From Lepisosteus oculatus (Eukaryota > Chordata > Actinopteri > Semionotiformes > Lepisosteidae): a stretch of 64,000 nt of DNA. The position numbers and the translations under genes are program-made. The stretch spans positions 4,104,501-4,168,500 of the forward strand of contig NC_090697.1 in NCBI RefSeq assembly GCF_040954835.1. Reading direction: 5' to 3'. Positions 1 through 64,000 of the stretch are shown one piece after another. The notes under the pieces were generated by a model. That model saw only the letters and a list, made by a program, of their open reading frames with translations, was not told the DNA's origin and made no database searches. Position 1 is the first letter of the stretch, and each line of letters starts with the position of its first letter.

Positions 1-1619
1 TTCCGGGACATATATATTTTGTTTCCTGATGATGCGTCTCGTTGTCTTTCAGACTGAGCCCTTTCCATCTGCGGGTCAGCTGGTTTCTCTTAGCGGCCAT
101 CTTGGTCAGGTCTAAGTCAAGTATAGTGAGCAGATCGTTCCTAAAATACCTGTCCTGGATGACCCTTCCTCTGGTCCTCTTACAATATCCATCCAATTAT
201 CGCATTTTCATTTTCTTTTTTTTATTTCATATTGCATTTCAATTATTTTAATTTGATATTATTTTCACCTGATAACTTTGTTGTTAAGGTAAGTCCTACC
301 TGTGTCCCTGACTCATATGTGTCTCTATCCATGGCATCCAATTTGGCCCCGGGTTAATTCCTTTCATTCTGCCTTGGATACCAAGAGGCTACATGTCTAC
401 AGGTTTATGTGCCTCAGCATTACACACTTGCTCCATTTGCCCAGGAGACTCTTATCAAACTCAATGGTTATAGAAGGCCAAGATGTTGCCGTTTACTTCT
501 ATCCCTCATTCTATTCACAGTACAAGTCTCTAATTTCCATTGCTGTTTTTCGGAGTACAATTAAAAACTCGGGCCCTTATCCATTCAGATAACACCGCCA
601 TTTTTAGCCAATTTAATAATACCAGTGACCTCTTTTCCCGTTTACAAAGTTCTCGCAAATCCGGAGCTATTGCGAATGTTTCTTCCAACTCAAGACTGCC
701 TCCTTGCTGCTCATGCCTATTTATTTTAATAAGCATATCGCCTAGGTCTTTGGAAGCCTTCCTTCTTTACATACAGTAACCCTAAACAAACACTCCTCCA
801 GTTGCTATCCAACTTCTGCGATGACTCACACTTCACAACACAAATTCTTCTCACCTCCTCCATGCTTCATAGTTCTGCATTGGTGGTGTGGAGTCCCGCT
901 TGATTCTTTTGGTGGTCCTGGTCTCCTTGTCCTATGGCCGGGAGATCAGTCCTCAGCCAAGCGGGTTAAGCGTGGGTGTTGTCATTCCTAGTGAACTGTA
1001 GTTGTTCGTGGTAGTAAATGCATATTTACGTGTCTTTGAGAGCTGAGATATCATTAACATATGAGACTTATATAACCTACCAGGTAGACAATAACACAAT
1101 AAAGTTTATATATTTTGACTTTGATGACATTTGTATCTTTCCTGAATCAATTACCAATCATTTGCATTACTCAAATTACAAATAGATCAACAAATATATT
1201 ACTCTTGTTTGTTTGCTATGCATTTTTTTATTTTATTTTTGTTTTGGGGCAATTATTTTTTATTTACCTACTTTGATCATATTTTCTAGTATTTTTATTA
1301 TTATCCTTATTATTATGTATTTAATTATTTATTGTATGAATTGTTATTGTATTATTATTGTTATTGTATAATATTATTTTTGTATGAATTTAATTTGTTT
1401 AGTACTGTATATGGTCATGTTTATTGGGTTTGTAGACTGTTTTACATTTTTTCAATTATTTTGTCTTTTTTTTTACATTTTAATATTTTGTTTGGACAGA
1501 CAATATGTTGTGTTTGTACTTGCAAGAATAGCGATTACAAACATTAAAATTATACTTGCTTTATTTTGTCCAACTGAGCAATTTTGCTTTTATAAAATAT
1601 ACCAACTTTTTCATGTTTA
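1..1619. other. AT-rich intergenic DNA, nothing recognised
   Basis: No gene is supported here. Short open frames on both strands match no family I know. Positions 1200-1620 are strongly T-rich and low in complexity. A short peptide near 570-600 faintly recalls an RNase H motif but is too short to call. Confidence 0.4.
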
Positions 1620-1990
1620 ATGTGTACGATGCTGTAATACAGTTTAAAATAATAAAAAGTCTAAACAGTATCAACTTGAATTCTTATCTCTATTAATATA
1701 ACTATCAAGTGGTATTAAATAAATACTGTGTTTTAGTATAGACTACACTTCAAAAAATAAAAATCTAATCTTTCCACATTTGATCCCAAGAGGAAGTACA
1801 ATACGCTCCTGCTTTGTTTAGCGATGGTATGAAAAATAAATCTAAATGGTGAGAAAGCAATGCTGGAAGTTTATTAAGATACTTAGAAGACAACAATATA
1901 CATTGCATTGTCAGATTTTTAATCAATAAAGACATTTAATTAAACATGTGTTTGCGATTTAAATCAAAATGGGGGTAATGGGGACTTATT
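1620..1990 (-). repeat. Fragment of the mosaic dispersed repeat family
   Basis: Read on the minus strand, 1620-1677 matches about 12936-12990 and 1925-1985 matches about 11820-11880, so this is an inverted relative of parts of the inverted-repeat block at 10637-14912. The match was found by eye and is interrupted. The class of the repeat is unknown. Confidence 0.45.
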
Positions 1991-2970
1991 ATTTCTCTCT
2001 TCTCTCTCTTATTATCAAAACTAGTTCAATTGCGTTTTTTTTTGGTTTCATGGAGGGCTTCTCATATAGTTGGGCATTCAGGTAGATTGCCAGGCGAAAG
2101 GATTAGTAATAATATATTGCTAAAGCAAGTCAGTTTTTTGCGACACATAAAAGACATATTGTGGCATTATTAAATAGGACGGACACAGTGACTCAGACAC
2201 TCGTTGAATGAAAAACACAGCACAACACAGCACATGTATATTTTATTCATTGGGAAATTGCTGACTGAATCGATAATAATACAACACACCAACAACACTT
2301 GTGTATGACTTGCAACATTAGATGATAAACAGTAGAATCACAGTTATATTCACCACTGTATTAATAGTTAAAATAGATACAAATTTCAAATTTGAAAGAT
2401 TTAAAAAAATAGTTTATTATTATTTTACATCTGCATGTGAGATCACAGGGTGCCCAGCGGGTGCTTTGTTTCTGTGGGACAGTGATTAGCTGCCGCCCCC
2501 CTTCAGCCAGTCAGTTGTGACAGAAATACTTTGTTCACATTTGCAGACCCAAGTGGAAAGGGAAAAAAAAATAAAAATGGCAAACACTGAATCGATGTTC
2601 TTCGAAACAATATTAACCGACAAAAGCAAAACTCAGGTCAAGTTGCCAAACTTAAATTTAGCAAAATTGAAAAGTTTTATTTTAAGTGCATCCATTTCTG
2701 TGAACATCAACTCAACAGAGTTGGAATGTGCCTTTTTATTGGTAGTTTTATTTTTAATCAAGGTATGCTGCAGTTCCTTTCCTTTCTCTGCCATCTGGTT
2801 CTCTGTCTTCACCCGTAAAACACCCTTTTTAACATTTTACTTAAATAAAGTTTATAGTAACTTTATTCTTCCTTGTTATCCATTTAATTGAAGTTGAGCT
2901 TTGTTACTACACTTTACAGTCTGCACACAATTCCCAGTACAATAGGAGTAATTAGACAAAACAGCAGTGA
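1991..2970. other. Intergenic DNA upstream of the first receptor
   Basis: No gene or known repeat recognised. It includes a C-rich patch near 2490-2505 and small open frames without recognisable similarity. Confidence 0.35.
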
Positions 2971-2973
2971 TTG

Positions 2974-3028
2974 TCAACACCTGAAAGCTGGAGGTGGGAT
3001 CGCTAAACCCTCTTTTATCATAAAAACA
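2974..3028 (+). promoter_or_regulatory. Putative core promoter of TAAR-1
   Basis: TCAACACCT at 2974-2982 matches the same word upstream of TAAR-3 and TAAR-6. It is followed about 43-46 bp later by a TATA-like ATAAAAAC at about 3020, some 137 bp before the start codon. The spacing resembles the clearer modules of TAAR-3 and TAAR-6. Promoter function is inferred from shared sequence and spacing among paralogues. Confidence 0.4.
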
Positions 3029-3156
3029 GGAAAGACAAGTCTGGAAACTGGTTCATTTCAATCTAGTATGATATATTTCAAACTTTTTACATGTTTTTAT
3101 GAGTGTCTTCCTTGTTAATATACTGTATATACAACTCAGCTCTTTACTTTACTTTG

Positions 3157-4206
3157 ATGGATTACAAACTAGTGAAATTAGATGAGATGCAACATCTTAC
3201 ATCATTAAATTATTGTTATCCACTGTATAATTCATCCTGTTCTAAGGAAGTCCGATCTCCAGCTGTGTATGTGGTGATGTATATTTCTGCAGTGGCAGTG
3301 GTGATGCTGACAGTGTGTGGAAACCTGATGGTGCTTCTTTCTATCTCTCACTTCAAGCAGCTCCACACACCAACCAACCTTCTCCTGCTCTCCCTGACTG
3401 TGGCAGACTTTCTGGTTGGAGTCATGGTGATGCCTTTCTCTTTAATTGAACTAATAGAAACATGTTGGTATTTTGGGGAAACTTTCTGTATACTTTATAA
3501 CATTTTTGTGTGTGTCCTAACTTCAGTATCGATTAGTAATTTAGTATTTATAGCAATAGATCGATATTTTGCAGTATGTGATCCATTGCTTTATTCCACC
3601 AAAATAACTATTAAAATAACATGCTTATTCATACTGTTGAGCTGGTTAATGTCACTCCTGTACAATATAGCACTTATTTATTTTAATGGAAATATGGGCA
3701 AATCTGCAGAACTGAGTGCTTGCCTTGGAGACTGCTTACTTTCAATTAGTGAACATTGGGGCACAGCTGACTTACTGATTACTTTTGTTTCGCCTTGTTC
3801 TATTATGCTAACACTTTACTTAAAAATCTTTATAGTTGCTAGAAAACATGCACAAGCCATTAGCTGTGCTGCAGATCAAATATATTCAACCACTGGGGTC
3901 CAAAGAACAATCCCCAAGAAATCTGAAAGAAAAGCTGCAAAAACATTAGGGATTGTAGTTGGATTTTTTCTGCTCTGCTGGGTCCCATGTTACATCTGTA
4001 CACTTGCAGAAGCAAACATGAATTTGTCATCTTCTTCTGTGCTAATGAATTTCCTCTCTTGGCTAGTGTATTTTAATTCTTTTGTTAACCCTGTTATTTA
4101 CAGTTTACTTTACCCCTGGTTTCAAAAGTCTATGAAACTCATTGTAACTTTTGAGATATGTAGTCCGGCATCTTCTTTGATGAACCTTTTCCCTGAAAAT
4201 CATTAA
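3157..4206 (+). CDS. Trace amine-associated receptor TAAR-1 of this array (clade III type, Val3.32/Asp5.42)
   Basis: Intact single-exon rhodopsin-class GPCR of 349 aa, probably an olfactory amine receptor signalling through Gs/Golf in sensory cilia. Visible landmarks: N-glycosylation site N25-S-S, N1.50 at N56, D2.50 at D84, C3.25 at C111, DRY at 135-137, W4.50 at W163, P5.50 at P213, CWVP at 274-277, and the TAAR fingerprint NSxxNPxxYxxxYxWF at 307-322. Position 3.32, seven residues after C111, is Val118, so the classical amine-binding Asp is missing. Asp205, eight residues before P213, is at 5.42 and is the probable amine anchor. An in-frame GTG lies upstream at 3103, but the first ATG is 3157, with G at +4, and gives a normal-length N-terminus. 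An alternative ATG is at 3187. Confidence 0.93.
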   Translation: MDYKLVKLDEMQHLTSLNYCYPLYNSSCSKEVRSPAVYVVMYISAVAVVMLTVCGNLMVLLSISHFKQLHTPTNLLLLSLTVADFLVGVMVMPFSLIELIETCWYFGETFCILYNIFVCVLTSVSISNLVFIAIDRYFAVCDPLLYSTKITIKITCLFILLSWLMSLLYNIALIYFNGNMGKSAELSACLGDCLLSISEHWGTADLLITFVSPCSIMLTLYLKIFIVARKHAQAISCAADQIYSTTGVQRTIPKKSERKAAKTLGIVVGFFLLCWVPCYICTLAEANMNLSSSSVLMNFLSWLVYFNSFVNPVIYSLLYPWFQKSMKLIVTFEICSPASSLMNLFPENH

Positions 4207-6620
4207 AACATTTGGTCATTTTTCTCTAGTCACAATCTATACTATTAAATTAAAATACTATTTTTTTCCTTTTCCGTTTTTTGTGACTCTCATATTTCAG
4301 AAAACAATACTGTAAAGACAGTTGTTGTAAATCTGTAATTTAGAAAGTAGAATGCAAGTAGGATGAAAGAATGTATTACAAGATATGAAACTATACAGTA
4401 TATCAAATCTCTATGACTGTTGACTACAAAACTTTAAAATCTACTATACAACAAGGAAATGTGAAATATGAAGTACTTTACAAAATCTGAAGTTTGACAT
4501 TGACATCTAATTTAATTGCTGGATGTGAAAGGTTTTGATTAGAAGGTTACATCTAAGTTAAGGTTTGTGTAAAAAGTGGCCCAGCCATGTTAATGAAGCT
4601 GTTATCATGGCTTATTTCAAGAAACTGTTTCAAGAGTTCCTTGAATGAATCATAATACCACATTCATGTGAGTATTATTCCATATAGAATACATTGGTGA
4701 TATAATTCTTATGTAAGACCATTTATAGTAATACAGTATATACTGTATCATTATTTAAACTTAGGTTCTTCAGGAAACCAAAAGGTACTGTATGCTGTGT
4801 TTCTATATACTGTACAGTATATACAGTAGTTATGTATATTGTATGTCAAAGGGAAAACTGTTAAATAACAGGAAATAGCTTTTAAAAAAATGGGATATTA
4901 CTACAACCAAATTTTATAATGTTTCCCCATTGTTTTTTCAAAGTAAATTGTAGGACAGCAGTGATTCACAGCACAGTACAGTGAAGTTTTTTAAAGCAGG
5001 TTTATTCTTATGAAAAGTGACTGCGCGGGAAAGGTTTTCTGTTCCCACCTAGGACCACTGTATTAAGTGCAAACTGAAGCCTGTGATTTCTCACACCCAT
5101 TCAACCAGAGAGAAATGAAACAGATTGTAGGATGCCAAATGGCATCTTCCTGTCCTGTTTTTTTTACTTCTGACACTGCCCCTTTCCCTGTATGTCCCTT
5201 TGATATGTTAAAGTCTTGCCTACTTTTAATGTATAAAAAGGAAAGTGTAACTTCAGTCCAGTGAGTGTGTCTTGAGTGCTAGGGGAAACCCTTTCTCTGT
5301 GATATGCTCCCCTTCAGCTGATTGAATTAAAGATCTCTGTTGACAATCTCCCAACCTGAGTGAAGACTGAGTTTTCTTTGACAGTACAAAATAACTATTG
5401 CACGTGACATCTAAGGCTTACCAGGAATAAGGAATAGCCACTCTGCCACAAGTGAAAGTATTTTCTATGATTCCAATACAATGGTAATGGTCACACATAA
5501 ACCTCCGTTCATGGTGACCTTAACTGAACTGTGCTGTCACTTCTTGCACTCTTAGTCTGTAATTCACAACTTCAAGGAGGAATCTCCAAGAGATCGGTCC
5601 TTATTAGACAGGACAGGAAAATTACACTGAGATACTGGGATTCTCTCCTTGCACTGGTGTCCAGTATCCAATCCTTAAAAACTGCCTGTAGATTTAAGGT
5701 ATGTCAAAACAGTATCTTGAGAGCTTAATTAATTAAACTGGCCTGTTAAAAGCTGAGCTGGAATGGAACCCTGTACACACACACACATTTCTTGACCTGC
5801 TGAAATGTGATTTATAGATACATATTTATCACGATCAACAAAAATACTTTTCCCTTTTCTCTTTCTCCTATTAAATGTACTGTAACTTTCTCTAATCTTT
5901 GTTATTTATTTCTAAAGCTGTCTTACCCAGATGCCCTTGTGTTTAAATTATCTTGAACACTGACAACTACAGTATATTAAGATTTTAGGGTGTTCCTTTT
6001 CATGTCTCTTTCTTTTAAATCTGTAATAAACTTTGTAACAAAGTAAAATTCTGAGTTATACTTGGTGCCAAAAGAACAAATAAAGTTAAAACGTGTTAAA
6101 TATACATACCACATACATTTCTTAAAGGAAAAGGAAATAAAAATGACAATCAAATAGGATCCAGAGTAGTTCATCTACAATCCATGCCCCACTGCATGTG
6201 TCTTGTTGTCTTTCTGATTCTCCAGATGGTGATGGTCACATGACCAAATAACAAAAGGACAGAGTGGGCTTGTAATAAGTGTGCAGGTAAATCCTTTCAT
6301 AACAACTATCAATGTGTTTCTTTTTATTTGTAAAATATATGAATACAATAGAAAATTGATACATTTTGGACAAATGTGTGCAGATAGCAAAAGGTCATGT
6401 CACAAGGGTGATAGGATAGAAAAGGGAATATAAAATGAAAGCTGGAAAAACATGGAAAAACATCAACATGGCTGAGGTGGCTGGCATCCCTTGTGTAACT
6501 AAAGAAGGGAAAACATGTAATTAGTCTTTGAAGTCTCGGTTCAGATTTTTTTAGCTGAAGCAGTTCTATAACCTCTGCTCTAAATCCCATAACAATAGGA
6601 CCCATTTAAATCAATTAACA
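4207..6620. other. Intergenic DNA between TAAR-1 and TAAR-2
   Basis: No gene recognised. The stretch has many short TACTGTA/TACAGTA palindromic words, for example 4733-4750 and 4803-4830. The remainder is AT-rich, with small frames that match nothing I know. Confidence 0.4.
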
Positions 6621-6621
6621 T

Positions 6622-6672
6622 TCATGAGCAGCTCCTAACAACAGGAGGAGCCACTAACAGACCTTAAAATAA
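6622..6672 (+). promoter_or_regulatory. Putative core promoter of TAAR-2
   Basis: TCAT at 6622 begins an element containing AGCTCCT and then CAGGAGGAG, which can pair as a short inverted repeat. It resembles the elements before TAAR-7 and TAAR-8. An A/T box TTAAAATAA begins at 6664, 42 bp downstream, close to the spacing seen for the other genes. Confidence 0.4.
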
Positions 6673-6888
6673 GATAAAAAACAAACACTTTATTCAGCAA
6701 TGTGAGGAAGACAACATACAGTAGCAATGTTATAGTCTTTCTGTCATCTATGGTAGATGGATTTGTTCTGGGGAGCACATACCTTTGTTTACGGGTTAGG
6801 TGATTAGAAAACATTTCTTTCATCTCAGTTAGTCTGAATTTCTTCCTACAAATTTGTGTGAATTTAGCTTTAAACATAATATTGTACA

Positions 6889-7911
6889 ATGGAAGTCACT
6901 CGTTCAGAAGAAACACAATTGGTGCATTTTTGTTTTCCATCTAACAATGCATCTTGTCATAAAGAAATTCGATCTACAGCAGCGTATGTTTCTCTGTACA
7001 CAGTGATGGCTGTGGCTGTTGGACTAACAGTGTGTGGGAATCTGTTGGTGATCATCTCCATCTCTCACTTCAAGCAGCTCCACACACCAACAAACCTGCT
7101 ACTCCTTTCGCTGGCTGTGGCTGACTTTCTAGTAGGAGCGACTGTGATGCCATTAAGTATTACAACCTTAATAGAAACCTGCTGGTACTTTGGGGACATT
7201 CTTTGCTCTTTTTACAAATCACTTGACTGTGTTCTGATTTCAGTTTCTCTTTGTAATCTGGTGTTAATCGCCATAGATCGTTACTTTGCTGTGTGTGACC
7301 CATTCTTTTATTCTACAAAAATAACAGTGAATGTGATGTACTTATTAATATTACTCAGCTGGTTCATATCTCCATTGTATGTGATAATTTTGCTTTATGT
7401 AAATGGCAATTTTAGTGATTCTAAAGCACTAAATCTCTGTCTTGGAGAGTGTGTGTTTATAATGAATGAAACATGGGCAACAATTGATATGGTTACTTCT
7501 TTTATATTGCCTTGCTCTGTTATGACAACTCTATATATAAAGATTTTTATAGTTGCAAAAAGGCATGCAAAAGTAATTAATTCTTTAAAAAATAATAATT
7601 CTAAGAAAGAAAAGATATTATCAAAAACCAACAAAAGAAAAGCTGAAAAGACATTAGGAATTGTAGTGTTTGCCTTTCTTCTTTGTTGGGTGCCATATTA
7701 CATTTGGTCACTAATTATAGAAAAGATTACAATATCCAGATTTATTTCACTTTATTTCCCTTGTGTGTTAGTTTATCTTAACTCTTCTATTAATCCAATT
7801 ATTTATGCTCTGTTTTATCCTTGGTTTCAGAAGTCGGCAAAACTAATATTAACTTTTAAAATATGTTATATAGCATCTTCTTTCAATAGCCTGTTTCCAG
7901 ACAACAAATAA
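6889..7911 (+). CDS. Trace amine-associated receptor TAAR-2 of this array (Asp3.32 plus Asp5.42, diamine-receptor type)
   Basis: Intact single-exon GPCR of 340 aa. Landmarks: N-glycosylation site N20-A-S, N1.50 at N51, D2.50 at D79, C3.25 at C106, DRY at 130-132, ECL2 cysteines C184 and C188, P5.50 at P208, CWVP at 266-269, and a complete TAAR fingerprint at 298-313. It is the only receptor here with acids at both amine-anchoring positions: Asp113 (3.32) and Asp200 (5.42). Zebrafish TAAR13c, the cadaverine receptor, uses this pair to bind the two ends of a diamine, so diamine sensing is a reasonable inference. The usual SERKAAKTLG at the ICL3/TM6 junction is changed to NKRKAEKTLG (249-257 region), and ICL3 is Asn/Lys-rich. 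The start ATG has A at -3 and G at +4. Confidence 0.94.
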   Translation: MEVTRSEETQLVHFCFPSNNASCHKEIRSTAAYVSLYTVMAVAVGLTVCGNLLVIISISHFKQLHTPTNLLLLSLAVADFLVGATVMPLSITTLIETCWYFGDILCSFYKSLDCVLISVSLCNLVLIAIDRYFAVCDPFFYSTKITVNVMYLLILLSWFISPLYVIILLYVNGNFSDSKALNLCLGECVFIMNETWATIDMVTSFILPCSVMTTLYIKIFIVAKRHAKVINSLKNNNSKKEKILSKTNKRKAEKTLGIVVFAFLLCWVPYYIWSLIIEKITISRFISLYFPCVLVYLNSSINPIIYALFYPWFQKSAKLILTFKICYIASSFNSLFPDNK

Positions 7912-8039
7912 AATATGTTTTTAGTGTGTAACAAGTTAGTAATGTATAGTTTATAAATTGTTAGTGTATCACTATTTGTCATAGTTTTTCTAACAGCAGT
8001 AATCTGAAAGAAAAAATCTTCATTTATCAAAACAGAGAA

Positions 8040-8290
8040 TGCTTAGTCCATTGCAATTGGTCTTGGTACTGGTTACATTGATATCCAGACTGAATATCTT
8101 ACAAAGGGCATTGTTGTGTGAAACACCTTGAACAATATAACCAATGTTAACCATGTTCCGCAACATGTTCAGTGCAAAACAATGTTTGTATTCAATGCAA
8201 GGGATCTGCATGTGAATAAGATATTTTAGGTGGTTATGAAGTCAGTTAATATGCTTTTAATAGCTGGGTAAATCTGTATGAAGACAATCA
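8040..8290. repeat. Copy 1 of a direct duplication downstream of TAAR-2
   Basis: Shares several long words with 8690-8940 in the same order and orientation, including GGTACTGGTTA, GTGAAACACCTTGAACAA and GAAGTCAGTTAATAT. The copies are about 645 bp apart and visibly diverged by substitutions and small indels. Confidence 0.6.
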
Positions 8291-8369
8291 TTTTAAGTTG
8301 TCTAACAAAATGCTTTCATTCAAAAGGAAGCACTTGATGCCTGAGAACGTGACTGCAAAAGGTTTTGCA

Positions 8370-8585
8370 AACAGCTGGGGCAGCACAGTGGTGCAGTGCT
8401 TTGCATTGCTGCCTTGCAGTGCTGGGATCCTGAGTTCAATATTCTCCCCATGTTCATGTGGGTTTCATCTCACTTCCTTCCAGTTAACATACCAGCATGT
8501 TTTTGGACTATGAAAGGAAACCGGAGCACCTGGAGGAAACCCACACCGACATGGGGAAAACATACAAAAGTTTTGTTTGCAGGTT
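8370..8585. repeat. Fold-back copy of a common fish interspersed repeat
   Basis: The left half (8370-8490) reads the repeat in one orientation (GGCAGCACAGTGGTGCAG... to the ATGTGGGTTTC part). The right half (8490-8585) reads an overlapping part in the other orientation (CATGTTTTTGGACTATG, then AAACCGGAGCACCTGGAGG). The family is SINE- or MITE-like and is also present at 17915-18180. It lies between the two direct copies described here. Confidence 0.5.
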
Positions 8586-8689
8586 TCTCTCTCTCCACTG
8601 CTGTTTGCCTTTTCTTTACTGCCCCTTGCACAAACAATCAACTGAGCTCACACTGTAGAATCTATCAGGAACACGAACACACAGAGCAA

Positions 8690-8940
8690 TAGGTCTCGGT
8701 ACTGGTTATATTGATATGCACAGTATTGTAAAGTAATACAAAAAGTAATACAAATTGTATTGTTATGTGAAACACCTTGAACAACATAACCAAGGCTTGA
8801 GCTTTCAGGCTGCACAATATGTTCAGAAAAATAATGTTTGTATTAAATGTCAGAATTCCACATGAGACTTGTGTTTTTGAAGTCAGTTAATATTGCATTA
8901 ATATCTGTGTTTCCCACATACTGTATGTTGTGAAAATATG
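8690..8940. repeat. Copy 2 of a direct duplication downstream of TAAR-2
   Basis: Homologue of 8040-8290. Together they suggest a local tandem duplication whose middle contains the fold-back repeat at 8370-8585. Confidence 0.6.
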
Positions 8941-9755
8941 TTGTGAGACATCTGTAAATTATTGTTTTCATACAATAGTTTTTACACAGCTTTTATGTTG
9001 CATATATCCCTATGAAACATTTAACAGACAGAAAAGGCTAAAATAATAATTCATATTACTGATGATATTTTCATCTATTTATTTGCTTTTAACAGTAAAT
9101 AGTCAGTTTACACCATACCCATCATTCCAAATAAAATGATATCACCACACATTGATACAAAAGAAAAAAAAACTACATAATGATGTGTTATGACATATAG
9201 AGACAGAACTGCACAGCTTTCCAATACCAGAATAATACTAGAAAGAAAGAGGAAAAAATAATTAAGAAAGGAGATCCCAAATGGGTGACCAGATCTTCAA
9301 AAGTGCTCAGATACTACAAGTGGAGATCGTATGTCAGTTTTTTCAAAGGTAGAAATACAGCTTCTTGAGAGAGCCACATTTCAACAGTCAGTACCTTGGA
9401 GACAGACCATAGCAGCAAAATACTGTACATTTCTTAGCAAAATGAACAAGCACAGAAAATTGGCACTCTGAATCTGTCATGTTTGACTGTATAATCACTG
9501 TATAGAAGATACAACTATGCAGACGTAGTAAAATGTAAACCTATTTTTTTTTCAATGACAGAATATACAGTACATTACTTAAGCATTGATTAATTTTACT
9601 GCATTTTTACTGCCAATTTTACTGCATAATAAATGAAACAAAGTATCTTCTGTAGCTGAATATGGCACATAAAATACTGATTTGATCTGCCTGGGTGTAT
9701 CGTTTGTAGACTGGCTGGGGTTAGACAGAATTTATTAAGAAATTTTAAATTAATT
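8941..9755. other. Intergenic DNA, nothing recognised
   Basis: AT-rich sequence without a recognisable gene, RNA or repeat. Confidence 0.35.
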
Positions 9756-9888
9756 AATAATAATAATAATTATTATAATTGCTTACACTTATATAGCGCT
9801 TTTCTGGACACTCCACTCAAAGCACTTTACAGGTAATGGGGATCACCTCCACCACCACCAATGTGCAGGCCCACCTGGATGATGCGAC
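9756..9888 (-). repeat. 3' end of the 5S-type SINE family (minus strand)
   Basis: On the minus strand this is the tail seen at 38200-38339 and 58680-58814: a GGTGGTGG patch, ATTACCTGTAAAG, then TGAGTGGAGTGTCC, AGCGCTATATAAGTGTAAG and an (ATT)n tail. Only about the last 130 bp are present, as expected of a 5'-truncated retrocopy. Confidence 0.7.
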
Positions 9889-10636
9889 CTGGAAATTAAG
9901 CTCTTGTATGGTAACAGAAGTGCTTTTTTGGACATAGCTTTTCACAAATTGCTAACCAGTCCTCCTCTATAAATGAGTGCCCCAAGTCTGGCTCCAGTCT
10001 GGCTTTTTTTCTACCAGGAGGAAATATTTTTAAGTCTTAGTGAACACAAATCTCAAACTGTTTTGTTTCCTAACGGATAAAAGACAGACAAGTGGGTATA
10101 TTCAAGTATGATCTATCAGCCCTGTAGGCCATTAGAGTACTGAGTATTACAAAGTTATCTGACAAGTTATCTGCCAGATTAAGATTGTACATAAAGGGTA
10201 GAGATTGTATGGGTCACGCATGATATACTCCTAATTGTATATTAACCCAAAGAGAATCACGCCTGTTAATACACTACCTAACCATATGCTTTATTTGGAC
10301 AGACCAGTAACATAAATAAGTCTGGAACCTCTCTTCACTCTTTGGTTTTAATAATTGTATAAATTTAGCCATAGGTTTTTAATTATTTCAAATAAATGTA
10401 GATATATTTCTATTTAATTCTTTGAAGAAGGAAGTAGGTAGGTGGGAATGAAGAGAATGAAAAAGATAAATCAAACAGGGGAAAATTTCATTCTAACTGC
10501 ATTTATTCTCTCAGAAATGAGAATGGGTTACGACACCATGTGGTTTTACTCCTTACCAGAAGTTCTGGATGCTGGCATTTGTCCGGGGTTTAAGTACAGT
10601 TGCAACACCCTCAAGTTAAGCTTGGATGTGATAAAC
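9889..10636. other. Intergenic DNA, nothing recognised
   Basis: No gene or known repeat recognised. A 112-codon frame starting at 10442 runs into the inverted-repeat block at 10637 and has no recognisable domain. Confidence 0.35.
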
Positions 10637-13600
10637 AACATACAGATGCAGCCATTCAAAACGGCGATACCGCATTATTTTGCAGTGCACTTTATGCAGT
10701 CTACCGCGAGTTACCGTAAATTCTCCTATAGTACCGCAAGTAAAATAATAGTATCCAGAATTTCCGCAAGGTGGAGCTAATAAAGCTCAACCTCTCATGT
10801 TTGAGCTGTCGCCATCAAAGTCTTTAACGCAGATATTACTTATAGTATTAATAATGAATGACCTTGGACAAGCTGTAAACTCAAAGTATTGCCCTGGTCC
10901 ACATCCTTTTTTTTTTTTATTGACCGTCTTTGTAAAAGTAACACCACAGCATTTCACAATCACGCATTTGTTTCCAATCATGCAAAGTACAGTAATTTTG
11001 GGGAATTGATTCACCATGCCTTTCATATGCTCATAAAAGAGATTGATTTAGGAACATAAACATATTACCGTATGCAAACTGTATTGTTTACAGTATGTAT
11101 ATGTATATTTAATGTCTTAACTGTGCCTGTTTAAGTATTGAATATTCATATCTAATTTTACCACTGAAGGGAAATCTTAGTAGCTGAGCATAAAAAGAAT
11201 AGGAGCATACTGTAACGCGTGTGAAGGCCATAAACGATATTAATTTTGGAACTAAGGAAATAGCAGTATAGCCTTGTTCATGCACAAACAGTGGCATGTT
11301 ACATTATTAATTTGGGTGTCTCCTCTTGCCAGAAAGCTCCAAATTGCATTTTGAGTGCGTTTTTTTACTTTTTTTAAATTGCAACCCGTAAATAAAGCTG
11401 ATACTAAGTCAGCTAATAACTGACTTATATTAGAATTCAGACTTATATTAGGATTATATACTTTGTGAAAAGTGATAGTCTTTTAATCTTTTCTGTGAAT
11501 TCGCTTGTTATCTAACAAATGCATACTTTTAGAATTTGATTAACAGGGAATATAATATGGAATTGTGTATCTAAACAAATTAATAACGATATAATGACAT
11601 TCATGTACTGTCTGGCAGAATAAACTGAAGAGGTTAGTTAATGCGACACGGAATTATTAAGAATTATCACCTCTTTTTACAATTTAGAACAAGTGAGAAC
11701 ATTCCACTCAGTGGGCGGTGCATTGTTATCTCAATCACCTGCTAATTCGTTTTACACCACTGGACGACAGGAGAATGTGACTGTCCTGTATCTGTACAGA
11801 ATGTGTGTTTCAATCAATACAGTAATTGATTAAAATCGCAATCGCATGTTTAATTAAATGCCTTTTTGATTCACAATCTGAAAATGAAAACCGCGGTAAA
11901 GTCACCTTGAATTAAAAAAAATGATTTTGGCATGCCTGTAACATTTTCACGAAACCTCCTAGAGTTGTGAGAACACTTGCTTTGTGTATAAAGTACATTG
12001 TGAATGTTTTCACAGACTTCACTTTGTCATTTTTATGGCATTTTTCTTACCAAGCACGAATATTCCTATGTCCGTATCTTCGCAAGGGAATCAGTGCGAA
12101 TTTTAATACTAATTAAATGACCGCGGGCACTTTCCACCCCCTCTACATTCTCAGAGTAGAACAGACTAACCTTCTAATGAAAGACGGTCCACCCTCCATG
12201 GACAGGAAAAGTGCCCACAGGCACTTAAACTTAATATGGTCAGAACAGTAAACAGTAACATGGTCAGAAGGAGCACGTACAAATGTTTCCGAAATAACCA
12301 CATGTAAGACTCTGATGCATAAAATGTTTAGGGAGAAAGTGGAATACTGGTGTGTATTTTTTCTTTAAACTACCAATACCAGCCATATACAGTCTGTAAC
12401 GTAGGGATTTCTATATGTCTTTATTTAGTGGTTATATTAGTGACAAAGGCTAAACTTTAAGCTTCAGTAACGTGTATACATCTCCCCTTTTTATCAAACA
12501 ACATGGTTGAAAACTGTTCCAGAGCCACTGTTGTTTCATCAGTGAAAAGTACATCATGAAATGCCTCTCCCTGTTCAATCCACTGGAAAAAAGAAAAGGA
12601 GCATAAAGCTCATGATGGTCATAAACGATATTCATTTAGGAACAGCATCAGAGATATGTTTTTAACTGCACTGCATCAGAGAGAATACCATAGTGTGTGT
12701 TTTTTTTTTTTTACTCCCTGGCGGAAACTGGCTTCCATAAGAATCAGTATGGCTCAGAGATTAAATAAAACTTCACTCGCACCAAACAAATGTATATTTC
12801 TAAATATCACAACATGATCGAATTTAAGTCATTTCAATAACAATGAATAGTCACCTAGGCGTTACAATATAAACATTTATATTGATTTAAATCACATTTA
12901 AATCGCCTTTATTTAAAACCCATAAATAAAGCTGATACTGTTTAGACTTTTAATTATTTAAAACTGTATTACAGCAGCACAATACACAATGCAACGTAAA
13001 TCGCTATCTTTGTCTTCTGTGTAATAATGTTCACCTCTCTGTCCAGCAAATTAACAATAGTAATAATAATTAACTTTATTGTATATGGTGCCTTTAAAGG
13101 TGGCTCCTCAAAGCGCTTTACAGGTTAAAAACAATAACAACAATACTGTTAGGCTGGGCAAACTATTTTTTTTAAGAAATACAAAATGAGATATAATGAT
13201 GTGTTCCAGCTTAGACATTAATGAAGAGCATAACACGTGTACTGTATACACTGCAAGTACAACCCCCCTCTCTGCGGGAGTGCTGGCTGTGACGAATTGA
13301 ACCGGTTTCACAGGTATTTTCAAAGTAGAAGGGGGCGAGATTTCCAGTGAAAGACACCTCCCCCCCTCAAAAACCCAGCAAGTACAGTACTTACTAGTTA
13401 AGAACACTAGGCTCCTCAATGAAATCGCTTTAACATGCTAATGCATTGGTGTAACAGTCTGGGCGTGGCAAGCTTCTAATGTCAACTCGACTACGGCGAA
13501 AGGAACCCTTCTTTCATTGGAAGACAATGAACATATTCTAGCCCTAAATGAATTAAAAGCAAACATGGTTTACATAAAATACATTTTTCCAAGAAGGTTT

Positions 13601-14912
13601 AGCCTAAATAAAAAGAAAAAGCATTTTTAAGAGAGCAATTACGCTGTGTTTATGTAGAATAAGTCATTAGGTTTATGAGCAATCTAATTACTTATTCGTT
13701 TAAAACGCTATATAAAATAAAGTTTATTATTAATTTGCTGGACAGAGTGGTGAACATTATAATGCATAAGAGAAAGATAACGATCCTGATCAGTTTAGAA
13801 ATCTGTGTACGCTGCAAGGTTTTTACTTCTTAAACTTTTAAAATACACGTTTCGAATAGAAAGAAATCCTCTTCCTGGTACAGTATGTATAGCAAACCAG
13901 CACGTCTTTTTTCTCCAATCAGAGGCGTGTCAGGTGGTGTCAGCCAATCACCATTCTGAAGCCCTACCATAATCTCTGGTATGGGGAGACCCCAGAATTC
14001 TGTCCCATAGTTTGGACAGATGATAGATACTTTTATTGATCCCGTGAGGGAAATAAAGTAAATCATTTTCATTTTAGGAAATTATTAAACGCTCGGTTAA
14101 AAGCAAAGGAAATTGTCTGTTACAGTGGACATAAAAACAAGAGTTCACTGGCATTATATCCTTGAAGACGCAGACCGGCACCAGACCGGGAGAATGCCTG
14201 CAGCGTGAAAGAAAATGCCTGATGAACTAGGGATTGGACAGTTTCCAAGTGCTTGTACAATCGATGGAAATGTTCAAATAAATGTGCAAAAGAAATAAAC
14301 AAAATTTATTTCTTTATCATATTGGCTAGCTAATGTCCTCTCTTTGCTAGTTAGTGGCTGTGTTTCTGCGTTGGGTAGCAACGGGTGACTGTTCTCGGAA
14401 GATGTAAACAGCTTAATTTTCGTGTTAAATAATTTTTTTAAATTAAAATTAATTCTATACAGCAATCGCATATTTGGGTACCGTTTCATAAAACTTTCAT
14501 GCTTAAAATGTTTAGTGAGAAATGGAAGACTGGAGTGTATTTTTTCTTTAAACTACCAAGACCAGCCATACACAGTACAGTTTACGTACATACAGTAATG
14601 TTTATGTTCCTAAATTAATATTGTTTATGACCTTCAGATGCGTTATGCTCCTCTTCTTTTTATGCTCAGCTACTCAAATTTCCCTTTAGTAGTAAAATTC
14701 CATATAAATATTAAAAACTAAGCGGATTAAAACGTGCACAGTAAAGACATTCAATGATTCAATCTTTTCACTACCAACCAATGCACCACGAGTGCCCCTG
14801 TCGGTCATTTTGGCCAGCCAATCACTTACCGCGGTGCCCTGCGGTGGCTTGTGGGTAGTTTACCGTACCGCGGGTTTGTACCATGCATTTTGAATGGCTG
14901 CATCTGTATGTT
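10637..14912. repeat. 4.3-kb block bounded by a perfect 25-bp inverted repeat; possible non-autonomous DNA transposon
   Basis: The 25 bp at 10637-10661 recur exactly as their reverse complement at 14888-14912; they contain the core CAGATGCAGCCATTCAAAA. Just inside both ends are several short ACCGC or CCGCGG words (10665-10775 and 14830-14880), like subterminal repeats of a DNA transposon. A second inverted pair, about 105 bp and clearly diverged, lies at 11155-11262 and 14601-14705. No transposase frame is visible. I found no convincing target-site duplication, so the class is unknown. Parts of the block recur near 1620-1990, 37040-37340, 51230, 53690-53850 and 60010-60530. Confidence 0.45.
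13058..13131 (-). repeat. 3' tail of an L2-type LINE (minus strand)
   Basis: On the minus strand it reads AAGCGCTTTGAGGAGCC, ACCTTTAAAGGC, then a TAAAGTTAATTATT-type tail. It matches the end of the larger L2 copy near 30320-30380. Only the 3' end is present. Confidence 0.65.
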
Positions 14913-15482
14913 CATATGCTTCATGAAGTATTGTACATGCGAGTGATCTCTAATATCCTCTAAATACAAACATTAAAACAAACATTAAATCTGTTTTCAC
15001 AGCAATTAAACTATTGTTTCAAAAAAACTAACAAATTAATAAAAATAATACAATAATAGGACTGACTGTAATAATGCAAAATTTGCAAAAGACCACAGTT
15101 GAAATTTCAGTTTTCAAGAACTTTATGCAGCAAAATCATAACACACCACAACAACCTACTTTTTTTCAGAAACTAGACAACCTCTCTTTTAAAACAGTGT
15201 ACAGTGGTTCCAAAAACCAATTCAACAACACATTTATGTTATCTAAGACCATTTTCATGATGACGTACATGTAGAATAGAAAAGTGCTGTATACTGATAA
15301 TTTGATGTTTTTACAGAAACAAAAATAATTTCAAAGGCTGAAATATAAGAAAGCCATCATACTTTGATGATAAGAGAGAAACAGAGTTTCTCATACCGAC
15401 TTTAGACTATGTGCATTTAGATTTTATCTTCTCTGATTGATAAAACTAGCTTCTACCCAAATGTCTGGTCGCTTTTGATTAT

Positions 15483-15830
15483 GTGCTGGCCAGTAGCTTG
15501 GACAGGATCTTGATGTCCACACAGAGTATTGTTATCTGCCTCCAGTTCTTCAGGTCGGTGGCACCCCCCCTCCTTGAAGAAAAGGGAGATGACACCTTAC
15601 CTCATTGTGTGCCCTTGTTTTCCTTGGCGAAGGTTTGTTATGCCACCTCTACCAAGTCTGCCACCAGTGTGCCCCAGAAATAAGTGTAGAATTCTATGGG
15701 GAGTCTGTCCGGTTCTGGCACTTTGCCATTCTCCAAGGGCAGGCCACAAGTACTTACTCCCAGCCTAGAGGCCAAGGAGGCAGAGAGAGGGAAAGGAGGG
15801 TGAAGGAAGAGGAAAGCGCTATTTCCCACC
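15483..15830 (-). mobile_element. Tx1/L1-like LINE reverse transcriptase fragment
   Basis: On the minus strand, the frame from 15829 down to 15638 contains ENGKVPEPDRLPIEFY followed by FWGTL, typical of the N-terminal RT region of Tx1/L1-type LINEs (family form NGKSPGPDGLPxEFYKxFW). Further along, in another frame, the 15490-15590 region reads like DLKNWRQITILCVDIKILSK, the next conserved RT block. The piece is short, truncated at both sides and frameshifted between the two blocks. Confidence 0.65.
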
Positions 15831-15910
15831 CAGCTCAGCTGCTGCTTGGCCTTAACCCAATGGGCTCAAACCAAAATGATACCAGCTCAAGCATTCTTCT
15901 TTATCCCGGA
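15828..15910 (-). repeat. Copy 1 of the repeat that hosts the U2-like fragment
   Basis: Contains CTTGGCCTTAACCCAATG followed by GGCTCAAACC. The same sequence is split by a LINE in the neighbouring copy (15975-16001 and 17491-17540), so this copy shows the uninterrupted target site. Confidence 0.55.
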
Positions 15911-16001
15911 GGCTAGAGAAAGAAAAGAGGAGGGACAAGAAGAGGAGGGATAGAAGCAATGATGTGGGTTCTCACCCAGCTCAGCTGCTGCTTGGTCTTA
16001 A

Positions 16002-17490
16002 TGAATGTTATGTCTGTGAGAAAAACCACACTCCCTCCCGATGATCAGGTGCTTTGCCTGTCTGCAGCTGATGTAATGAGGACACTAGCCAAAGTTAATA
16101 AACGTAAGGCTGCTGGACCTGATAATATACCTGGTCACATGCTCAAGGAATGTGCAGAACAGTTAGCTGATGTCCTCACAGATATTTTTAATATCTCCTT
16201 GTGCCAGGCGGTCATCCCCATATACTTCAAATCCACCACTTTTATACCAATGCCGAAGAACTCAGCCGTGTCCTGCCTCAATGACTATCACCCTGTGGCA
16301 CTCACACCAATTATCACGAAGTGCTTCGAGAGACACGAGCCACATCAAGTCCAGTCATGAGCCACATCAAGTCCAGACTCCCTACCCCTCTGGACCCCCT
16401 CCAGTTTGCATAGTGCCCCAACCGGTCTACTGATGATGCCATATCTCTTGCCCTTCACCTTGCCCTGTCCCACCTTGACAAAAAAGACTCTTATGTAAGA
16501 ATGCTTTTCATTGACCAGTTCAGCATTTAATACAATCGTCCCCCAGAAGCTGATAGAAAAATTGAGCTTGCTGAACCTTAACACCTCCCTCTGCAACTGG
16601 ATTCTGGACTTTCTGACCGAGAGACTTTAGACAGTCCTGATCGGTAATAATATCTCCAGCACCATCACAATGAGCACTGGAACCCCCCAGGGCTGTGTGC
16701 TTAGTCCACTGCTGTTCACACTGATGACTTCTACTGCTAAGCATAGTTCAAACTGTGTCATCAAGTTTGCTGTTGACACGACAGTGGTGGGCTTCATTAG
16801 CAACAACGATGAGTCACCATTTAGAGAGGAAGTGGAGCAGCTGATGGACTGGTGCACAAACAACAATCTATCTCTTAATGTAAATAAAACAAAAGAGATA
16901 ATCTTTGACTTCAGGAGGGCCGGCGCTGATCACTCCTGACTGTACATCATCAGCTTCCCTGTGGAGACAGTTAGATCATCAAGTTTCTTGGTGTACACAT
17001 TACAGATGACCTCACTTGGTCCCTCAATACCACCTCCCTAGCCAAGAAAGCACAGCAACGTCTCTATTTCCTGTGGTGACTGAGGAAGGCAAACCTTCCT
17101 CCGCCCATTCTTACCACTTTCTACAGAGGCACCATTGAGAGCCCCTTGACCAGCTGGATCACTTTTTGGTTTGGGAATTGAAACGCTTCAGACCACAAGA
17201 CCCTGCAACGAATTGTGGAAACAGCTGAAAACATCATTCGAGCCTCCCTCCCTTCCATTTCTGTCACCTATCACAAACACTTCATAAACAGGGCCTTCAG
17301 TATAGTAAAATAACTCTTCCACCCCTCCCATAAACTCTGCCCTCCTACAATCTAGAAAAAGATATCGCAGTGTACGAGCTTGTTCCACCAGACTCTGTAA
17401 CAGCTTTTTCCCGCAGGCTGTCAGGCTCCTCAACACCCTGGAATCTACTTGTACCCACTGCAATTCCAGAAACAATTCCGTGAACTTGAA
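16002..17490 (+). mobile_element. 5'-truncated, decayed L2/Rex-type LINE
   Basis: Pieces of a reverse transcriptase follow in order: [20 protein letters not shown] near 16100, [12 protein letters not shown] near 16280, the QGCVLSPLLFTL block near 16690, KFAVDTTVVGF near 16770, NNLSLNVNKTKEII near 16870, and the LINE C-terminal region to about 17480. The catalytic FADD box reads FAVD, and several frameshifts and stops separate the pieces. CTTAA at 15997-16001 and 17491-17495 is consistent with a target-site duplication, although the GAACTT-type tail makes the right edge ambiguous. Confidence 0.75.
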
Positions 17491-17580
17491 CTTAACCCAA
17501 TCGGCTCAACTCAAACAATACCGGCTCAAGCACTCTTAAGCTTCGATCACTGAAAATCAATGCTGTGGACAACAACACAC

Positions 17581-17611
17581 ACTTCATCTTAGCCAAAAGG
17601 TCGAGAAGCGA
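17581..17611 (-). ncRNA. U2 snRNA 5'-end fragment (retro-derived)
   Basis: On the minus strand the 31 bases read TCGCTTCTCG, ACCTTTTGGC, TAAGATGAAGT. This matches nucleotides 2-32 of vertebrate U2 snRNA with two mismatches. The remainder of U2 does not follow, so it is not a functional gene. The fragment heads the minus-strand repeat at 17491-17611, which continues, after interruption by a LINE, at 15975-16001. A SINE with a U2-derived head is one reading; a chance retro-chimera is another. Confidence 0.6.
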
Positions 17612-17914
17612 ATGAAGTATTTTTACCCCGGTTGCTCCAGTTCACCCAGTGAACTAAGTGTACAATTAGAGATCAGCAGTGTTGGGATCAAGCCCTGATA
17701 ACCTGTCCAGGAGGATATCACATGAGACCTTGTAACATGTGATAACATCCTGGTTACCACAGTGTCAAGCAGGCTGATCTCTGGGCACCATGTGTAAAAG
17801 TATGATCTTTACAGGCTATCAGATTCAATATACTCAGAATGCATTGTTTTGTTTTATTCAGTAATGCATGCTGATGTCCATTCATCCACCCATATTGTAA
17901 CCTTTTTATTGAAT

Positions 17915-18180
17915 ACAGAGTCGACGGGAAGCCAGAGCATATCCCGGCATGCAAAAGGTGTAAGATGGGACACATCCTGGATGGGACACCATTCCATCAC
18001 AGGGCATAAACAGACGCAAGCACACTCACATCACAGCCAGTTTTATACCACCAGAGCATGGAAAGGAAGACCACGTGTACACGGGGAGAACATACAAACT
18101 CTGCATAGACAGTACCCCAGGAACTGTATGTAGGGCCCCAGTGTTGCAAGGCAGCAGCACTGACCATTGAGCCGCAATGC
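17915..18180 (+). repeat. Common fish interspersed repeat (SINE- or MITE-like)
   Basis: Contains GGATGGGACACCATTCCATC, CACGGGGAGAACATACAAAC and a GGCAGCAGCACTGACCATTG end. This is the family in which a GGGGAGAACATGCAAACTC core is followed by a GAGGCAGCAGCGCTAACCAC-like terminus. Its class is left open. Confidence 0.6.
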
Positions 18181-19011
18181 AGCCCAAATCTTCTTCTGTT
18201 AATTATTTAATTCTAATTAAATACAGAAGCTTCTATTGTAACACATAAAGTGTCAAACATAAGGAGCAGAACAAAGACACTGGTCTTTCAATTTTATACT
18301 CACCTACAGAGGTAATTTACACCACTCGTGATCAGTGCCGTCTGGAAGAGGGATATATAACTTTGGTATGTGATGAAATTTCTTTAGATATTAGCTCCCA
18401 GAATAATTTAAATTTGGCCTCTTAAAAGTTTGATCATCCCTTGAACGCTTCTAAATTTTAGCTATGTAGCTTATTTGAAAGGGTCCTTAACTTTGAAAGT
18501 TAAAGGGTCCTTAAATTAATCTAATATTCTGGGGTGCAAATATAGATATGTTGTATATATAAGACACTAAATTAATTATTACATTACAAATTATGCTTAA
18601 GTGCACAAATAAAATGTAGCTTTAAAAACAAAAGAAAAGCATAATCAGTTTGCAGCCCTCATTTGGCACATTTATTAATTCTATTGGTTTCTTATGAGTA
18701 ACAAAAAACAAGCGACAAAAACTCAATGCACAAAGGCTGTTTAAATGTTTGCTTCAAAAGGAAATTACATCTTTAAAATGACTACTTTGAATGACAGAGT
18801 AATAACACTTCAGTTCACAGAGTGCCAAGAGACATATTGTGTGTCTGAACATCCCTAGCAACACTGTATTGTTCTCTTACACTATAATGTAAAGCTGTGA
18901 GCTGCATTCATGCAGCTGGTGTTGTAAGAACATTTATGGTGATGATTAGGGGGTTAAGTTCTCAATGCAGTTCTCCCAATACAATTAACTCATTAAAATG
19001 GATAAGGCTTA
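18181..19011. other. Intergenic DNA upstream of TAAR-3
   Basis: No gene recognised. From about 18880 the sequence begins to resemble the DNA upstream of TAAR-6 (from about 45370), so part of this stretch duplicated with the gene. Confidence 0.4.
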
Positions 19012-19064
19012 ATCAACACCTTCTATGAGCAGGTGTGCCCAACAGGTGCACAAAGTATATAAAT
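19012..19064 (+). promoter_or_regulatory. Putative core promoter of TAAR-3 with TATA box
   Basis: ATCAACACC at 19012, AGCAGG near 19029, CAGGTG near 19043 and TATATAAAT at 19056-19064. The element-to-TATA distance is 44 bp, identical to TAAR-6, and the shared CTTCAGCATT follows the TATA box by a few bases in both. The box is 240 bp before the start codon. Conservation between diverged paralogues supports function; it has not been demonstrated. Confidence 0.6.
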
Positions 19065-19295
19065 CACACAGGAGCTTCAGCATTGTTACACTGTACATAC
19101 TGAGAAATAAACCAAGTTGTTTTAGTGATTCAAAGACATACTGTATGACTTACATGCGTTTCACAAGACAACTTATTTATAAGCATGTGTGAGTATAAAA
19201 TCATTTTGTGAATTTTGTAAAAATATTTTAATGCAGTCAATGTAGACTGACTGTAGAGTGTTTTGTAAACACATTTTTTAATTGGAATTACCTTG

Positions 19296-20324
19296 ATGGA
19301 ATTAACTGAACTTGAACCTCAAACAGTGCAATATTGTTTTCCATCTAAAAATGGATCTTGTACCAAAGAACTTCGGTCCACGGCTGTTTCTGTCATTCTT
19401 TATGTGTCTATGTTTGCTGTGGTAATTCTGACACTGTGTGGAAACCTGATTGTGATCATTTCCATCTCACACTTAAAGCAGCTACACACACCAACTAACC
19501 TGCTGGTGTTGTCCTTGGCTGTGGCTGATCTTCTAGTAGGGGTGTTTGTGATGCCTTTTGATATGGTGAAATTAATAGAATCATGTTGGGTTTTTGGTAA
19601 TTTATTTTGCTCTTTTCGTAATGTATTTGGATTTCTTCTAACTTCAGTCTCAATCAGTAGCTTAATATTTATAGCCATTGATCGCTATTTTGCTGTATTT
19701 TACCCATTTCTTTATTCTTCTAAAATAACACTTAATATAGCATTGTTCTGCATAGTACTTAGCTGGCTTTCATCCCTGTGTTATAATTTGTCACTCTTTT
19801 ATTTTAATGGAAATAGTAATGATGAAAACCTGAATACCTGTCTTGGAGACTGTTTCATGTTAATCAATTCAACCTGGGGAATAATTGATCTGCTTGTTAC
19901 GTTTATTTTGCCTTGTTCTGTTATGATAATATTGTATGCAAAGATCTTTGTAGCTGCTAAAAAGCAAGCACATGCAATCAATTCTATAACAAATCAAATT
20001 ACATTTTCAAATGAAACCAACAGAAAAACATCCCAAAAGTCTGAGTGGAAAGCCGCAAAAACTTTAGGAATTGTAGTATCTGTCTTCCTGTTTTGTTGGA
20101 TACCTTACTATATTTTCATTGTCATTGATGGCTACACAACCTTCTCTGTTCCTCTTATAGTTTCCAATTCTTTGACTTGGCTGGTTTATTGTAACTCTTG
20201 CATAAATCCCATAATTTATGCTTTTTTTTATCCCTGGTTTCAGAAGTCCACTAAGCTCATTTTAACTTTCCGGATATGTAATTCAGGTTCATCATTCAAT
20301 AGGTTGTTTCCAGACTGTCTCTGA
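19296..20324 (+). CDS. Trace amine-associated receptor TAAR-3 of this array (clade III type, Gly3.32/Asp5.42)
   Basis: Intact single-exon GPCR of 342 aa. Landmarks: N50 (1.50), D78 (2.50), C105 (3.25), DRY at 129-131, ECL2 cysteines C182 and C186, P206 (5.50), CWIP at 267-270, and a full TAAR fingerprint at 300-315. Position 3.32 is Gly112, so the aminergic Asp is lost; Asp198 is at 5.42. The residues after DRYFAV are FYP instead of CDP, and the usual SERKAAK motif is SEWKAAK (239-245), both shared with TAAR-6. The codon before the ATG at 19296 is TTG, so the ATG is taken as the start. TAAR-6 has an equivalent ATG, its fifteenth base, supporting the same N-terminus. TAAR-6 is its closest paralogue in the window. 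Confidence 0.94.
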   Translation: MELTELEPQTVQYCFPSKNGSCTKELRSTAVSVILYVSMFAVVILTLCGNLIVIISISHLKQLHTPTNLLVLSLAVADLLVGVFVMPFDMVKLIESCWVFGNLFCSFRNVFGFLLTSVSISSLIFIAIDRYFAVFYPFLYSSKITLNIALFCIVLSWLSSLCYNLSLFYFNGNSNDENLNTCLGDCFMLINSTWGIIDLLVTFILPCSVMIILYAKIFVAAKKQAHAINSITNQITFSNETNRKTSQKSEWKAAKTLGIVVSVFLFCWIPYYIFIVIDGYTTFSVPLIVSNSLTWLVYCNSCINPIIYAFFYPWFQKSTKLILTFRICNSGSSFNRLFPDCL

Positions 20325-20415
20325 AATATTTTATTTTTCAGTTTTTGCTGGTTTTGATACATCTGAAATGCACATTTAATTGAGATTGAAAGTTTCACTT
20401 AAATTAAGTAAGAAT

Positions 20416-20455
20416 ATGGGTAATATGAATATCATATGATATTCATATTACCCAT
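20416..20455. repeat. Perfect 40-bp palindrome
   Basis: Two 20-bp arms with no spacer. The left arm begins ATGGGTAATATG and the right arm ends CATATTACCCAT; the centre lies between 20435 and 20436. It begins 92 bp after the TAAR-3 stop codon. No mismatch is present. Confidence 0.9.
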
Positions 20456-20459
20456 TGAA

Positions 20460-21334
20460 GAAAGATATAAGATGTGAAGAAAGGGTTACCTGATTCCTTT
20501 CTGCACAAGGACTGGACCTCTTGTGACACAAGACATTCCAGGCTTTAAGTTATGGCAGGAAAGGGGGGTAACTGATAAGGATTCCAGATGCCAGCTAGAA
20601 ACCCCCCAACAAAGGAAACCTTAAACCGACCATTACGAATGGTCAGAACACCGTGACCTCTCCCCAGTACCATCGAAACAAACTACATCAGAAGCCTGTA
20701 TTTTGAACAATACTTTGGTCTTATTGTTCCTTGCATGTGATAAAACTAATCTGTTTAAACATCATCTTGGGATCCAGAACGTATTTGTCTGTTACAACAC
20801 CATATACTGTATATGAATATTCCTTGCTCCTATTTTCCTTACAAAAAGAACTCAAACCTAATTTATAAATTAGGTTTTATAATATACAACCTAATTTATA
20901 TTAAAAACATGTTTAAAATAAATAATACTGAACTACTTTAAGCAACTTTTAACGAAATATCTTGGGCTGTTTTACATAAATTTAATAACTAAATATTAAA
21001 TTCACTGTTCTCTGTTACTTAAAACAGCATGGTGTTTTTTTAATATTGATCATGTTTTAAAAATATTTGAATAAAATACACATAATTGCACAGTTTTTTT
21101 TATATTTCTGAAAATTCTGAGGAATATCTCCTTGTAAAAGTATGCTTACAAGTTTGATTCACTTTAATTTTACATTTATAATCAAAATCGTTTTTTGATT
21201 AAAGTACTGGTGAAAAAATGTTTAAGAGTTTCATGTTTAAGAATGTCTAAACTTCACTGTAATATTCTTTTTATGCATAAAACATTTTGATAATGCCTCA
21301 TAAGACTTTTCTGTACATGTTATTAATAGTGGAT
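20460..21334. other. Intergenic DNA, nothing recognised
   Basis: No gene or known repeat recognised; AT-rich from about 20870. Confidence 0.35.
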
Positions 21335-22095
21335 ATGTATTCAAGTTTATTGTCATTATACTCATATACATGGTATAACGAAATGCTATTTAGCTAGCTC
21401 TCGAACATAAGTAGTACAAAGAAAAAAACAACAACAACAATACAATTGTGTAACAAAAGAAAGACAGAGACAACAGGCAGTGTGCAAAAAAACAACAACA
21501 GACGATGTGCAAAAAAAACCAACAACAGGCAATGTGCAAAAAACAACAACAGGCAATGTGCAAAACAACAAAAGGTAACAGGTTATGTGCAAAAACATGC
21601 ATCAACAGAATGAAATAAAGGGACAGAAATTATGGGAAGTGAGCCTTTGACATGTATGGTGAGGTAGATTTACAATGTGTGTTTGGGTTTTTGGTAAGAA
21701 AGAAAGAAGGCACTGTGAGGTTCAGATCATAGGTGAGAGGTGAGGTGAGAGTGAGAGAGGCTGGGAGTTTAACAGTTTGATAGTGCGGGGGTCTGTGAGT
21801 CTGGTAGTCCGGGCCCGAATGCTCCGGTAATGTTTTCCAGATGGTAGCAGATCATAAAGTCTGTAGCTGGGGTGTGTGGGGTCTTTGATGATGCTTAGAG
21901 CTTTCCTCAAGCACCATCTGTCATAAAAGTCCTGGATAGATGGGAGGGTAACCCCAGTGATGGACTGGGCAGTTTTCACCACCCGCTGTAGGGCTTTGCA
22001 GTCAGCAGCACTGCAGTTGCCACACCACACTGTGATGCAGCCTGTCAGTGTGCTTTCTGTAGTGCATCTGTAAAAGTTAGTGAGGAAGAATTAGA
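21335..22095 (-). mobile_element. 3' end of an L2/Rex-type LINE (minus strand)
   Basis: The minus-strand frame from 22030 to 21722 reads like the C-terminal region of fish LINE reverse transcriptases: CKALQRVVKTAQSITGVTLP, CLRKALSIIKDPTHPSYRLY and LLPSGKHYRSIRART. It is followed by a 3' untranslated part and an AATAAACTTGAAT-type tail. The 5' part is missing. Confidence 0.75.
21465..21610. repeat. Minisatellite in the LINE 3' untranslated region
   Basis: About five imperfect copies of a 25-30 bp unit built on ACAACAACAGGCAATGTGCA with variable A runs. It lies within the LINE at 21335-22095. Confidence 0.7.
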
Positions 22096-23860
22096 ATTAG
22101 TACATTCATTAGAAGAATTTACTTTGATTAAATTATAGTTCTGTGTTTACTTTTATTTTTATGTTTGCAATACTAATTCTATAGGACGTCCTGATACTTA
22201 TTTGAATTATTTCTTCTATTAATCCATTGACAGTGCAGTTTTCTGATTTGGGATTTATTCTGATTTATTAAAAGATAAATTATGGAATGTTTAAGAAAAT
22301 CAACACAGATATGTATTTGGATAATGTGTTCCAAGAGACTGGTGGGTTTGAACAAGATGCTGAATTGTGACTGAACTACATTCTCTAGAAAGAAATGAGG
22401 ATCAACCTATTGTTAAGATAGGGTGAATCATGAACTCTAGCGCGTACCAGGACATTCTGGCTGAACAAGTTATCAAAAGCATATATTAAAAACGACATAG
22501 AAATTGTTAACTAAGATATTCTCAGCTGACCCATCTTAGTCTCAAAACCTCAGAACAATCAAAGATTTATGGTTTGAACTTGGGGTGACAGCACACACAT
22601 ACAGTACAGTACCTGAGAGTCTGAGGACCTACCACATCTCTGCCTGGATGAACAGTTCATTTTTTTATACGATGGTACAGGAACTCATACCACAGTAAGG
22701 TACAGTAGTTTGTCAAAGTAATCCATTTCAGAGGACTAATTATAAAAAAAAAACTTAAGAAGAAAAGTAACACTTGAGTTTTGGGAACACTAATTATTTA
22801 TGACATACAGTATATGACTTTGTGCAGTACAATTAAGATTACACTTTTATTAATTATTTTGCACAACACTTTATCCAAGTCATAAATCTTTTTATTACAG
22901 TGCTTTGCAAAATATTCACCTCCTTCCAAGGATTGCCTATCTTGTTGAATTACAAATCATTTAAACACATTTTTTTTAAGTGACTTTTTTTCAATCAAAA
23001 CCACCATCCTGTCACTGTTGGAGCCACAGGCTTGTTGAGAGGGTCTCTATGAACTTAACACTTTTCCTGCTGAAGCTGCAAGGTTTTATAAGGTGGACAT
23101 TTAGAACTGGATTGAACTGGATTGAACTGGATTGCAAGAATGCTGGACACAAGGGCTACTATGTCATTGTTATATACTGTTATATAGGAGTGTGTGCTAT
23201 GAACTTTAACAAATAGGGAATTAGGAAGATGTGTGTGATTTTGGAACACTGCCAATATGAGTAGCAGAGGGAAGCATGATAGATAACAGAAAAATATTTA
23301 AGAACTGTTCTAGTTTAATTACTTTGAGAAAGATGCACCAAGCATCTCTGTGTGTTTCGCTCTCATGTACATGAAATAAAAACTTTTTTTAACTTCTGAC
23401 TGTCTTTTAATTGTTCCAATTGTTTAAAGAAATTCATGTTTCTTGCAATGAAATTAAGCAAAACAAAGCAATTTAAAGTAGCTTTGGGTGGCATAATGTA
23501 TGACTGCTCTCAGACCAATTGGTAAAACTGTGACCACACTGTAAAGCTTTGTATTTGCTCCTGCACATTTCATTGCAATAGCTGTGTGTTTATAGCATGC
23601 GGGAGATGTCACTCACACTTGATAAAGCTGCATCACTGGTGCTGTAAATTGAGCACTCTTAAGTTAAGATCTGTGTATTTGCATAATCTTGTGGGCATGC
23701 AGCAAGCATACCACCACTATATTTGTGTCTGAAAACATTAAACTCATTAAACTCACCCATCAATTTAAGAGGTAGAAAGAAAATATGGTGTAAGCCAGAA
23801 ATGTTTATGACAAAGAAGCAGAAGTATGAAAAGCTGTAGATGGATTTCAAGTTCTCTTAC
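22096..23860. other. Intergenic DNA with a short tandem repeat
   Basis: No gene recognised. A 10-bp unit, GGATTGAACT, is repeated about three times near 23105-23133. The remainder shows nothing I can place. Confidence 0.35.
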
Positions 23861-24830
23861 ACTTGTCCTACCCGGTTCAACAGGGCAATGCTACCTCCTC
23901 TATGCCATAGCAGGATGGGTCACAGTTGCAGTGGCTGTCAGTCAGGCCTCAATACTGTCCTGATTACCACAGAGACAGCTGATGCAGAGCACTTGGCTTA
24001 GTGGTAGCAGAAGCTCTGAAGGTATTTTAACCCTACTCAGTTTCTCCTTGGAGATCCGGCATTGACTCTCCATCATTTCACAGCGGATCCACCTTCCACA
24101 GTCCCAGTGGGCCCCTTCCTCTTCCCTGTTTCCAGTTCCCTTGGGCTCGACCTGGGAAGTTTGCTTGTGGCTGTGATGCTCAGGCCTCCACCAGAGTCCA
24201 CCAGCAGGCTGATTGTGGACAAGAGGTTGAGATCCGGCTTCAAATTTGTACCTCAGCAGACGACTTCCTTGGCCTAGTCTACGGCACATCACCTTATTCT
24301 GCCCTGACGGCGCACACCAGCCTGGTCTCCAGAGAGGACACCCGCGATGAGCACGCACCCTGTTCAGCCTGGAGACAGATACGCCTAATGGATGATTACC
24401 CAGTCTGGGAGTATCCTGCATAACTTCAGTCCCAGAACCCTTAGCTCTGGATTGAGCTTTGGAAGCGCAGCTCTGGAATTTGGAGGCTCTCCCCCATCCT
24501 GCACCAGCCTTCCCTCTACCAGCCTGCCCTACACTTCCCTTTTCTGTGTTTCCGTCCACCTGCCTGCATCCCGGGTGACCCCCGCAGGCATTTCATCATG
24601 TGGCCCTTGTGGCCCTTTCTCCAGGACCCCAGCCGCAGGAGTCCAGAATAACCCCGATGGGTCCAGCTCTTGATTTTGAACCCTAGTCGCAGACTTGAGT
24701 GGACAATATCACCTCAGCCTGGTATTGCACCAGCCTGGCTTGTGTCTGAGGTGCAGTGAGCCCTAGCTCTTGGGTCCATAATACCAAGAGCATCCAACTC
24801 CATTCCCTAGGAAGCAATGCTGGTTGTAAC
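23861..24830. other. GC-richer block of unknown origin
   Basis: Clearly higher in G+C than its surroundings, with an unbroken 205-codon minus-strand frame (24559 to 23942) and shorter plus-strand frames. The predicted peptide is rich in Gly, Arg and Ser and shows no domain I recognise. A high-GC insertion, with the open frame due to composition, is the simplest reading. Confidence 0.35.
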
Positions 24831-26255
24831 ACCATCATATCACGTGGTATGATATGCTTCCTTCAGGAATTCTCTGAGGCAATGTGAGAGTCGTACACCT
24901 CTTTGTTTCAATTGTGGGATTCCAAAACTCCTTATTGGCAAAAGTATGCATAATCTCACTGGATGGGAAGTGCTTGTAGTCCTCAATCATATTCAAGGAT
25001 GCAGACCCTTCTTTTTTTCACTGCGTAGTGTATCTTTTTTTCAAAGTTGTTACTGGCACTCTTATAGATGTTTTGATCCTGTACAGAGGACGATACACAG
25101 TGCCACCTAGTGGCACACCAGAGTTAGTCCCCCCACCCTACAGTACTGTCATATTGTCCATAAAAAAGTGAACTTTTGATTTTTTCAGACTGTTAACATC
25201 TGTGAATCCACTTTGAGTCATATTTGATTTTTTTATGTATGCTCTTACTCTTTGTCAGGTGATTTTAATAAGGGGAGTACGTTTTCATGTGGAAGGAGAT
25301 GATGTCCAGCTTTAAAACCTTATCCAACCTAGGCTATCTGGATCCATATGTTCTGTCATAATGCTTTTGTGATATTCAAACGTGTATGTGTTGCAACTTT
25401 TTTGCATTTAAAATAATTGCAAGACCAAATGCATCAGGGCCATTTGTGGGCTCTGAGAAAATCTTCTGTCTTTCCACCCTATAATATTAGAATGTGTAAC
25501 TGTTTTAAGAATACACATATATGCTCATGACACATCACTTATCAGTAGGGAGGAGAACTAATGTTCTCTAAGTCAGTTAGTTCACAGATGGGGATTGTTA
25601 TGAGTCCACGATTGGTAAAGGTCTGTGGGAATTTGTTCAGGACACCAGGGTAAGACCCCCACTCTTTATCAGAAATGCCCTGGGATTTTTAAATGACCAT
25701 GGATAATCAGGACCTTGGTTTTACATCTCATCTGAAGGATGGTACCATTTTTGCAGTATAGTGTCCCCATCATTTTTATTTCTGCACTGTGTTTTAGTGC
25801 CCATAAAGTACTCACTCAGACTGTGCATCTTACTTTTTCATATTAGAAATATTGTTTTCTTACTTTCTTAACTAGATAAACCTTCTACAGAAACTTCAAT
25901 AATGTTTGCTTCACCTCTAGTTGGGACTATTTTAGCTGAACACACCAAATCCACAATTTCCAGGTTTCTGTTATTCTCAGGAGCACTGTGTTTTTTCTAT
26001 CAAATAACTATAATATTAACTATAGTAAATATTAATCATAGTAAAGGAAAGAAAGAATAACTTGTTTTGATTAAATAAAGATAAATCTGCTCTGCATTTT
26101 TAAAGTCAATTTGTTCATAATTGCTCATTCATAAAAAAAAGCTTTTGAACAGTACAGTACTATTATCCTAATAGCATGGCTCTAGTCTAATGATTGTGTA
26201 AAAATATCTTTGGAAATCATAAGCTATCTGTAAGGAGCTTAGGTTGTCAGGGAGT
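24831..26255. other. Intergenic DNA upstream of TAAR-4
   Basis: No gene or known repeat recognised. A weak match to the promoter element of the other genes (TCATTGAGCAGCTGCTC) starts at 26260, but no A/T box is at the expected spacing. Confidence 0.35.
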
Positions 26256-26365
26256 ATTCTCATTGAGCAGCTGCTCTTTGTGTCATGGATAGATCTTCAC
26301 AGAGAGCAGATAAGTAATAGCAGCTTTCTGTAATTTAAGACTCAGACTGTTTTTTAAGATATTGG

Positions 26366-27394
26366 ATGGATTTCACATTAATGGACCTCCAGGAACATGA
26401 GACACTACAGTACTGTCTTCCTTCTGGTAATGGATCTTGTCCAAAAGAAGTACGACAAAAAACAACCTATGTAACGCTATACTTCTTGTTGGTGACTGTG
26501 GTGCTAATTACAGTTTGTGGGAACTTAGCAGTGATCATTTCCATTTCACATTTCAAGAAGCTTCACACACCAACTAACCTCCTCGTGCTTTCACTTGCTT
26601 TTACAGATCTTAGTGTTGGTGTTTTTACAATGCCTTTAACCTTAATTAAAATAATTGAATCTTGCTGGTATTTTGGGGATATCATCTGCTTTGCTTATGT
26701 ATTAGTCAGTTATTTGTTAATAACATTGTCTGTTACTCATTTAATTTTCATTGCTATTGATCGTTATTTTGCCATATGTGATCCATTACTTTATTCGGTT
26801 AAAATTACAGTTCCTGTCACATTCTTTTTCATTGTCATAGTGTGGATACTTTCAATACTGTATATTTTCATACTAGTCTCCTGCAATGGATATATCAGTG
26901 GTGTAAAAATGTCTGTATCTTGCACAGAGGACTGCAATTACACACTGGGTGTAACCTGGTGGGCTATAGATGCTGCAGTTATATTTTTCCTTCCATGTTC
27001 AGTAATGGTAGGTCTTTATGGAAAAATATTTGTAGTTGCTAGAAGACATGCACTAGTAATACGCTCAGTGATCAACACATGCACTACCGAAGAAAGCAAA
27101 AAAACCATACCTAAAAAATCTGAAAGAAAAGCTGCAAAAACGTTAGGCATTGTAATCACTTTTTTCACGCTGTGCTACTTACCAACCTATTTAAGCAGTA
27201 TACTTCAGGCAAGCAATTCTTTTTTGACACCTTCCAGTGTAATGCAGGTTATTACATGGATAACAGTTTTTAACTCTGGCATTAATCCGATTATTTATGC
27301 TCTGTTTTTCCCTTGGTTTAAAAAGTCATTAAAACTTATTATTACATTAAAGATATGTGATAGGTCATCTTCTCTGATTAACATATATTCTTAG
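26366..27394 (+). CDS. Trace amine-associated receptor TAAR-4 of this array (divergent clade III type, Ser3.32/Asp5.42, Tyr6.48)
   Basis: Intact single-exon GPCR of 342 aa, the most divergent of the eight. Landmarks: N53 (1.50), D81 (2.50, in LAFTD instead of the usual LAVAD), C108 (3.25), DRY at 132-134, ECL2 cysteines C186 and C190, P210 (5.50). Position 3.32 is Ser115 and Asp202 is at 5.42. Two family-defining residues are changed: the TM6 toggle CWxP reads CYLP (270-273), with Tyr271 for Trp6.48, and the TAAR fingerprint at 303-318 has Phe315 for the last Tyr. The frame is open and the motifs are otherwise kept, so it looks functional. It may have altered activation or be an early stage of decay. 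A second ATG at 26381 is possible. Confidence 0.9.
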   Translation: MDFTLMDLQEHETLQYCLPSGNGSCPKEVRQKTTYVTLYFLLVTVVLITVCGNLAVIISISHFKKLHTPTNLLVLSLAFTDLSVGVFTMPLTLIKIIESCWYFGDIICFAYVLVSYLLITLSVTHLIFIAIDRYFAICDPLLYSVKITVPVTFFFIVIVWILSILYIFILVSCNGYISGVKMSVSCTEDCNYTLGVTWWAIDAAVIFFLPCSVMVGLYGKIFVVARRHALVIRSVINTCTTEESKKTIPKKSERKAAKTLGIVITFFTLCYLPTYLSSILQASNSFLTPSSVMQVITWITVFNSGINPIIYALFFPWFKKSLKLIITLKICDRSSSLINIYS

Positions 27395-28242
27395 CACAAA
27401 AATATTTAAGAACAACTAATTAAGTTATATTTCTTCACTTTAACAACTTTAATATTAATGTTGTATATAAGTAAGTTTATTGTTTTATAAAGACAGCATT
27501 TCGATAGCATCTGTATCACTTCCAATATTCCTCTAAAAATAGAAACAGATGAGTAAATTATTTTAAAATGTGTTTTTACAGTATTTGTGAGGTATATTGT
27601 GCTATTCTTTGCTAGACAGGCAAAAACTCTAATGTTTAGCAAATATTATCTTATTAGATTAAATAAAACATATCGCTGATTAATGTTAAACAGCAATATT
27701 CCAAAACTTTTGAAATGTTAATTATACTGTATCTAATGTAAAAATAGTTTTAACTGGCAAAACTAATAACATGGCTAAAAAACTGTTTTAGAATGTATGA
27801 TAGAATCCTTAAAAACGAACTCTGCTTTCACCAGAATACAGATATTGTGACATTGTTTTGTAAAACTGCTCTTCTAAAAATGGGCTGAATGCTTATTCAT
27901 TTTTGCAAATAGTTTTTTTTTAATACTGTTAAGTAAATCGAGTATTTAAGTATACCTGTTTTTGCTGGTATGTTGTCTGCTTTCAGTGTTAGATAATAAA
28001 AAACCTTGGATATTTTTATGAATAAATTCACACTATGGAATATCCATCATATCACTGGAATTCATTTCTTGTATCAGAGTTTTACTTTGTATTGGAAAAA
28101 TTAGGATATTTGTCATGAACAATTCCAACAGGTAGCATCTGTGCAACTGTAAAACTGGACTTTTTGTCAACTTTTGCTCCTTGTTTGTTATTGTTATTTT
28201 GTAATGAATGAAAGGATGAAAAGGGACTGTATATTTATTAAA
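27395..28242. other. Intergenic DNA, nothing recognised
   Basis: AT-rich; no gene or known repeat recognised. Confidence 0.35.
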
Positions 28243-28890
28243 CACTTTCAAGTTCAAGTTCACATTTATTTGTCATTTCAGTCATATAGAAGTATGCAGT
28301 GAAACCAAATATCATTCCTCCTAGTCCACGGTGCAAATACAGGCAGGACAGACAGGACACTGACATAGACATTGTAGACAGGATACACATAGTGCAAAGA
28401 GCAGTTAGTGCAAATTACAAGGTAAATACATAATACAATATACACAATACACTGGGGGGATTTAAGCCCTGTTTCTGGAATTGGGGTGGGTGCAATAGAT
28501 TCCAGGGTGTTGAGGAGCCTGACAGCCTGCAGGAAGAAGCTATTACAGTGTCTGGTGGAGCTAGCCAGTACACTGCGATATCTTTTCCCAGATGGTAGGA
28601 GGGCCAAGAGTTTATGGGAGGGGTGGGAGGTGTCATCTACAATACTGGAGGCCCTGCGTATGCAGTGTTAGTGATAATGACAGAAATGGAAGGGAGGAAG
28701 GCTCCAATGATCTTTTCAGCTGTTTCCACAATTCGTTGCAGGGTCTTGCGGTCTGAAGCGTTGCAATTCCCAAACCAAACAGTGATGCAGCTGGTCAAGG
28801 TGCTCTCAATGGTGCTTCTGTAGAAAGTGGTAAGAATGGGCGGGGGAAGGTTTGCCCTCCTCAGTTACCGCAGGAAATAGAGCAATAGAG
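28243..28890 (-). mobile_element. 3' end of an L2/Rex-type LINE (minus strand)
   Basis: The minus strand carries the end of a LINE reverse transcriptase (LLPSGKRYRSVLASSTR, then FFLQAVRLLNTLES), a 3' untranslated part and a tail of repeated GAACTT. Its upstream part is homologous to 17100-17470 of the LINE at 16002, so both belong to one subfamily. The 5' portion is missing. Confidence 0.75.
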
Positions 28891-28959
28891 AAATTTTGAT
28901 ATTTATAGGGAGAAAAAATAACAATGTTCTGTAAATTTCCGCAACCGGCAATCAATTGA

Positions 28960-30385
28960 TCACCCAAGCAGTGCAAATTCTTTGCATATTTGCAAATTGT
29001 GCTCTGTCCTCCTTATCTTGTTTCTCTTCCTCTGACCCTCTAGAGGACAAAATACAGTTACTTGACAGTGCTCTTTTATCTACCCTTGACACCTTTGCTC
29101 CTTTAAAAACTTGAACCATCTCCTTCTCTCGCCCTGCCCCCTGGTACAATGACCATCTGCAATCCAAGCAGGCAGCCTCTCGCAAACTTGAGCGTAGGTG
29201 GCGTCTTTCTGGCCTAAAAGTACATTATCAGTCTTGGAGAGATTACTTATCTGAATATAAGGTTACTATAGAGTCTGCTAGATCCACCTACTTCTCTCAC
29301 ATCATTGAAAATCACCAAAACAACCCCAGACATCTTTTCTCCACCATCAACAGACTGCTCAAACTAAACTTTACCTCCACCACATTACCTGCCTCATCAC
29401 AACTTTGCAACACATTCTTAGATTTCTTTAGTTTTAAGATTGACAACATCCAGCATCACATTCTTTCCACTACACATATCCTTTCCACACCCCCTCCCTC
29501 CCTCCTATTGGCACCCCCCATCAACTTTGTAAAGCCAGTCCTGTAACCCTATCTGTAGATGGTTCTGTACTTGAGCTTCAATCAAAATTGAAAAACCTTG
29601 GGGTTATATTCGTTTCTGGCTTAACATTCGACCCCCATGTGCAGCATACTGTCAAAACATATTTTTTTCACCTTAGAAATATAGCTAGACTACACCCTAA
29701 GCTATCTTTAACTGTCATTGAAAAGCTGATCAACACATTTGGATTCTCTCAAATTGACTACTGTAATGCTCTACTCGCTGGGATATCTAAATCTACTCTG
29801 AACTAACTGCAGTATGTCCAAAATTCAGCAGCCAGACTCCTGACCAGGTCTAGTGCAAGTGATCACATCACTCCTATCCTGGAGTCCTTGCACTGGCTAT
29901 TGGTCAAATTCCATGTAGACTTTAAAATCCTCATGCTCACCTATAAGGCTCTGCATGGCTTAGCACCTCAGTACCTGTCTGAACTATTATCGGCTTACTC
30001 CCCACCTCGCAATCTTTGCTCTTCTAATTCTGCTCTCCTTACTGTACCCCAAGCCCGTCTACACTCTGTGGGTGACAGGGCCTACTCCTGTTATGCCCCC
30101 AAGCTCTGGAACTCTCTTCCCAAGGATATCAGAGAGTCAACTTCTCTAAACTCCTTCAATCCAGACTCAAAACCCTCTTCTTCAGAAAAGCCTTTACTTA
30201 ACTGGTTCCATTCTTCACCCCTCTGCTCTTCCTAGTACCACTATCCACGGTCTCCTATATATATATTAATTGTGTTTTATCTTGTGTATTCTTCTTATTT
30301 ATTGTTGTTGTCATCCTGTAGAGCGCTTTGAGAAGCCACCTTTAAAGACGCCATATAAAATAAAGTTTATTTTTATTTTAACTTT
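28960..30385 (+). mobile_element. Internally deleted L2-type LINE
   Basis: The left part (29180-29330) reads KLERRWRLSGLKVHYQSWRD and STYFSHIIENHQNNPRHLFS, the linker between endonuclease and RT in fish L2. The right part (29580-30230) contains KLKNLGVIFVSGLTFDPHV, NTFGFSQIDYCNALLAGI, LTYKALHGLAPQYLSELL and APKLWNSLPKDIRESTSLNS, the L2 C-terminal region. The catalytic RT core between them is absent, and a stop falls after GISKSTLN. The end GCGCTTTGAGAAGCCACC plus TATAAAATAAAGTTTATT is the diagnostic L2 tail. Confidence 0.85.
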
Positions 30386-30668
30386 ATAAATCTGTTGCAT
30401 TTTATATAGGCAGTAAAACTAATCAATGTCTTCCTTTGTTTTCTGTAGGAATCGTAATGAATAATTTATCCTAACCCATATATTTTGACTTCTCTGTGAC
30501 TCAGTATGATACAGTATGTGGTGTCTACATGACTCAGACTCAATGGGCATAGCACACTTCATACTGTTCATCTGAGCCCAGCATTAGTGAAAAGTTCTTT
30601 TATACACATGCATAACATGGCTTACTATTATCCTGGAAGGTTCTCTATTATAAGTGTTAACACCTTAC

Positions 30669-30998
30669 TGTCACGCCCTCTGCAGCCAGAGGGCGCTCCT
30701 TCTCTGTCCTGTCCCTAGTTTCCGGTCTGCTGTCCTTCCTGTCCCTCTCTTTCCCTTGGGCTATATATTTCCGGGTCTTGCACTCTGTCCTCGCTCAGCA
30801 TTGACGTTCAGATGTTCTGAGACCCGCCTAGCACCAGGGCGCCCCACGTCCGCTCCCTGAGGGCATAGGTTTCTATACGGCATTCCTGAACTCTTTGCAC
30901 TAATGAGCCCGGGCCTTTTTCCCGTCTCGCCGCTACGCATATGGGTCTTTTTCCGCTCTTCGGCTCCCCACGGTTAGTCCCTTTGGACGTCCGTGACA
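30669..30998. mobile_element. Solo LTR-like remnant, 330 bp
   Basis: The block begins TGTCACG and ends CGTGACA, a perfect 7-bp terminal inversion. It is flanked by the 5-bp direct repeat CTTAC (30664-30668 and 30999-31003), as expected of LTR-element integration. It contains a TATATATTT box near 30765. No internal element region is present, so it is best read as a solo LTR of a Gypsy-like or related element. The exact terminal repeats suggest moderate to young age. Confidence 0.6.
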
Positions 30999-31003
30999 CT
31001 TAC

Positions 31004-32080
31004 ACAATACAAAGGTAGGAAATGTTTTTTTTTAATTTACTCTAACATTCAGAAATTGCGACTTGAAATTGCAAGAGTACTTGACTTTTAGTAACCAATC
31101 AAACATAACTATTTACGGTCTCACACATGGATTCTAACTATACAATACACAATCTATTGATATAACCAAAAAATGCTTTAAGATCATCCGATGTTGGGTC
31201 ATTGACAATAGGTATTTTTCAGATAAATCCTTAAGATCTTCGACATTAACACCTGGGTAAGATGGCAGCTAGGGGATGTCAGGTGACCCGAGACAGGAAA
31301 TGCCCTATCCCCGATCTCCTAATAGGAAACAGGTGAATCATGTCAGAAACCAGATAAGTATTCCCAGGAAGGAGTCATCGGGGTGGAAGCCGACAAGGCG
31401 GAAGCATGGTGTATGGAAGAACAACAAGTGATGTAGAAACAAAAATTTAGAAATAAAGAATCGGATCTAGAATTAGAAAGACGGAAGATCTTATAGTCTA
31501 CGCATATGGGATACGGTTTGGTGGATTATAGATTTTGGCTGGGGAAACCGATTAATTTAACAAACATATAGGAATAACACAGAGAACTAAAAATAACACT
31601 GAAGCTTGTATACACTACAGTGAGAGAGCAAGAATGCCGGGAAACGGAACCACAGAATTAGAAAAGAGGCTTCACTGTGTGAGTATTTTTGGACACTTTT
31701 ATACTACTAGACTTTTGTGAAGCTACGATGCATAACAAATAGCAAGTATAATAGAACATACTGTACAGTATCTGTGAAATGATCTGCTGTGACACAAATG
31801 GCTTGCCCAGGGATTACAAAAATTGGAATTAATAATCTCACATTTAAAATACACTCAGACTATAATGTGTTATAATCTAGTTTGTAGATACTATCTGTCT
31901 TAATTAAATTACATTTATATTCTCAGACACAAGTAATTATAAACATTTTCTATCATAAACTAAACATCAAACATGCCATTGGAACTCTTGAGAACTATAA
32001 TGTCAGAAATAAAGTTTTATATTCGAAAGATCCGTTGGCCAAACGTCCTTGATAAGTTAAAACTTTGAGCTGTTAAGGCG
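31004..32080. other. Intergenic DNA, nothing recognised
   Basis: No gene recognised. A purine-rich, moderately GC stretch at about 31250-31560 differs from its surroundings but matches nothing I know. Confidence 0.35.
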
Positions 32081-33083
32081 GCGTCACACCCTCTACAGCT
32101 AAAGGACGCTCCTACTCTGTCCTGTCCCTAATTTCCTGTGCTTTGCTTGTCCTTCCGGTGTGTCTCTGTCTGGGGCTTTTTATTTCCAGGTCACGCTTTC
32201 CTCCTCGATCAGCATGGAGGGATCGGATGTCTTGAGACCCGCCTACAAATACCTGGCTTTCCTCAGGTTTTCACTCCTGGCATCCATGATTGAAAGTTGA
32301 GCTGGCTCTCCTATCCTCATTGCTGGATATCACTCCGGACATCCGTGCCTGTGAGCGGGCCTTGTGAGCAGATCTCCTCGGGTTGTCTACTCCGATATCA
32401 CTGATAGTTTTTTTTTAACTTGAACTTGAACTTTATTGCCATATGTAACCGGTACTGGTACAATGGAATTCTTACTTACAGAAAGTCTCTCGATTGTAAA
32501 ACAAGTGTAAAAAACAAAACAAAGTGCAAACAGTGCATCAAGACAATATACAAACAAACAGTAGACAATGTGCAAGTAAACATGTAGACAGTTTGAATGT
32601 AAACAATACAGACGTGTAAACAATGACTGGAGATGTGCAATAGATAAGAAATCATAAAGAGGTAGATGGTGATGGTGTAGGTGTGGTCCGAGGGGGATGG
32701 CTAAATGTGTTCGCCAGTCTCACTGCTTGTGGATAGAAGCTATTGAAGAATCTAGTGGTAAGTGTCCGTATGCTCTTATATCTCTTGCCTGAGGGCAGTG
32801 GGGTGAAGAGCTCATACCCGGGGTGGTGACTGTCCTCTGTGATGGCCAGAATTCTACCACGGCAGTGGTCCTCATAGAGCTGTTTAATCTCAGTGAGACC
32901 GCAGCCGATGGTCTTCTGGGCCATATTGACCATTCTCTGCAGTGCCTTTCTTTCTCGCGAAGAGGTGTTGCCATACCACACGATGATCCACACGATTGCT
33001 TGATATTACTCCTGACATCCGTGCCTGTGAGAGGGTCTAGTGCCTGGTTTTCCTTTGGTTGTCTACTCAGGTATCAGTGATAG
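32081..33083. mobile_element. Older LTR-like remnant related to 30669-30998, interrupted by a LINE
   Basis: The start (GTCACACCCTCTACAGCTAA, then TACTCTGTCCTGTCCCTA) is a diverged relative of the start of the solo LTR at 30669. The element is broken and older than that copy. It carries two 86-bp direct copies at 32322-32407 and 32998-33083, with a LINE fragment exactly between them. Its outer right edge is uncertain. Confidence 0.4.
32408..32997 (-). mobile_element. 3' end of an L2/Rex-type LINE (minus strand)
   Basis: The minus-strand frame from 32993 reads RKALQRMVNMAQKTIGCGLT, HCRGRILAITEDSHHPGYEL and PLPSGKRYKSIRTLTTRF, the LINE RT C-terminal region. A 3' untranslated part with short CAATGTGCAA-type repeats and a GAACTT tail follow. 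The 5' part is missing. It sits precisely between two 86-bp direct repeats. Confidence 0.75.
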
Positions 33084-34600
33084 AATGGTCTATGAATATT
33101 TTTCAGACTCAATGTTTCCACATTTATATCTATAGTTTATTACTTTGCTACTACTAATGTTCAGTTCATACACTGGTTGCCACATCTGCCCTGCATGACA
33201 GACAGAAGCTTACCAAGACAGAAGATACAAATCCCAGGGTAGATTGACATTTGCTTTCTACTGATTCAGAGCTGTTTATCTGTTGTGCCTTGCATCTCAA
33301 CCCAATTCACAGACATCTTGGTCCAGAAGTTTGTACTTTCGTCTATAGTTGCCGCATCTGATAATGTATTTCCTTCAGACTTTCATGCCAACATAACCAA
33401 AGCCACTGCTCCTTGTGAAATAGCAGCTAGTTGAGCCATCTTCATCCATGAATTTCTTCTTCTAGATATAAGAGCCAAAATAATGGACAAACCTAATCAT
33501 AATGGAATCTTAATTGTTTAATTAACTCAGGAACCACATCTGTATGGAAGCACCTGTTTTCGATATACTTTTTACCCATTTTTTACCCATCATTTACTTA
33601 AGTTTTTTTCCTTTATTTTAGCAGTTACCTCTAGCTACCAAATACAAAATAAGCTAGATGGGCTTAACAATCTCCTCTCATTTGTAATCTTTCTTAGATT
33701 CTTAAATCAGCAGGGCAATGCTTTGAGTGTTTGTGCAGGGCTGACTCTTAATTTACAGGTTTGAGAAAAATACCAGCTAATAGTTATAAACTTAATGTTG
33801 CCTGATCCTGCATTTATTTCAGATTTATTGAGGAGTTACAGTAATCCTACAGTCCAAACAAGTAGCTCATATTGTTACAGGTTTAAGGTGACTAAGAAGT
33901 GTCTCTTGGATTTTAGATATAGTTTATGACACTAGGCAGAGTAAACACTTCTAGCACCAAAGCAGAGAAAATATTTGCTAAGATCTGGGGGTTCCCTTCA
34001 GCAAAAAAAACAATTGTAAAGTTTACCTTAGTATACCTAGGTATGTTGTGAGTTAATGATTACCAATGAGCAGTACAGAAACAAAACACACAATATAAGA
34101 TCACATAAAGAGCACAGAGAGAGGGGGGAAGAGAGGAAGAAACAGGAAACAGGCAGCAGTAATTATACTTATGCTTGGCTATATTATAGAGAAATCACTC
34201 ACAAGTTGGGGGTTATGAAAAATTTTTTTACATATTATTTTACATATTGACTAAACCGTTCAGTCAGTTCTTTATTTTCACCATTTTTGTAACCTCCCAT
34301 TTATAACAATATGTTTAAAAATGTCTCACATATGAAGGGCTGCAATGAGATTATAAAACATTGCCAATCTTAAAAAAATCATCTACAGATATTCTTTCTT
34401 TTGAAAGGCTTTTGGGGGTATACAATTCACAAATGAACAATTCAAAATTGTTTATTGTTTTCTGAGATCATAGTTGAAAATACTTCTTTCTCTGAGTCAT
34501 TAGTTTCCCTGTTTTTGTTCACTTTTTTTTTCTATGTCGATATGGAATTTCAATATTGGAGGGTATTCCCTGGGCACTTCACACAGCCAGCAGAACAACA
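33084..34600. other. Intergenic DNA upstream of TAAR-5
   Basis: No gene or known repeat recognised. Confidence 0.35.
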
Positions 34601-34604
34601 TGAG

Positions 34605-34654
34605 TCATTATCAGCTAACAGGGAGGGACAACTAATACTTCCAGGCTTATAAAC
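34605..34654 (+). promoter_or_regulatory. Putative core promoter of TAAR-5
   Basis: TCATTATCAGCT (34605-34616) resembles the TCATCATC start of the TAAR-7 and TAAR-8 elements. It is followed by GGGAGGG and a TATA-like TTATAAAC at 34647-34654, 158 bp before the preferred ATG. TCAG-to-box spacing is 36 bp, somewhat shorter than the 42-44 bp of most others. Confidence 0.45.
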
Positions 34655-34804
34655 AGAGAGGAGCACATTTAAAGTCAGTGGACCAAAAAGCATGACCATC
34701 GACAGTGATTTTATTATAAATACAGCTACTGACATCTCTTCAACAACTTGAAATGTGGAGCATTTTCTGAATAACCACTTTTAATGATTTTTCAATTCAA
34801 TGAA

Positions 34805-35839
34805 ATGGACTTCAATGAACATCAAGAAAATCGGACAATACAGTACTGTTTCCATTCTGGCAATACATCATGCTTAAAAAAGGTCCGACCTACAGCAGTT
34901 AATGTCATCCTGTACTTTTTTCTGCTCGCAGTTGTATTTCTGACAGTGTGTGGAAATTTGTTGGTGATCATTTCTATCTCTCACTTCAAACAGCTCCACA
35001 CACCAACCAACCTCCTTGTGCTCTCCTTGGCTGTTGCAGACTTTCTAATAGGAGTGACTGTGATGCCTTTTACAATGATTCAATCAGTAGAATCTTGCTG
35101 GTATTTTGGAGATACGTTCTGTACTCTGTATTCCGTATTAATTCTCTTGCTTACCTCTGTTTCTGTTAGTAGCTTAGTATTCATTGCTATTGACCGTTTC
35201 TTTGCTGTGTGTGACCCTCTGCTTTACTCTACTAAAATAACTGTAAATGTTATATATTTAGTCATATCACTTAGCTGGTTCTTATCACTATTGTATGCAC
35301 TCTCAATTATTTATTCCAAAGGAAATATTGATGGTGATGAAGCCTTAGATACCTGCCAGGGAGATTGCCTGTTTACATTTAATGCAACCTGGGGACTAAT
35401 TGATCTTGTGATGACATTTCTTTTGCCTAGTACTTTCATGATAACTCTTTATGCTAAAATTTTCATTGTTGCAAAAAGGCACGCAAGAGTAATCAGTTCT
35501 GCTTCAGCGCAAGTTACTTCTGGAGATAGAAGCAAAAGTAAAACATCAAATATATCAGAAAGAAAAGCTGCAAAAACCTTAGGACTTGTACTATTAGTTT
35601 TTCTTCTTTGCTGGATACCATACCATTTATGCACGATCATTGACTCATACATTAATTTTTCTGTGCCTTCAGATGTTATTAATACTCTTGCGTGGCTTGT
35701 ATACATTAACTCTTCCATAAATCCTCTCATTTATGCTTTGTTTTATCCCTGGTTTCAGAAGTCAGTGAAACTAATAATAACATTTAGAATATGTTATACT
35801 GCATCTTCATTGATTAATTTGTATCCAGAAAATGTTTAA
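34805..35839 (+). CDS. Trace amine-associated receptor TAAR-5 of this array (clade III type, Ile3.32/Asp5.42, DRF motif)
   Basis: Intact single-exon GPCR of 344 aa. Landmarks: N-glycosylation site N20-T-S, N51 (1.50), D79 (2.50), C106 (3.25), ECL2 cysteines C184 and C188, P208 (5.50), CWIP at 269-272, full TAAR fingerprint at 302-317. Ile113 occupies 3.32 and Asp200 occupies 5.42. The DRY motif is DRF (130-132), a conservative change tolerated in some GPCRs. The preferred start, 34805, has G at -3 and G at +4 and gives MDFNEH, like the other family starts. An upstream in-frame ATG at 34784 has a weak context and would add seven residues. A polyadenylation signal AATAAA follows at 35857-35862. 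Confidence 0.94.
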   Translation: MDFNEHQENRTIQYCFHSGNTSCLKKVRPTAVNVILYFFLLAVVFLTVCGNLLVIISISHFKQLHTPTNLLVLSLAVADFLIGVTVMPFTMIQSVESCWYFGDTFCTLYSVLILLLTSVSVSSLVFIAIDRFFAVCDPLLYSTKITVNVIYLVISLSWFLSLLYALSIIYSKGNIDGDEALDTCQGDCLFTFNATWGLIDLVMTFLLPSTFMITLYAKIFIVAKRHARVISSASAQVTSGDRSKSKTSNISERKAAKTLGLVLLVFLLCWIPYHLCTIIDSYINFSVPSDVINTLAWLVYINSSINPLIYALFYPWFQKSVKLIITFRICYTASSLINLYPENV

Positions 35840-35856
35840 AATTAATTTGACATCTT

Positions 35857-35862
35857 AATAAA
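35857..35862 (+). promoter_or_regulatory. Polyadenylation signal of TAAR-5
   Basis: AATAAA 18 bp after the stop codon, in an AT-rich context. It is the nearest canonical signal; use is inferred. Confidence 0.4.
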
Positions 35863-35869
35863 CATTAAG

Positions 35870-37035
35870 ATGCTTTAAAATATAACAAATATGAATGGGA
35901 AACAAAAGTTTGTTTCTGCTTTAATGACTATGTATACTGATTAAATAAACGGAACAGTTAACTTTTAGATGCAAGTTTCTGTTTTCCATGTTGTTTCATG
36001 GGTTAGATTTGTATAGGATTTGTGGGTAATCTTATCAATCTGGGCTACTAAATTAAAAGTTTTAAAGTTATATTTTTAATATGATTTGTAATTTGTTCAT
36101 GTGTAAAACTTAATTTGACTGACAGTAAATGGAATGACAGAAATTCCTTTCAGTTGGGTTCCAAACAATCAAATTATAATTAATTGTGATCGTATTTAAA
36201 AAAGTAAATGCATCTGGATAAAGTGAACACCTCTCAGTGAGTCACTATTAACTATCATACTCCACTTTTGGAAATTGTACATCCTTAGAGACATACTTAC
36301 ATTACAATGTATTTTGTTTTATCTCAATTTCACATTTTTTGGGCAAAAGATTGATGGTCAAGGAGTCAAGATAAACAAAGGCTGAGTAATTGAGAATCAT
36401 TAGCCATTAATGGAAAAAATACTTTTGTTTGTGTTCTTGTAAGTTTTTAATATTTTATGATAACTTAAAAAGACTTTTTAAATACTAAGGCTAAATAAAA
36501 TCACCCATAATCCCAAACCTCTTTTGATAAGTCAATATATTTTATATATATATATATTGAAAGCTGTAAGTAATTAAAGTGAGGCAATGTTAGACATTTT
36601 TCATCATAAATTTGATTTAGTTCTGTGACTTTTTAAAATCCAGGTAATTAAATGTACTTGTTATTTCATTTGGTCACTCTAATAAACGTTCCCTTTAATA
36701 TTTTTATATTAAAAAACACATTTACATGAATAACAACTGCCTTCAATTTTATTTGCTTTTATTTACACTGACTTTAACATTTGTGAAGGTTTAACCATGC
36801 ATTGGTACATTTGTATAAAAGCATATTGAAAACAAAAAAGGTGCAGAAAATTTAAAGTATGTCATTTTGTTTCTGGTGGGGGTGGTGCTGGTACGAATTA
36901 TTAGTTATTAGTGTTTGGTTCAAAAGTGAAAATATAGTTTGCGTCATGAACCACTCGGTTACTTACTGTGGTTTTTTTGGGAAAGTTTTGACATGCTGGT
37001 TCTGATTATATTAAGTTTATATACTTATATACTTA
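35870..37035. other. AT-rich intergenic DNA
   Basis: No gene recognised. A short TA run lies near 36540-36560. Confidence 0.4.
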
Positions 37036-37728
37036 TAATGTTTTATAAACATTTATAAAAAGTTTTAATGTTTTAACCTTTTCTGTGAATACTTGCACTC
37101 GTTATCACTGTAAAAGCCGTGTATTTTTTATAATCCTGTTAATAGGGAATATAATATGGAACCGCCTATCTAAAGAAAATAATTACAATGTTAATTTAAG
37201 GATCTAAATATTTTTATATGGCTTAGAGTACTTCCATTGTAGACTTTCTTTGTAAGCATCTGCATCACTTTTACTCATTCACTCATGATTACTTGGACAC
37301 ATTTTGCCTGCCCTTTTCAGCTATAGCTTAAGTTAACGTAAGTTGATGAGCGGCATGTTGCCATAATGGCTTTGGTATGTGACTTGCATGCTGGAAAAGA
37401 GTTTTCCTTTATTACAACATATTACAATATGTTCAAAGTTAGATGATTTGTCTTCCTTGCATAACAATCCTGACATTCTCATCCAAAGGTTTGTTTTTTA
37501 TTTCAAAACCTTGGCTGGTATGCCTCACAGACTCATTCATAGAGTAATCCAAACAAAAGATCTTCAGGGCGCACTGTGATCTTGACATGCAGGTGTGAAG
37601 CAGAGTTAACGGCTTCAGTTTTAAAAGGTTATTAATAATATCTTCCATATTGCATTAACATTGGAACATTCTTACAAGTGTAAAAAGAGGTGATACACAA
37701 TGTGTCCCCTCTATAACTCTTCAGTTTA

Positions 37729-38339
37729 TGGCCAGCAGCCATATCACCCTGCAACTCACAACTGGCAACCCACTGAAGCTAAGCAGGTGTGAGCCTGGTC
37801 AGTACCTGGATGGGAGACCACCTGGGAAAAACTTTGAGATTGCTGCTGGAAGAGGTGAAAGTGGGGCCAGCAGGGGGCACTCACCCTACGGTCCATGTGG
37901 GTCATAATGCCCCAGTATAGTGATGGGGACACTATACTGTAAACAGGCGCTGTCTCATCTTCGGATGAGACGTAAAACATTGGAACATTCTTACAAGTGT
38001 CACAGAGGATCCTGACCCTCTGTGGTCATTAAAAATCCCAGGGCATTTCTCGAAAAGAGTAACCCCGGTGTAACCCCGGTGTCCTGGCCAAATTTCCCAT
38101 TGGCCCTTACCAATCATGGCCTCCTAATAATCCCCATCTATGAATTGGCTTCATTACTCTGCTCACACTACACTTTGTGTGGTTAGCGTTCTGACACACT
38201 ATGGCTGCTGTTGCATCATCCACGTGGATGCTGCACATTGGTGGTGGTGGAGGGGAGTCCCCATTACCTGTAAGGCGCTTTGAGTGGAGTGTCCACAAAA
38301 GCGCTATATAAGTGTAAGTAATTATTAATTATTATTATT
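37729..38339 (+). repeat. Full-length 5S rRNA-derived SINE
   Basis: The head (about 37735-37830) matches 5S rRNA: GCCATATCACCCTGCAAC, GAAGCTAAGCAGG at 37775-37787 (box A region) and GGATGGGAGACCACCTGGGA at 37808 (box C). The body and tail follow, ending in an (ATT)n run. AGTTTA at 37723-37728 and 38340-38345 is the target-site duplication, and comparison with the minus-strand copy at 51121-51190 confirms the empty site. Similar heads define the SINE3 class. Bases 37976-38000 are foreign to the family. Confidence 0.85.
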
Positions 38340-38600
38340 AGTTTACAGAAAAATTCCCCCAGAGCCACACAACATTGTCCAACATTGCCCTTCTGTCTGA
38401 TTTCCAGGGAGTACCCCTCTTACAAATGGGAACAGCGCATCAGTCCTTGACTATGGTAAAACAGTACATACGATGTCTGTTGCAGTGTCACCGTTCACTT
38501 TTCTGTAACCTGTACAGAACCATGACATCTCATCAATGTTTGGTACCAATAAACAGGGGGGCTTCATAGACTTCCTTCTTTGAACTCAACTGCGCTCTAG

Positions 38601-39850
38601 TAAATAATGTGCAGGTGTCATGTCTGAATGACTATCTCCCGGTAGTACTGGTACCTGCCTCAGTAGTCATGAAGTGATGGGACACTTCAAATTGGACCCC
38701 CTGCAGTTTGCTTATAGGAATAATAAGTCAGTGTACGATGCTGTCTCACTGGCCCTTCACACCACTCTTGAGCACCTGGACAAGAGGAACACCTATGCCA
38801 GGATGTTATCTATTGACTTCAGCTCAGCCTTCAACACAATTGTGAAAGGCAGGCTGGTGGTCAAAGTCAGTGGTGGAAACAAAACCTCATCCCCTATGAT
38901 CCTAAACACAGGGTCCACCCAGGGCTGCTGCCTGGGCCCACGGCTGTATTCTCTGTTTACATGTGACTGTGTGGCTAAATTAACAGAAACCGCATCATCA
39001 AGTTCGCCGATGACACCACAGTAATCGGTCTTATCAGCAACATGATGAAACCACCTACAGGAGCGAGGTAGCAGAGCTGGTGGAGTGGTGCTACAACGAC
39101 AACCTCACACTTAACATCCGCGAAATAAAAGAGATTATTGTGGAGGAGGCACGGAGGATGTCACACACCCATCATCATTCACGGGGCTCCAGTCAAAACT
39201 GCCAGCACCTCCAGATCACTGAGAGGCTGAGCTGGTCAGAGAACACTGCTGCCATCCTCACCGAAGCCCACCAGCGTCTTCACTTGCTGAGACAGTTAAG
39301 GAAGTGGGGGATAAGCAAGACTCACCAATTTTTACAGTAATACCACTGAGAGTGTCCTGGCCGGTGGTATTACAGTGTGCTATGGTGGAGCCACAGTACA
39401 GGACAGAAAAGCCATACATAGGGTTAAGAGGTCTGCGCAGAAAATAACTGGGCTACCCTCCATCGACTGGATATATCTCGACCGCTGCCACATCCGGGCT
39501 CGAGCTATATTTTGGTACCCAATTCACCTTGGCCATGATCTATTTTCACCCCTGGGTTATGGTAAGAGGTATCGCAGTATCAGAAAAATGACCAATAGAT
39601 TCAAAAACAGTTTCTTCCCCCAAGCAGTCCGTATCATAAACAGCTCAAATTAGCACCTGGATTTTAATGCACTGCACTGTTTGCACTTTGTCCTGTCTTG
39701 GCTCTATTATAACATCTTTTGTCTAAATTTATTGTCCATGTCTGTTTGTCATTTGTGCCTAGTTTTCTCTATTGTTACTGGGTACAGCTGAATGAGTAAG
39801 CATTCCAATACACTTGTTGTATATGGCAAATAAAAAATCTTGAATCTTGA
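38601..39850 (+). mobile_element. 5'-truncated L2/Rex-type LINE
   Basis: RT pieces in order: LDPLQFAYRNNKSVYDAVSL and [19 protein letters not shown] near 38690-38850, a QGCCLGPRLYSLFTCDC block near 38930, then in another frame KFADDTTVIGLI near 39000 with the catalytic FADD box kept. The C-terminal region at 39375-39650 reads RKAIHRVKRSAQKITGLPS and KRYRSIRKMTNRFKNSFFPQ. Frameshifts and small deletions break it. The tail is repeated AATCTTG. Confidence 0.8.
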
Positions 39851-40085
39851 ATCTATTAATAAAACAGAGGGTCCTCCAGAAAATTTAACTAATGCATGAT
39901 TTCTTCTTCTGTTTCATCTAAAAGAGTGGAATACAAAGTCAAATCAGGATTTCAGATATTAATAAGTGAGTGCTTTTGATAATGTACACTAGACAGTGTA
40001 CATTAATAAACAATAGAGTCGCTGTCTCAGTTAAAGGTGTTACACGTCTGTCTTCACTGTTATGGTACAGTTTCAACATATTAAT

Positions 40086-40400
40086 AAGGTCTTCTGTGGT
40101 TTCTGGCAATTATAAAAATAACCCTTCTTCCCTCTTTTGCCTTTGTTTAACTGAAAGAAATCAGTGAAAAATCCTTAATTACAAAACTATCACATATAAT
40201 AATTCATCCAGATACACAGACTCATGCCGGAGACAATTTTTCCAGAAACAACCTTACAGAGTAACTCTTTGGACTGCGCAGTAGTGTACAGTACAATAAG
40301 AAATATATTTTATTTATTTATTTCTAGAGTAATTACATTTGTAGTGGCAAGGCTTATTAATAATACAGGAATTAAGTTGCTGATCCCTTGCCAGTTCCTC
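40086..40400. other. Intergenic DNA, nothing recognised
   Basis: No gene or known repeat recognised. Confidence 0.3.
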
Positions 40401-41655
40401 TCTCCCTCATCTCAGTGGTGCTGAACACAGAGAGGCCATTCCATTAGGTTCAGATTTAAGGTGCTTTTCTATCTGATAGAGTTTCCTGATAAGGAACAAC
40501 TCCCAAGGCTGAGATTCTCCAGCCACCCTAATGAATGGTCATCTCTGGTGCCTTACTGTCTGGGAGATTCCGTAGGAGAGACTCATCCCAGGTTGTTTAT
40601 ATCCCTAATGTCGGAGAACATTGTTACTTATCCTCCACCTTGATCAGCCAATCAAGAACTGGTAGGGCAGGGTAACCCCATGTGGGTCTCAAATGCCCGC
40701 AGGACTTTCAACAAATGAATGACCGTAGTTCCTCCAGATAAAACAGGCAGCACAGGGCCCAGAAGGTGCCCCTCCAGGACATTCTCAGACTCATCTCGGA
40801 CAATCACGTGACGGCCCAGTGTGTCCGAGTGCCAGGATTTTAATTTGTTCTAAGAGTCGAGACCGAAGGTCACCCACTCGAACCAAAGGATCTGCCTGAG
40901 GTTAGCCCAGCAGCAAGCCTCGTGAACCGCCGGTACTCCACTGCGAACACTCGCCTGATCACCGAGTGAACTATGGTCGGAATTGTAGACAGCTGAATCT
41001 CAGGATTCAGGACTAGCGCTACATCGGGAACGAACCAGTCTTCTTCCCATCTAAAGAGTGTGACTTGCTTGGACCTGCAGTCACTTTTCATGTGCACAAT
41101 CTCTGCTAGTGCAGCCAGGACTAACTAGCCAGTCTTCAGAGAGTCACTGCTAGTGCGCTGCAGCAGGAGTATCTCCTTCCTTCTCCCACACCTCACGCCG
41201 AACCAGGACTGCCTGGCACCAGGCCAGAGGCCGCAGATTGGACGCAGCAACAGCCTGTTTCTGTTTCTTTGTGTCTGCGGGAGATATGAATCCACAGAGA
41301 TTGGATGAATATTCAACATTCTGCATTACAGCTCGAGAATTCAATTGTTATCTCAACCCCAGTTGATATCAATTTAATTCCTATGAGTGATGTACTTGCT
41401 TTGGAGTATCTAGTGTAGAAGTTGTAATCAAAGCTCATTAACGAAACGGTATAAATGAATGTTATACTGAATCTATGTCTCTCTTGGTTTGTAACTCTTC
41501 ATGATTGAAAATATACCTTTTGTATTCTGCTAACCCTCACTGTGTTTATCTAAATCTATCCTTATGTTTATATGCACATTGAATATATTAATAAATGTAT
41601 TGTCGTGTATTAATATCCATGTGTGTGCGTTGCTGAATTATTCCACAAGGTCAGT
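40400..41655 (+). other. GC-richer block, possible old LTR-type remnant
   Basis: Moderately GC-rich from about 40400 to 41330, then AT-rich with an AATAAATG signal near 41590 and a TTCCACA end near 41650. The layout, a GC-rich part followed by a polyadenylation signal close to a CA end, is LTR-like. I found no start, no terminal inversion and no target-site duplication, so this is only a suggestion. Confidence 0.2.
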
Positions 41656-44600
41656 TTTCTAATAGCCATCAAAGAATCAATTTGTGACTTACTGCTACAA
41701 TTAATAATTGTCCAAGTAAATACACAAAACACCTACTCATTAATAGTCTACCCAGCAAGATAATAACTTTGAGACCTTGTATTATTTAATGTTTTGCAGA
41801 TATTCTAGTCATTAGACCAGAACTGTTAAATATGTTAGGCAGAAGATATTTAAATTTACCCCACAGATTGTATAAAAGCAAGTTTACATGGTATTTTAGG
41901 AGGATATTTTCTAGATGGATGTTTACATTCAGTCTGGGCAGTGTTACAACACACAGGCTGCAGGTAACAACAGAAGAATAGGAGGCTTCAACCCAAGTGG
42001 AAAGGCTGTGATGCAGTCATGTCCTGTAGGCAGCTGTTGGGGTTTACAGGCTGAAACCCAAGTATATGAGCCCAAGGATCTTTGTATGTTTTCGGTGTGG
42101 ATCATAACTTGCTGAGGGCAGCCAAAGGCACTATGATGGGAGTGAGTACTGACTTAGTATCTAGTGGAGAAGGCTGCTAGACGCTGTCTTAAAGTATTGT
42201 CAGGACGCCACTGGAATACTGAATTTACTATGGTGTTCAGGTGACTTTTGGAAGCAGATTCCCTGTCAGGAACTAGAATGTGAGTAGAGACTTAGAAGTA
42301 AGAGTCAGGTCTGTTTACTTACACAGTGGAACTGTGCAGCAGGCTGAACTTCCACAGGAACACAGTAACGGAGCGGTTTCTCAGTGGCATCTGGGGAATA
42401 AAAAATAAATCTGGGGTCAACTGAGTATTGAGACTTACAGAGGACTGTCATCATTCAAGGGCTATGAGCTGCCGCCGGCCCAGGTTTAACAGTGCCTCCT
42501 CCTTAACAAGTGTCCTCTGGGTGCCAGATGAGGACTTTAGGGAAACGGGGGTACATCAGAATGCTGGATCAATCAATAGACCCAACAGGTATTGCCCATC
42601 CAGGACTGCAACCATCCCCTTCCATTGTCACCTATTTGAATTTGAACAACACTAATATGTCCCAAAAAACAACCATATTAAATAGATTAAATAGCAGGAA
42701 GAGTAAATCATTAAATCATAGTTAGAAAAACATATTTAATTAACACCAGAACATACAGTTGCTGACAATGAATTATTTACTCAAAATGTTACTTCTAATG
42801 GGTTCTGACTATTACCGTTTATTGAGTATTTTCCTAATTCATAAGCCTTAATATGGAGAGAAGCTCAGGTACTCTGGAAAAATAGTCCTTTTAACAGCGA
42901 AAAAGATCTGTCACACTTTTGTTGGTTTGACAGTGTCTTCTGCTTGGAGTTTGGGTTACTCTGCAATGCACAGAAAGCCCGTAAATTGTGATCAGTAGGT
43001 TCATTGATGACCTGGTCATTTTTGTCACAATAATCCTCATATTTTCTTGTATGAAATACAATCATTTCAGGCATTAGTACTAGAGTATATGTTTTGAGAT
43101 TTTCCTAAATGCCATGAACTTTTCTTCAATTCTTGGATGAAACTTGAGAGTTTTGTTTCCCAGTGTATTCTTCACAGCATTTATCTTTTGGTTGGATCCT
43201 TCAGTACTTCATTGCCATGGACATTGCCTCGTATAAATGAAACAGAAGCCAGTTTAATAAGTATAATTGAATAGAGCTATATGCAGAACTCTTGGAAAAT
43301 TGGTTTTCTGCTAATTTCAGACAAAATCAAGAGAAATTCATTAATAAAAATGTAACTCATGAAGGTGGTTGCGAATTTCATTCTTGATGGAGAGTCCATC
43401 ATCAAGAACCCAGAACAGAATTTTCCTTTCTAATTTCATTCAGTGCCCTTCATTATCTTGAGGCGTCATTCCGGGCGACAGTTACCATATATCCAGTTTT
43501 TCAGTTTTCAGGCCATAGATGCAGTGTGGTATTCTGGACAGTGAATGTATGCACAATCTTGTTGTTCTGGGTTCTAAATTGTGATATTTTGTTTTGTATT
43601 TTTCGATTGCAGAAAGGTGATTAAACTGGATGGGGCTGTTTAGTCAGGAGTGGTGAGGCAGACCGTGTTTATGATGCATTTTACAGCCCTTTCCACAAAA
43701 ACGCAGATTCTTGAAAGGCCTTCTCAATGGCATTTAAGGCTGCCCTTCTACCTCAGCCCACGTGCTTTTGTCACAGTGGCCTCTGTGCGAAATCATTGGT
43801 AGGAGCTTCCAGACATCACTCTCCTGCTCCAGCTGTCATTAGTAACAACATTGTTTGATGAAGGACTTGGAGAAACTCCTGTAGATGGAAGATGCTTTAA
43901 CTGTGGAGAAACAGCTTCCAGGTATATCCTGACAAAATGAAATCTTAGCATGGCATGGAATCTAAAAAACTGGAGATCTCATTCTGCTGCAGCCTTCTCC
44001 TTCAAAATAGTCAGTGTGATATTCTTCACAGGACTGAAGTGATCTTTACGTGCTTTACTGTGATGATACTGCTCTTCAGGTTCTTGGGAATTCCATGATA
44101 AGGATAAGGGGATAGAAATTCAAACTTTTTAGCAGGAGCTTTTAAACACTGTGCAAGTGTTAAAATGCTCCTGTTGATGTTGACACCTAAAACAAGCACA
44201 GTTGAATCAAGTGTAGCTGAAGGTTAGAAAGGTTAACAAAATTCAGCTTCTTAGTATATCCAGGTAATTTTCAACATTAACAACAATATTTTTGTCTATT
44301 TAGTTCTATTGATTCCATTTAAATCTTATAAGCTACAATATAATGTCCATGTGGAAACGCATCTACAGAGAAAGGATTCAGACAATTAAAAGTTTGTTTA
44401 AGATGAAAAGTGTATTGATCTAACAAAAGTGATTATGAATTGCAAAGATGTGGATTTAAAACACATTTTAGCCAGAGCCTTTTTGGATTTATATTATGAT
44501 CACATTTTTTTGTTACATATAATAATAATTATTACTAATATTTAAATTATTTTTTTATTTAATGCATAATTGTTATTAATTCAACAGATAACTGATTGTA

Positions 44601-44869
44601 CTTATAATAAATGAGTTCTTTCTATTTAAGATCCCTTTAGTCAGAAGATGCTATTGCAGCCTTCGGCTGCAAGGTGTTTGCTCTTTCAGATTTTGCCCTA
44701 GATCTGTTTTTCTTTTAGATTAATTTTAAAGCTTCTGCAAGACAACCCAGTTATAGTGACAACACACATGTGTTGACTGTAATGACAGTGACTCAGATAA
44801 CCTAATTTATGAAACTTGGCATTTCTGAAAAATAGACAATTCTGTGTCAGGATTTAGACATTTCTTTCA
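41656..44869. other. Long intergenic stretch without a recognised gene
   Basis: No gene recognised. On the minus strand, about 43070-42870 has a 69-codon frame and the DNA to about 43950 has scattered peptide-like pieces, but no domain can be named. Confidence 0.3.
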
Positions 44870-44990
44870 TCCACTTTTTAACTACTATTTCCAATAGAGG
44901 GTCGCAGAGGAACTGAAGCCTATCCTGTTCAGAAATGGGCAGAAGACAGGATACACCCAGTACAAGATACCAGTCCATTGCATTAAAAAC
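44870..44990 (+). repeat. Short copy of a common fish interspersed repeat
   Basis: Contains AGAGGGTCGCAGAGGAACTG, AGCCTATCCTG, ACAGGATACACCCAGTACA and CCAGTCCATTGCA, matching the widespread family with a GGGTCGCGGGG...GCCTATCC...GTACACCCTGG...CCAGTCCATCGCA core. Diverged and truncated. Confidence 0.55.
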
Positions 44991-45523
44991 ACTTAATCAT
45001 CATCCAGTCCTTGTACTTTACATTTTAAAGAACATACTTCAAAGTGTGAGAAGCTTATTTTCTTGAGTATATAGTATTTAACACTATTGTAACTTAACAC
45101 AAATGCAACCAATGTTATCAATCGTATGTTAATTACAAGATAAGATCTGGAATTGTGTAAGCTAATTTTAATTCTTTAACATTTTTCATCAATAATTAGC
45201 TTGATGTCTTTATCATTTTTATTGTATTGTGTTTTTATTGTATTCTGTTTGAATAGATCTTTTTTTTTAATCAACTCTCATTTCAATTTGATTTGGTTTG
45301 CAAAAAGGTTAAAAGGATCTTTGCCACCTGTAGAAAACAGTTTCTTATGCCTCTTTACATTCCCTAGTCTTTTTTACAATCCAGTAGGGAGCTGCAATCA
45401 TCCTGCTGTTATTGTCAGGTGCTTGTTGTTGTTGGTGCTGGCAGTGGTTGGGGGGGTCGAGTTCTCAACACATAGTGAATAACTCCCGGTACAATAGACT
45501 CACAATAGACCCAATGAGGTGTA

Positions 45524-45576
45524 ATCAACACCTGCTTCTAGCAGGAGAGCCCAGTAGGTGTACAACATATATAAAT
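45524..45576 (+). promoter_or_regulatory. Putative core promoter of TAAR-6 with TATA box
   Basis: ATCAACACCTGC at 45524, AGCAGGAG at 45540, GTAGGTG and TATATAAAT at 45568-45576, then CTTCAGCATT. Same order and the same 44-bp spacing as in TAAR-3. The box is 170 bp before the first ATG. Confidence 0.6.
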
Positions 45577-45737
45577 TGAAGACCTTCAGCATTTTTACTT
45601 TAAGAAATAAAGCACTCTGTAGTGACTGATTTGATTATCTAAAAGTATATGAATTTATTTATTTGCATATGTGAGTATTCTTTTTCGAATCTCAATTTTG
45701 AACTATCTGTAGACTTTTCTGTCACCAAGTTATTTTA

Positions 45738-46772
45738 ATGGAATCCAACTTGATGGAATTAACTGAATCTCAAACCGTCCAATATTGTTTTCCAACTATA
45801 AATGGATCTTGCACCAAAGAACTTCGGTCCACAGCTGTTTCTGTCATTTTTTATGTGTCTATGTTTGCTGTGGTAATTCTGACACTGTGTGGAAACCTGA
45901 TTGTGATCATTTCCATCACTCACTTCAAGCAACTACACACACCGACTAACATGCTGGTGTTGTCCTTGGCTGTGGCTGATCTTCTAGTAGGGGTGTTTGT
46001 GATGCCTTTTGATATGGTGAAATTAATAGAATCTTGTTGGTATTTTGGAAGTTTTATTTGCTCTTTTCGTACTGCATTCAGTTTCTGCCTAACATCAGTT
46101 TCAATCAGTAGCTTAATATTTATAGCCATTGATCGCTATTTTGCTGTATTCAACCCATTTCTTTACTCCACTAAAATTACACTTAATATAGCATTGTTCT
46201 GCATAGTACTTAGCTGGCTTTCATCACTGTGTTATAATTTGTCACTCTTTTTCTTCAATGGCAATAACGATAGTGAAAAACTAAATGCCTGCTTTGGAGA
46301 TTGTTTCATTTTAATCAATGCAACCTGGGGAATAATTGATCTGCTTGTTACATTTATTATCCCTTGTTGTGTTATGATAATATTGTATGCAAGGATATTT
46401 TTAGTTGCTAAAAAGCAAGCACAAGCAATAAATTCTATAACAAATCAAATAACATTTACAAATGGAATCAACAGAATTTCCAAAAAATCTGAATGGAAAG
46501 CTGCAAAAACTTTAGGAATTGTAGTATTTGTCTTCCTGTTTTGTTGGATACCTTACTATGTTTTCATTGTCATTGATGGATTCGCAACCTTTACTGTTCC
46601 TCTTATAGTCTCTAATTCTCTGACTTGGCTGGTTTATTGTAACTCTTGCATAAACCCCATAATCTATGCTTTTTTTTATCCTTGGTTTCAGAAGTCCACA
46701 AGACTCATTTTAACATTTCAAATATGTAGTTCAGGTTCATCTTTGAATAGCTTGATCACTGAGAAACTCTGA
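45738..46772 (+). CDS. Trace amine-associated receptor TAAR-6 of this array (clade III type, Ser3.32/Asp5.42)
   Basis: Intact single-exon GPCR of 344 aa, closest to TAAR-3. Landmarks: N53 (1.50), D81 (2.50), C108 (3.25), DRY at 132-134, ECL2 cysteines C185 and C189, P209 (5.50), CWIP at 269-272, full TAAR fingerprint at 302-317. Position 3.32 is Ser115 and Asp201 is at 5.42. It shares with TAAR-3 the FxP after DRYFAV (FNP) and SEWKAAK in place of SERKAAK. The first ATG is given; a second at 45753 aligns with the start of TAAR-3 and may be the ancestral one. The pair is not adjacent, so TAAR-4 and TAAR-5 lie inside or were moved into the duplicated interval. Confidence 0.94.
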   Translation: MESNLMELTESQTVQYCFPTINGSCTKELRSTAVSVIFYVSMFAVVILTLCGNLIVIISITHFKQLHTPTNMLVLSLAVADLLVGVFVMPFDMVKLIESCWYFGSFICSFRTAFSFCLTSVSISSLIFIAIDRYFAVFNPFLYSTKITLNIALFCIVLSWLSSLCYNLSLFFFNGNNDSEKLNACFGDCFILINATWGIIDLLVTFIIPCCVMIILYARIFLVAKKQAQAINSITNQITFTNGINRISKKSEWKAAKTLGIVVFVFLFCWIPYYVFIVIDGFATFTVPLIVSNSLTWLVYCNSCINPIIYAFFYPWFQKSTRLILTFQICSSGSSLNSLITEKL

Positions 46773-47807
46773 ATTGTTTTCTTTCAGTTTCAGAAAGAGT
46801 ACAGGAAAGAGAAATTTAAAGAGTCCACAAATAATCTGTGAAATATATATGTTGATTATGTCTACAGTATGTTCGTATTTTCCTTTTCTAAATTAAGTAA
46901 AACCTTATTTTTATTAACTGTATCATTCCCTTACACTGAAGTGTCTGTTGCACCTGCTACTAAACAGCTTATATACAGTACTGTACAGTGTAAATTACAA
47001 ATAGTACCTGCAAGCTTTAATAATTTAATAATTTAACTTTTTGCAGTAAATTCAATCACTGGTTCAAATATAAGGTGAGTATTATTTAGAGAAACAATCT
47101 TTCTACAGAAATGGTATTGACAGTTTGCTAGTAAGATCACATTTAGAGGATACTCACCATGGTAGAAGAAAAATATTACTGCTCTGAGATTCATTTCCAG
47201 GCCCATAGGAATGAATAAATTATGAGGGGACATTATTTACATATTCATAAATTCTGAAAGACATTAAAAAATGCGACCAACATATTTAATTCGGAATATA
47301 CTATATAGCTATTATTCTGAATAGTTCTTATTCATGTCTTATATGACAATGCAAAACAAACCTGGATGTGCAAATGCAAACTGTATGAAATAGCTTTTTC
47401 ACAGATTTTTGCTGAAAATTGTGGGTTGTGTCTAGAACAAGCTAACTAACCATGTATTCAAAGTTGATAGCATTGCTACACTTGTTGCAGCTGGATGAAA
47501 TCTTCAGATCAAGAAGAAACAACCACACAGTAGAAGACCTGAATGGTCTTAACTCATTTTTACATTTTCTTATGCTTTTCCAAAAGTATAAATGTCAATG
47601 TTATTTTTTTTTTATATAGAGTTAGTTAAAATGTAATATATAATATTTGCTTTGCTTTTTATTTATTTCTATTTTGTATATTTTACCCATGTTATTATAC
47701 CACGTTATGAGCTTATTGAAGATAAGAAATTTGGATTAGTAATTTAAAAATATATTAATGTGCTATGTGTACTGTTTTTTAAGTCTGTGTTACTAATCTA
47801 ATGAAAT
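46773..47807. other. AT-rich intergenic DNA
   Basis: No gene or known repeat recognised. Confidence 0.35.
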
Positions 47808-48265
47808 ACTTTAATAGATAGATATTTAAGACTTTATTGATCCCGTAAGAAAATGTATGTGTTGCAGCAGTCCAGCTCAAGACAAGCAAAAACAGACAGC
47901 AGAATAGACGAAAAGTTATACAAAATAAATATAAAATAAATAAATACATAGATGTGTGCAAAATATGATGATCATATTCACTGTAAAAACAATAAAATAT
48001 GTGCATAATGTGCATAGGTTTATGCAGATTGATTGTCCAAAAAGTACAATGGAGCAACATGCTGTCCATAGACGAGCAGATGAAGGGCTAACAGTCCTAG
48101 CCTAGGGCAGCGTTATACACCCTGACAGCTGCCGGGAGGAAAGACCTGCGGAAACGTTCCCTTGAACACCATAGCTGGAGCAGTCTGTTGCTAAAAGTGC
48201 TTCACTGCCCAGTAACAGTCCCATGAAGCGAATGAGAGGCGTTGTTTATGATGGCTGTACTAATG
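47808..48265 (-). mobile_element. 3' end of a LINE with a TTTATTGATCCCG terminus (minus strand)
   Basis: On the plus strand it begins with ACTTTATTGATCCCGTAAG, the reverse of a tail common in fish LINEs; a diverged short copy of the tail lies at 14028-14060. Near 48130-48180 the minus strand encodes RERFRRSFLPAAVRVYN, typical of the last codons of Rex-like reverse transcriptases. Only the 3' end is present. Confidence 0.6.
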
Positions 48266-49467
48266 TACTAGCAAATGAAAAAAAAAAAGTACATTATAAT
48301 CTCCAGAATGGCCCTATGAATACCAATTACACTAAAAGTAGGATTTCAACTTTTCCTATTTACTGTATATGGATAATTATAATATAATTAATAAATGCTA
48401 AGTGCTGAAACTTGTGAGGATTGCTTCTATTCATCAATCAACAGTGCAACATTCTCATAAATGAGGTTAACATAATAATGAACACATGACCCATGCTGGT
48501 ATCTTTTTTTATTTTTAAATAAAAACCTATGTATAAGTGATGCATCTGTACCCCTACCATGATTATGGTCACTCATGAGCCAAAAGTATGCACAACACTA
48601 CTCCCTAGATAGAGGCAAACTATGCCAAAGTAGTAGGTTACTTGCCCCAGGAGAATTCTACTATATGGGTTCATGGGGGTAAAATCACCTTTAACTGAGT
48701 CTTGCATGCTGAACCTTGTTACATTCTACTCCTGTAAACTTATTTTTCAAGTCAAATTCAGAGACTGATTGACATCTGTCTGTTAACACTAATGTGACAA
48801 GGGCAGCATTACCTCAGTTAGGATGTGGTTGTCCGTGGGCTCAGAGCATACACAGGGCCAGTCCCTAGAACAGAGGTGAGCACAGCTATTGCAAACGTCC
48901 AGGTCTACTGTCACTGGAAATTTCAACACTGCTTCAAGGGGGTGAAGTCAGCTTCTGTAATTTGACAGAATTTGACTGTGTTTTCCTTTACAGTGTGTAA
49001 ACTATTGGATGTGAGCCCATGAAAGTATATTTTAAAATCAAAGCACTAAAAATTCATTCAGTCCAAATCTCAAAGTTTTATCCACCTTCCTTCACTTGTT
49101 GCAGTTTAAGAGGTTTGGAAGAGAGATCCATCGACCCCAGCGGCTAATCATCTCTCCGTTCCCAAAATTGTAAATATTTATCATTTAAAATATGGTAAAA
49201 AATTTAAATATTTATTTTAAGCGACTCTCAGTTTCAACACATCTTCTCAATCCATCTTGGGATCCAGGAATGGATATTCAAAGCAAATATCAGAAGTGAA
49301 AGTCCTCATACCTACCTGACAAATGTCCTTGGGAATAACGCTTGTTGCCAGTTGACATCACTGATGGAGGGTTGGCTAATAAAATGTTTTCCATGTTAAT
49401 GAAACCTGATCACTATTCATAATCCAGAACAAGCATAGATATTCCCTTTGATGCTTTGATGCTTGTG
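48266..49467. other. Intergenic DNA, nothing recognised
   Basis: No gene or known repeat recognised. Confidence 0.3.
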
Positions 49468-49515
49468 TCACCCTATACAATTATTCATTATCTAATGAAT
49501 AATTGTATAGGGTGA
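49468..49515. repeat. Perfect 23-bp inverted repeat with a 2-bp spacer
   Basis: The left arm at 49468-49490 begins TCACCCTATACAA; the right arm at 49493-49515 ends TTGTATAGGGTGA. There are no mismatches. It lies in otherwise unremarkable DNA. Confidence 0.9.
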
Positions 49516-50489
49516 TACCACCTCTCCAGATATATAATGTGCATCTTTTTATGTGGAGGAGGTGGATGCAGAATGCACCCTAACAAAATTTAGTCATGCA
49601 GACTGCTCTATCAAGGTTGGTATCATCGCAGAATACAAACTGGTGTCCAGACAAATCAGTGGGAAATACTGTAGCTCCCACAAAGTGCTGCATTTTAATC
49701 TTTTTGGGGGAAAACTATAAAATGAGAGTTGTGTTCCTGAGAAACACTGTATTATCAAAAAAATACTAACCGTGATTCAATAGCATTTAAGGGGTTAGGT
49801 GTAGGAATGCTGTCCAGGGTTTAAGAGGCGAAGCCTCATTGAGAAGGGACGTGTTACCTAGGTAAATACAGCTAAACCCAGGGCTCTGCAAAGAGAGCAA
49901 TCTCAGTGAACAATCTTGTAGGATGTTGAGAATGTCAGTGGTGCTAGTGAGATGGAGACTCTGGGCCTGGAGTCCACAAGCAGAGGGCCCAGAGTTCTCA
50001 GACTGTGGCTCCACCTGTCCTGGTTGCCCCGATGTGTTAGCCAATGTCAACACTACTCTTGGAAAAGAGTGCATGGAATAAGGAGCAAATAATTCACCAG
50101 CAGGCTTTTAGAGGCATGTCAAGGCATGAATGAAGACACCTGTTCGTGCTCACTGGCAGCTACTATCCCTTTAGTGTCATTGGTATCTGGAACGGTCAGT
50201 TTGTAAGATTGGAAATTTGTTATTTAATCAGAAACACAGCTTTCCTTAATTTTTACAGTATTTGCAAAGTGTCAATTCTGTACACCCAGATGCACAAATC
50301 TCACATTCTTTAGGTTTTTTTGTCATAGAGATTTAACACATCAAGCTTCTGTTTAAAATGAATGGCTATTCTTTTCTTCAATTCCCTTACAATAAAATCA
50401 CTAACACTATGCTTCATAACCTCGCCACATATTGTTATAATAGTGTTATAATACTGTGTTTTCAATTAAAAATCTGAATAAAATTAAAA
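49516..50489. other. Intergenic DNA, nothing recognised
   Basis: No gene recognised. A 95-codon minus-strand frame (50074 to 49787) has no known domain. Confidence 0.3.
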
Positions 50490-51260
50490 ACTGTACCATG
50501 ACAGCAAAGACAGACATGTTATACCTTTAAGGAGTCAGTGACTCACTCTGTTGTTTACTAATGTACACTGTCTAGCTGTGGATAGTCTTGTTATGCGAAA
50601 TATTTTAGACCTAAGTGCTCGCTTACTAAACTCAGAGATCCTGACTGATTTGACTTTCTATTCAGCTCCTTTACCTGAAGCCAGAAACAGAAGAGGTAGT
50701 TAAATTTATTGGAAAGCGCTTTGTTTTATTAACAGACACTCCGACTCAAACCTGTATCGTACAGCAATATAGACGTGGGCAATGCCACCACAAGTAAATA
50801 ATGTGCTTATCATGTAAATCCTGCTAAACTAGAAGCATTGCAGAAGGTGATATACTGTACATTATTAGTATTTGCAGAATCATGGTTTAGTTCAAACAAG
50901 CAAGTCTGTGGAGTTCTCCTTGTTTATTGGTACCAAACCTTGATGGGACGTCATGGTTCTGTACGGATCAGAGAAAAGTGAATGCTGAAACTCCACCAGA
51001 CATTGTATGTACTGTTTAATCATAATCAAGGACCGATGTGCTGTTCCCTTTTTTAATAGGGTTACTCCCTGGAAATTAGACACAAGAAGGGCATGAATAA
51101 TGCTGTTTGGCTCTTGGGGAATTTTTCTGTTAACTGTAGAGTTATAGAGAAGACACGTTGTGTATTGCCTCTTTTCATACTTGTAAAACTGTTCCAATTG
51201 AAATGCAATATGGAATATATTATTATTAGTATTAATAATGAATGACCATGGATGAGCTGT
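50490..51260 (-). repeat. Dispersed repeat copy (minus strand), uninterrupted homologue of 37640-40085
   Basis: Aligns on the minus strand with pieces at 37640-37728, 38340-38600 and 39850-40085 and shows the empty sites of the SINE and LINE there. It holds a 101-codon minus-strand frame (51197 to 50892). Comparison with the other copy shows mostly amino-acid-changing differences, so it is not treated as a gene. Confidence 0.6.
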
Positions 51261-51814
51261 AAGCTGAAGAGTTATAGAGAAGACATGTTGAGGCTTGTCT
51301 TTTCAGCTTGGAATTAACCTTTAGAGTGATCCTTTTGGCTATATTTTTACATACCCGGATGTATAAAAATAGTTTATTATTATAGCTTGTTTTGAATGCG
51401 ATGTACCTCTTTCAGGTTTACATCCGCATTAAGAAAATCTATATTTTGGCTCAATACAAATTTCAGCAACAAGAAATTTAACTTTAAATTTAGATTAAGA
51501 AAAACATTTCACACATACTGTACTGTAGTGGCTTTGAAAACATCTGGTATCATACTGTATATGCAGCATATTTATACAGTATACGATCTCACTGCCATTC
51601 ATAGCCAAGTGCGCTACTGTTTCAGTATATCTGTGGATCTCACTTCATGGGATTCATGTGTGTAGAACAGCGGGAGACAAGATGCAGGGGAGGTGGTGGA
51701 GGTTGCTTTGATTATACCATGCATACTGTAAGTCCCTGAAGCATACCGTCCAGGTTTCGAAATTATAAAAAAATCAACCTTTGATGAGTTTGCATGAGAG
51801 AAAAAGTTACCTTT

Positions 51815-51960
51815 TCAGAAGACGTGTACTGTGCAAAGAAGGTTCCGCAGCCGAAATGTTGTGTTCCTTTCTCCTCTAAACTTAGTATTGTCAGAACAAG
51901 CACCTCAAAACTTTCCCAAAATAATCAAGAGAGAATTCCTGTGACCAGGCTTCCAGGATA
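51815..51960 (+). repeat. Fragment of the mosaic dispersed repeat family
   Basis: Contains CGCAGCCGAAATGTTGTG, TTAGTATTGTCAGAACAAGC and AACTTTCCCAAAATAATC; these recur near 57525-57590 and 60340-60400. Confidence 0.5.
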
Positions 51961-52199
51961 AAGTGGCTGCACAGAGGAGGTGGACTGGAGAGTTGTAGTG
52001 CAGCACCTGGGTAGCTACTGGGTAGTGCAGAGAAGGCTGTTGAGGGAAGGAATGAGCCACCAAGGTCCAGAGCTGTGCTATGTCTTGGAGGCTTCACAGG
52101 GCATAAGGGCTCCAGGTAACAGACTAATTCAAGGGGGTTCTTTCCAAAGAAATTTAAAAGTAAATGTGCTGCCAGCCACTGAACTACAACATGCTCTGC

Positions 52200-52814
52200 T
52201 AGAGAACAGCAAATATTTGTAACATAGTGTAACACTACAGGGTTCACTTGGGTGCCCTCGCCTGCTGCCTGCACAGGTCGGCTCCCCACCATCTGGGACT
52301 CGAACCCAGGCCTCCGGCGTCACTCAACAGGGACCCAGCCTGTTGAGCTAAAGAGAGATCTCCCCCCAGCCCAGCAGCTGTGGTCCTGCTAATACAGGGA
52401 AGGGTGGTGACCGCTCTGGTAAGCCGGCTCTTACACACTCACCGGTGGCCGTATGCATTACACTCTCCCCCACTTAACTCGCCGTCCTCGGCAAAGGGCT
52501 ATCCCATCCCACTCTGGCACCAATGTAGCGTATACAGGTTCTTTCAGGACAAAGGACTAGTGGAGACGCGATTAGTGAACCAAACAACAGCTTTTATTCT
52601 TCTGACCAAGATCACACAAGACCAAACACAGGATATATACTCTACCACATGAGGAGACTGAAGGAACACATATACATCGTTAGGGTGGTCCTTCTTAACA
52701 ACAGGCTATACACTTATATGACTACACCGGACACTAAAACGGCTATGACACTATTTACATATGCAGGGTCAGCTGCTGGTCATCGTGCTGACCCTCAGAC
52801 TCTCCTTTGCTACA
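52200..52814 (-). mobile_element. LTR-retroelement remnant: LTR, primer site and leader
   Basis: On the minus strand, a 291-bp LTR (52814-52524) begins TGTAGC and ends GCTACA, with a TATATATCC box and an AATAAAAGC signal. Directly after it, at about 52522-52505, is TGGTGCCAGAGTGGGAT, resembling a primer-binding site complementary to a tRNA-Leu 3' end. Leader-like GC-rich DNA follows to about 52200. No second LTR or coding region was found, so the element is broken and incomplete. Gypsy-like is the best guess; age cannot be estimated with one LTR. Confidence 0.55.
52250..52365 (-). repeat. tRNA-like pol III promoter sequence
   Basis: On the minus strand, TAGCTCAACAGG fits box A and GGTTCGAGTCC fits box B, with CTGGG/CCCAG forming a TpsiC-type stem. 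The flanking bases do not pair as an acceptor stem, so it is not a working tRNA gene. A tRNA-derived SINE head is more likely. It lies in or next to the leader region of the LTR remnant. Confidence 0.5.
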
Positions 52815-52989
52815 ACTCCCAGCCTGTTCCTCGGTACTATGAGTGCCGAGGTGCGCTTCCTCCTCACCACCGGTCGAGGGCTTGCAATACTTTGCTTCTT
52901 TTTCTCACTGGCAAAATAGTTTCTTCCACAACCTGTAGGACCCAAACCATGGCAACAGGGTTGGCTTAGTAGTGCCTGTTCCAGGTCCA

Positions 52990-53689
52990 TGTACATAGAG
53001 GGATTAATGGCATTTTATATTAATGATATGTCTGATAAATTGTGTATTTATTGGAGAAAGGTGCATATCGGTATTCTGATACCTTTTTGTTTTGTAGTGC
53101 AATCTTCTAAGAGGATAATTACCCAGAAAATGAGAAAGGAGGAAGCTTGTAGTAGTGTTGAGTAGGACCTGCCTACAGCAATCTATTATGGTAAAGCAAT
53201 TCATATGTTTATTCTTGTAACTATAGTTTTGTGTTTTTTTTTCCCTTTGGTTACTTTTTATTTTTCACAGTGTTTTTTTTTTAGTGTGGACTTTGGGAAC
53301 ATAGTCCCTCACAATCAATACCTTTGCACTTCTATTCAATTGTGGCTGTGTGTGCCATCATTATTGCTGCATCCCATCTGCGGTTCTAAACTATTGAAGG
53401 ATGAGACTGTGACATATATTTATTACAAATAAAAATAGTACAAATAAAAGATTTCATGAAAAGAATTGAGCAAATGGCTGGAAAGTAGAAAATTAGAAAA
53501 GAGAAAGTTGCTAACGTACAGAACAATGAAACTCAATTCGATTTTGAGACAAAAAGAAAAAGGTCAATTTTATGCTACCTCTATCAAGCATTGATCTGAA
53601 GTACAAGATAAATGTGAACTATTCCTTTAGAAGGCATGGAGGTTAGGTGTGTTCTTATCATTTATCTTCTGAAAAAAGATAACGAGCGT
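52990..53689. other. Intergenic DNA, nothing recognised
   Basis: AT-rich; no gene or known repeat recognised. Confidence 0.3.
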
Positions 53690-53850
53690 ATTCGCAGAAA
53701 AGGTTAAAATGATCAATTTTCACAACGTATATAAAGGTATAGTAATACAGTATATGGTCAGAAGGAGCACGTAAAAACTGGAGAAATTGAATACTGGTGT
53801 GTATTTTTTCTTTAAAATACCAAGACCAGCCATATACAATTTATGCAATT
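53690..53850. repeat. Fragment of the mosaic dispersed repeat family
   Basis: The left part (53690-53725) matches 11480-11515 inverted; the right part matches 12245-12390 directly (GGTCAGAAGGAGCACGTA, GGTGTGTATTTTTTCTTTAA). The same order of inverted and direct parts is seen at 60040-60500. Confidence 0.55.
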
Positions 53851-54573
53851 TCAGGTTTACTTTTCAAAACAGCTAGAATATCAAGGAAACAATAAAAAGC
53901 ATAATGATGTTCATTGTTAGTAGTGCTTGGTATTTTTAGGACTATAGCAGAGAGGTTCCAATTCATTTTTGTTTGGTTTTAATAGAAAAGTATGTGAAAT
54001 ACAGATTGTGTTACAAAATCTTGGTACAAAAATTTACACAAGAAAGAAGTGCATTACGTTTGTATAGGAATTTTGGTAACAAGGGTCACCTATGAGACAT
54101 TACTTTATCAACTATAATGTATATACTGTGCTTTTGTTCTTTATAGAGGAAGAATTAGAGTCTAGATCTAAATGTTTTCTTCCAATGCAATTTTTTAAAA
54201 AGTAATCACAGGCCTACCATTTGTCTTTTTGTTGTTACTATAAGGACTTGACATAAAAGCAGTAATACATTTAAGGGTTTGTCGTATGATATGAATATTT
54301 GTTATCTGTTCTTTTTAATTTTTTTATTTATTTTATTTATTATTTTTTTTTAATTTCTGATCTTACTTTCTGTTAAAGGCTATTTTTAGTGTAAAAAGAT
54401 CTAGCGACCTTTGTTTAATCCATTAAGATTTAATATGTTAAACATTATTTTTCCTTCAAAAATATTTAATTCGTATTTTCAAAGCTTACTCAATCAGATT
54501 TAACTGTTCTCTAGGCTCTGTTCAGACATGTAGCACATTGGGTGTCATTCACAGATTTCTCACCAATGAAGAG

Positions 54574-54625
54574 TCATCATCTCCTCCTTACAGCAGGAGT
54601 AGGAGGGGGCAGAGACCTATTAATG
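54574..54625 (+). promoter_or_regulatory. Putative core promoter of TAAR-7
   Basis: TCATCATCTCC at 54574, CAGCAGGAGTAGGAGG and an A/T box TATTAATG at 54618-54625, 44 bp after the first base and 206 bp before the ATG. Nearly identical to the region before TAAR-8 and similar in layout to TAAR-2, -3 and -6. The A/T box is a poor TATA match. Confidence 0.4.
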
Positions 54626-54823
54626 TACACAAGATTAGGAGTAAAAATCAAACTCCTTGAACACTTTGAGATATTCCTAAATACCTTGATTGTTTTGTAC
54701 TCCTTCCTATGCCTTTTTGCTCTGTGTATTGAATACGTTTATGGATAAAATTAACAAAAAGGCAAAACGTTTTCTTTCTACAATTTGTTGTGGATTTAAC
54801 TTTCAACAGATTTTTCCAGTCCA

Positions 54824-55873
54824 ATGGAAATCGCTAATTCAGAAGAACCTCAGGCTGTGCAGTATTGTTTTCCTTCGAGCAATGCATCTTGTCTAAAAGA
54901 AATGCGACCTAAAGCAGCTTATGCTGCTTTATACACGGTGCTGGTAATGACGGTTACCCTAACTGTGTGTGGAAACCTTGTTGTGATTATCTCCGTCTCT
55001 CATTTCAAGCAGCTCCACACACCAACTAACCTCATTCTGCTCTCTCTGGCTGTGGCAGACTTTCTAGTAGGACTGATTGTGTTGCCTTTAAGTATGACAG
55101 CTTTAATAGAAACTTGTTGGTACTTTGGAGATATGCTGTGTTCTGTTTATAAGTTTTTTGACTCTGTTCTTATATCAGTTTCTCTCAGTAATCTGGTTTT
55201 AATAGCCATTGACCGCTATTTTGCTGTTTGTGACCCATTACTTTATTCTACTAAGATAACAGTTAATGTCATGCATTTATTAATACTATTTAGCTGGCTG
55301 TTATCACCATCTTACATGTTGGCTTTTCTTTATCTAAATGGAAATTTTGATGGTGCAGATAAGCTAAATTCCTGTCTTGGAGAATGTTTGTTTGTAGTTA
55401 GTGAAATATGGGGAATAATTAATCTGATAATTACTTTCATTTTGCCTTGTTTAATAATGATAGCTCTATATGTGAAAATTTTTTTAGTAGCCAGAAGACA
55501 TGCAAAAGTAATCAGCTCTTCAGCCGAAAAAAAGCATGTGCGAGAAAACACAGGTAAAATTTCCAAAATATCGGAAAGAAAAGCTGCCAAAAAATTAGGA
55601 ATTGTAGTGCTTGCCTTTCTTCTTTGTTGGATTCCATGTTACATCTGGATACTCACTGAAGGAAATGTTAATGTATCTACGACAGCGGCTCTCTTCACTC
55701 CTACTGTAATAGTTTATCTTAACTCCTGTGTCAATCCAATTCTCTATGCCTTACTATATCCTTGGTTTCAGAAGTCATTGAAACTTATATTCACGTTTAA
55801 AATATGTTGTACAGCCTCCTCGTTTATAAATCTTTTTCAAGACAAGCATGAAAATGTCATGTATGTTGGATAG
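54824..55873 (+). CDS. Trace amine-associated receptor TAAR-7 of this array (classical Asp3.32, Asn5.42)
   Basis: Intact single-exon GPCR of 349 aa. Landmarks: N-glycosylation site N20-A-S, N51 (1.50), D79 (2.50), C106 (3.25), DRY at 130-132, ECL2 cysteines C184 and C188, P208 (5.50), CWIP at 268-271, full TAAR fingerprint at 300-315. Asp113 is the classical amine-binding residue at 3.32; position 5.42 is Asn200. The motif before TM6 is SERKAAKKLG. A recent duplicate of TAAR-8; the shared sequence extends to at least 900 bp upstream. Its C-terminus is seven residues longer because the TAA that ends TAAR-8 is GAA here, with the next in-frame stop following. The start is conserved in both copies (CCAATGG). 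Confidence 0.95.
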   Translation: MEIANSEEPQAVQYCFPSSNASCLKEMRPKAAYAALYTVLVMTVTLTVCGNLVVIISVSHFKQLHTPTNLILLSLAVADFLVGLIVLPLSMTALIETCWYFGDMLCSVYKFFDSVLISVSLSNLVLIAIDRYFAVCDPLLYSTKITVNVMHLLILFSWLLSPSYMLAFLYLNGNFDGADKLNSCLGECLFVVSEIWGIINLIITFILPCLIMIALYVKIFLVARRHAKVISSSAEKKHVRENTGKISKISERKAAKKLGIVVLAFLLCWIPCYIWILTEGNVNVSTTAALFTPTVIVYLNSCVNPILYALLYPWFQKSLKLIFTFKICCTASSFINLFQDKHENVMYVG

Positions 55874-55879
55874 TGCTGT

Positions 55880-57475
55880 AACTGTGTTAACTTGAGATCT
55901 TTATGTAATTGCCAGTATTTTTTTATGGTCCACTCCCCTTTTCTTTTTGGTCTTCCTGACCAATACAGCAGATAACTAACAATACAGTAGACTGTAGTTT
56001 TCACTGAGTTGAATAAAATTACACACTGTTTGTCTAGTGAACTGTCAATTACGTCACAGTCAGAGGTGATAAGTTTGGTGTGTGAAGGTGCTTAGTCAGT
56101 AAGGATTTAAAATATAAGGACAGAGAGGCAACAAATGAGAGATGAAAAAAATGTAACACCATGACAATGGACAATCTGCATACTGACAAGGCTTGCAAGA
56201 AGCCTCTCGGTTATTTATGTCAGCTTTTCCCCCCTGAACATCCAGACTCTCTCACATCACATTCAAATCTTGATTTGGTCGGTTCCAGATAGCGGAGGTG
56301 GAGAGTTCATGTTGTAGTAGTGTGGGAATGTTAAGCCTAACCCGAGCTGGGGTTTCAACAGAGCAATTCTGCAATCTGTCCCTGTAGCCCCCCAACCATC
56401 AGATTTGAAAATGCTCCTCAAATCAAATAGTGTGAGTGTAAAACAATCAAGACCATTGAAAAAAAGCTCTTGGAAATTGCTGGTGTTAAATAATGTGTCT
56501 TCTCTGGGAAAATTTTCAATGAGCTGAAAAACGCTGTAAAACTGGTATTGAAATGAATGGGTATTTTCATGCCAGTGTAGAGTTTGAGTTATAAGAACCA
56601 TTAAAGGTTGACTCCAGTTATACATCTAGTTGCCCACAATTAAGAGAGTTCACCCAGTAGAACAGGGTTTCTTACAACTTTTGATCTTACCCTGTTTGTT
56701 GTTGAAGACGGCCAGGGTAAAGGAGGTCAAATGGAACGTCTGGTTTGGAAATGAAGGGATTACCAACAAGTTCCAGAGTACTGTGCACAGTGTGTTTTTC
56801 TATCTTTGGTACAGCAAACGTATGGAAGACTGAAGCTGTTTATGGAAAGTTCGGTTGTGGAAGATCTTTTTTGTGGTCTGTAGCAACCTGGTAGAGAGAA
56901 AAGGAACTGTGCGGTCATTAAGGAATGCTCTTCTTGATGGATTTTTCTCCTCATTACTTGGGACTAAGTTTTGAATGTGTTTGTTTTTGAGTCATGCCTT
57001 GTTGTACCAAGTACCATAGAATAAAATCTTCAATTTTGCAATCTACCTGTCTGTTGTTGATCTGTTTGTGAACTGGTAACTCCTGGGAGCCTGTCTGAGG
57101 TGAGGTGAATGATCCCTTTTAAAATTGCTGAGATAGTCAAATACAAATTATCCACCTGTATTATATTATAGTTCTGTTTCTTATCAGCAAGGACTGGGAA
57201 ATGTACATAAACTGATGGGAACACAGTTTGAGAAAAGTACTGGTAAAATCTTTGAAGAAAACCCAATTCAGAGCTAGAATTTTGGAAAAATTCCCCAAAC
57301 AACTTGAGAAAACGTGAGCAAATCTTCAAAAAACAATAGGCAAAAATGTACCAAACTGGTAAGTGAAGTTGGTAGAAATTGACCCAAAAATACTTGCAGC
57401 TCTAATTGCTGCCAAAGATGCAGTGTTAATTTATTCATCAGTTTTTGTTTTAGTCACAGTCTTTGTCAGCTAAAA
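55880..57475. other. Intergenic DNA, nothing recognised
   Basis: No gene recognised. Minus-strand frames of 120 codons (56625 to 56263) and 99 codons (57329 to 57030) have no domain I can name. Confidence 0.3.
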
Positions 57476-57479
57476 TGCC

Positions 57480-57600
57480 CATAAGACAGTCACATTTTAG
57501 TCGTACACTTTCAATTCACACACGGCTCCACAGCCGAAACGTTTTGTGTCTTCTCAGCATGGAATAAACCTTTACTTGTTCCTAAAACTGAATTAGTTTT
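57480..57600 (+). repeat. Fragment of the mosaic dispersed repeat family
   Basis: CACAGCCGAAACGTTTTGTG, then TCTCAGCATGGAATAAACCT and TTACTTGTTCC. The second part recurs inverted at 61870-61900 and the first at 51835-51860. Confidence 0.5.
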
Positions 57601-58343
57601 CTCATATTTTTGCATGCAGTTTAATTTGATTAAAATTTAACTAAATAACTTTTAACTAAAATAACTTGTAGCTAAACTTTTTAATATTAAAGAACTTAAG
57701 TTTAGTGCTTTTTAATTTAAAATAAAGAGTGTTCTAAATGGATAGCTTAATAATTGTGTGACAACTTCTTACTTATCACATAAGGCAAGCAACAAGTGCA
57801 CAGGTAACCTTAGCCATTTTCTAACAAAATATAAGAAACATGAACTAATTTACTTTTGGACACTGACACGCACAATTAAACAAATTGAAATTGAAGGATT
57901 AATTTTACTCTTCAATGGCTTTTACTGAGTAGACAGCTTTTTTGTTCTTCCAAAGTACATGAGAAACACACTGATCTATGAAAGACCAGAGAAAACTATT
58001 CTACAAAACTGACAATGAGCATGGAGGAATAAATTTATGAGACTACAACAGTTATTCTATTCTAATATTCTCATTTGAACCCTTTACCATGTCATTATAT
58101 GATTTCATAGATGCAATAACATTCTATCAAAAAGCATGTGTCTTTGTTGCACAATGTGAAGTACATTGATTCCCAGAGAGATCAAAGATCAATTACAAGA
58201 AATAATTATGCAATAAGGGTAAATAATAAATAATAAATTATCTTATACACATTGCATGCACCGTGCCTATAGAACATATATTTTGGCACTCAATATTATT
58301 ATTCATTTATCCAGAAGAGGGCCCTATCAATACTTTTACTCAG
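57601..58343. other. AT-rich intergenic DNA
   Basis: No gene or known repeat recognised. Confidence 0.3.
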
Positions 58344-58814
58344 GTTGCTGCTGGAAGAGGTGTTAGTGGGACCAGCAGGAGGCGCTCACCCTGCGGTCCA
58401 TGTGGGTCTTAATGCCCCAGTAATGGGGCATTAAGTGATGGGGACACTATACTGTAAACAGGTGTCGTCCTTCAGATGAGACGTAAAACCGAGGTCCTGA
58501 CTCTCTGTGGTCATTAAAAATCCCAGGGTGTTTCTTGAAAAGAGTAGGGGTGTAACCTGGCCAAATTTCCCATTAGCCCTTACCAATCATAGCCTCCTAA
58601 TAATCCTCATCTCTGAACTGGCTTCATTACTCTGCTTTCCTCCCCACTAATAGCTGGTGTGTGGGGAGCATTCTGGCGCACTATGGCTGCCGTCGCATCA
58701 TCCAGGTGGGGCTGCACTTTGGTGGTGGTGGAGGGGATCCCCATTACCTGTAAAGCACTTTGAGTGGAGTGTCCAGAAAAGTGCTATTTAAGTGTTAGCA
58801 ATTATTATTATTAT
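58344..58814 (+). repeat. 5S-type SINE lacking its 5S head
   Basis: Collinear with the body and tail of the SINE at 37729-38339, starting at TTGCTGCTGGAAGAGGTG and ending in (ATT)n. It shows the normal family sequence GACGTAAAACCGAGGTCCTG where the other copy has a foreign 25-bp patch. It includes a small local duplication, AATGCCCCAGTAATGGGGC, near 58412-58435. Confidence 0.8.
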
Positions 58815-60009
58815 GTAATATTAATATCGATAACCACCTTTTTCAACAGCATATTCTTTGAGTAGAAAAACTACCATAGTTAAAAAGCATTTTAACTATC
58901 CTAATGTCACCCACGCTCGTGGTCAGCATATGATATACTAATGATGTCATGCTAGCATCATGATAACAAAGTAATGTGTGTGCTATGCTTCCAGTCTGTC
59001 ATAGTGCTTTCATTCGATACATTCTTCTAAAAAAACACAGGAATGCCTGTATGCGCTACAGAATGTTGGGGCCACAATAATATTTTTTTGGTAAGGTAAA
59101 CACCCTGCGACAATTCAAGCTAAATGCACTTTAAGAACATTTTTTCTGATGTTTAATATATGTTGTGAATTTTTCATATATACAAAAAACTACTTTTCAC
59201 ACACATTTTAATATTTTCAAAATAAAATATGAACAAAAGAAACCTAATTTTATCTTCCCTGTGTCAGTGTATGTAGCTGTTGCGCAGCACACATGATGTG
59301 TACAGTACATCCAATTTTTACATTTTAAGAGTAACTTAGTTTTTACACATAGATCTCTAGCCTTTACATAAAACTAGCACTTTCATATACAAATGGTAAA
59401 ATACAGATTATTCTTACTAAGTTTTCTGTTTAATTTGTTGACTAGCTACAATGTAAAACAACTGTGTGTCTTATCAGTGCAGAGGTGCCTGTTCAGATTG
59501 TGCTTGGTCTGTTGATTTTTTTATATTACGATGTTGCATTCTGTTTCTTTAATTTCATCTGTGAAAACATTGGCAAATCACCCCAAACAAAATACAATTT
59601 CAAAATGCAAGCCGTTTGAAATTATTAGTTGTTATTAATAAATTAATATTGTTAATAATTACCAGATATATTATTATAGTTCAGTTTCAACAGTCTTTTT
59701 AATACCGTTTTGTTATTCTTGATTATAATTATAATATATACGATTTTGTTTAAAGGTTTGTCTTTAAATGCCCCACTTGAATGAATAAGGTATTTTGAAT
59801 TGACTTGAATTAAACCGGTTTGATCTATTTTGTTCTCCCAATGGTGACAATATACACATTTGTCCATTTATGTTGTTGATCTTATTTAATTTTAAACACA
59901 TTGTGATATTTAGAAATACCAGAAAATTCAATACTTTGTCCATAATATTTACTATTTTAGTAAGTTGTAATAAATGCTTATTTGTTAAAGGAGAGCTCAT
60001 GTCGTGAGC
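58815..60009. other. AT-rich intergenic DNA
   Basis: No gene or known repeat recognised. Confidence 0.3.
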
Positions 60010-60530
60010 AGGATTGGAACCCCAGCTTTCAGAATGTGAGTTATGCTTAGCTATAGCCGAAAAGGGCAGGCAAAATGTTTCCAAAGTAATCACAAGTGAA
60101 TGAGTCAAATTGATGCAGATGTTTACAAAGAAAGTGGACTATGGTAGTATTTTGAGCTATATAAATATATTGTATTTAGATCCGTAAATTAATGTTGTTA
60201 TTAATTTATTTAGATACACGATTCCATGTTATATTCCCTACTAAGCGGATTCTAAAAAGTACATAGTGTTTTACTGCGATAACAAGCACAAGTATTCATA
60301 GAAAATTTTTAAAATTTAAAAATGTATAGCTTTTTGACAATATAAACTTAATATTGTCAGAACAAACACCTGAAAGCTTTCCCAAAATAACCACAGTACC
60401 ATAGGAAACTGAGTGAAAGACTTTGAAGCATAAAATATTTATGAAGTGGGATACTGTTGTGTATTTTTTTATTGAAACTACCACTACCAGTCATATACAG
60501 TTTGTATAATATATTTATATTCCCAAGTTA
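60010..60530. repeat. Fragment of the mosaic dispersed repeat family
   Basis: 60040-60300 is an inverted homologue of 37040-37340 (TTTGCCTGCCCTTTTC, then GGGAATATAA on the minus strand). 60340-60500 is a direct homologue of 12225-12400 and 51880-51920 (AATATTGTCAGAACAA, CTTTCCCAAAATAACCAC, TGTGTATTTTTTTATTG). Confidence 0.55.
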
Positions 60531-60539
60531 ATATCATTA

Positions 60540-61120
60540 ATGACCCCCAAACACCCCCTGTTGCAACAAGTCCAGCCCTCAGGATGCAGTCCTCTTTTTT
60601 GGAGGCGAGATAACAGGTGTGGGGCACTGTTGCAGTTCCCAGACGGATGGAAAGTGTCTTTTGTCTGGACGGCAGCGAGCTGACTAGTGACCATCCGTAA
60701 GCACAGATCGGTGCCCTCCCATCCTCGGGAGCTGGCTCCCTCGGCACCCAGAAGGACACCAGATGAACCGGTGTCGATCAAGGCCAGGCATGGTTGTTCC
60801 TCAATCCGACACGGAGGGTACAGGCTCTGGCTATGGCCGATCCTCCGCACAGTGGATTGTGGGGCACAAATCTCCACAGTGCCTCCTGACACCTTCGTCG
60901 GTGTGTGGGGATCCGGAGGCTGGCAGTCCCGAGTGCGGTGTGCTCTCGTCCCACAGCGGCGGCAGATGCGCTTGCGACAGCGCAAGCCATCTCCTCCTCC
61001 TCACTCGACTCATCCGTCGCAGTCTTGGCAACCTGGCACGGAGCACTCCTCCTGCTGGAGCTGCCAGCCTCCCCAAACGTGACCTCAGCACGTGTGGCGA
61101 GAGCCAAGGCCTGCTCAAGG
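60540..61120 (-). mobile_element. LTR-retroelement fragment: nucleocapsid zinc knuckle to protease
   Basis: On the minus strand there is a CCHC zinc knuckle (spacing C-x2-C-x4-H-x4-C) near 60970-60930, followed by an aspartic-protease active site, LIDTGSS, near 60770. This order is that of gag to pol in Gypsy-like LTR retroelements. It is a short broken fragment with no LTR, RT or integrase seen, joined directly to a LINE on its right. Confidence 0.65.
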
Positions 61121-61790
61121 GAGCCTTACAGTCGTGGGTGTAGAGGGAGTGGAGTAATGGACTAAGCACCCCTGGGGGACCCCAGTGTCCAGAGTTAGTG
61201 TGCAGAAGGTGTGGTTTCCAAGCCTAACAGCCTGAGGTCTGCCTGTCAGAAAGTCTTGAATCCAGTTGCAGAGGGTGGTGTTGAGACCCAGTGCACTGAG
61301 TTTCTTGATTAGTTTCTCTGGAATGATAGGGTTAAAAGCTGAGCTGAAGTCGATGAATAGTAGCCTTGCGTATGTTTTCTTTTTATCCAGATGAGATAGG
61401 GCAGTGTGTATGGCAAAAGAGAATGCATCATCTGTGGATCTGTGGTGCTGGTAGGCAAATTGGTATGGGTCCAGTGTGTTTGGAATGGTGTCCTTAATGT
61501 GCTTCATGACCAGCCTCTTGAAGCACTTCACAATGACAGGTGTTAGTGCCACCAGTTGGTAGTCATTAAGACATGTCAGTGTGGTTTTCTTTGGGATGAT
61601 GGTGGTTGTCTTGAAGCAGGTGGGGACTACGGCTTGGGCCAGAGACATGTTGAAAATGTCTGTGAATACACCCGCCAGTTGATAAGCGCAGGCTCTGAGG
61701 ACGCGACTGGGTATGCCGTCAGGTCCTGCAGCCTTGCATGTGTTCACTTTTAGCAGAGATCTCACCTCATCTGCAGACAGTGAGATTTAA
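61121..61790 (-). mobile_element. LINE reverse transcriptase fragment (L2/Rex type, minus strand)
   Basis: An open frame of 216 codons (61765 to 61115) carries the N-terminal half of the [75 protein letters not shown] and DTGVPQGC, continuing after a frameshift as [13 protein letters not shown]. The catalytic FADD region and everything after it are replaced by the LTR-type fragment at 60540-61120. Confidence 0.85.
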
Positions 61791-61799
61791 CATATTGTC

Positions 61800-61920
61800 A
61801 TACAAAAATAATATAGCTCACGTAGGTAGCTGTGTTAGCATGCGTAAGATGCAAAGAAACAAGTAAAAGATTTATTCCATGCTGAAAAGAGAAGAAAAGA
61901 AACAAAGTTTCAACTCCATG
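61800..61920 (-). repeat. Fragment of the mosaic dispersed repeat family
   Basis: On the minus strand: TTTTCAGCATGGAATAAATC, TTTTACTTGTTTCTTTGCA. It matches 57545-57590. Confidence 0.5.
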
Positions 61921-61929
61921 ATTACGATT

Positions 61930-62663
61930 CTATATTAATATTCCATATTAAGTTGATTTAAAGAAGTACTACAACAGATTCAATGATGCTGATGTTTTCA
62001 ATAAGATCTAACGCACCTAAAGTACCACCTATCGATCTTCTTTGGCCAGTGAAGATTCTTTAGGCAGTGTGGTGAAGTCATTTTGATGCCGTAATGAGTT
62101 TTGTGGCACAATCTGGGTGACTGCATCTGTGCATAATGACTTGTAGTGTAAAATAATTTGAGCACTCTAAATTCGATGCAATCAAAAAACAACTTTCATG
62201 TTAATGTTTTAAAGGTTCTAAAATATCAAGGATAGAAAAAATAATTTCCCTTTTTAGCATTTTTAAGAGCCAAAGTAGAGAGATTCTGATTCATTTTCTA
62301 ATAGAAATTTATGTGAAATGCAGATTAAGTCAGGTAATTTAAAAATTACACAAGAATGAAGTACTTTACATTCATACCAAAATACATTTACTAGTGAAAT
62401 TTCAGTCACAAGGGCCACCTATGAGTATATACTGTATTTGATGTGCTTCTATTCTTTCCACAGGAGGAAAAGGAATCTAGATATACAATCTGAAAAAGAA
62501 AGTAACAGCTTCTGTAAGAGGCTGTTTTTCAAACTTTTAAATTTAATTAAATGCTTAATGTTATTTTTCTTCAGAAAGACTTAATTAGCATTTTCAAAGT
62601 TTAGTAAACAAGATATATCTGTTCTCCAAGCTCCATTAAGACAGATTTCTCACCAATGAAGAG
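61930..62663. other. Intergenic DNA duplicated upstream of TAAR-8
   Basis: From about 62260 onwards it is homologous to the DNA upstream of TAAR-7 from about 53930, with substitutions and indels. It carries no gene. Confidence 0.55.
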
Positions 62664-62715
62664 TCATCAGCTCCTCCTTACAGCAGGAGTAGGAGGAGGC
62701 AGAGACCTATTAATG
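62664..62715 (+). promoter_or_regulatory. Putative core promoter of TAAR-8
   Basis: TCATCAGCTCCTCC at 62664, CAGCAGGAGTAGGAGG and TATTAATG at 62708-62715; the 44-bp spacing is the same as for TAAR-7. The A/T box is 208 bp before the ATG. Confidence 0.4.
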
Positions 62716-62915
62716 TACACAAGATTAGGAGTAAAAATCAAACTCCTTGAACACTTTGAGATATTCCTAAATACCCTGATTATTTTGTAATCCTTCCTAT
62801 GCCTTTTTGCTTTGTGTATTGAATACATTTATGGACAAAGTTAACAAAAAGGCAAAACGTTTTCTGTCTACAATTTGTTGTGTGGATTTAACTTTCAACA
62901 GATTTTTCCAGTCCA

Positions 62916-63944
62916 ATGGAAATCGCTAATTCAGAAGAACCTCAGGCTGTGCAGTATTGTTTTCCTTCAAGCAATGCATCTTGTCTAAAAGAAATGCGAT
63001 CTAAAGCAGCTTATGCTGCTTTATACACGGTGCTGGTAATTATGGTTACCCTAACGGTGTGTGGAAACCTTGTTGTGATTATCTCCGTCTCTCATTTCAA
63101 GCAGCTCCACACACCAACTAACCTCATTCTGCTCTCTCTGGCTGTGGCAGACTTTCTAATAGGACTGATTGTGTTGCCTTTAAGTATGACAGCTTTAATA
63201 GAAACTTGTTGGTACTTTGGAGATATGCTGTGTTCTGTTTATAAGTTTTTTGACTCTGTTCTTGTATCAGTTTCTTCTTGTAATCTGGTTTTAATAGCCA
63301 TTGACCGCTATTTTGCTGTTTGTGACCCATTACTTTATTCTACTAAGATAACAGTTAATGTCATGCATTTATTAATACTATTTAGCTGGCTTTTATCACC
63401 ATCTTACATGTTGGCTTTCCTCTACCTAAATGGAAATTTTGATGATGGAGAAAAGCTAAATTCCTGTCTTGGAGAGTGTTCATTTGTAGTTACTGACCTT
63501 TGGGGAATAAGTAATCTGATATTTACTGTTATTTTTCCTTGTTTTATAATGATAGCCCTGTATGTTAAAATTTTTTTAGTAGCCAAAAGACATGCAAAAA
63601 TAATCAATTCATCAGTAGGAAGAGAGCACATGAAAGGAAACTCAAGTGAAATTTCCAAAAGTTCAGAAAGAAAAGCTGCCAAAAAGTTAGGAATTGTAGT
63701 GCTTGCCTTTCTTCTTTGTTGGATTCCATGTTACATTTGGATACTCATTGCAGGAAGTGTTAATGTATCTACGACAGCGGCTCTCTTCACTCCTTCTGTA
63801 ATAGTTTATCTTAACTCCTGTGTCAATCCAATTCTCTATGCCTTACTTTATCCTTGGTTTCAGAAGTCATTGAAACTCATATTCACATTTAAAATATGTT
63901 ATGTAGCATCTTCTTTTATAAATTTGTTTAAAGACAAGCATTAA
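62916..63944 (+). CDS. Trace amine-associated receptor TAAR-8 of this array (classical Asp3.32, Asn5.42)
   Basis: Intact single-exon GPCR of 342 aa. Landmarks as in TAAR-7: N51, D79, C106, D113 (3.32), DRY at 130-132, C184 and C188, N200 (5.42), P208 (5.50), CWIP at 268-271, TAAR fingerprint at 300-315. Against TAAR-7 I count 7 differences in residues 1-176, 26 in 177-249 and 7 in 250-342. The central segment covers the end of ECL2, TM5 and ICL3. The binding-site Asp and Asn are the same, but TM5 residues 199, 203, 205 and 207 differ, so the two may prefer different amines. About 55 bp of downstream sequence are in the window, so its 3' end is not seen. Confidence 0.95.
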   Translation: MEIANSEEPQAVQYCFPSSNASCLKEMRSKAAYAALYTVLVIMVTLTVCGNLVVIISVSHFKQLHTPTNLILLSLAVADFLIGLIVLPLSMTALIETCWYFGDMLCSVYKFFDSVLVSVSSCNLVLIAIDRYFAVCDPLLYSTKITVNVMHLLILFSWLLSPSYMLAFLYLNGNFDDGEKLNSCLGECSFVVTDLWGISNLIFTVIFPCFIMIALYVKIFLVAKRHAKIINSSVGREHMKGNSSEISKSSERKAAKKLGIVVLAFLLCWIPCYIWILIAGSVNVSTTAALFTPSVIVYLNSCVNPILYALLYPWFQKSLKLIFTFKICYVASSFINLFKDKH

Positions 63945-64000
63945 TTTTTGTGCATGTTGGATAGCTTTATATTATTTCTAATATATTAAGTTGATAATAA

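Follow-up and report, generated by a model that had tools for sequence, protein, structure and literature searches.

When the TAAR amine anchor moved from helix III (Asp3.32) to helix V (Asp5.42), a receptor family clearly gained a new means of gripping one type of ligand. This move has so far been told as a one-way, two-step story; the three binding-site states and the two-step model are already published (Li 2015, PMC4695389). All three states occur within one 64,000-nucleotide stretch of Lepisosteus oculatus DNA (the window, meaning the whole stretch analysed). The question raised by this locus is whether they are the stages of that move preserved side by side, or whether the array has a different history. 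An open reading frame scan gives eight intact single-exon TAAR genes, all on the + strand:

T1, 3157..4206, + strand: TAAR gene placed in the Asp5.42 clade; Val3.32 at 3508-3510, Asp5.42 at 3769-3771
T2, 6889..7911, + strand: TAAR gene placed in the nested Asp3.32-bearing branch; Asp3.32 at 7225-7227, Asp5.42 at 7486-7488
T3, 19296..20324, + strand: TAAR gene; Gly3.32 at 19629-19631, Asp5.42 at 19887-19889
T4, 26366..27394, + strand: divergent TAAR gene; Ser3.32 at 26708-26710, Asp5.42 at 26969-26971
T5, 34805..35839, + strand: TAAR gene; Ile3.32 at 35141-35143, Asp5.42 at 35402-35404
T6, 45753..46772, + strand: TAAR gene, sister of T3; Ser3.32 at 46080-46082, Asp5.42 at 46338-46340
T7, 54824..55873, + strand: TAAR gene; Asp3.32 at 55160-55162, Asn5.42 at 55421-55423 (AAT)
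T8, 62916..63944, + strand: TAAR gene, duplicate of T7 (88% protein); Asp3.32 at 63252-63254, Asn5.42 at 63513-63515 (AAT)

T6 could alternatively start at an in-frame ATG that lies 15 bases further upstream (45738). No tRNAs were found in the window, and its tandem repeats (17 rows) have no bearing on the binding-site question.

Read from T1 to T8, the 3.32/5.42 pairs are V/D, D/D, G/D, S/D, I/D, S/D, D/N and D/N, and the CDS and codon coordinates bear out all eight as an earlier note on this DNA had given them. Asp5.42 is thus present in six of the eight genes, with Asn in T7 and T8, and T2 alone (one of eight) carries both Asp residues. The spans C3.25-R3.50 and W5.38-P5.50 are gap-free in all eight genes and equal in length to those of zebrafish TAAR13a/c/d/e; in TAAR13c, 3.32 is D112 and 5.42 is D202 (Li 2015, PMC4695389). 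This gap-free count rules out a misplaced Asp at 5.42 in the window genes, and the concern raised beforehand, that the aligned Asp might not lie at 5.42, did not come true by sequence count. Pfam 7tm_1 matched all eight genes with E values of 2e-46 or better, and the closest solved structures, searched with two of the eight (T2 and T5), were TAAR13 (9m0x, 9m2s, 9m3s and 9m40), TAAR9, TAAR7f and TAAR1. The TM7 fingerprint of TAARs, which we take to be NSxxNPxx[YH]xxx[YF]xWF, is present in all eight window genes and in 73 of the 83 rows of the tree, being absent from eight genes of a subclade often bearing Leu at 3.32 (small changes), from the truncated L046 and from the outgroup L087. The window genes are TAARs by their rhodopsin-like 7TM fold, their closest solved relatives and this fingerprint.

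The window sits inside a TAAR cluster of ∼875 kb with at least 76 open reading frames of 310 aa or more; 118 of 889 and 118 of 852 candidates were scored in the genome search, so that the counts are lower bounds. The order along the cluster is roughly Asp3.32-only, two-Asp, mixed and Asp5.42-only. When a 64-kb window was moved in 1-kb steps along the cluster, 90 of 813 positions contained all three states, so the mixture characterises the region of the cluster around the transition and is no chance property of a single window. The genes taken for clade Ia/Ib have Ser, Cys, Ala, Gly or Val at 5.42. Two Asp/Asp genes, L035 and L036, lie ∼65–72 kb before the window start.

For the trees, 80 stretches were fetched, of which nine were left out as fragments with a longest open reading frame below 310 aa, measured stop to stop (L017, L039, L042, L047, L049, L052, L053, L058 and L085). 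L080, which is disrupted, and L088, a different receptor, were also dropped, L087 was kept as outgroup, and the remaining 68 together with the eight window genes made a set of 76. The protein maximum likelihood tree has 83 rows, with columns 3.32 and 5.42 left out, and was rooted on the one long outgroup. Zebrafish TAAR13 was included and the teleost clade III genes TAAR14-20 were left out.

This tree places all eight window genes in the Asp5.42 clade, on the TAAR13/clade III side: a 53-row clade including zebrafish TAAR13 has support of 100/98, and its Asp5.42 is shared by the window genes except T7 and T8, which have Asn. The Asp5.42-only genes (38, counting L040 and not L075) all lie within one large clade beside TAAR13, and the placement outside clade III that would have spoken against the earlier note did not come true in this tree built without the teleost clade III genes. 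The two-step model predicts the Asp/Asp state at the transition, and this agrees with the positions of L035, sister to the zebrafish TAAR13 genes (100/98), and L036, both of which branch just outside the clade in the protein tree, an order that the DNA tree leaves unresolved. Within the 47-gene clade (100/99), T4 is the first branch (88/92 for the remaining 46 rows), and T5, T3 and T6 split next (98/94 for the remaining 43). T2, T7 and T8 join six genes from outside the window in a nine-gene, Asp3.32-bearing branch (100/97), which the DNA tree nests in like manner.

The nesting was examined by forcing 38 genes without Asp3.32 (here with L040 out and L075 in) into one clade. This set was chosen after a quick tree had been seen, which makes the p values optimistic, but the single clade was rejected with protein (AU p 0.00056), with DNA (AU p 0.0034) and with another alignment under LG+G4, with the site columns in and the two truncated open reading frames, L022 and L046, which were otherwise kept, out (p 0.0006). 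Rejection was weaker without L056 and T4, the latter a long branch (AU p 0.027), and none of 1000 protein bootstraps united the 38 as a clade. Support for the exact sister of the nine is soft (93/79), and a grouping of the T1 subclade with the Leu subclade to the exclusion of the nine, again without T4 and L056, was not rejected (p 0.175). From these comparisons we consider it probable that the Asp3.32-bearing branch is nested among genes without Asp3.32, and that T7 and T8 are secondarily, not ancestrally, Asp3.32-only.

The state of T7 and T8 can be followed more closely. Together with L038, they form one clade in all 1000 bootstraps; the 5.42 codon is AAT in these three, and GAT (five) or GAC (one) in the six other genes of the branch. 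The trees and codons indicate that Asp5.42 was lost secondarily in T7 and T8 together with L038; since T7 and T8 would descend from Asp5.42-bearing receptors, their Asp3.32-only state is secondary. Neither gene branches with clade I, and both nest in the Asp5.42 clade in the protein, DNA and alternative-alignment trees; the clade tests reject them as ancestral classical genes.

The earlier note had read T7 and T8 as classical, T2 as intermediate and the others as non-classical stages of the Li 2015 series, standing side by side. All three states are indeed present, and the order of the whole cluster roughly follows the series. As a history of these genes, however, the reading is extremely improbable: every tree that was built has T7 and T8 inside the Asp5.42 clade, a position of the Asp3.32-bearing branch outside the genes without Asp3.32 is rejected, and the positions expected of relics are occupied instead by L035 and L036. 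The mixture of states stands, and the reading as stages is not supported, T7 and T8 being secondary and T2 lying in the nested branch; the tree does not show T2 to be a relic intermediate. The proposal that residue 3.32 is free to change once released was also overstated, as T3 is a close sister of T6 (85%) and replacements are often common within subclades, for example Leu in 10 of the 14 genes of one of them. What is new here is the tree, with all eight genes in the Asp5.42 clade and the Asp3.32 branch nested among genes without Asp3.32. A clade III outside teleosts is not itself new, since Guo 2022 (PMC8890504) had already assigned TAARSG2-6 of spotted gar and TAARC3 of coelacanth to it.

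How the nine genes came to have Asp3.32 is a separate matter. Asp3.32 may have disappeared in a single loss at the clade's base and later been regained in the T2/T7/T8 branch, which would be the published two-step switch run backwards; given the tree, we lean slightly towards this reading. The alternative is that Asp3.32 persisted along the backbone and into the T2/T7/T8 branch, while separate losses removed it from T4, from T5/T3/T6, from the T1 subclade and from the Leu subclade. In that case T2 would survive as a relic from the two-Asp stage, with T7 and T8 still secondary, so that this alternative rivals the regain step only. We regard such retention as a credible possibility, if on balance a doubtful one. 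A functional residue is easier to lose than to regain exactly, the deep branches differ in their replacements (Ser; Ile; Gly/Ser; Val and others; Leu and others), and the number of losses needed per bootstrap tree, with L040 and L011 uncounted, is three (3 of 1000), four (818) or five (179). Zebrafish TAAR14c/d, which keep both Asp residues (Li 2015, PMC4695389), might also mark an older retained lineage. Against this, retention takes six changes on the best tree and regain four, with L040 and L011 counted in both, and 25 of the 38 tested genes show a middle T in the 3.32 codon (T5, all 14 genes of the Leu subclade and 10 of the 20 in the T1 subclade among them), as after one shared Asp-to-Val step. 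The loss-only likelihood is also 3.7–3.8 lnL units worse than the reversible one (-21.72 against -18.06 on the protein tree, -21.65 against -17.82 on the DNA tree), a gain of less than 4 from a two-state fit in which all non-Asp residues are lumped and one rate serves all branches. In this trait fit alone, the probability that Asp3.32 was present is 0.96–0.97 at the node joining L036 to the 47-gene clade, 0.08–0.09 at the base of that clade and 0.89–0.94 at the base of the nine. These fits favour regain without settling the matter against parallel losses.

Regain might also be only apparent, if a two-Asp paralogue had given Asp3.32 to the T2/T7/T8 branch by gene conversion. Conversion can occur between tandem paralogues of one chromosome, and the nine share the cluster with L035 and L036. 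This origin is nevertheless very unlikely: trees built separately from the N half, from the C half and from TM2-TM4 each make the Leu subclade the neighbour of the nine (with weak sister support), none of the 1000 bootstraps of any partial tree unites the 38 as a clade, and this agreement on the nine gives no sign of a converted TM3. No converted tracts were found at the scale of halves or of TM2-TM4, a scale at which a tract of a few codons would escape detection.

If point regain is taken as the origin, the array may record a round trip, from Asp3.32-only to two-Asp to Asp5.42-only, then to Asp3.32 regained (T2 and kin) and finally to Asp5.42 lost (T7, T8 and L038). As a complete sequence of events, we judge this to fall just short of an even call. 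If true, the one-Asp classical pocket was restored by another route, and regain followed by the dropping of Asp5.42 would make the two-Asp pocket a bridge crossable both ways.

Other pocket positions were also compared. Tyr7.43 is found in 35 of 36 Asp3.32-bearing genes (the truncated L046 having a gap) and in 23 of 40 without Asp3.32, and Trp6.48 in 34 of 36 and 15 of 40; the tree offers four independent pairs, too few to test.

By analogy with zebrafish TAAR16c/e/f, teleost clade III receptors that are Asp5.42-only (Li 2015, PMC4695389), T1 and T3–T6 should hold a monoamine via Asp5.42 of helix V. Their genome differs in lacking the duplication of teleosts; it has four Hox-13 genes, which points to a ray-finned fish outside the teleosts, probably a holostean (gar or bowfin). 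T2 shares both Asp residues with the two-Asp receptors zebrafish TAAR13a/c/d/e and TAAR14c/d (Li 2015, PMC4695389), and its Asp positions align gap-free with TAAR13; by analogy with TAAR13 and TAAR14d, it should bind a diamine at both ends, using Asp3.32 together with Asp5.42. It branches apart from TAAR13, inside genes without Asp3.32. T7 and T8 resemble the clade I receptors TAAR10 and TAAR12 in having Asp3.32 without Asp5.42, but differ in their Asn5.42 and their descent within the Asp5.42 clade; because Asp5.42 has become Asn, we infer that they should hold a monoamine through Asp3.32. T7/T8 and T2, like L040 and L044, are close paralogues that offer natural variants for probing the reversal.

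The window contains eight TAAR genes, each a single exon with an open reading frame, all on the + strand and numbered T1 to T8 in order, and a tblastn search with these eight as queries (E 0.001) found no further TAAR fragments in it. The 3.32/5.42 residue pairs that an earlier note had assigned to them (Val/Asp, Asp/Asp, Gly/Asp, Ser/Asp, Ile/Asp, Ser/Asp, Asp/Asn and Asp/Asn) hold for all eight when read from codon coordinates. C3.25 to R3.50 is without gaps in every one, and W5.38 to P5.50 spans 13 residues throughout, the same length as in zebrafish TAAR13a/c/d/e. A phmmer alignment of T5 with TAAR13c is gap-free around D112 and D202, which are 3.32 and 5.42 in the numbering of Li 2015 (PMC4695389). 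Pairwise dN/dS lay between 0.22 and 0.60, below 1 in all 10 window-gene pairs computed (T7–T8 0.43; T3–T6 0.31; T2–T7 0.31), as for genes under constraint. Other features in the window:

17062–17474 and 28470–28882: inverted repeat pair flanking T3 and T4, 89% over 416 bases
54551–55873 and 62641–63964: duplicate block of T7 and T8, 93% over 1.33 kb, including ~270 bases 5′ of the start codons
61115–61783 (−): reverse transcriptase fragment between T7 and T8 (RVT_1, E 4.5e-18), LINE-like by our reading

In the 1.2-Gb assembly searched, where the window is C2:4104501–4168500, TAAR matches spread over C2:3.72–4.60 Mb, and the matches fetched contained at least 68 ORFs of ≥310 aa outside the window besides the 8 inside. 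Counted from C3.25 and P5.50, these 76 genes comprise 29 with Asp3.32 only, seven with both Asp, 38 with Asp5.42 only and two with neither. Along C2 the Asp3.32-only genes come first, followed by L035 and L036, the first to carry both Asp, then by a mixed stretch that includes the window, and then by genes that are nearly all Asp5.42-only. Within the first block lies L011 (C2:3747000–3748250), which has neither Asp (Gly3.32, Ser5.42) and is otherwise open; L031 (C2:3992510–3993760), also otherwise open, has Gln for the DRY-motif Arg3.50. A HOX-13 homeodomain search of the genome gave four strong matches (85–97% identity) on four contigs, each close to further homeobox matches, which points to four Hox clusters and hence to no teleost genome duplication. 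Taken with the sister position of L035 to zebrafish TAAR13, this makes a gar or bowfin, both holosteans, the most likely source.

The protein tree (LG+C20, columns 3.32 and 5.42 excluded) has 83 rows: the 76 genes, four zebrafish TAAR13, mouse TAAR9 and TAAR7f, and the C1 gene L087, which looks like a TARL gene and is the single long outgroup on which the root depends. L035 is sister of zebrafish TAAR13 (100/98), and L036 (Asp/Asp) is sister (90/86) of a 47-gene clade (100/99). Within this clade T4 branches first (remainder 88/92), then T5 with T3/T6 (pairing 80/48; remainder 98/94), leaving two subclades, one of 20 genes that includes T1 and one of 14 genes rich in Leu3.32 (the Leu subclade), and a nine-gene branch (100/97) made up of L046, L054, T2, L048 and L044 (Asp/Asp), L040 (Ala/Asp), and L038, T7 and T8 (Asp/Asn). 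The Asp3.32-bearing branch is thus inside genes without Asp3.32. The DNA tree nests the nine likewise, with the Leu subclade at 96/94, leaving the L035/L036 order and the T3/T6 placement not fixed; so do trees of the N half, C half and TM2–TM4, where the exact sister of the nine is weakly supported (93/62, 80/37 and 58/74). Forcing the clade members without Asp3.32, L040 left out, into one clade of 38 was rejected with protein (p 0.00056), with T4 and L056 removed (p 0.027), with DNA (p 0.0034) and with another alignment and model, site columns kept and L022 and L046 out (p 0.0006), p values that are somewhat optimistic since the group was picked after a quick tree had been seen. Such a clade occurred in 0 of 1000 protein bootstraps.

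Without regain, the best tree requires six losses of Asp3.32 (T4; T5/T3/T6; the T1 subclade; the Leu subclade; L040; and, far away, L011), against four changes in total if regain is allowed. In a two-state likelihood the reversible trait is better by 3.7–3.8 lnL units, an advantage that falls as a lower gain rate is forced, to ∼0.9–1.1 units at a gain/loss ratio of 0.01. Of these two candidate histories, regain would be slightly likelier than parallel loss. At 5.42, the codon is AAT in T7, T8 and L038 and GAT or GAC in the other six of the nine. As all 1000 bootstraps also unite these three in a single clade, the simplest account is that Asp5.42 was lost once among them, by a single G-to-A change.

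Much of the framework is known. Li 2015 already has the three states, a two-step model and the two-Asp TAAR14c/d; Guo 2022 (PMC8890504) has non-teleost clade III genes and alternative accounts of how Asp5.42 arose; and in Dieris 2021 (PMC8032801) class III goes back to a duplicated TAAR13 in ray-finned fish, and spotted gar is listed with 3 taar12, 1 taar13 and one further class II gene. In Li 2015, Asp3.32 is lacking from 85 of the 87 clade III genes of zebrafish, and seven zebrafish TAARs have both Asp (five TAAR13 plus TAAR14c/d), so that zebrafish clade III would have no Asp3.32-only gene if TAAR14c/d are the other two. Neither 'Asn5.42' nor 'N5.42' occurs in the papers listed by a literature search; the gar genes in the supplements of Guo 2022 may already show Asp/Asn. 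None of the TAAR papers among the matches listed has 'regain' or 'reversion': 'regain' occurs once, in a fish odorant receptor paper (PMC8661438), and the single 're-gained' matched in Li 2015 concerns the serotonin response of TAAR10a, not a residue.

In Li 2015 the Asp5.42-only TAAR16c and TAAR16f depend on Asp5.42, mutating either Asp abolishes or weakens the dication responses of the two-Asp receptors tested, and TAAR13c D202A turns into a monoamine receptor. By analogy, T1 and T3–T6 are predicted to be helix-V monoamine receptors and T2 a diamine receptor. T7 and T8 would be helix-III monoamine receptors, only likely so because TARLL3h and TAAR9 detect diamines without Asp5.42 (Guo 2022).

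Asp5.43 is a known feature of mammalian TAAR6/8. Six genes at C2:3.959–4.325 Mb (L028, L029, L031, L033, L034 and L056) group with mouse TAAR9/TAAR7f in the protein tree (85/92), and their TM5 is one residue shorter, which places their Asp at 5.43, not 5.42; judged from sequence, they are probably fish clade II genes with Asp5.43. In the mammal-free DNA tree they are sister of the Asp5.42 clade (95/87). Guo 2022 already has a clade II that lost one TM5 residue and carries Asp5.43. Trp6.48 and Tyr7.43, nearly fixed in Asp3.32-bearing genes, are missing in 25 and 17 of the 40 genes without Asp3.32 (L011 and 39 genes from the 47-gene clade), with too few independent cases on the tree for a test. 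A separate one-residue TM5 deletion occurs in L075 (C2:4498170–4499430, T1 subclade), whose Asp counts as 5.43 and which, with Gly3.32, has neither anchor by count.
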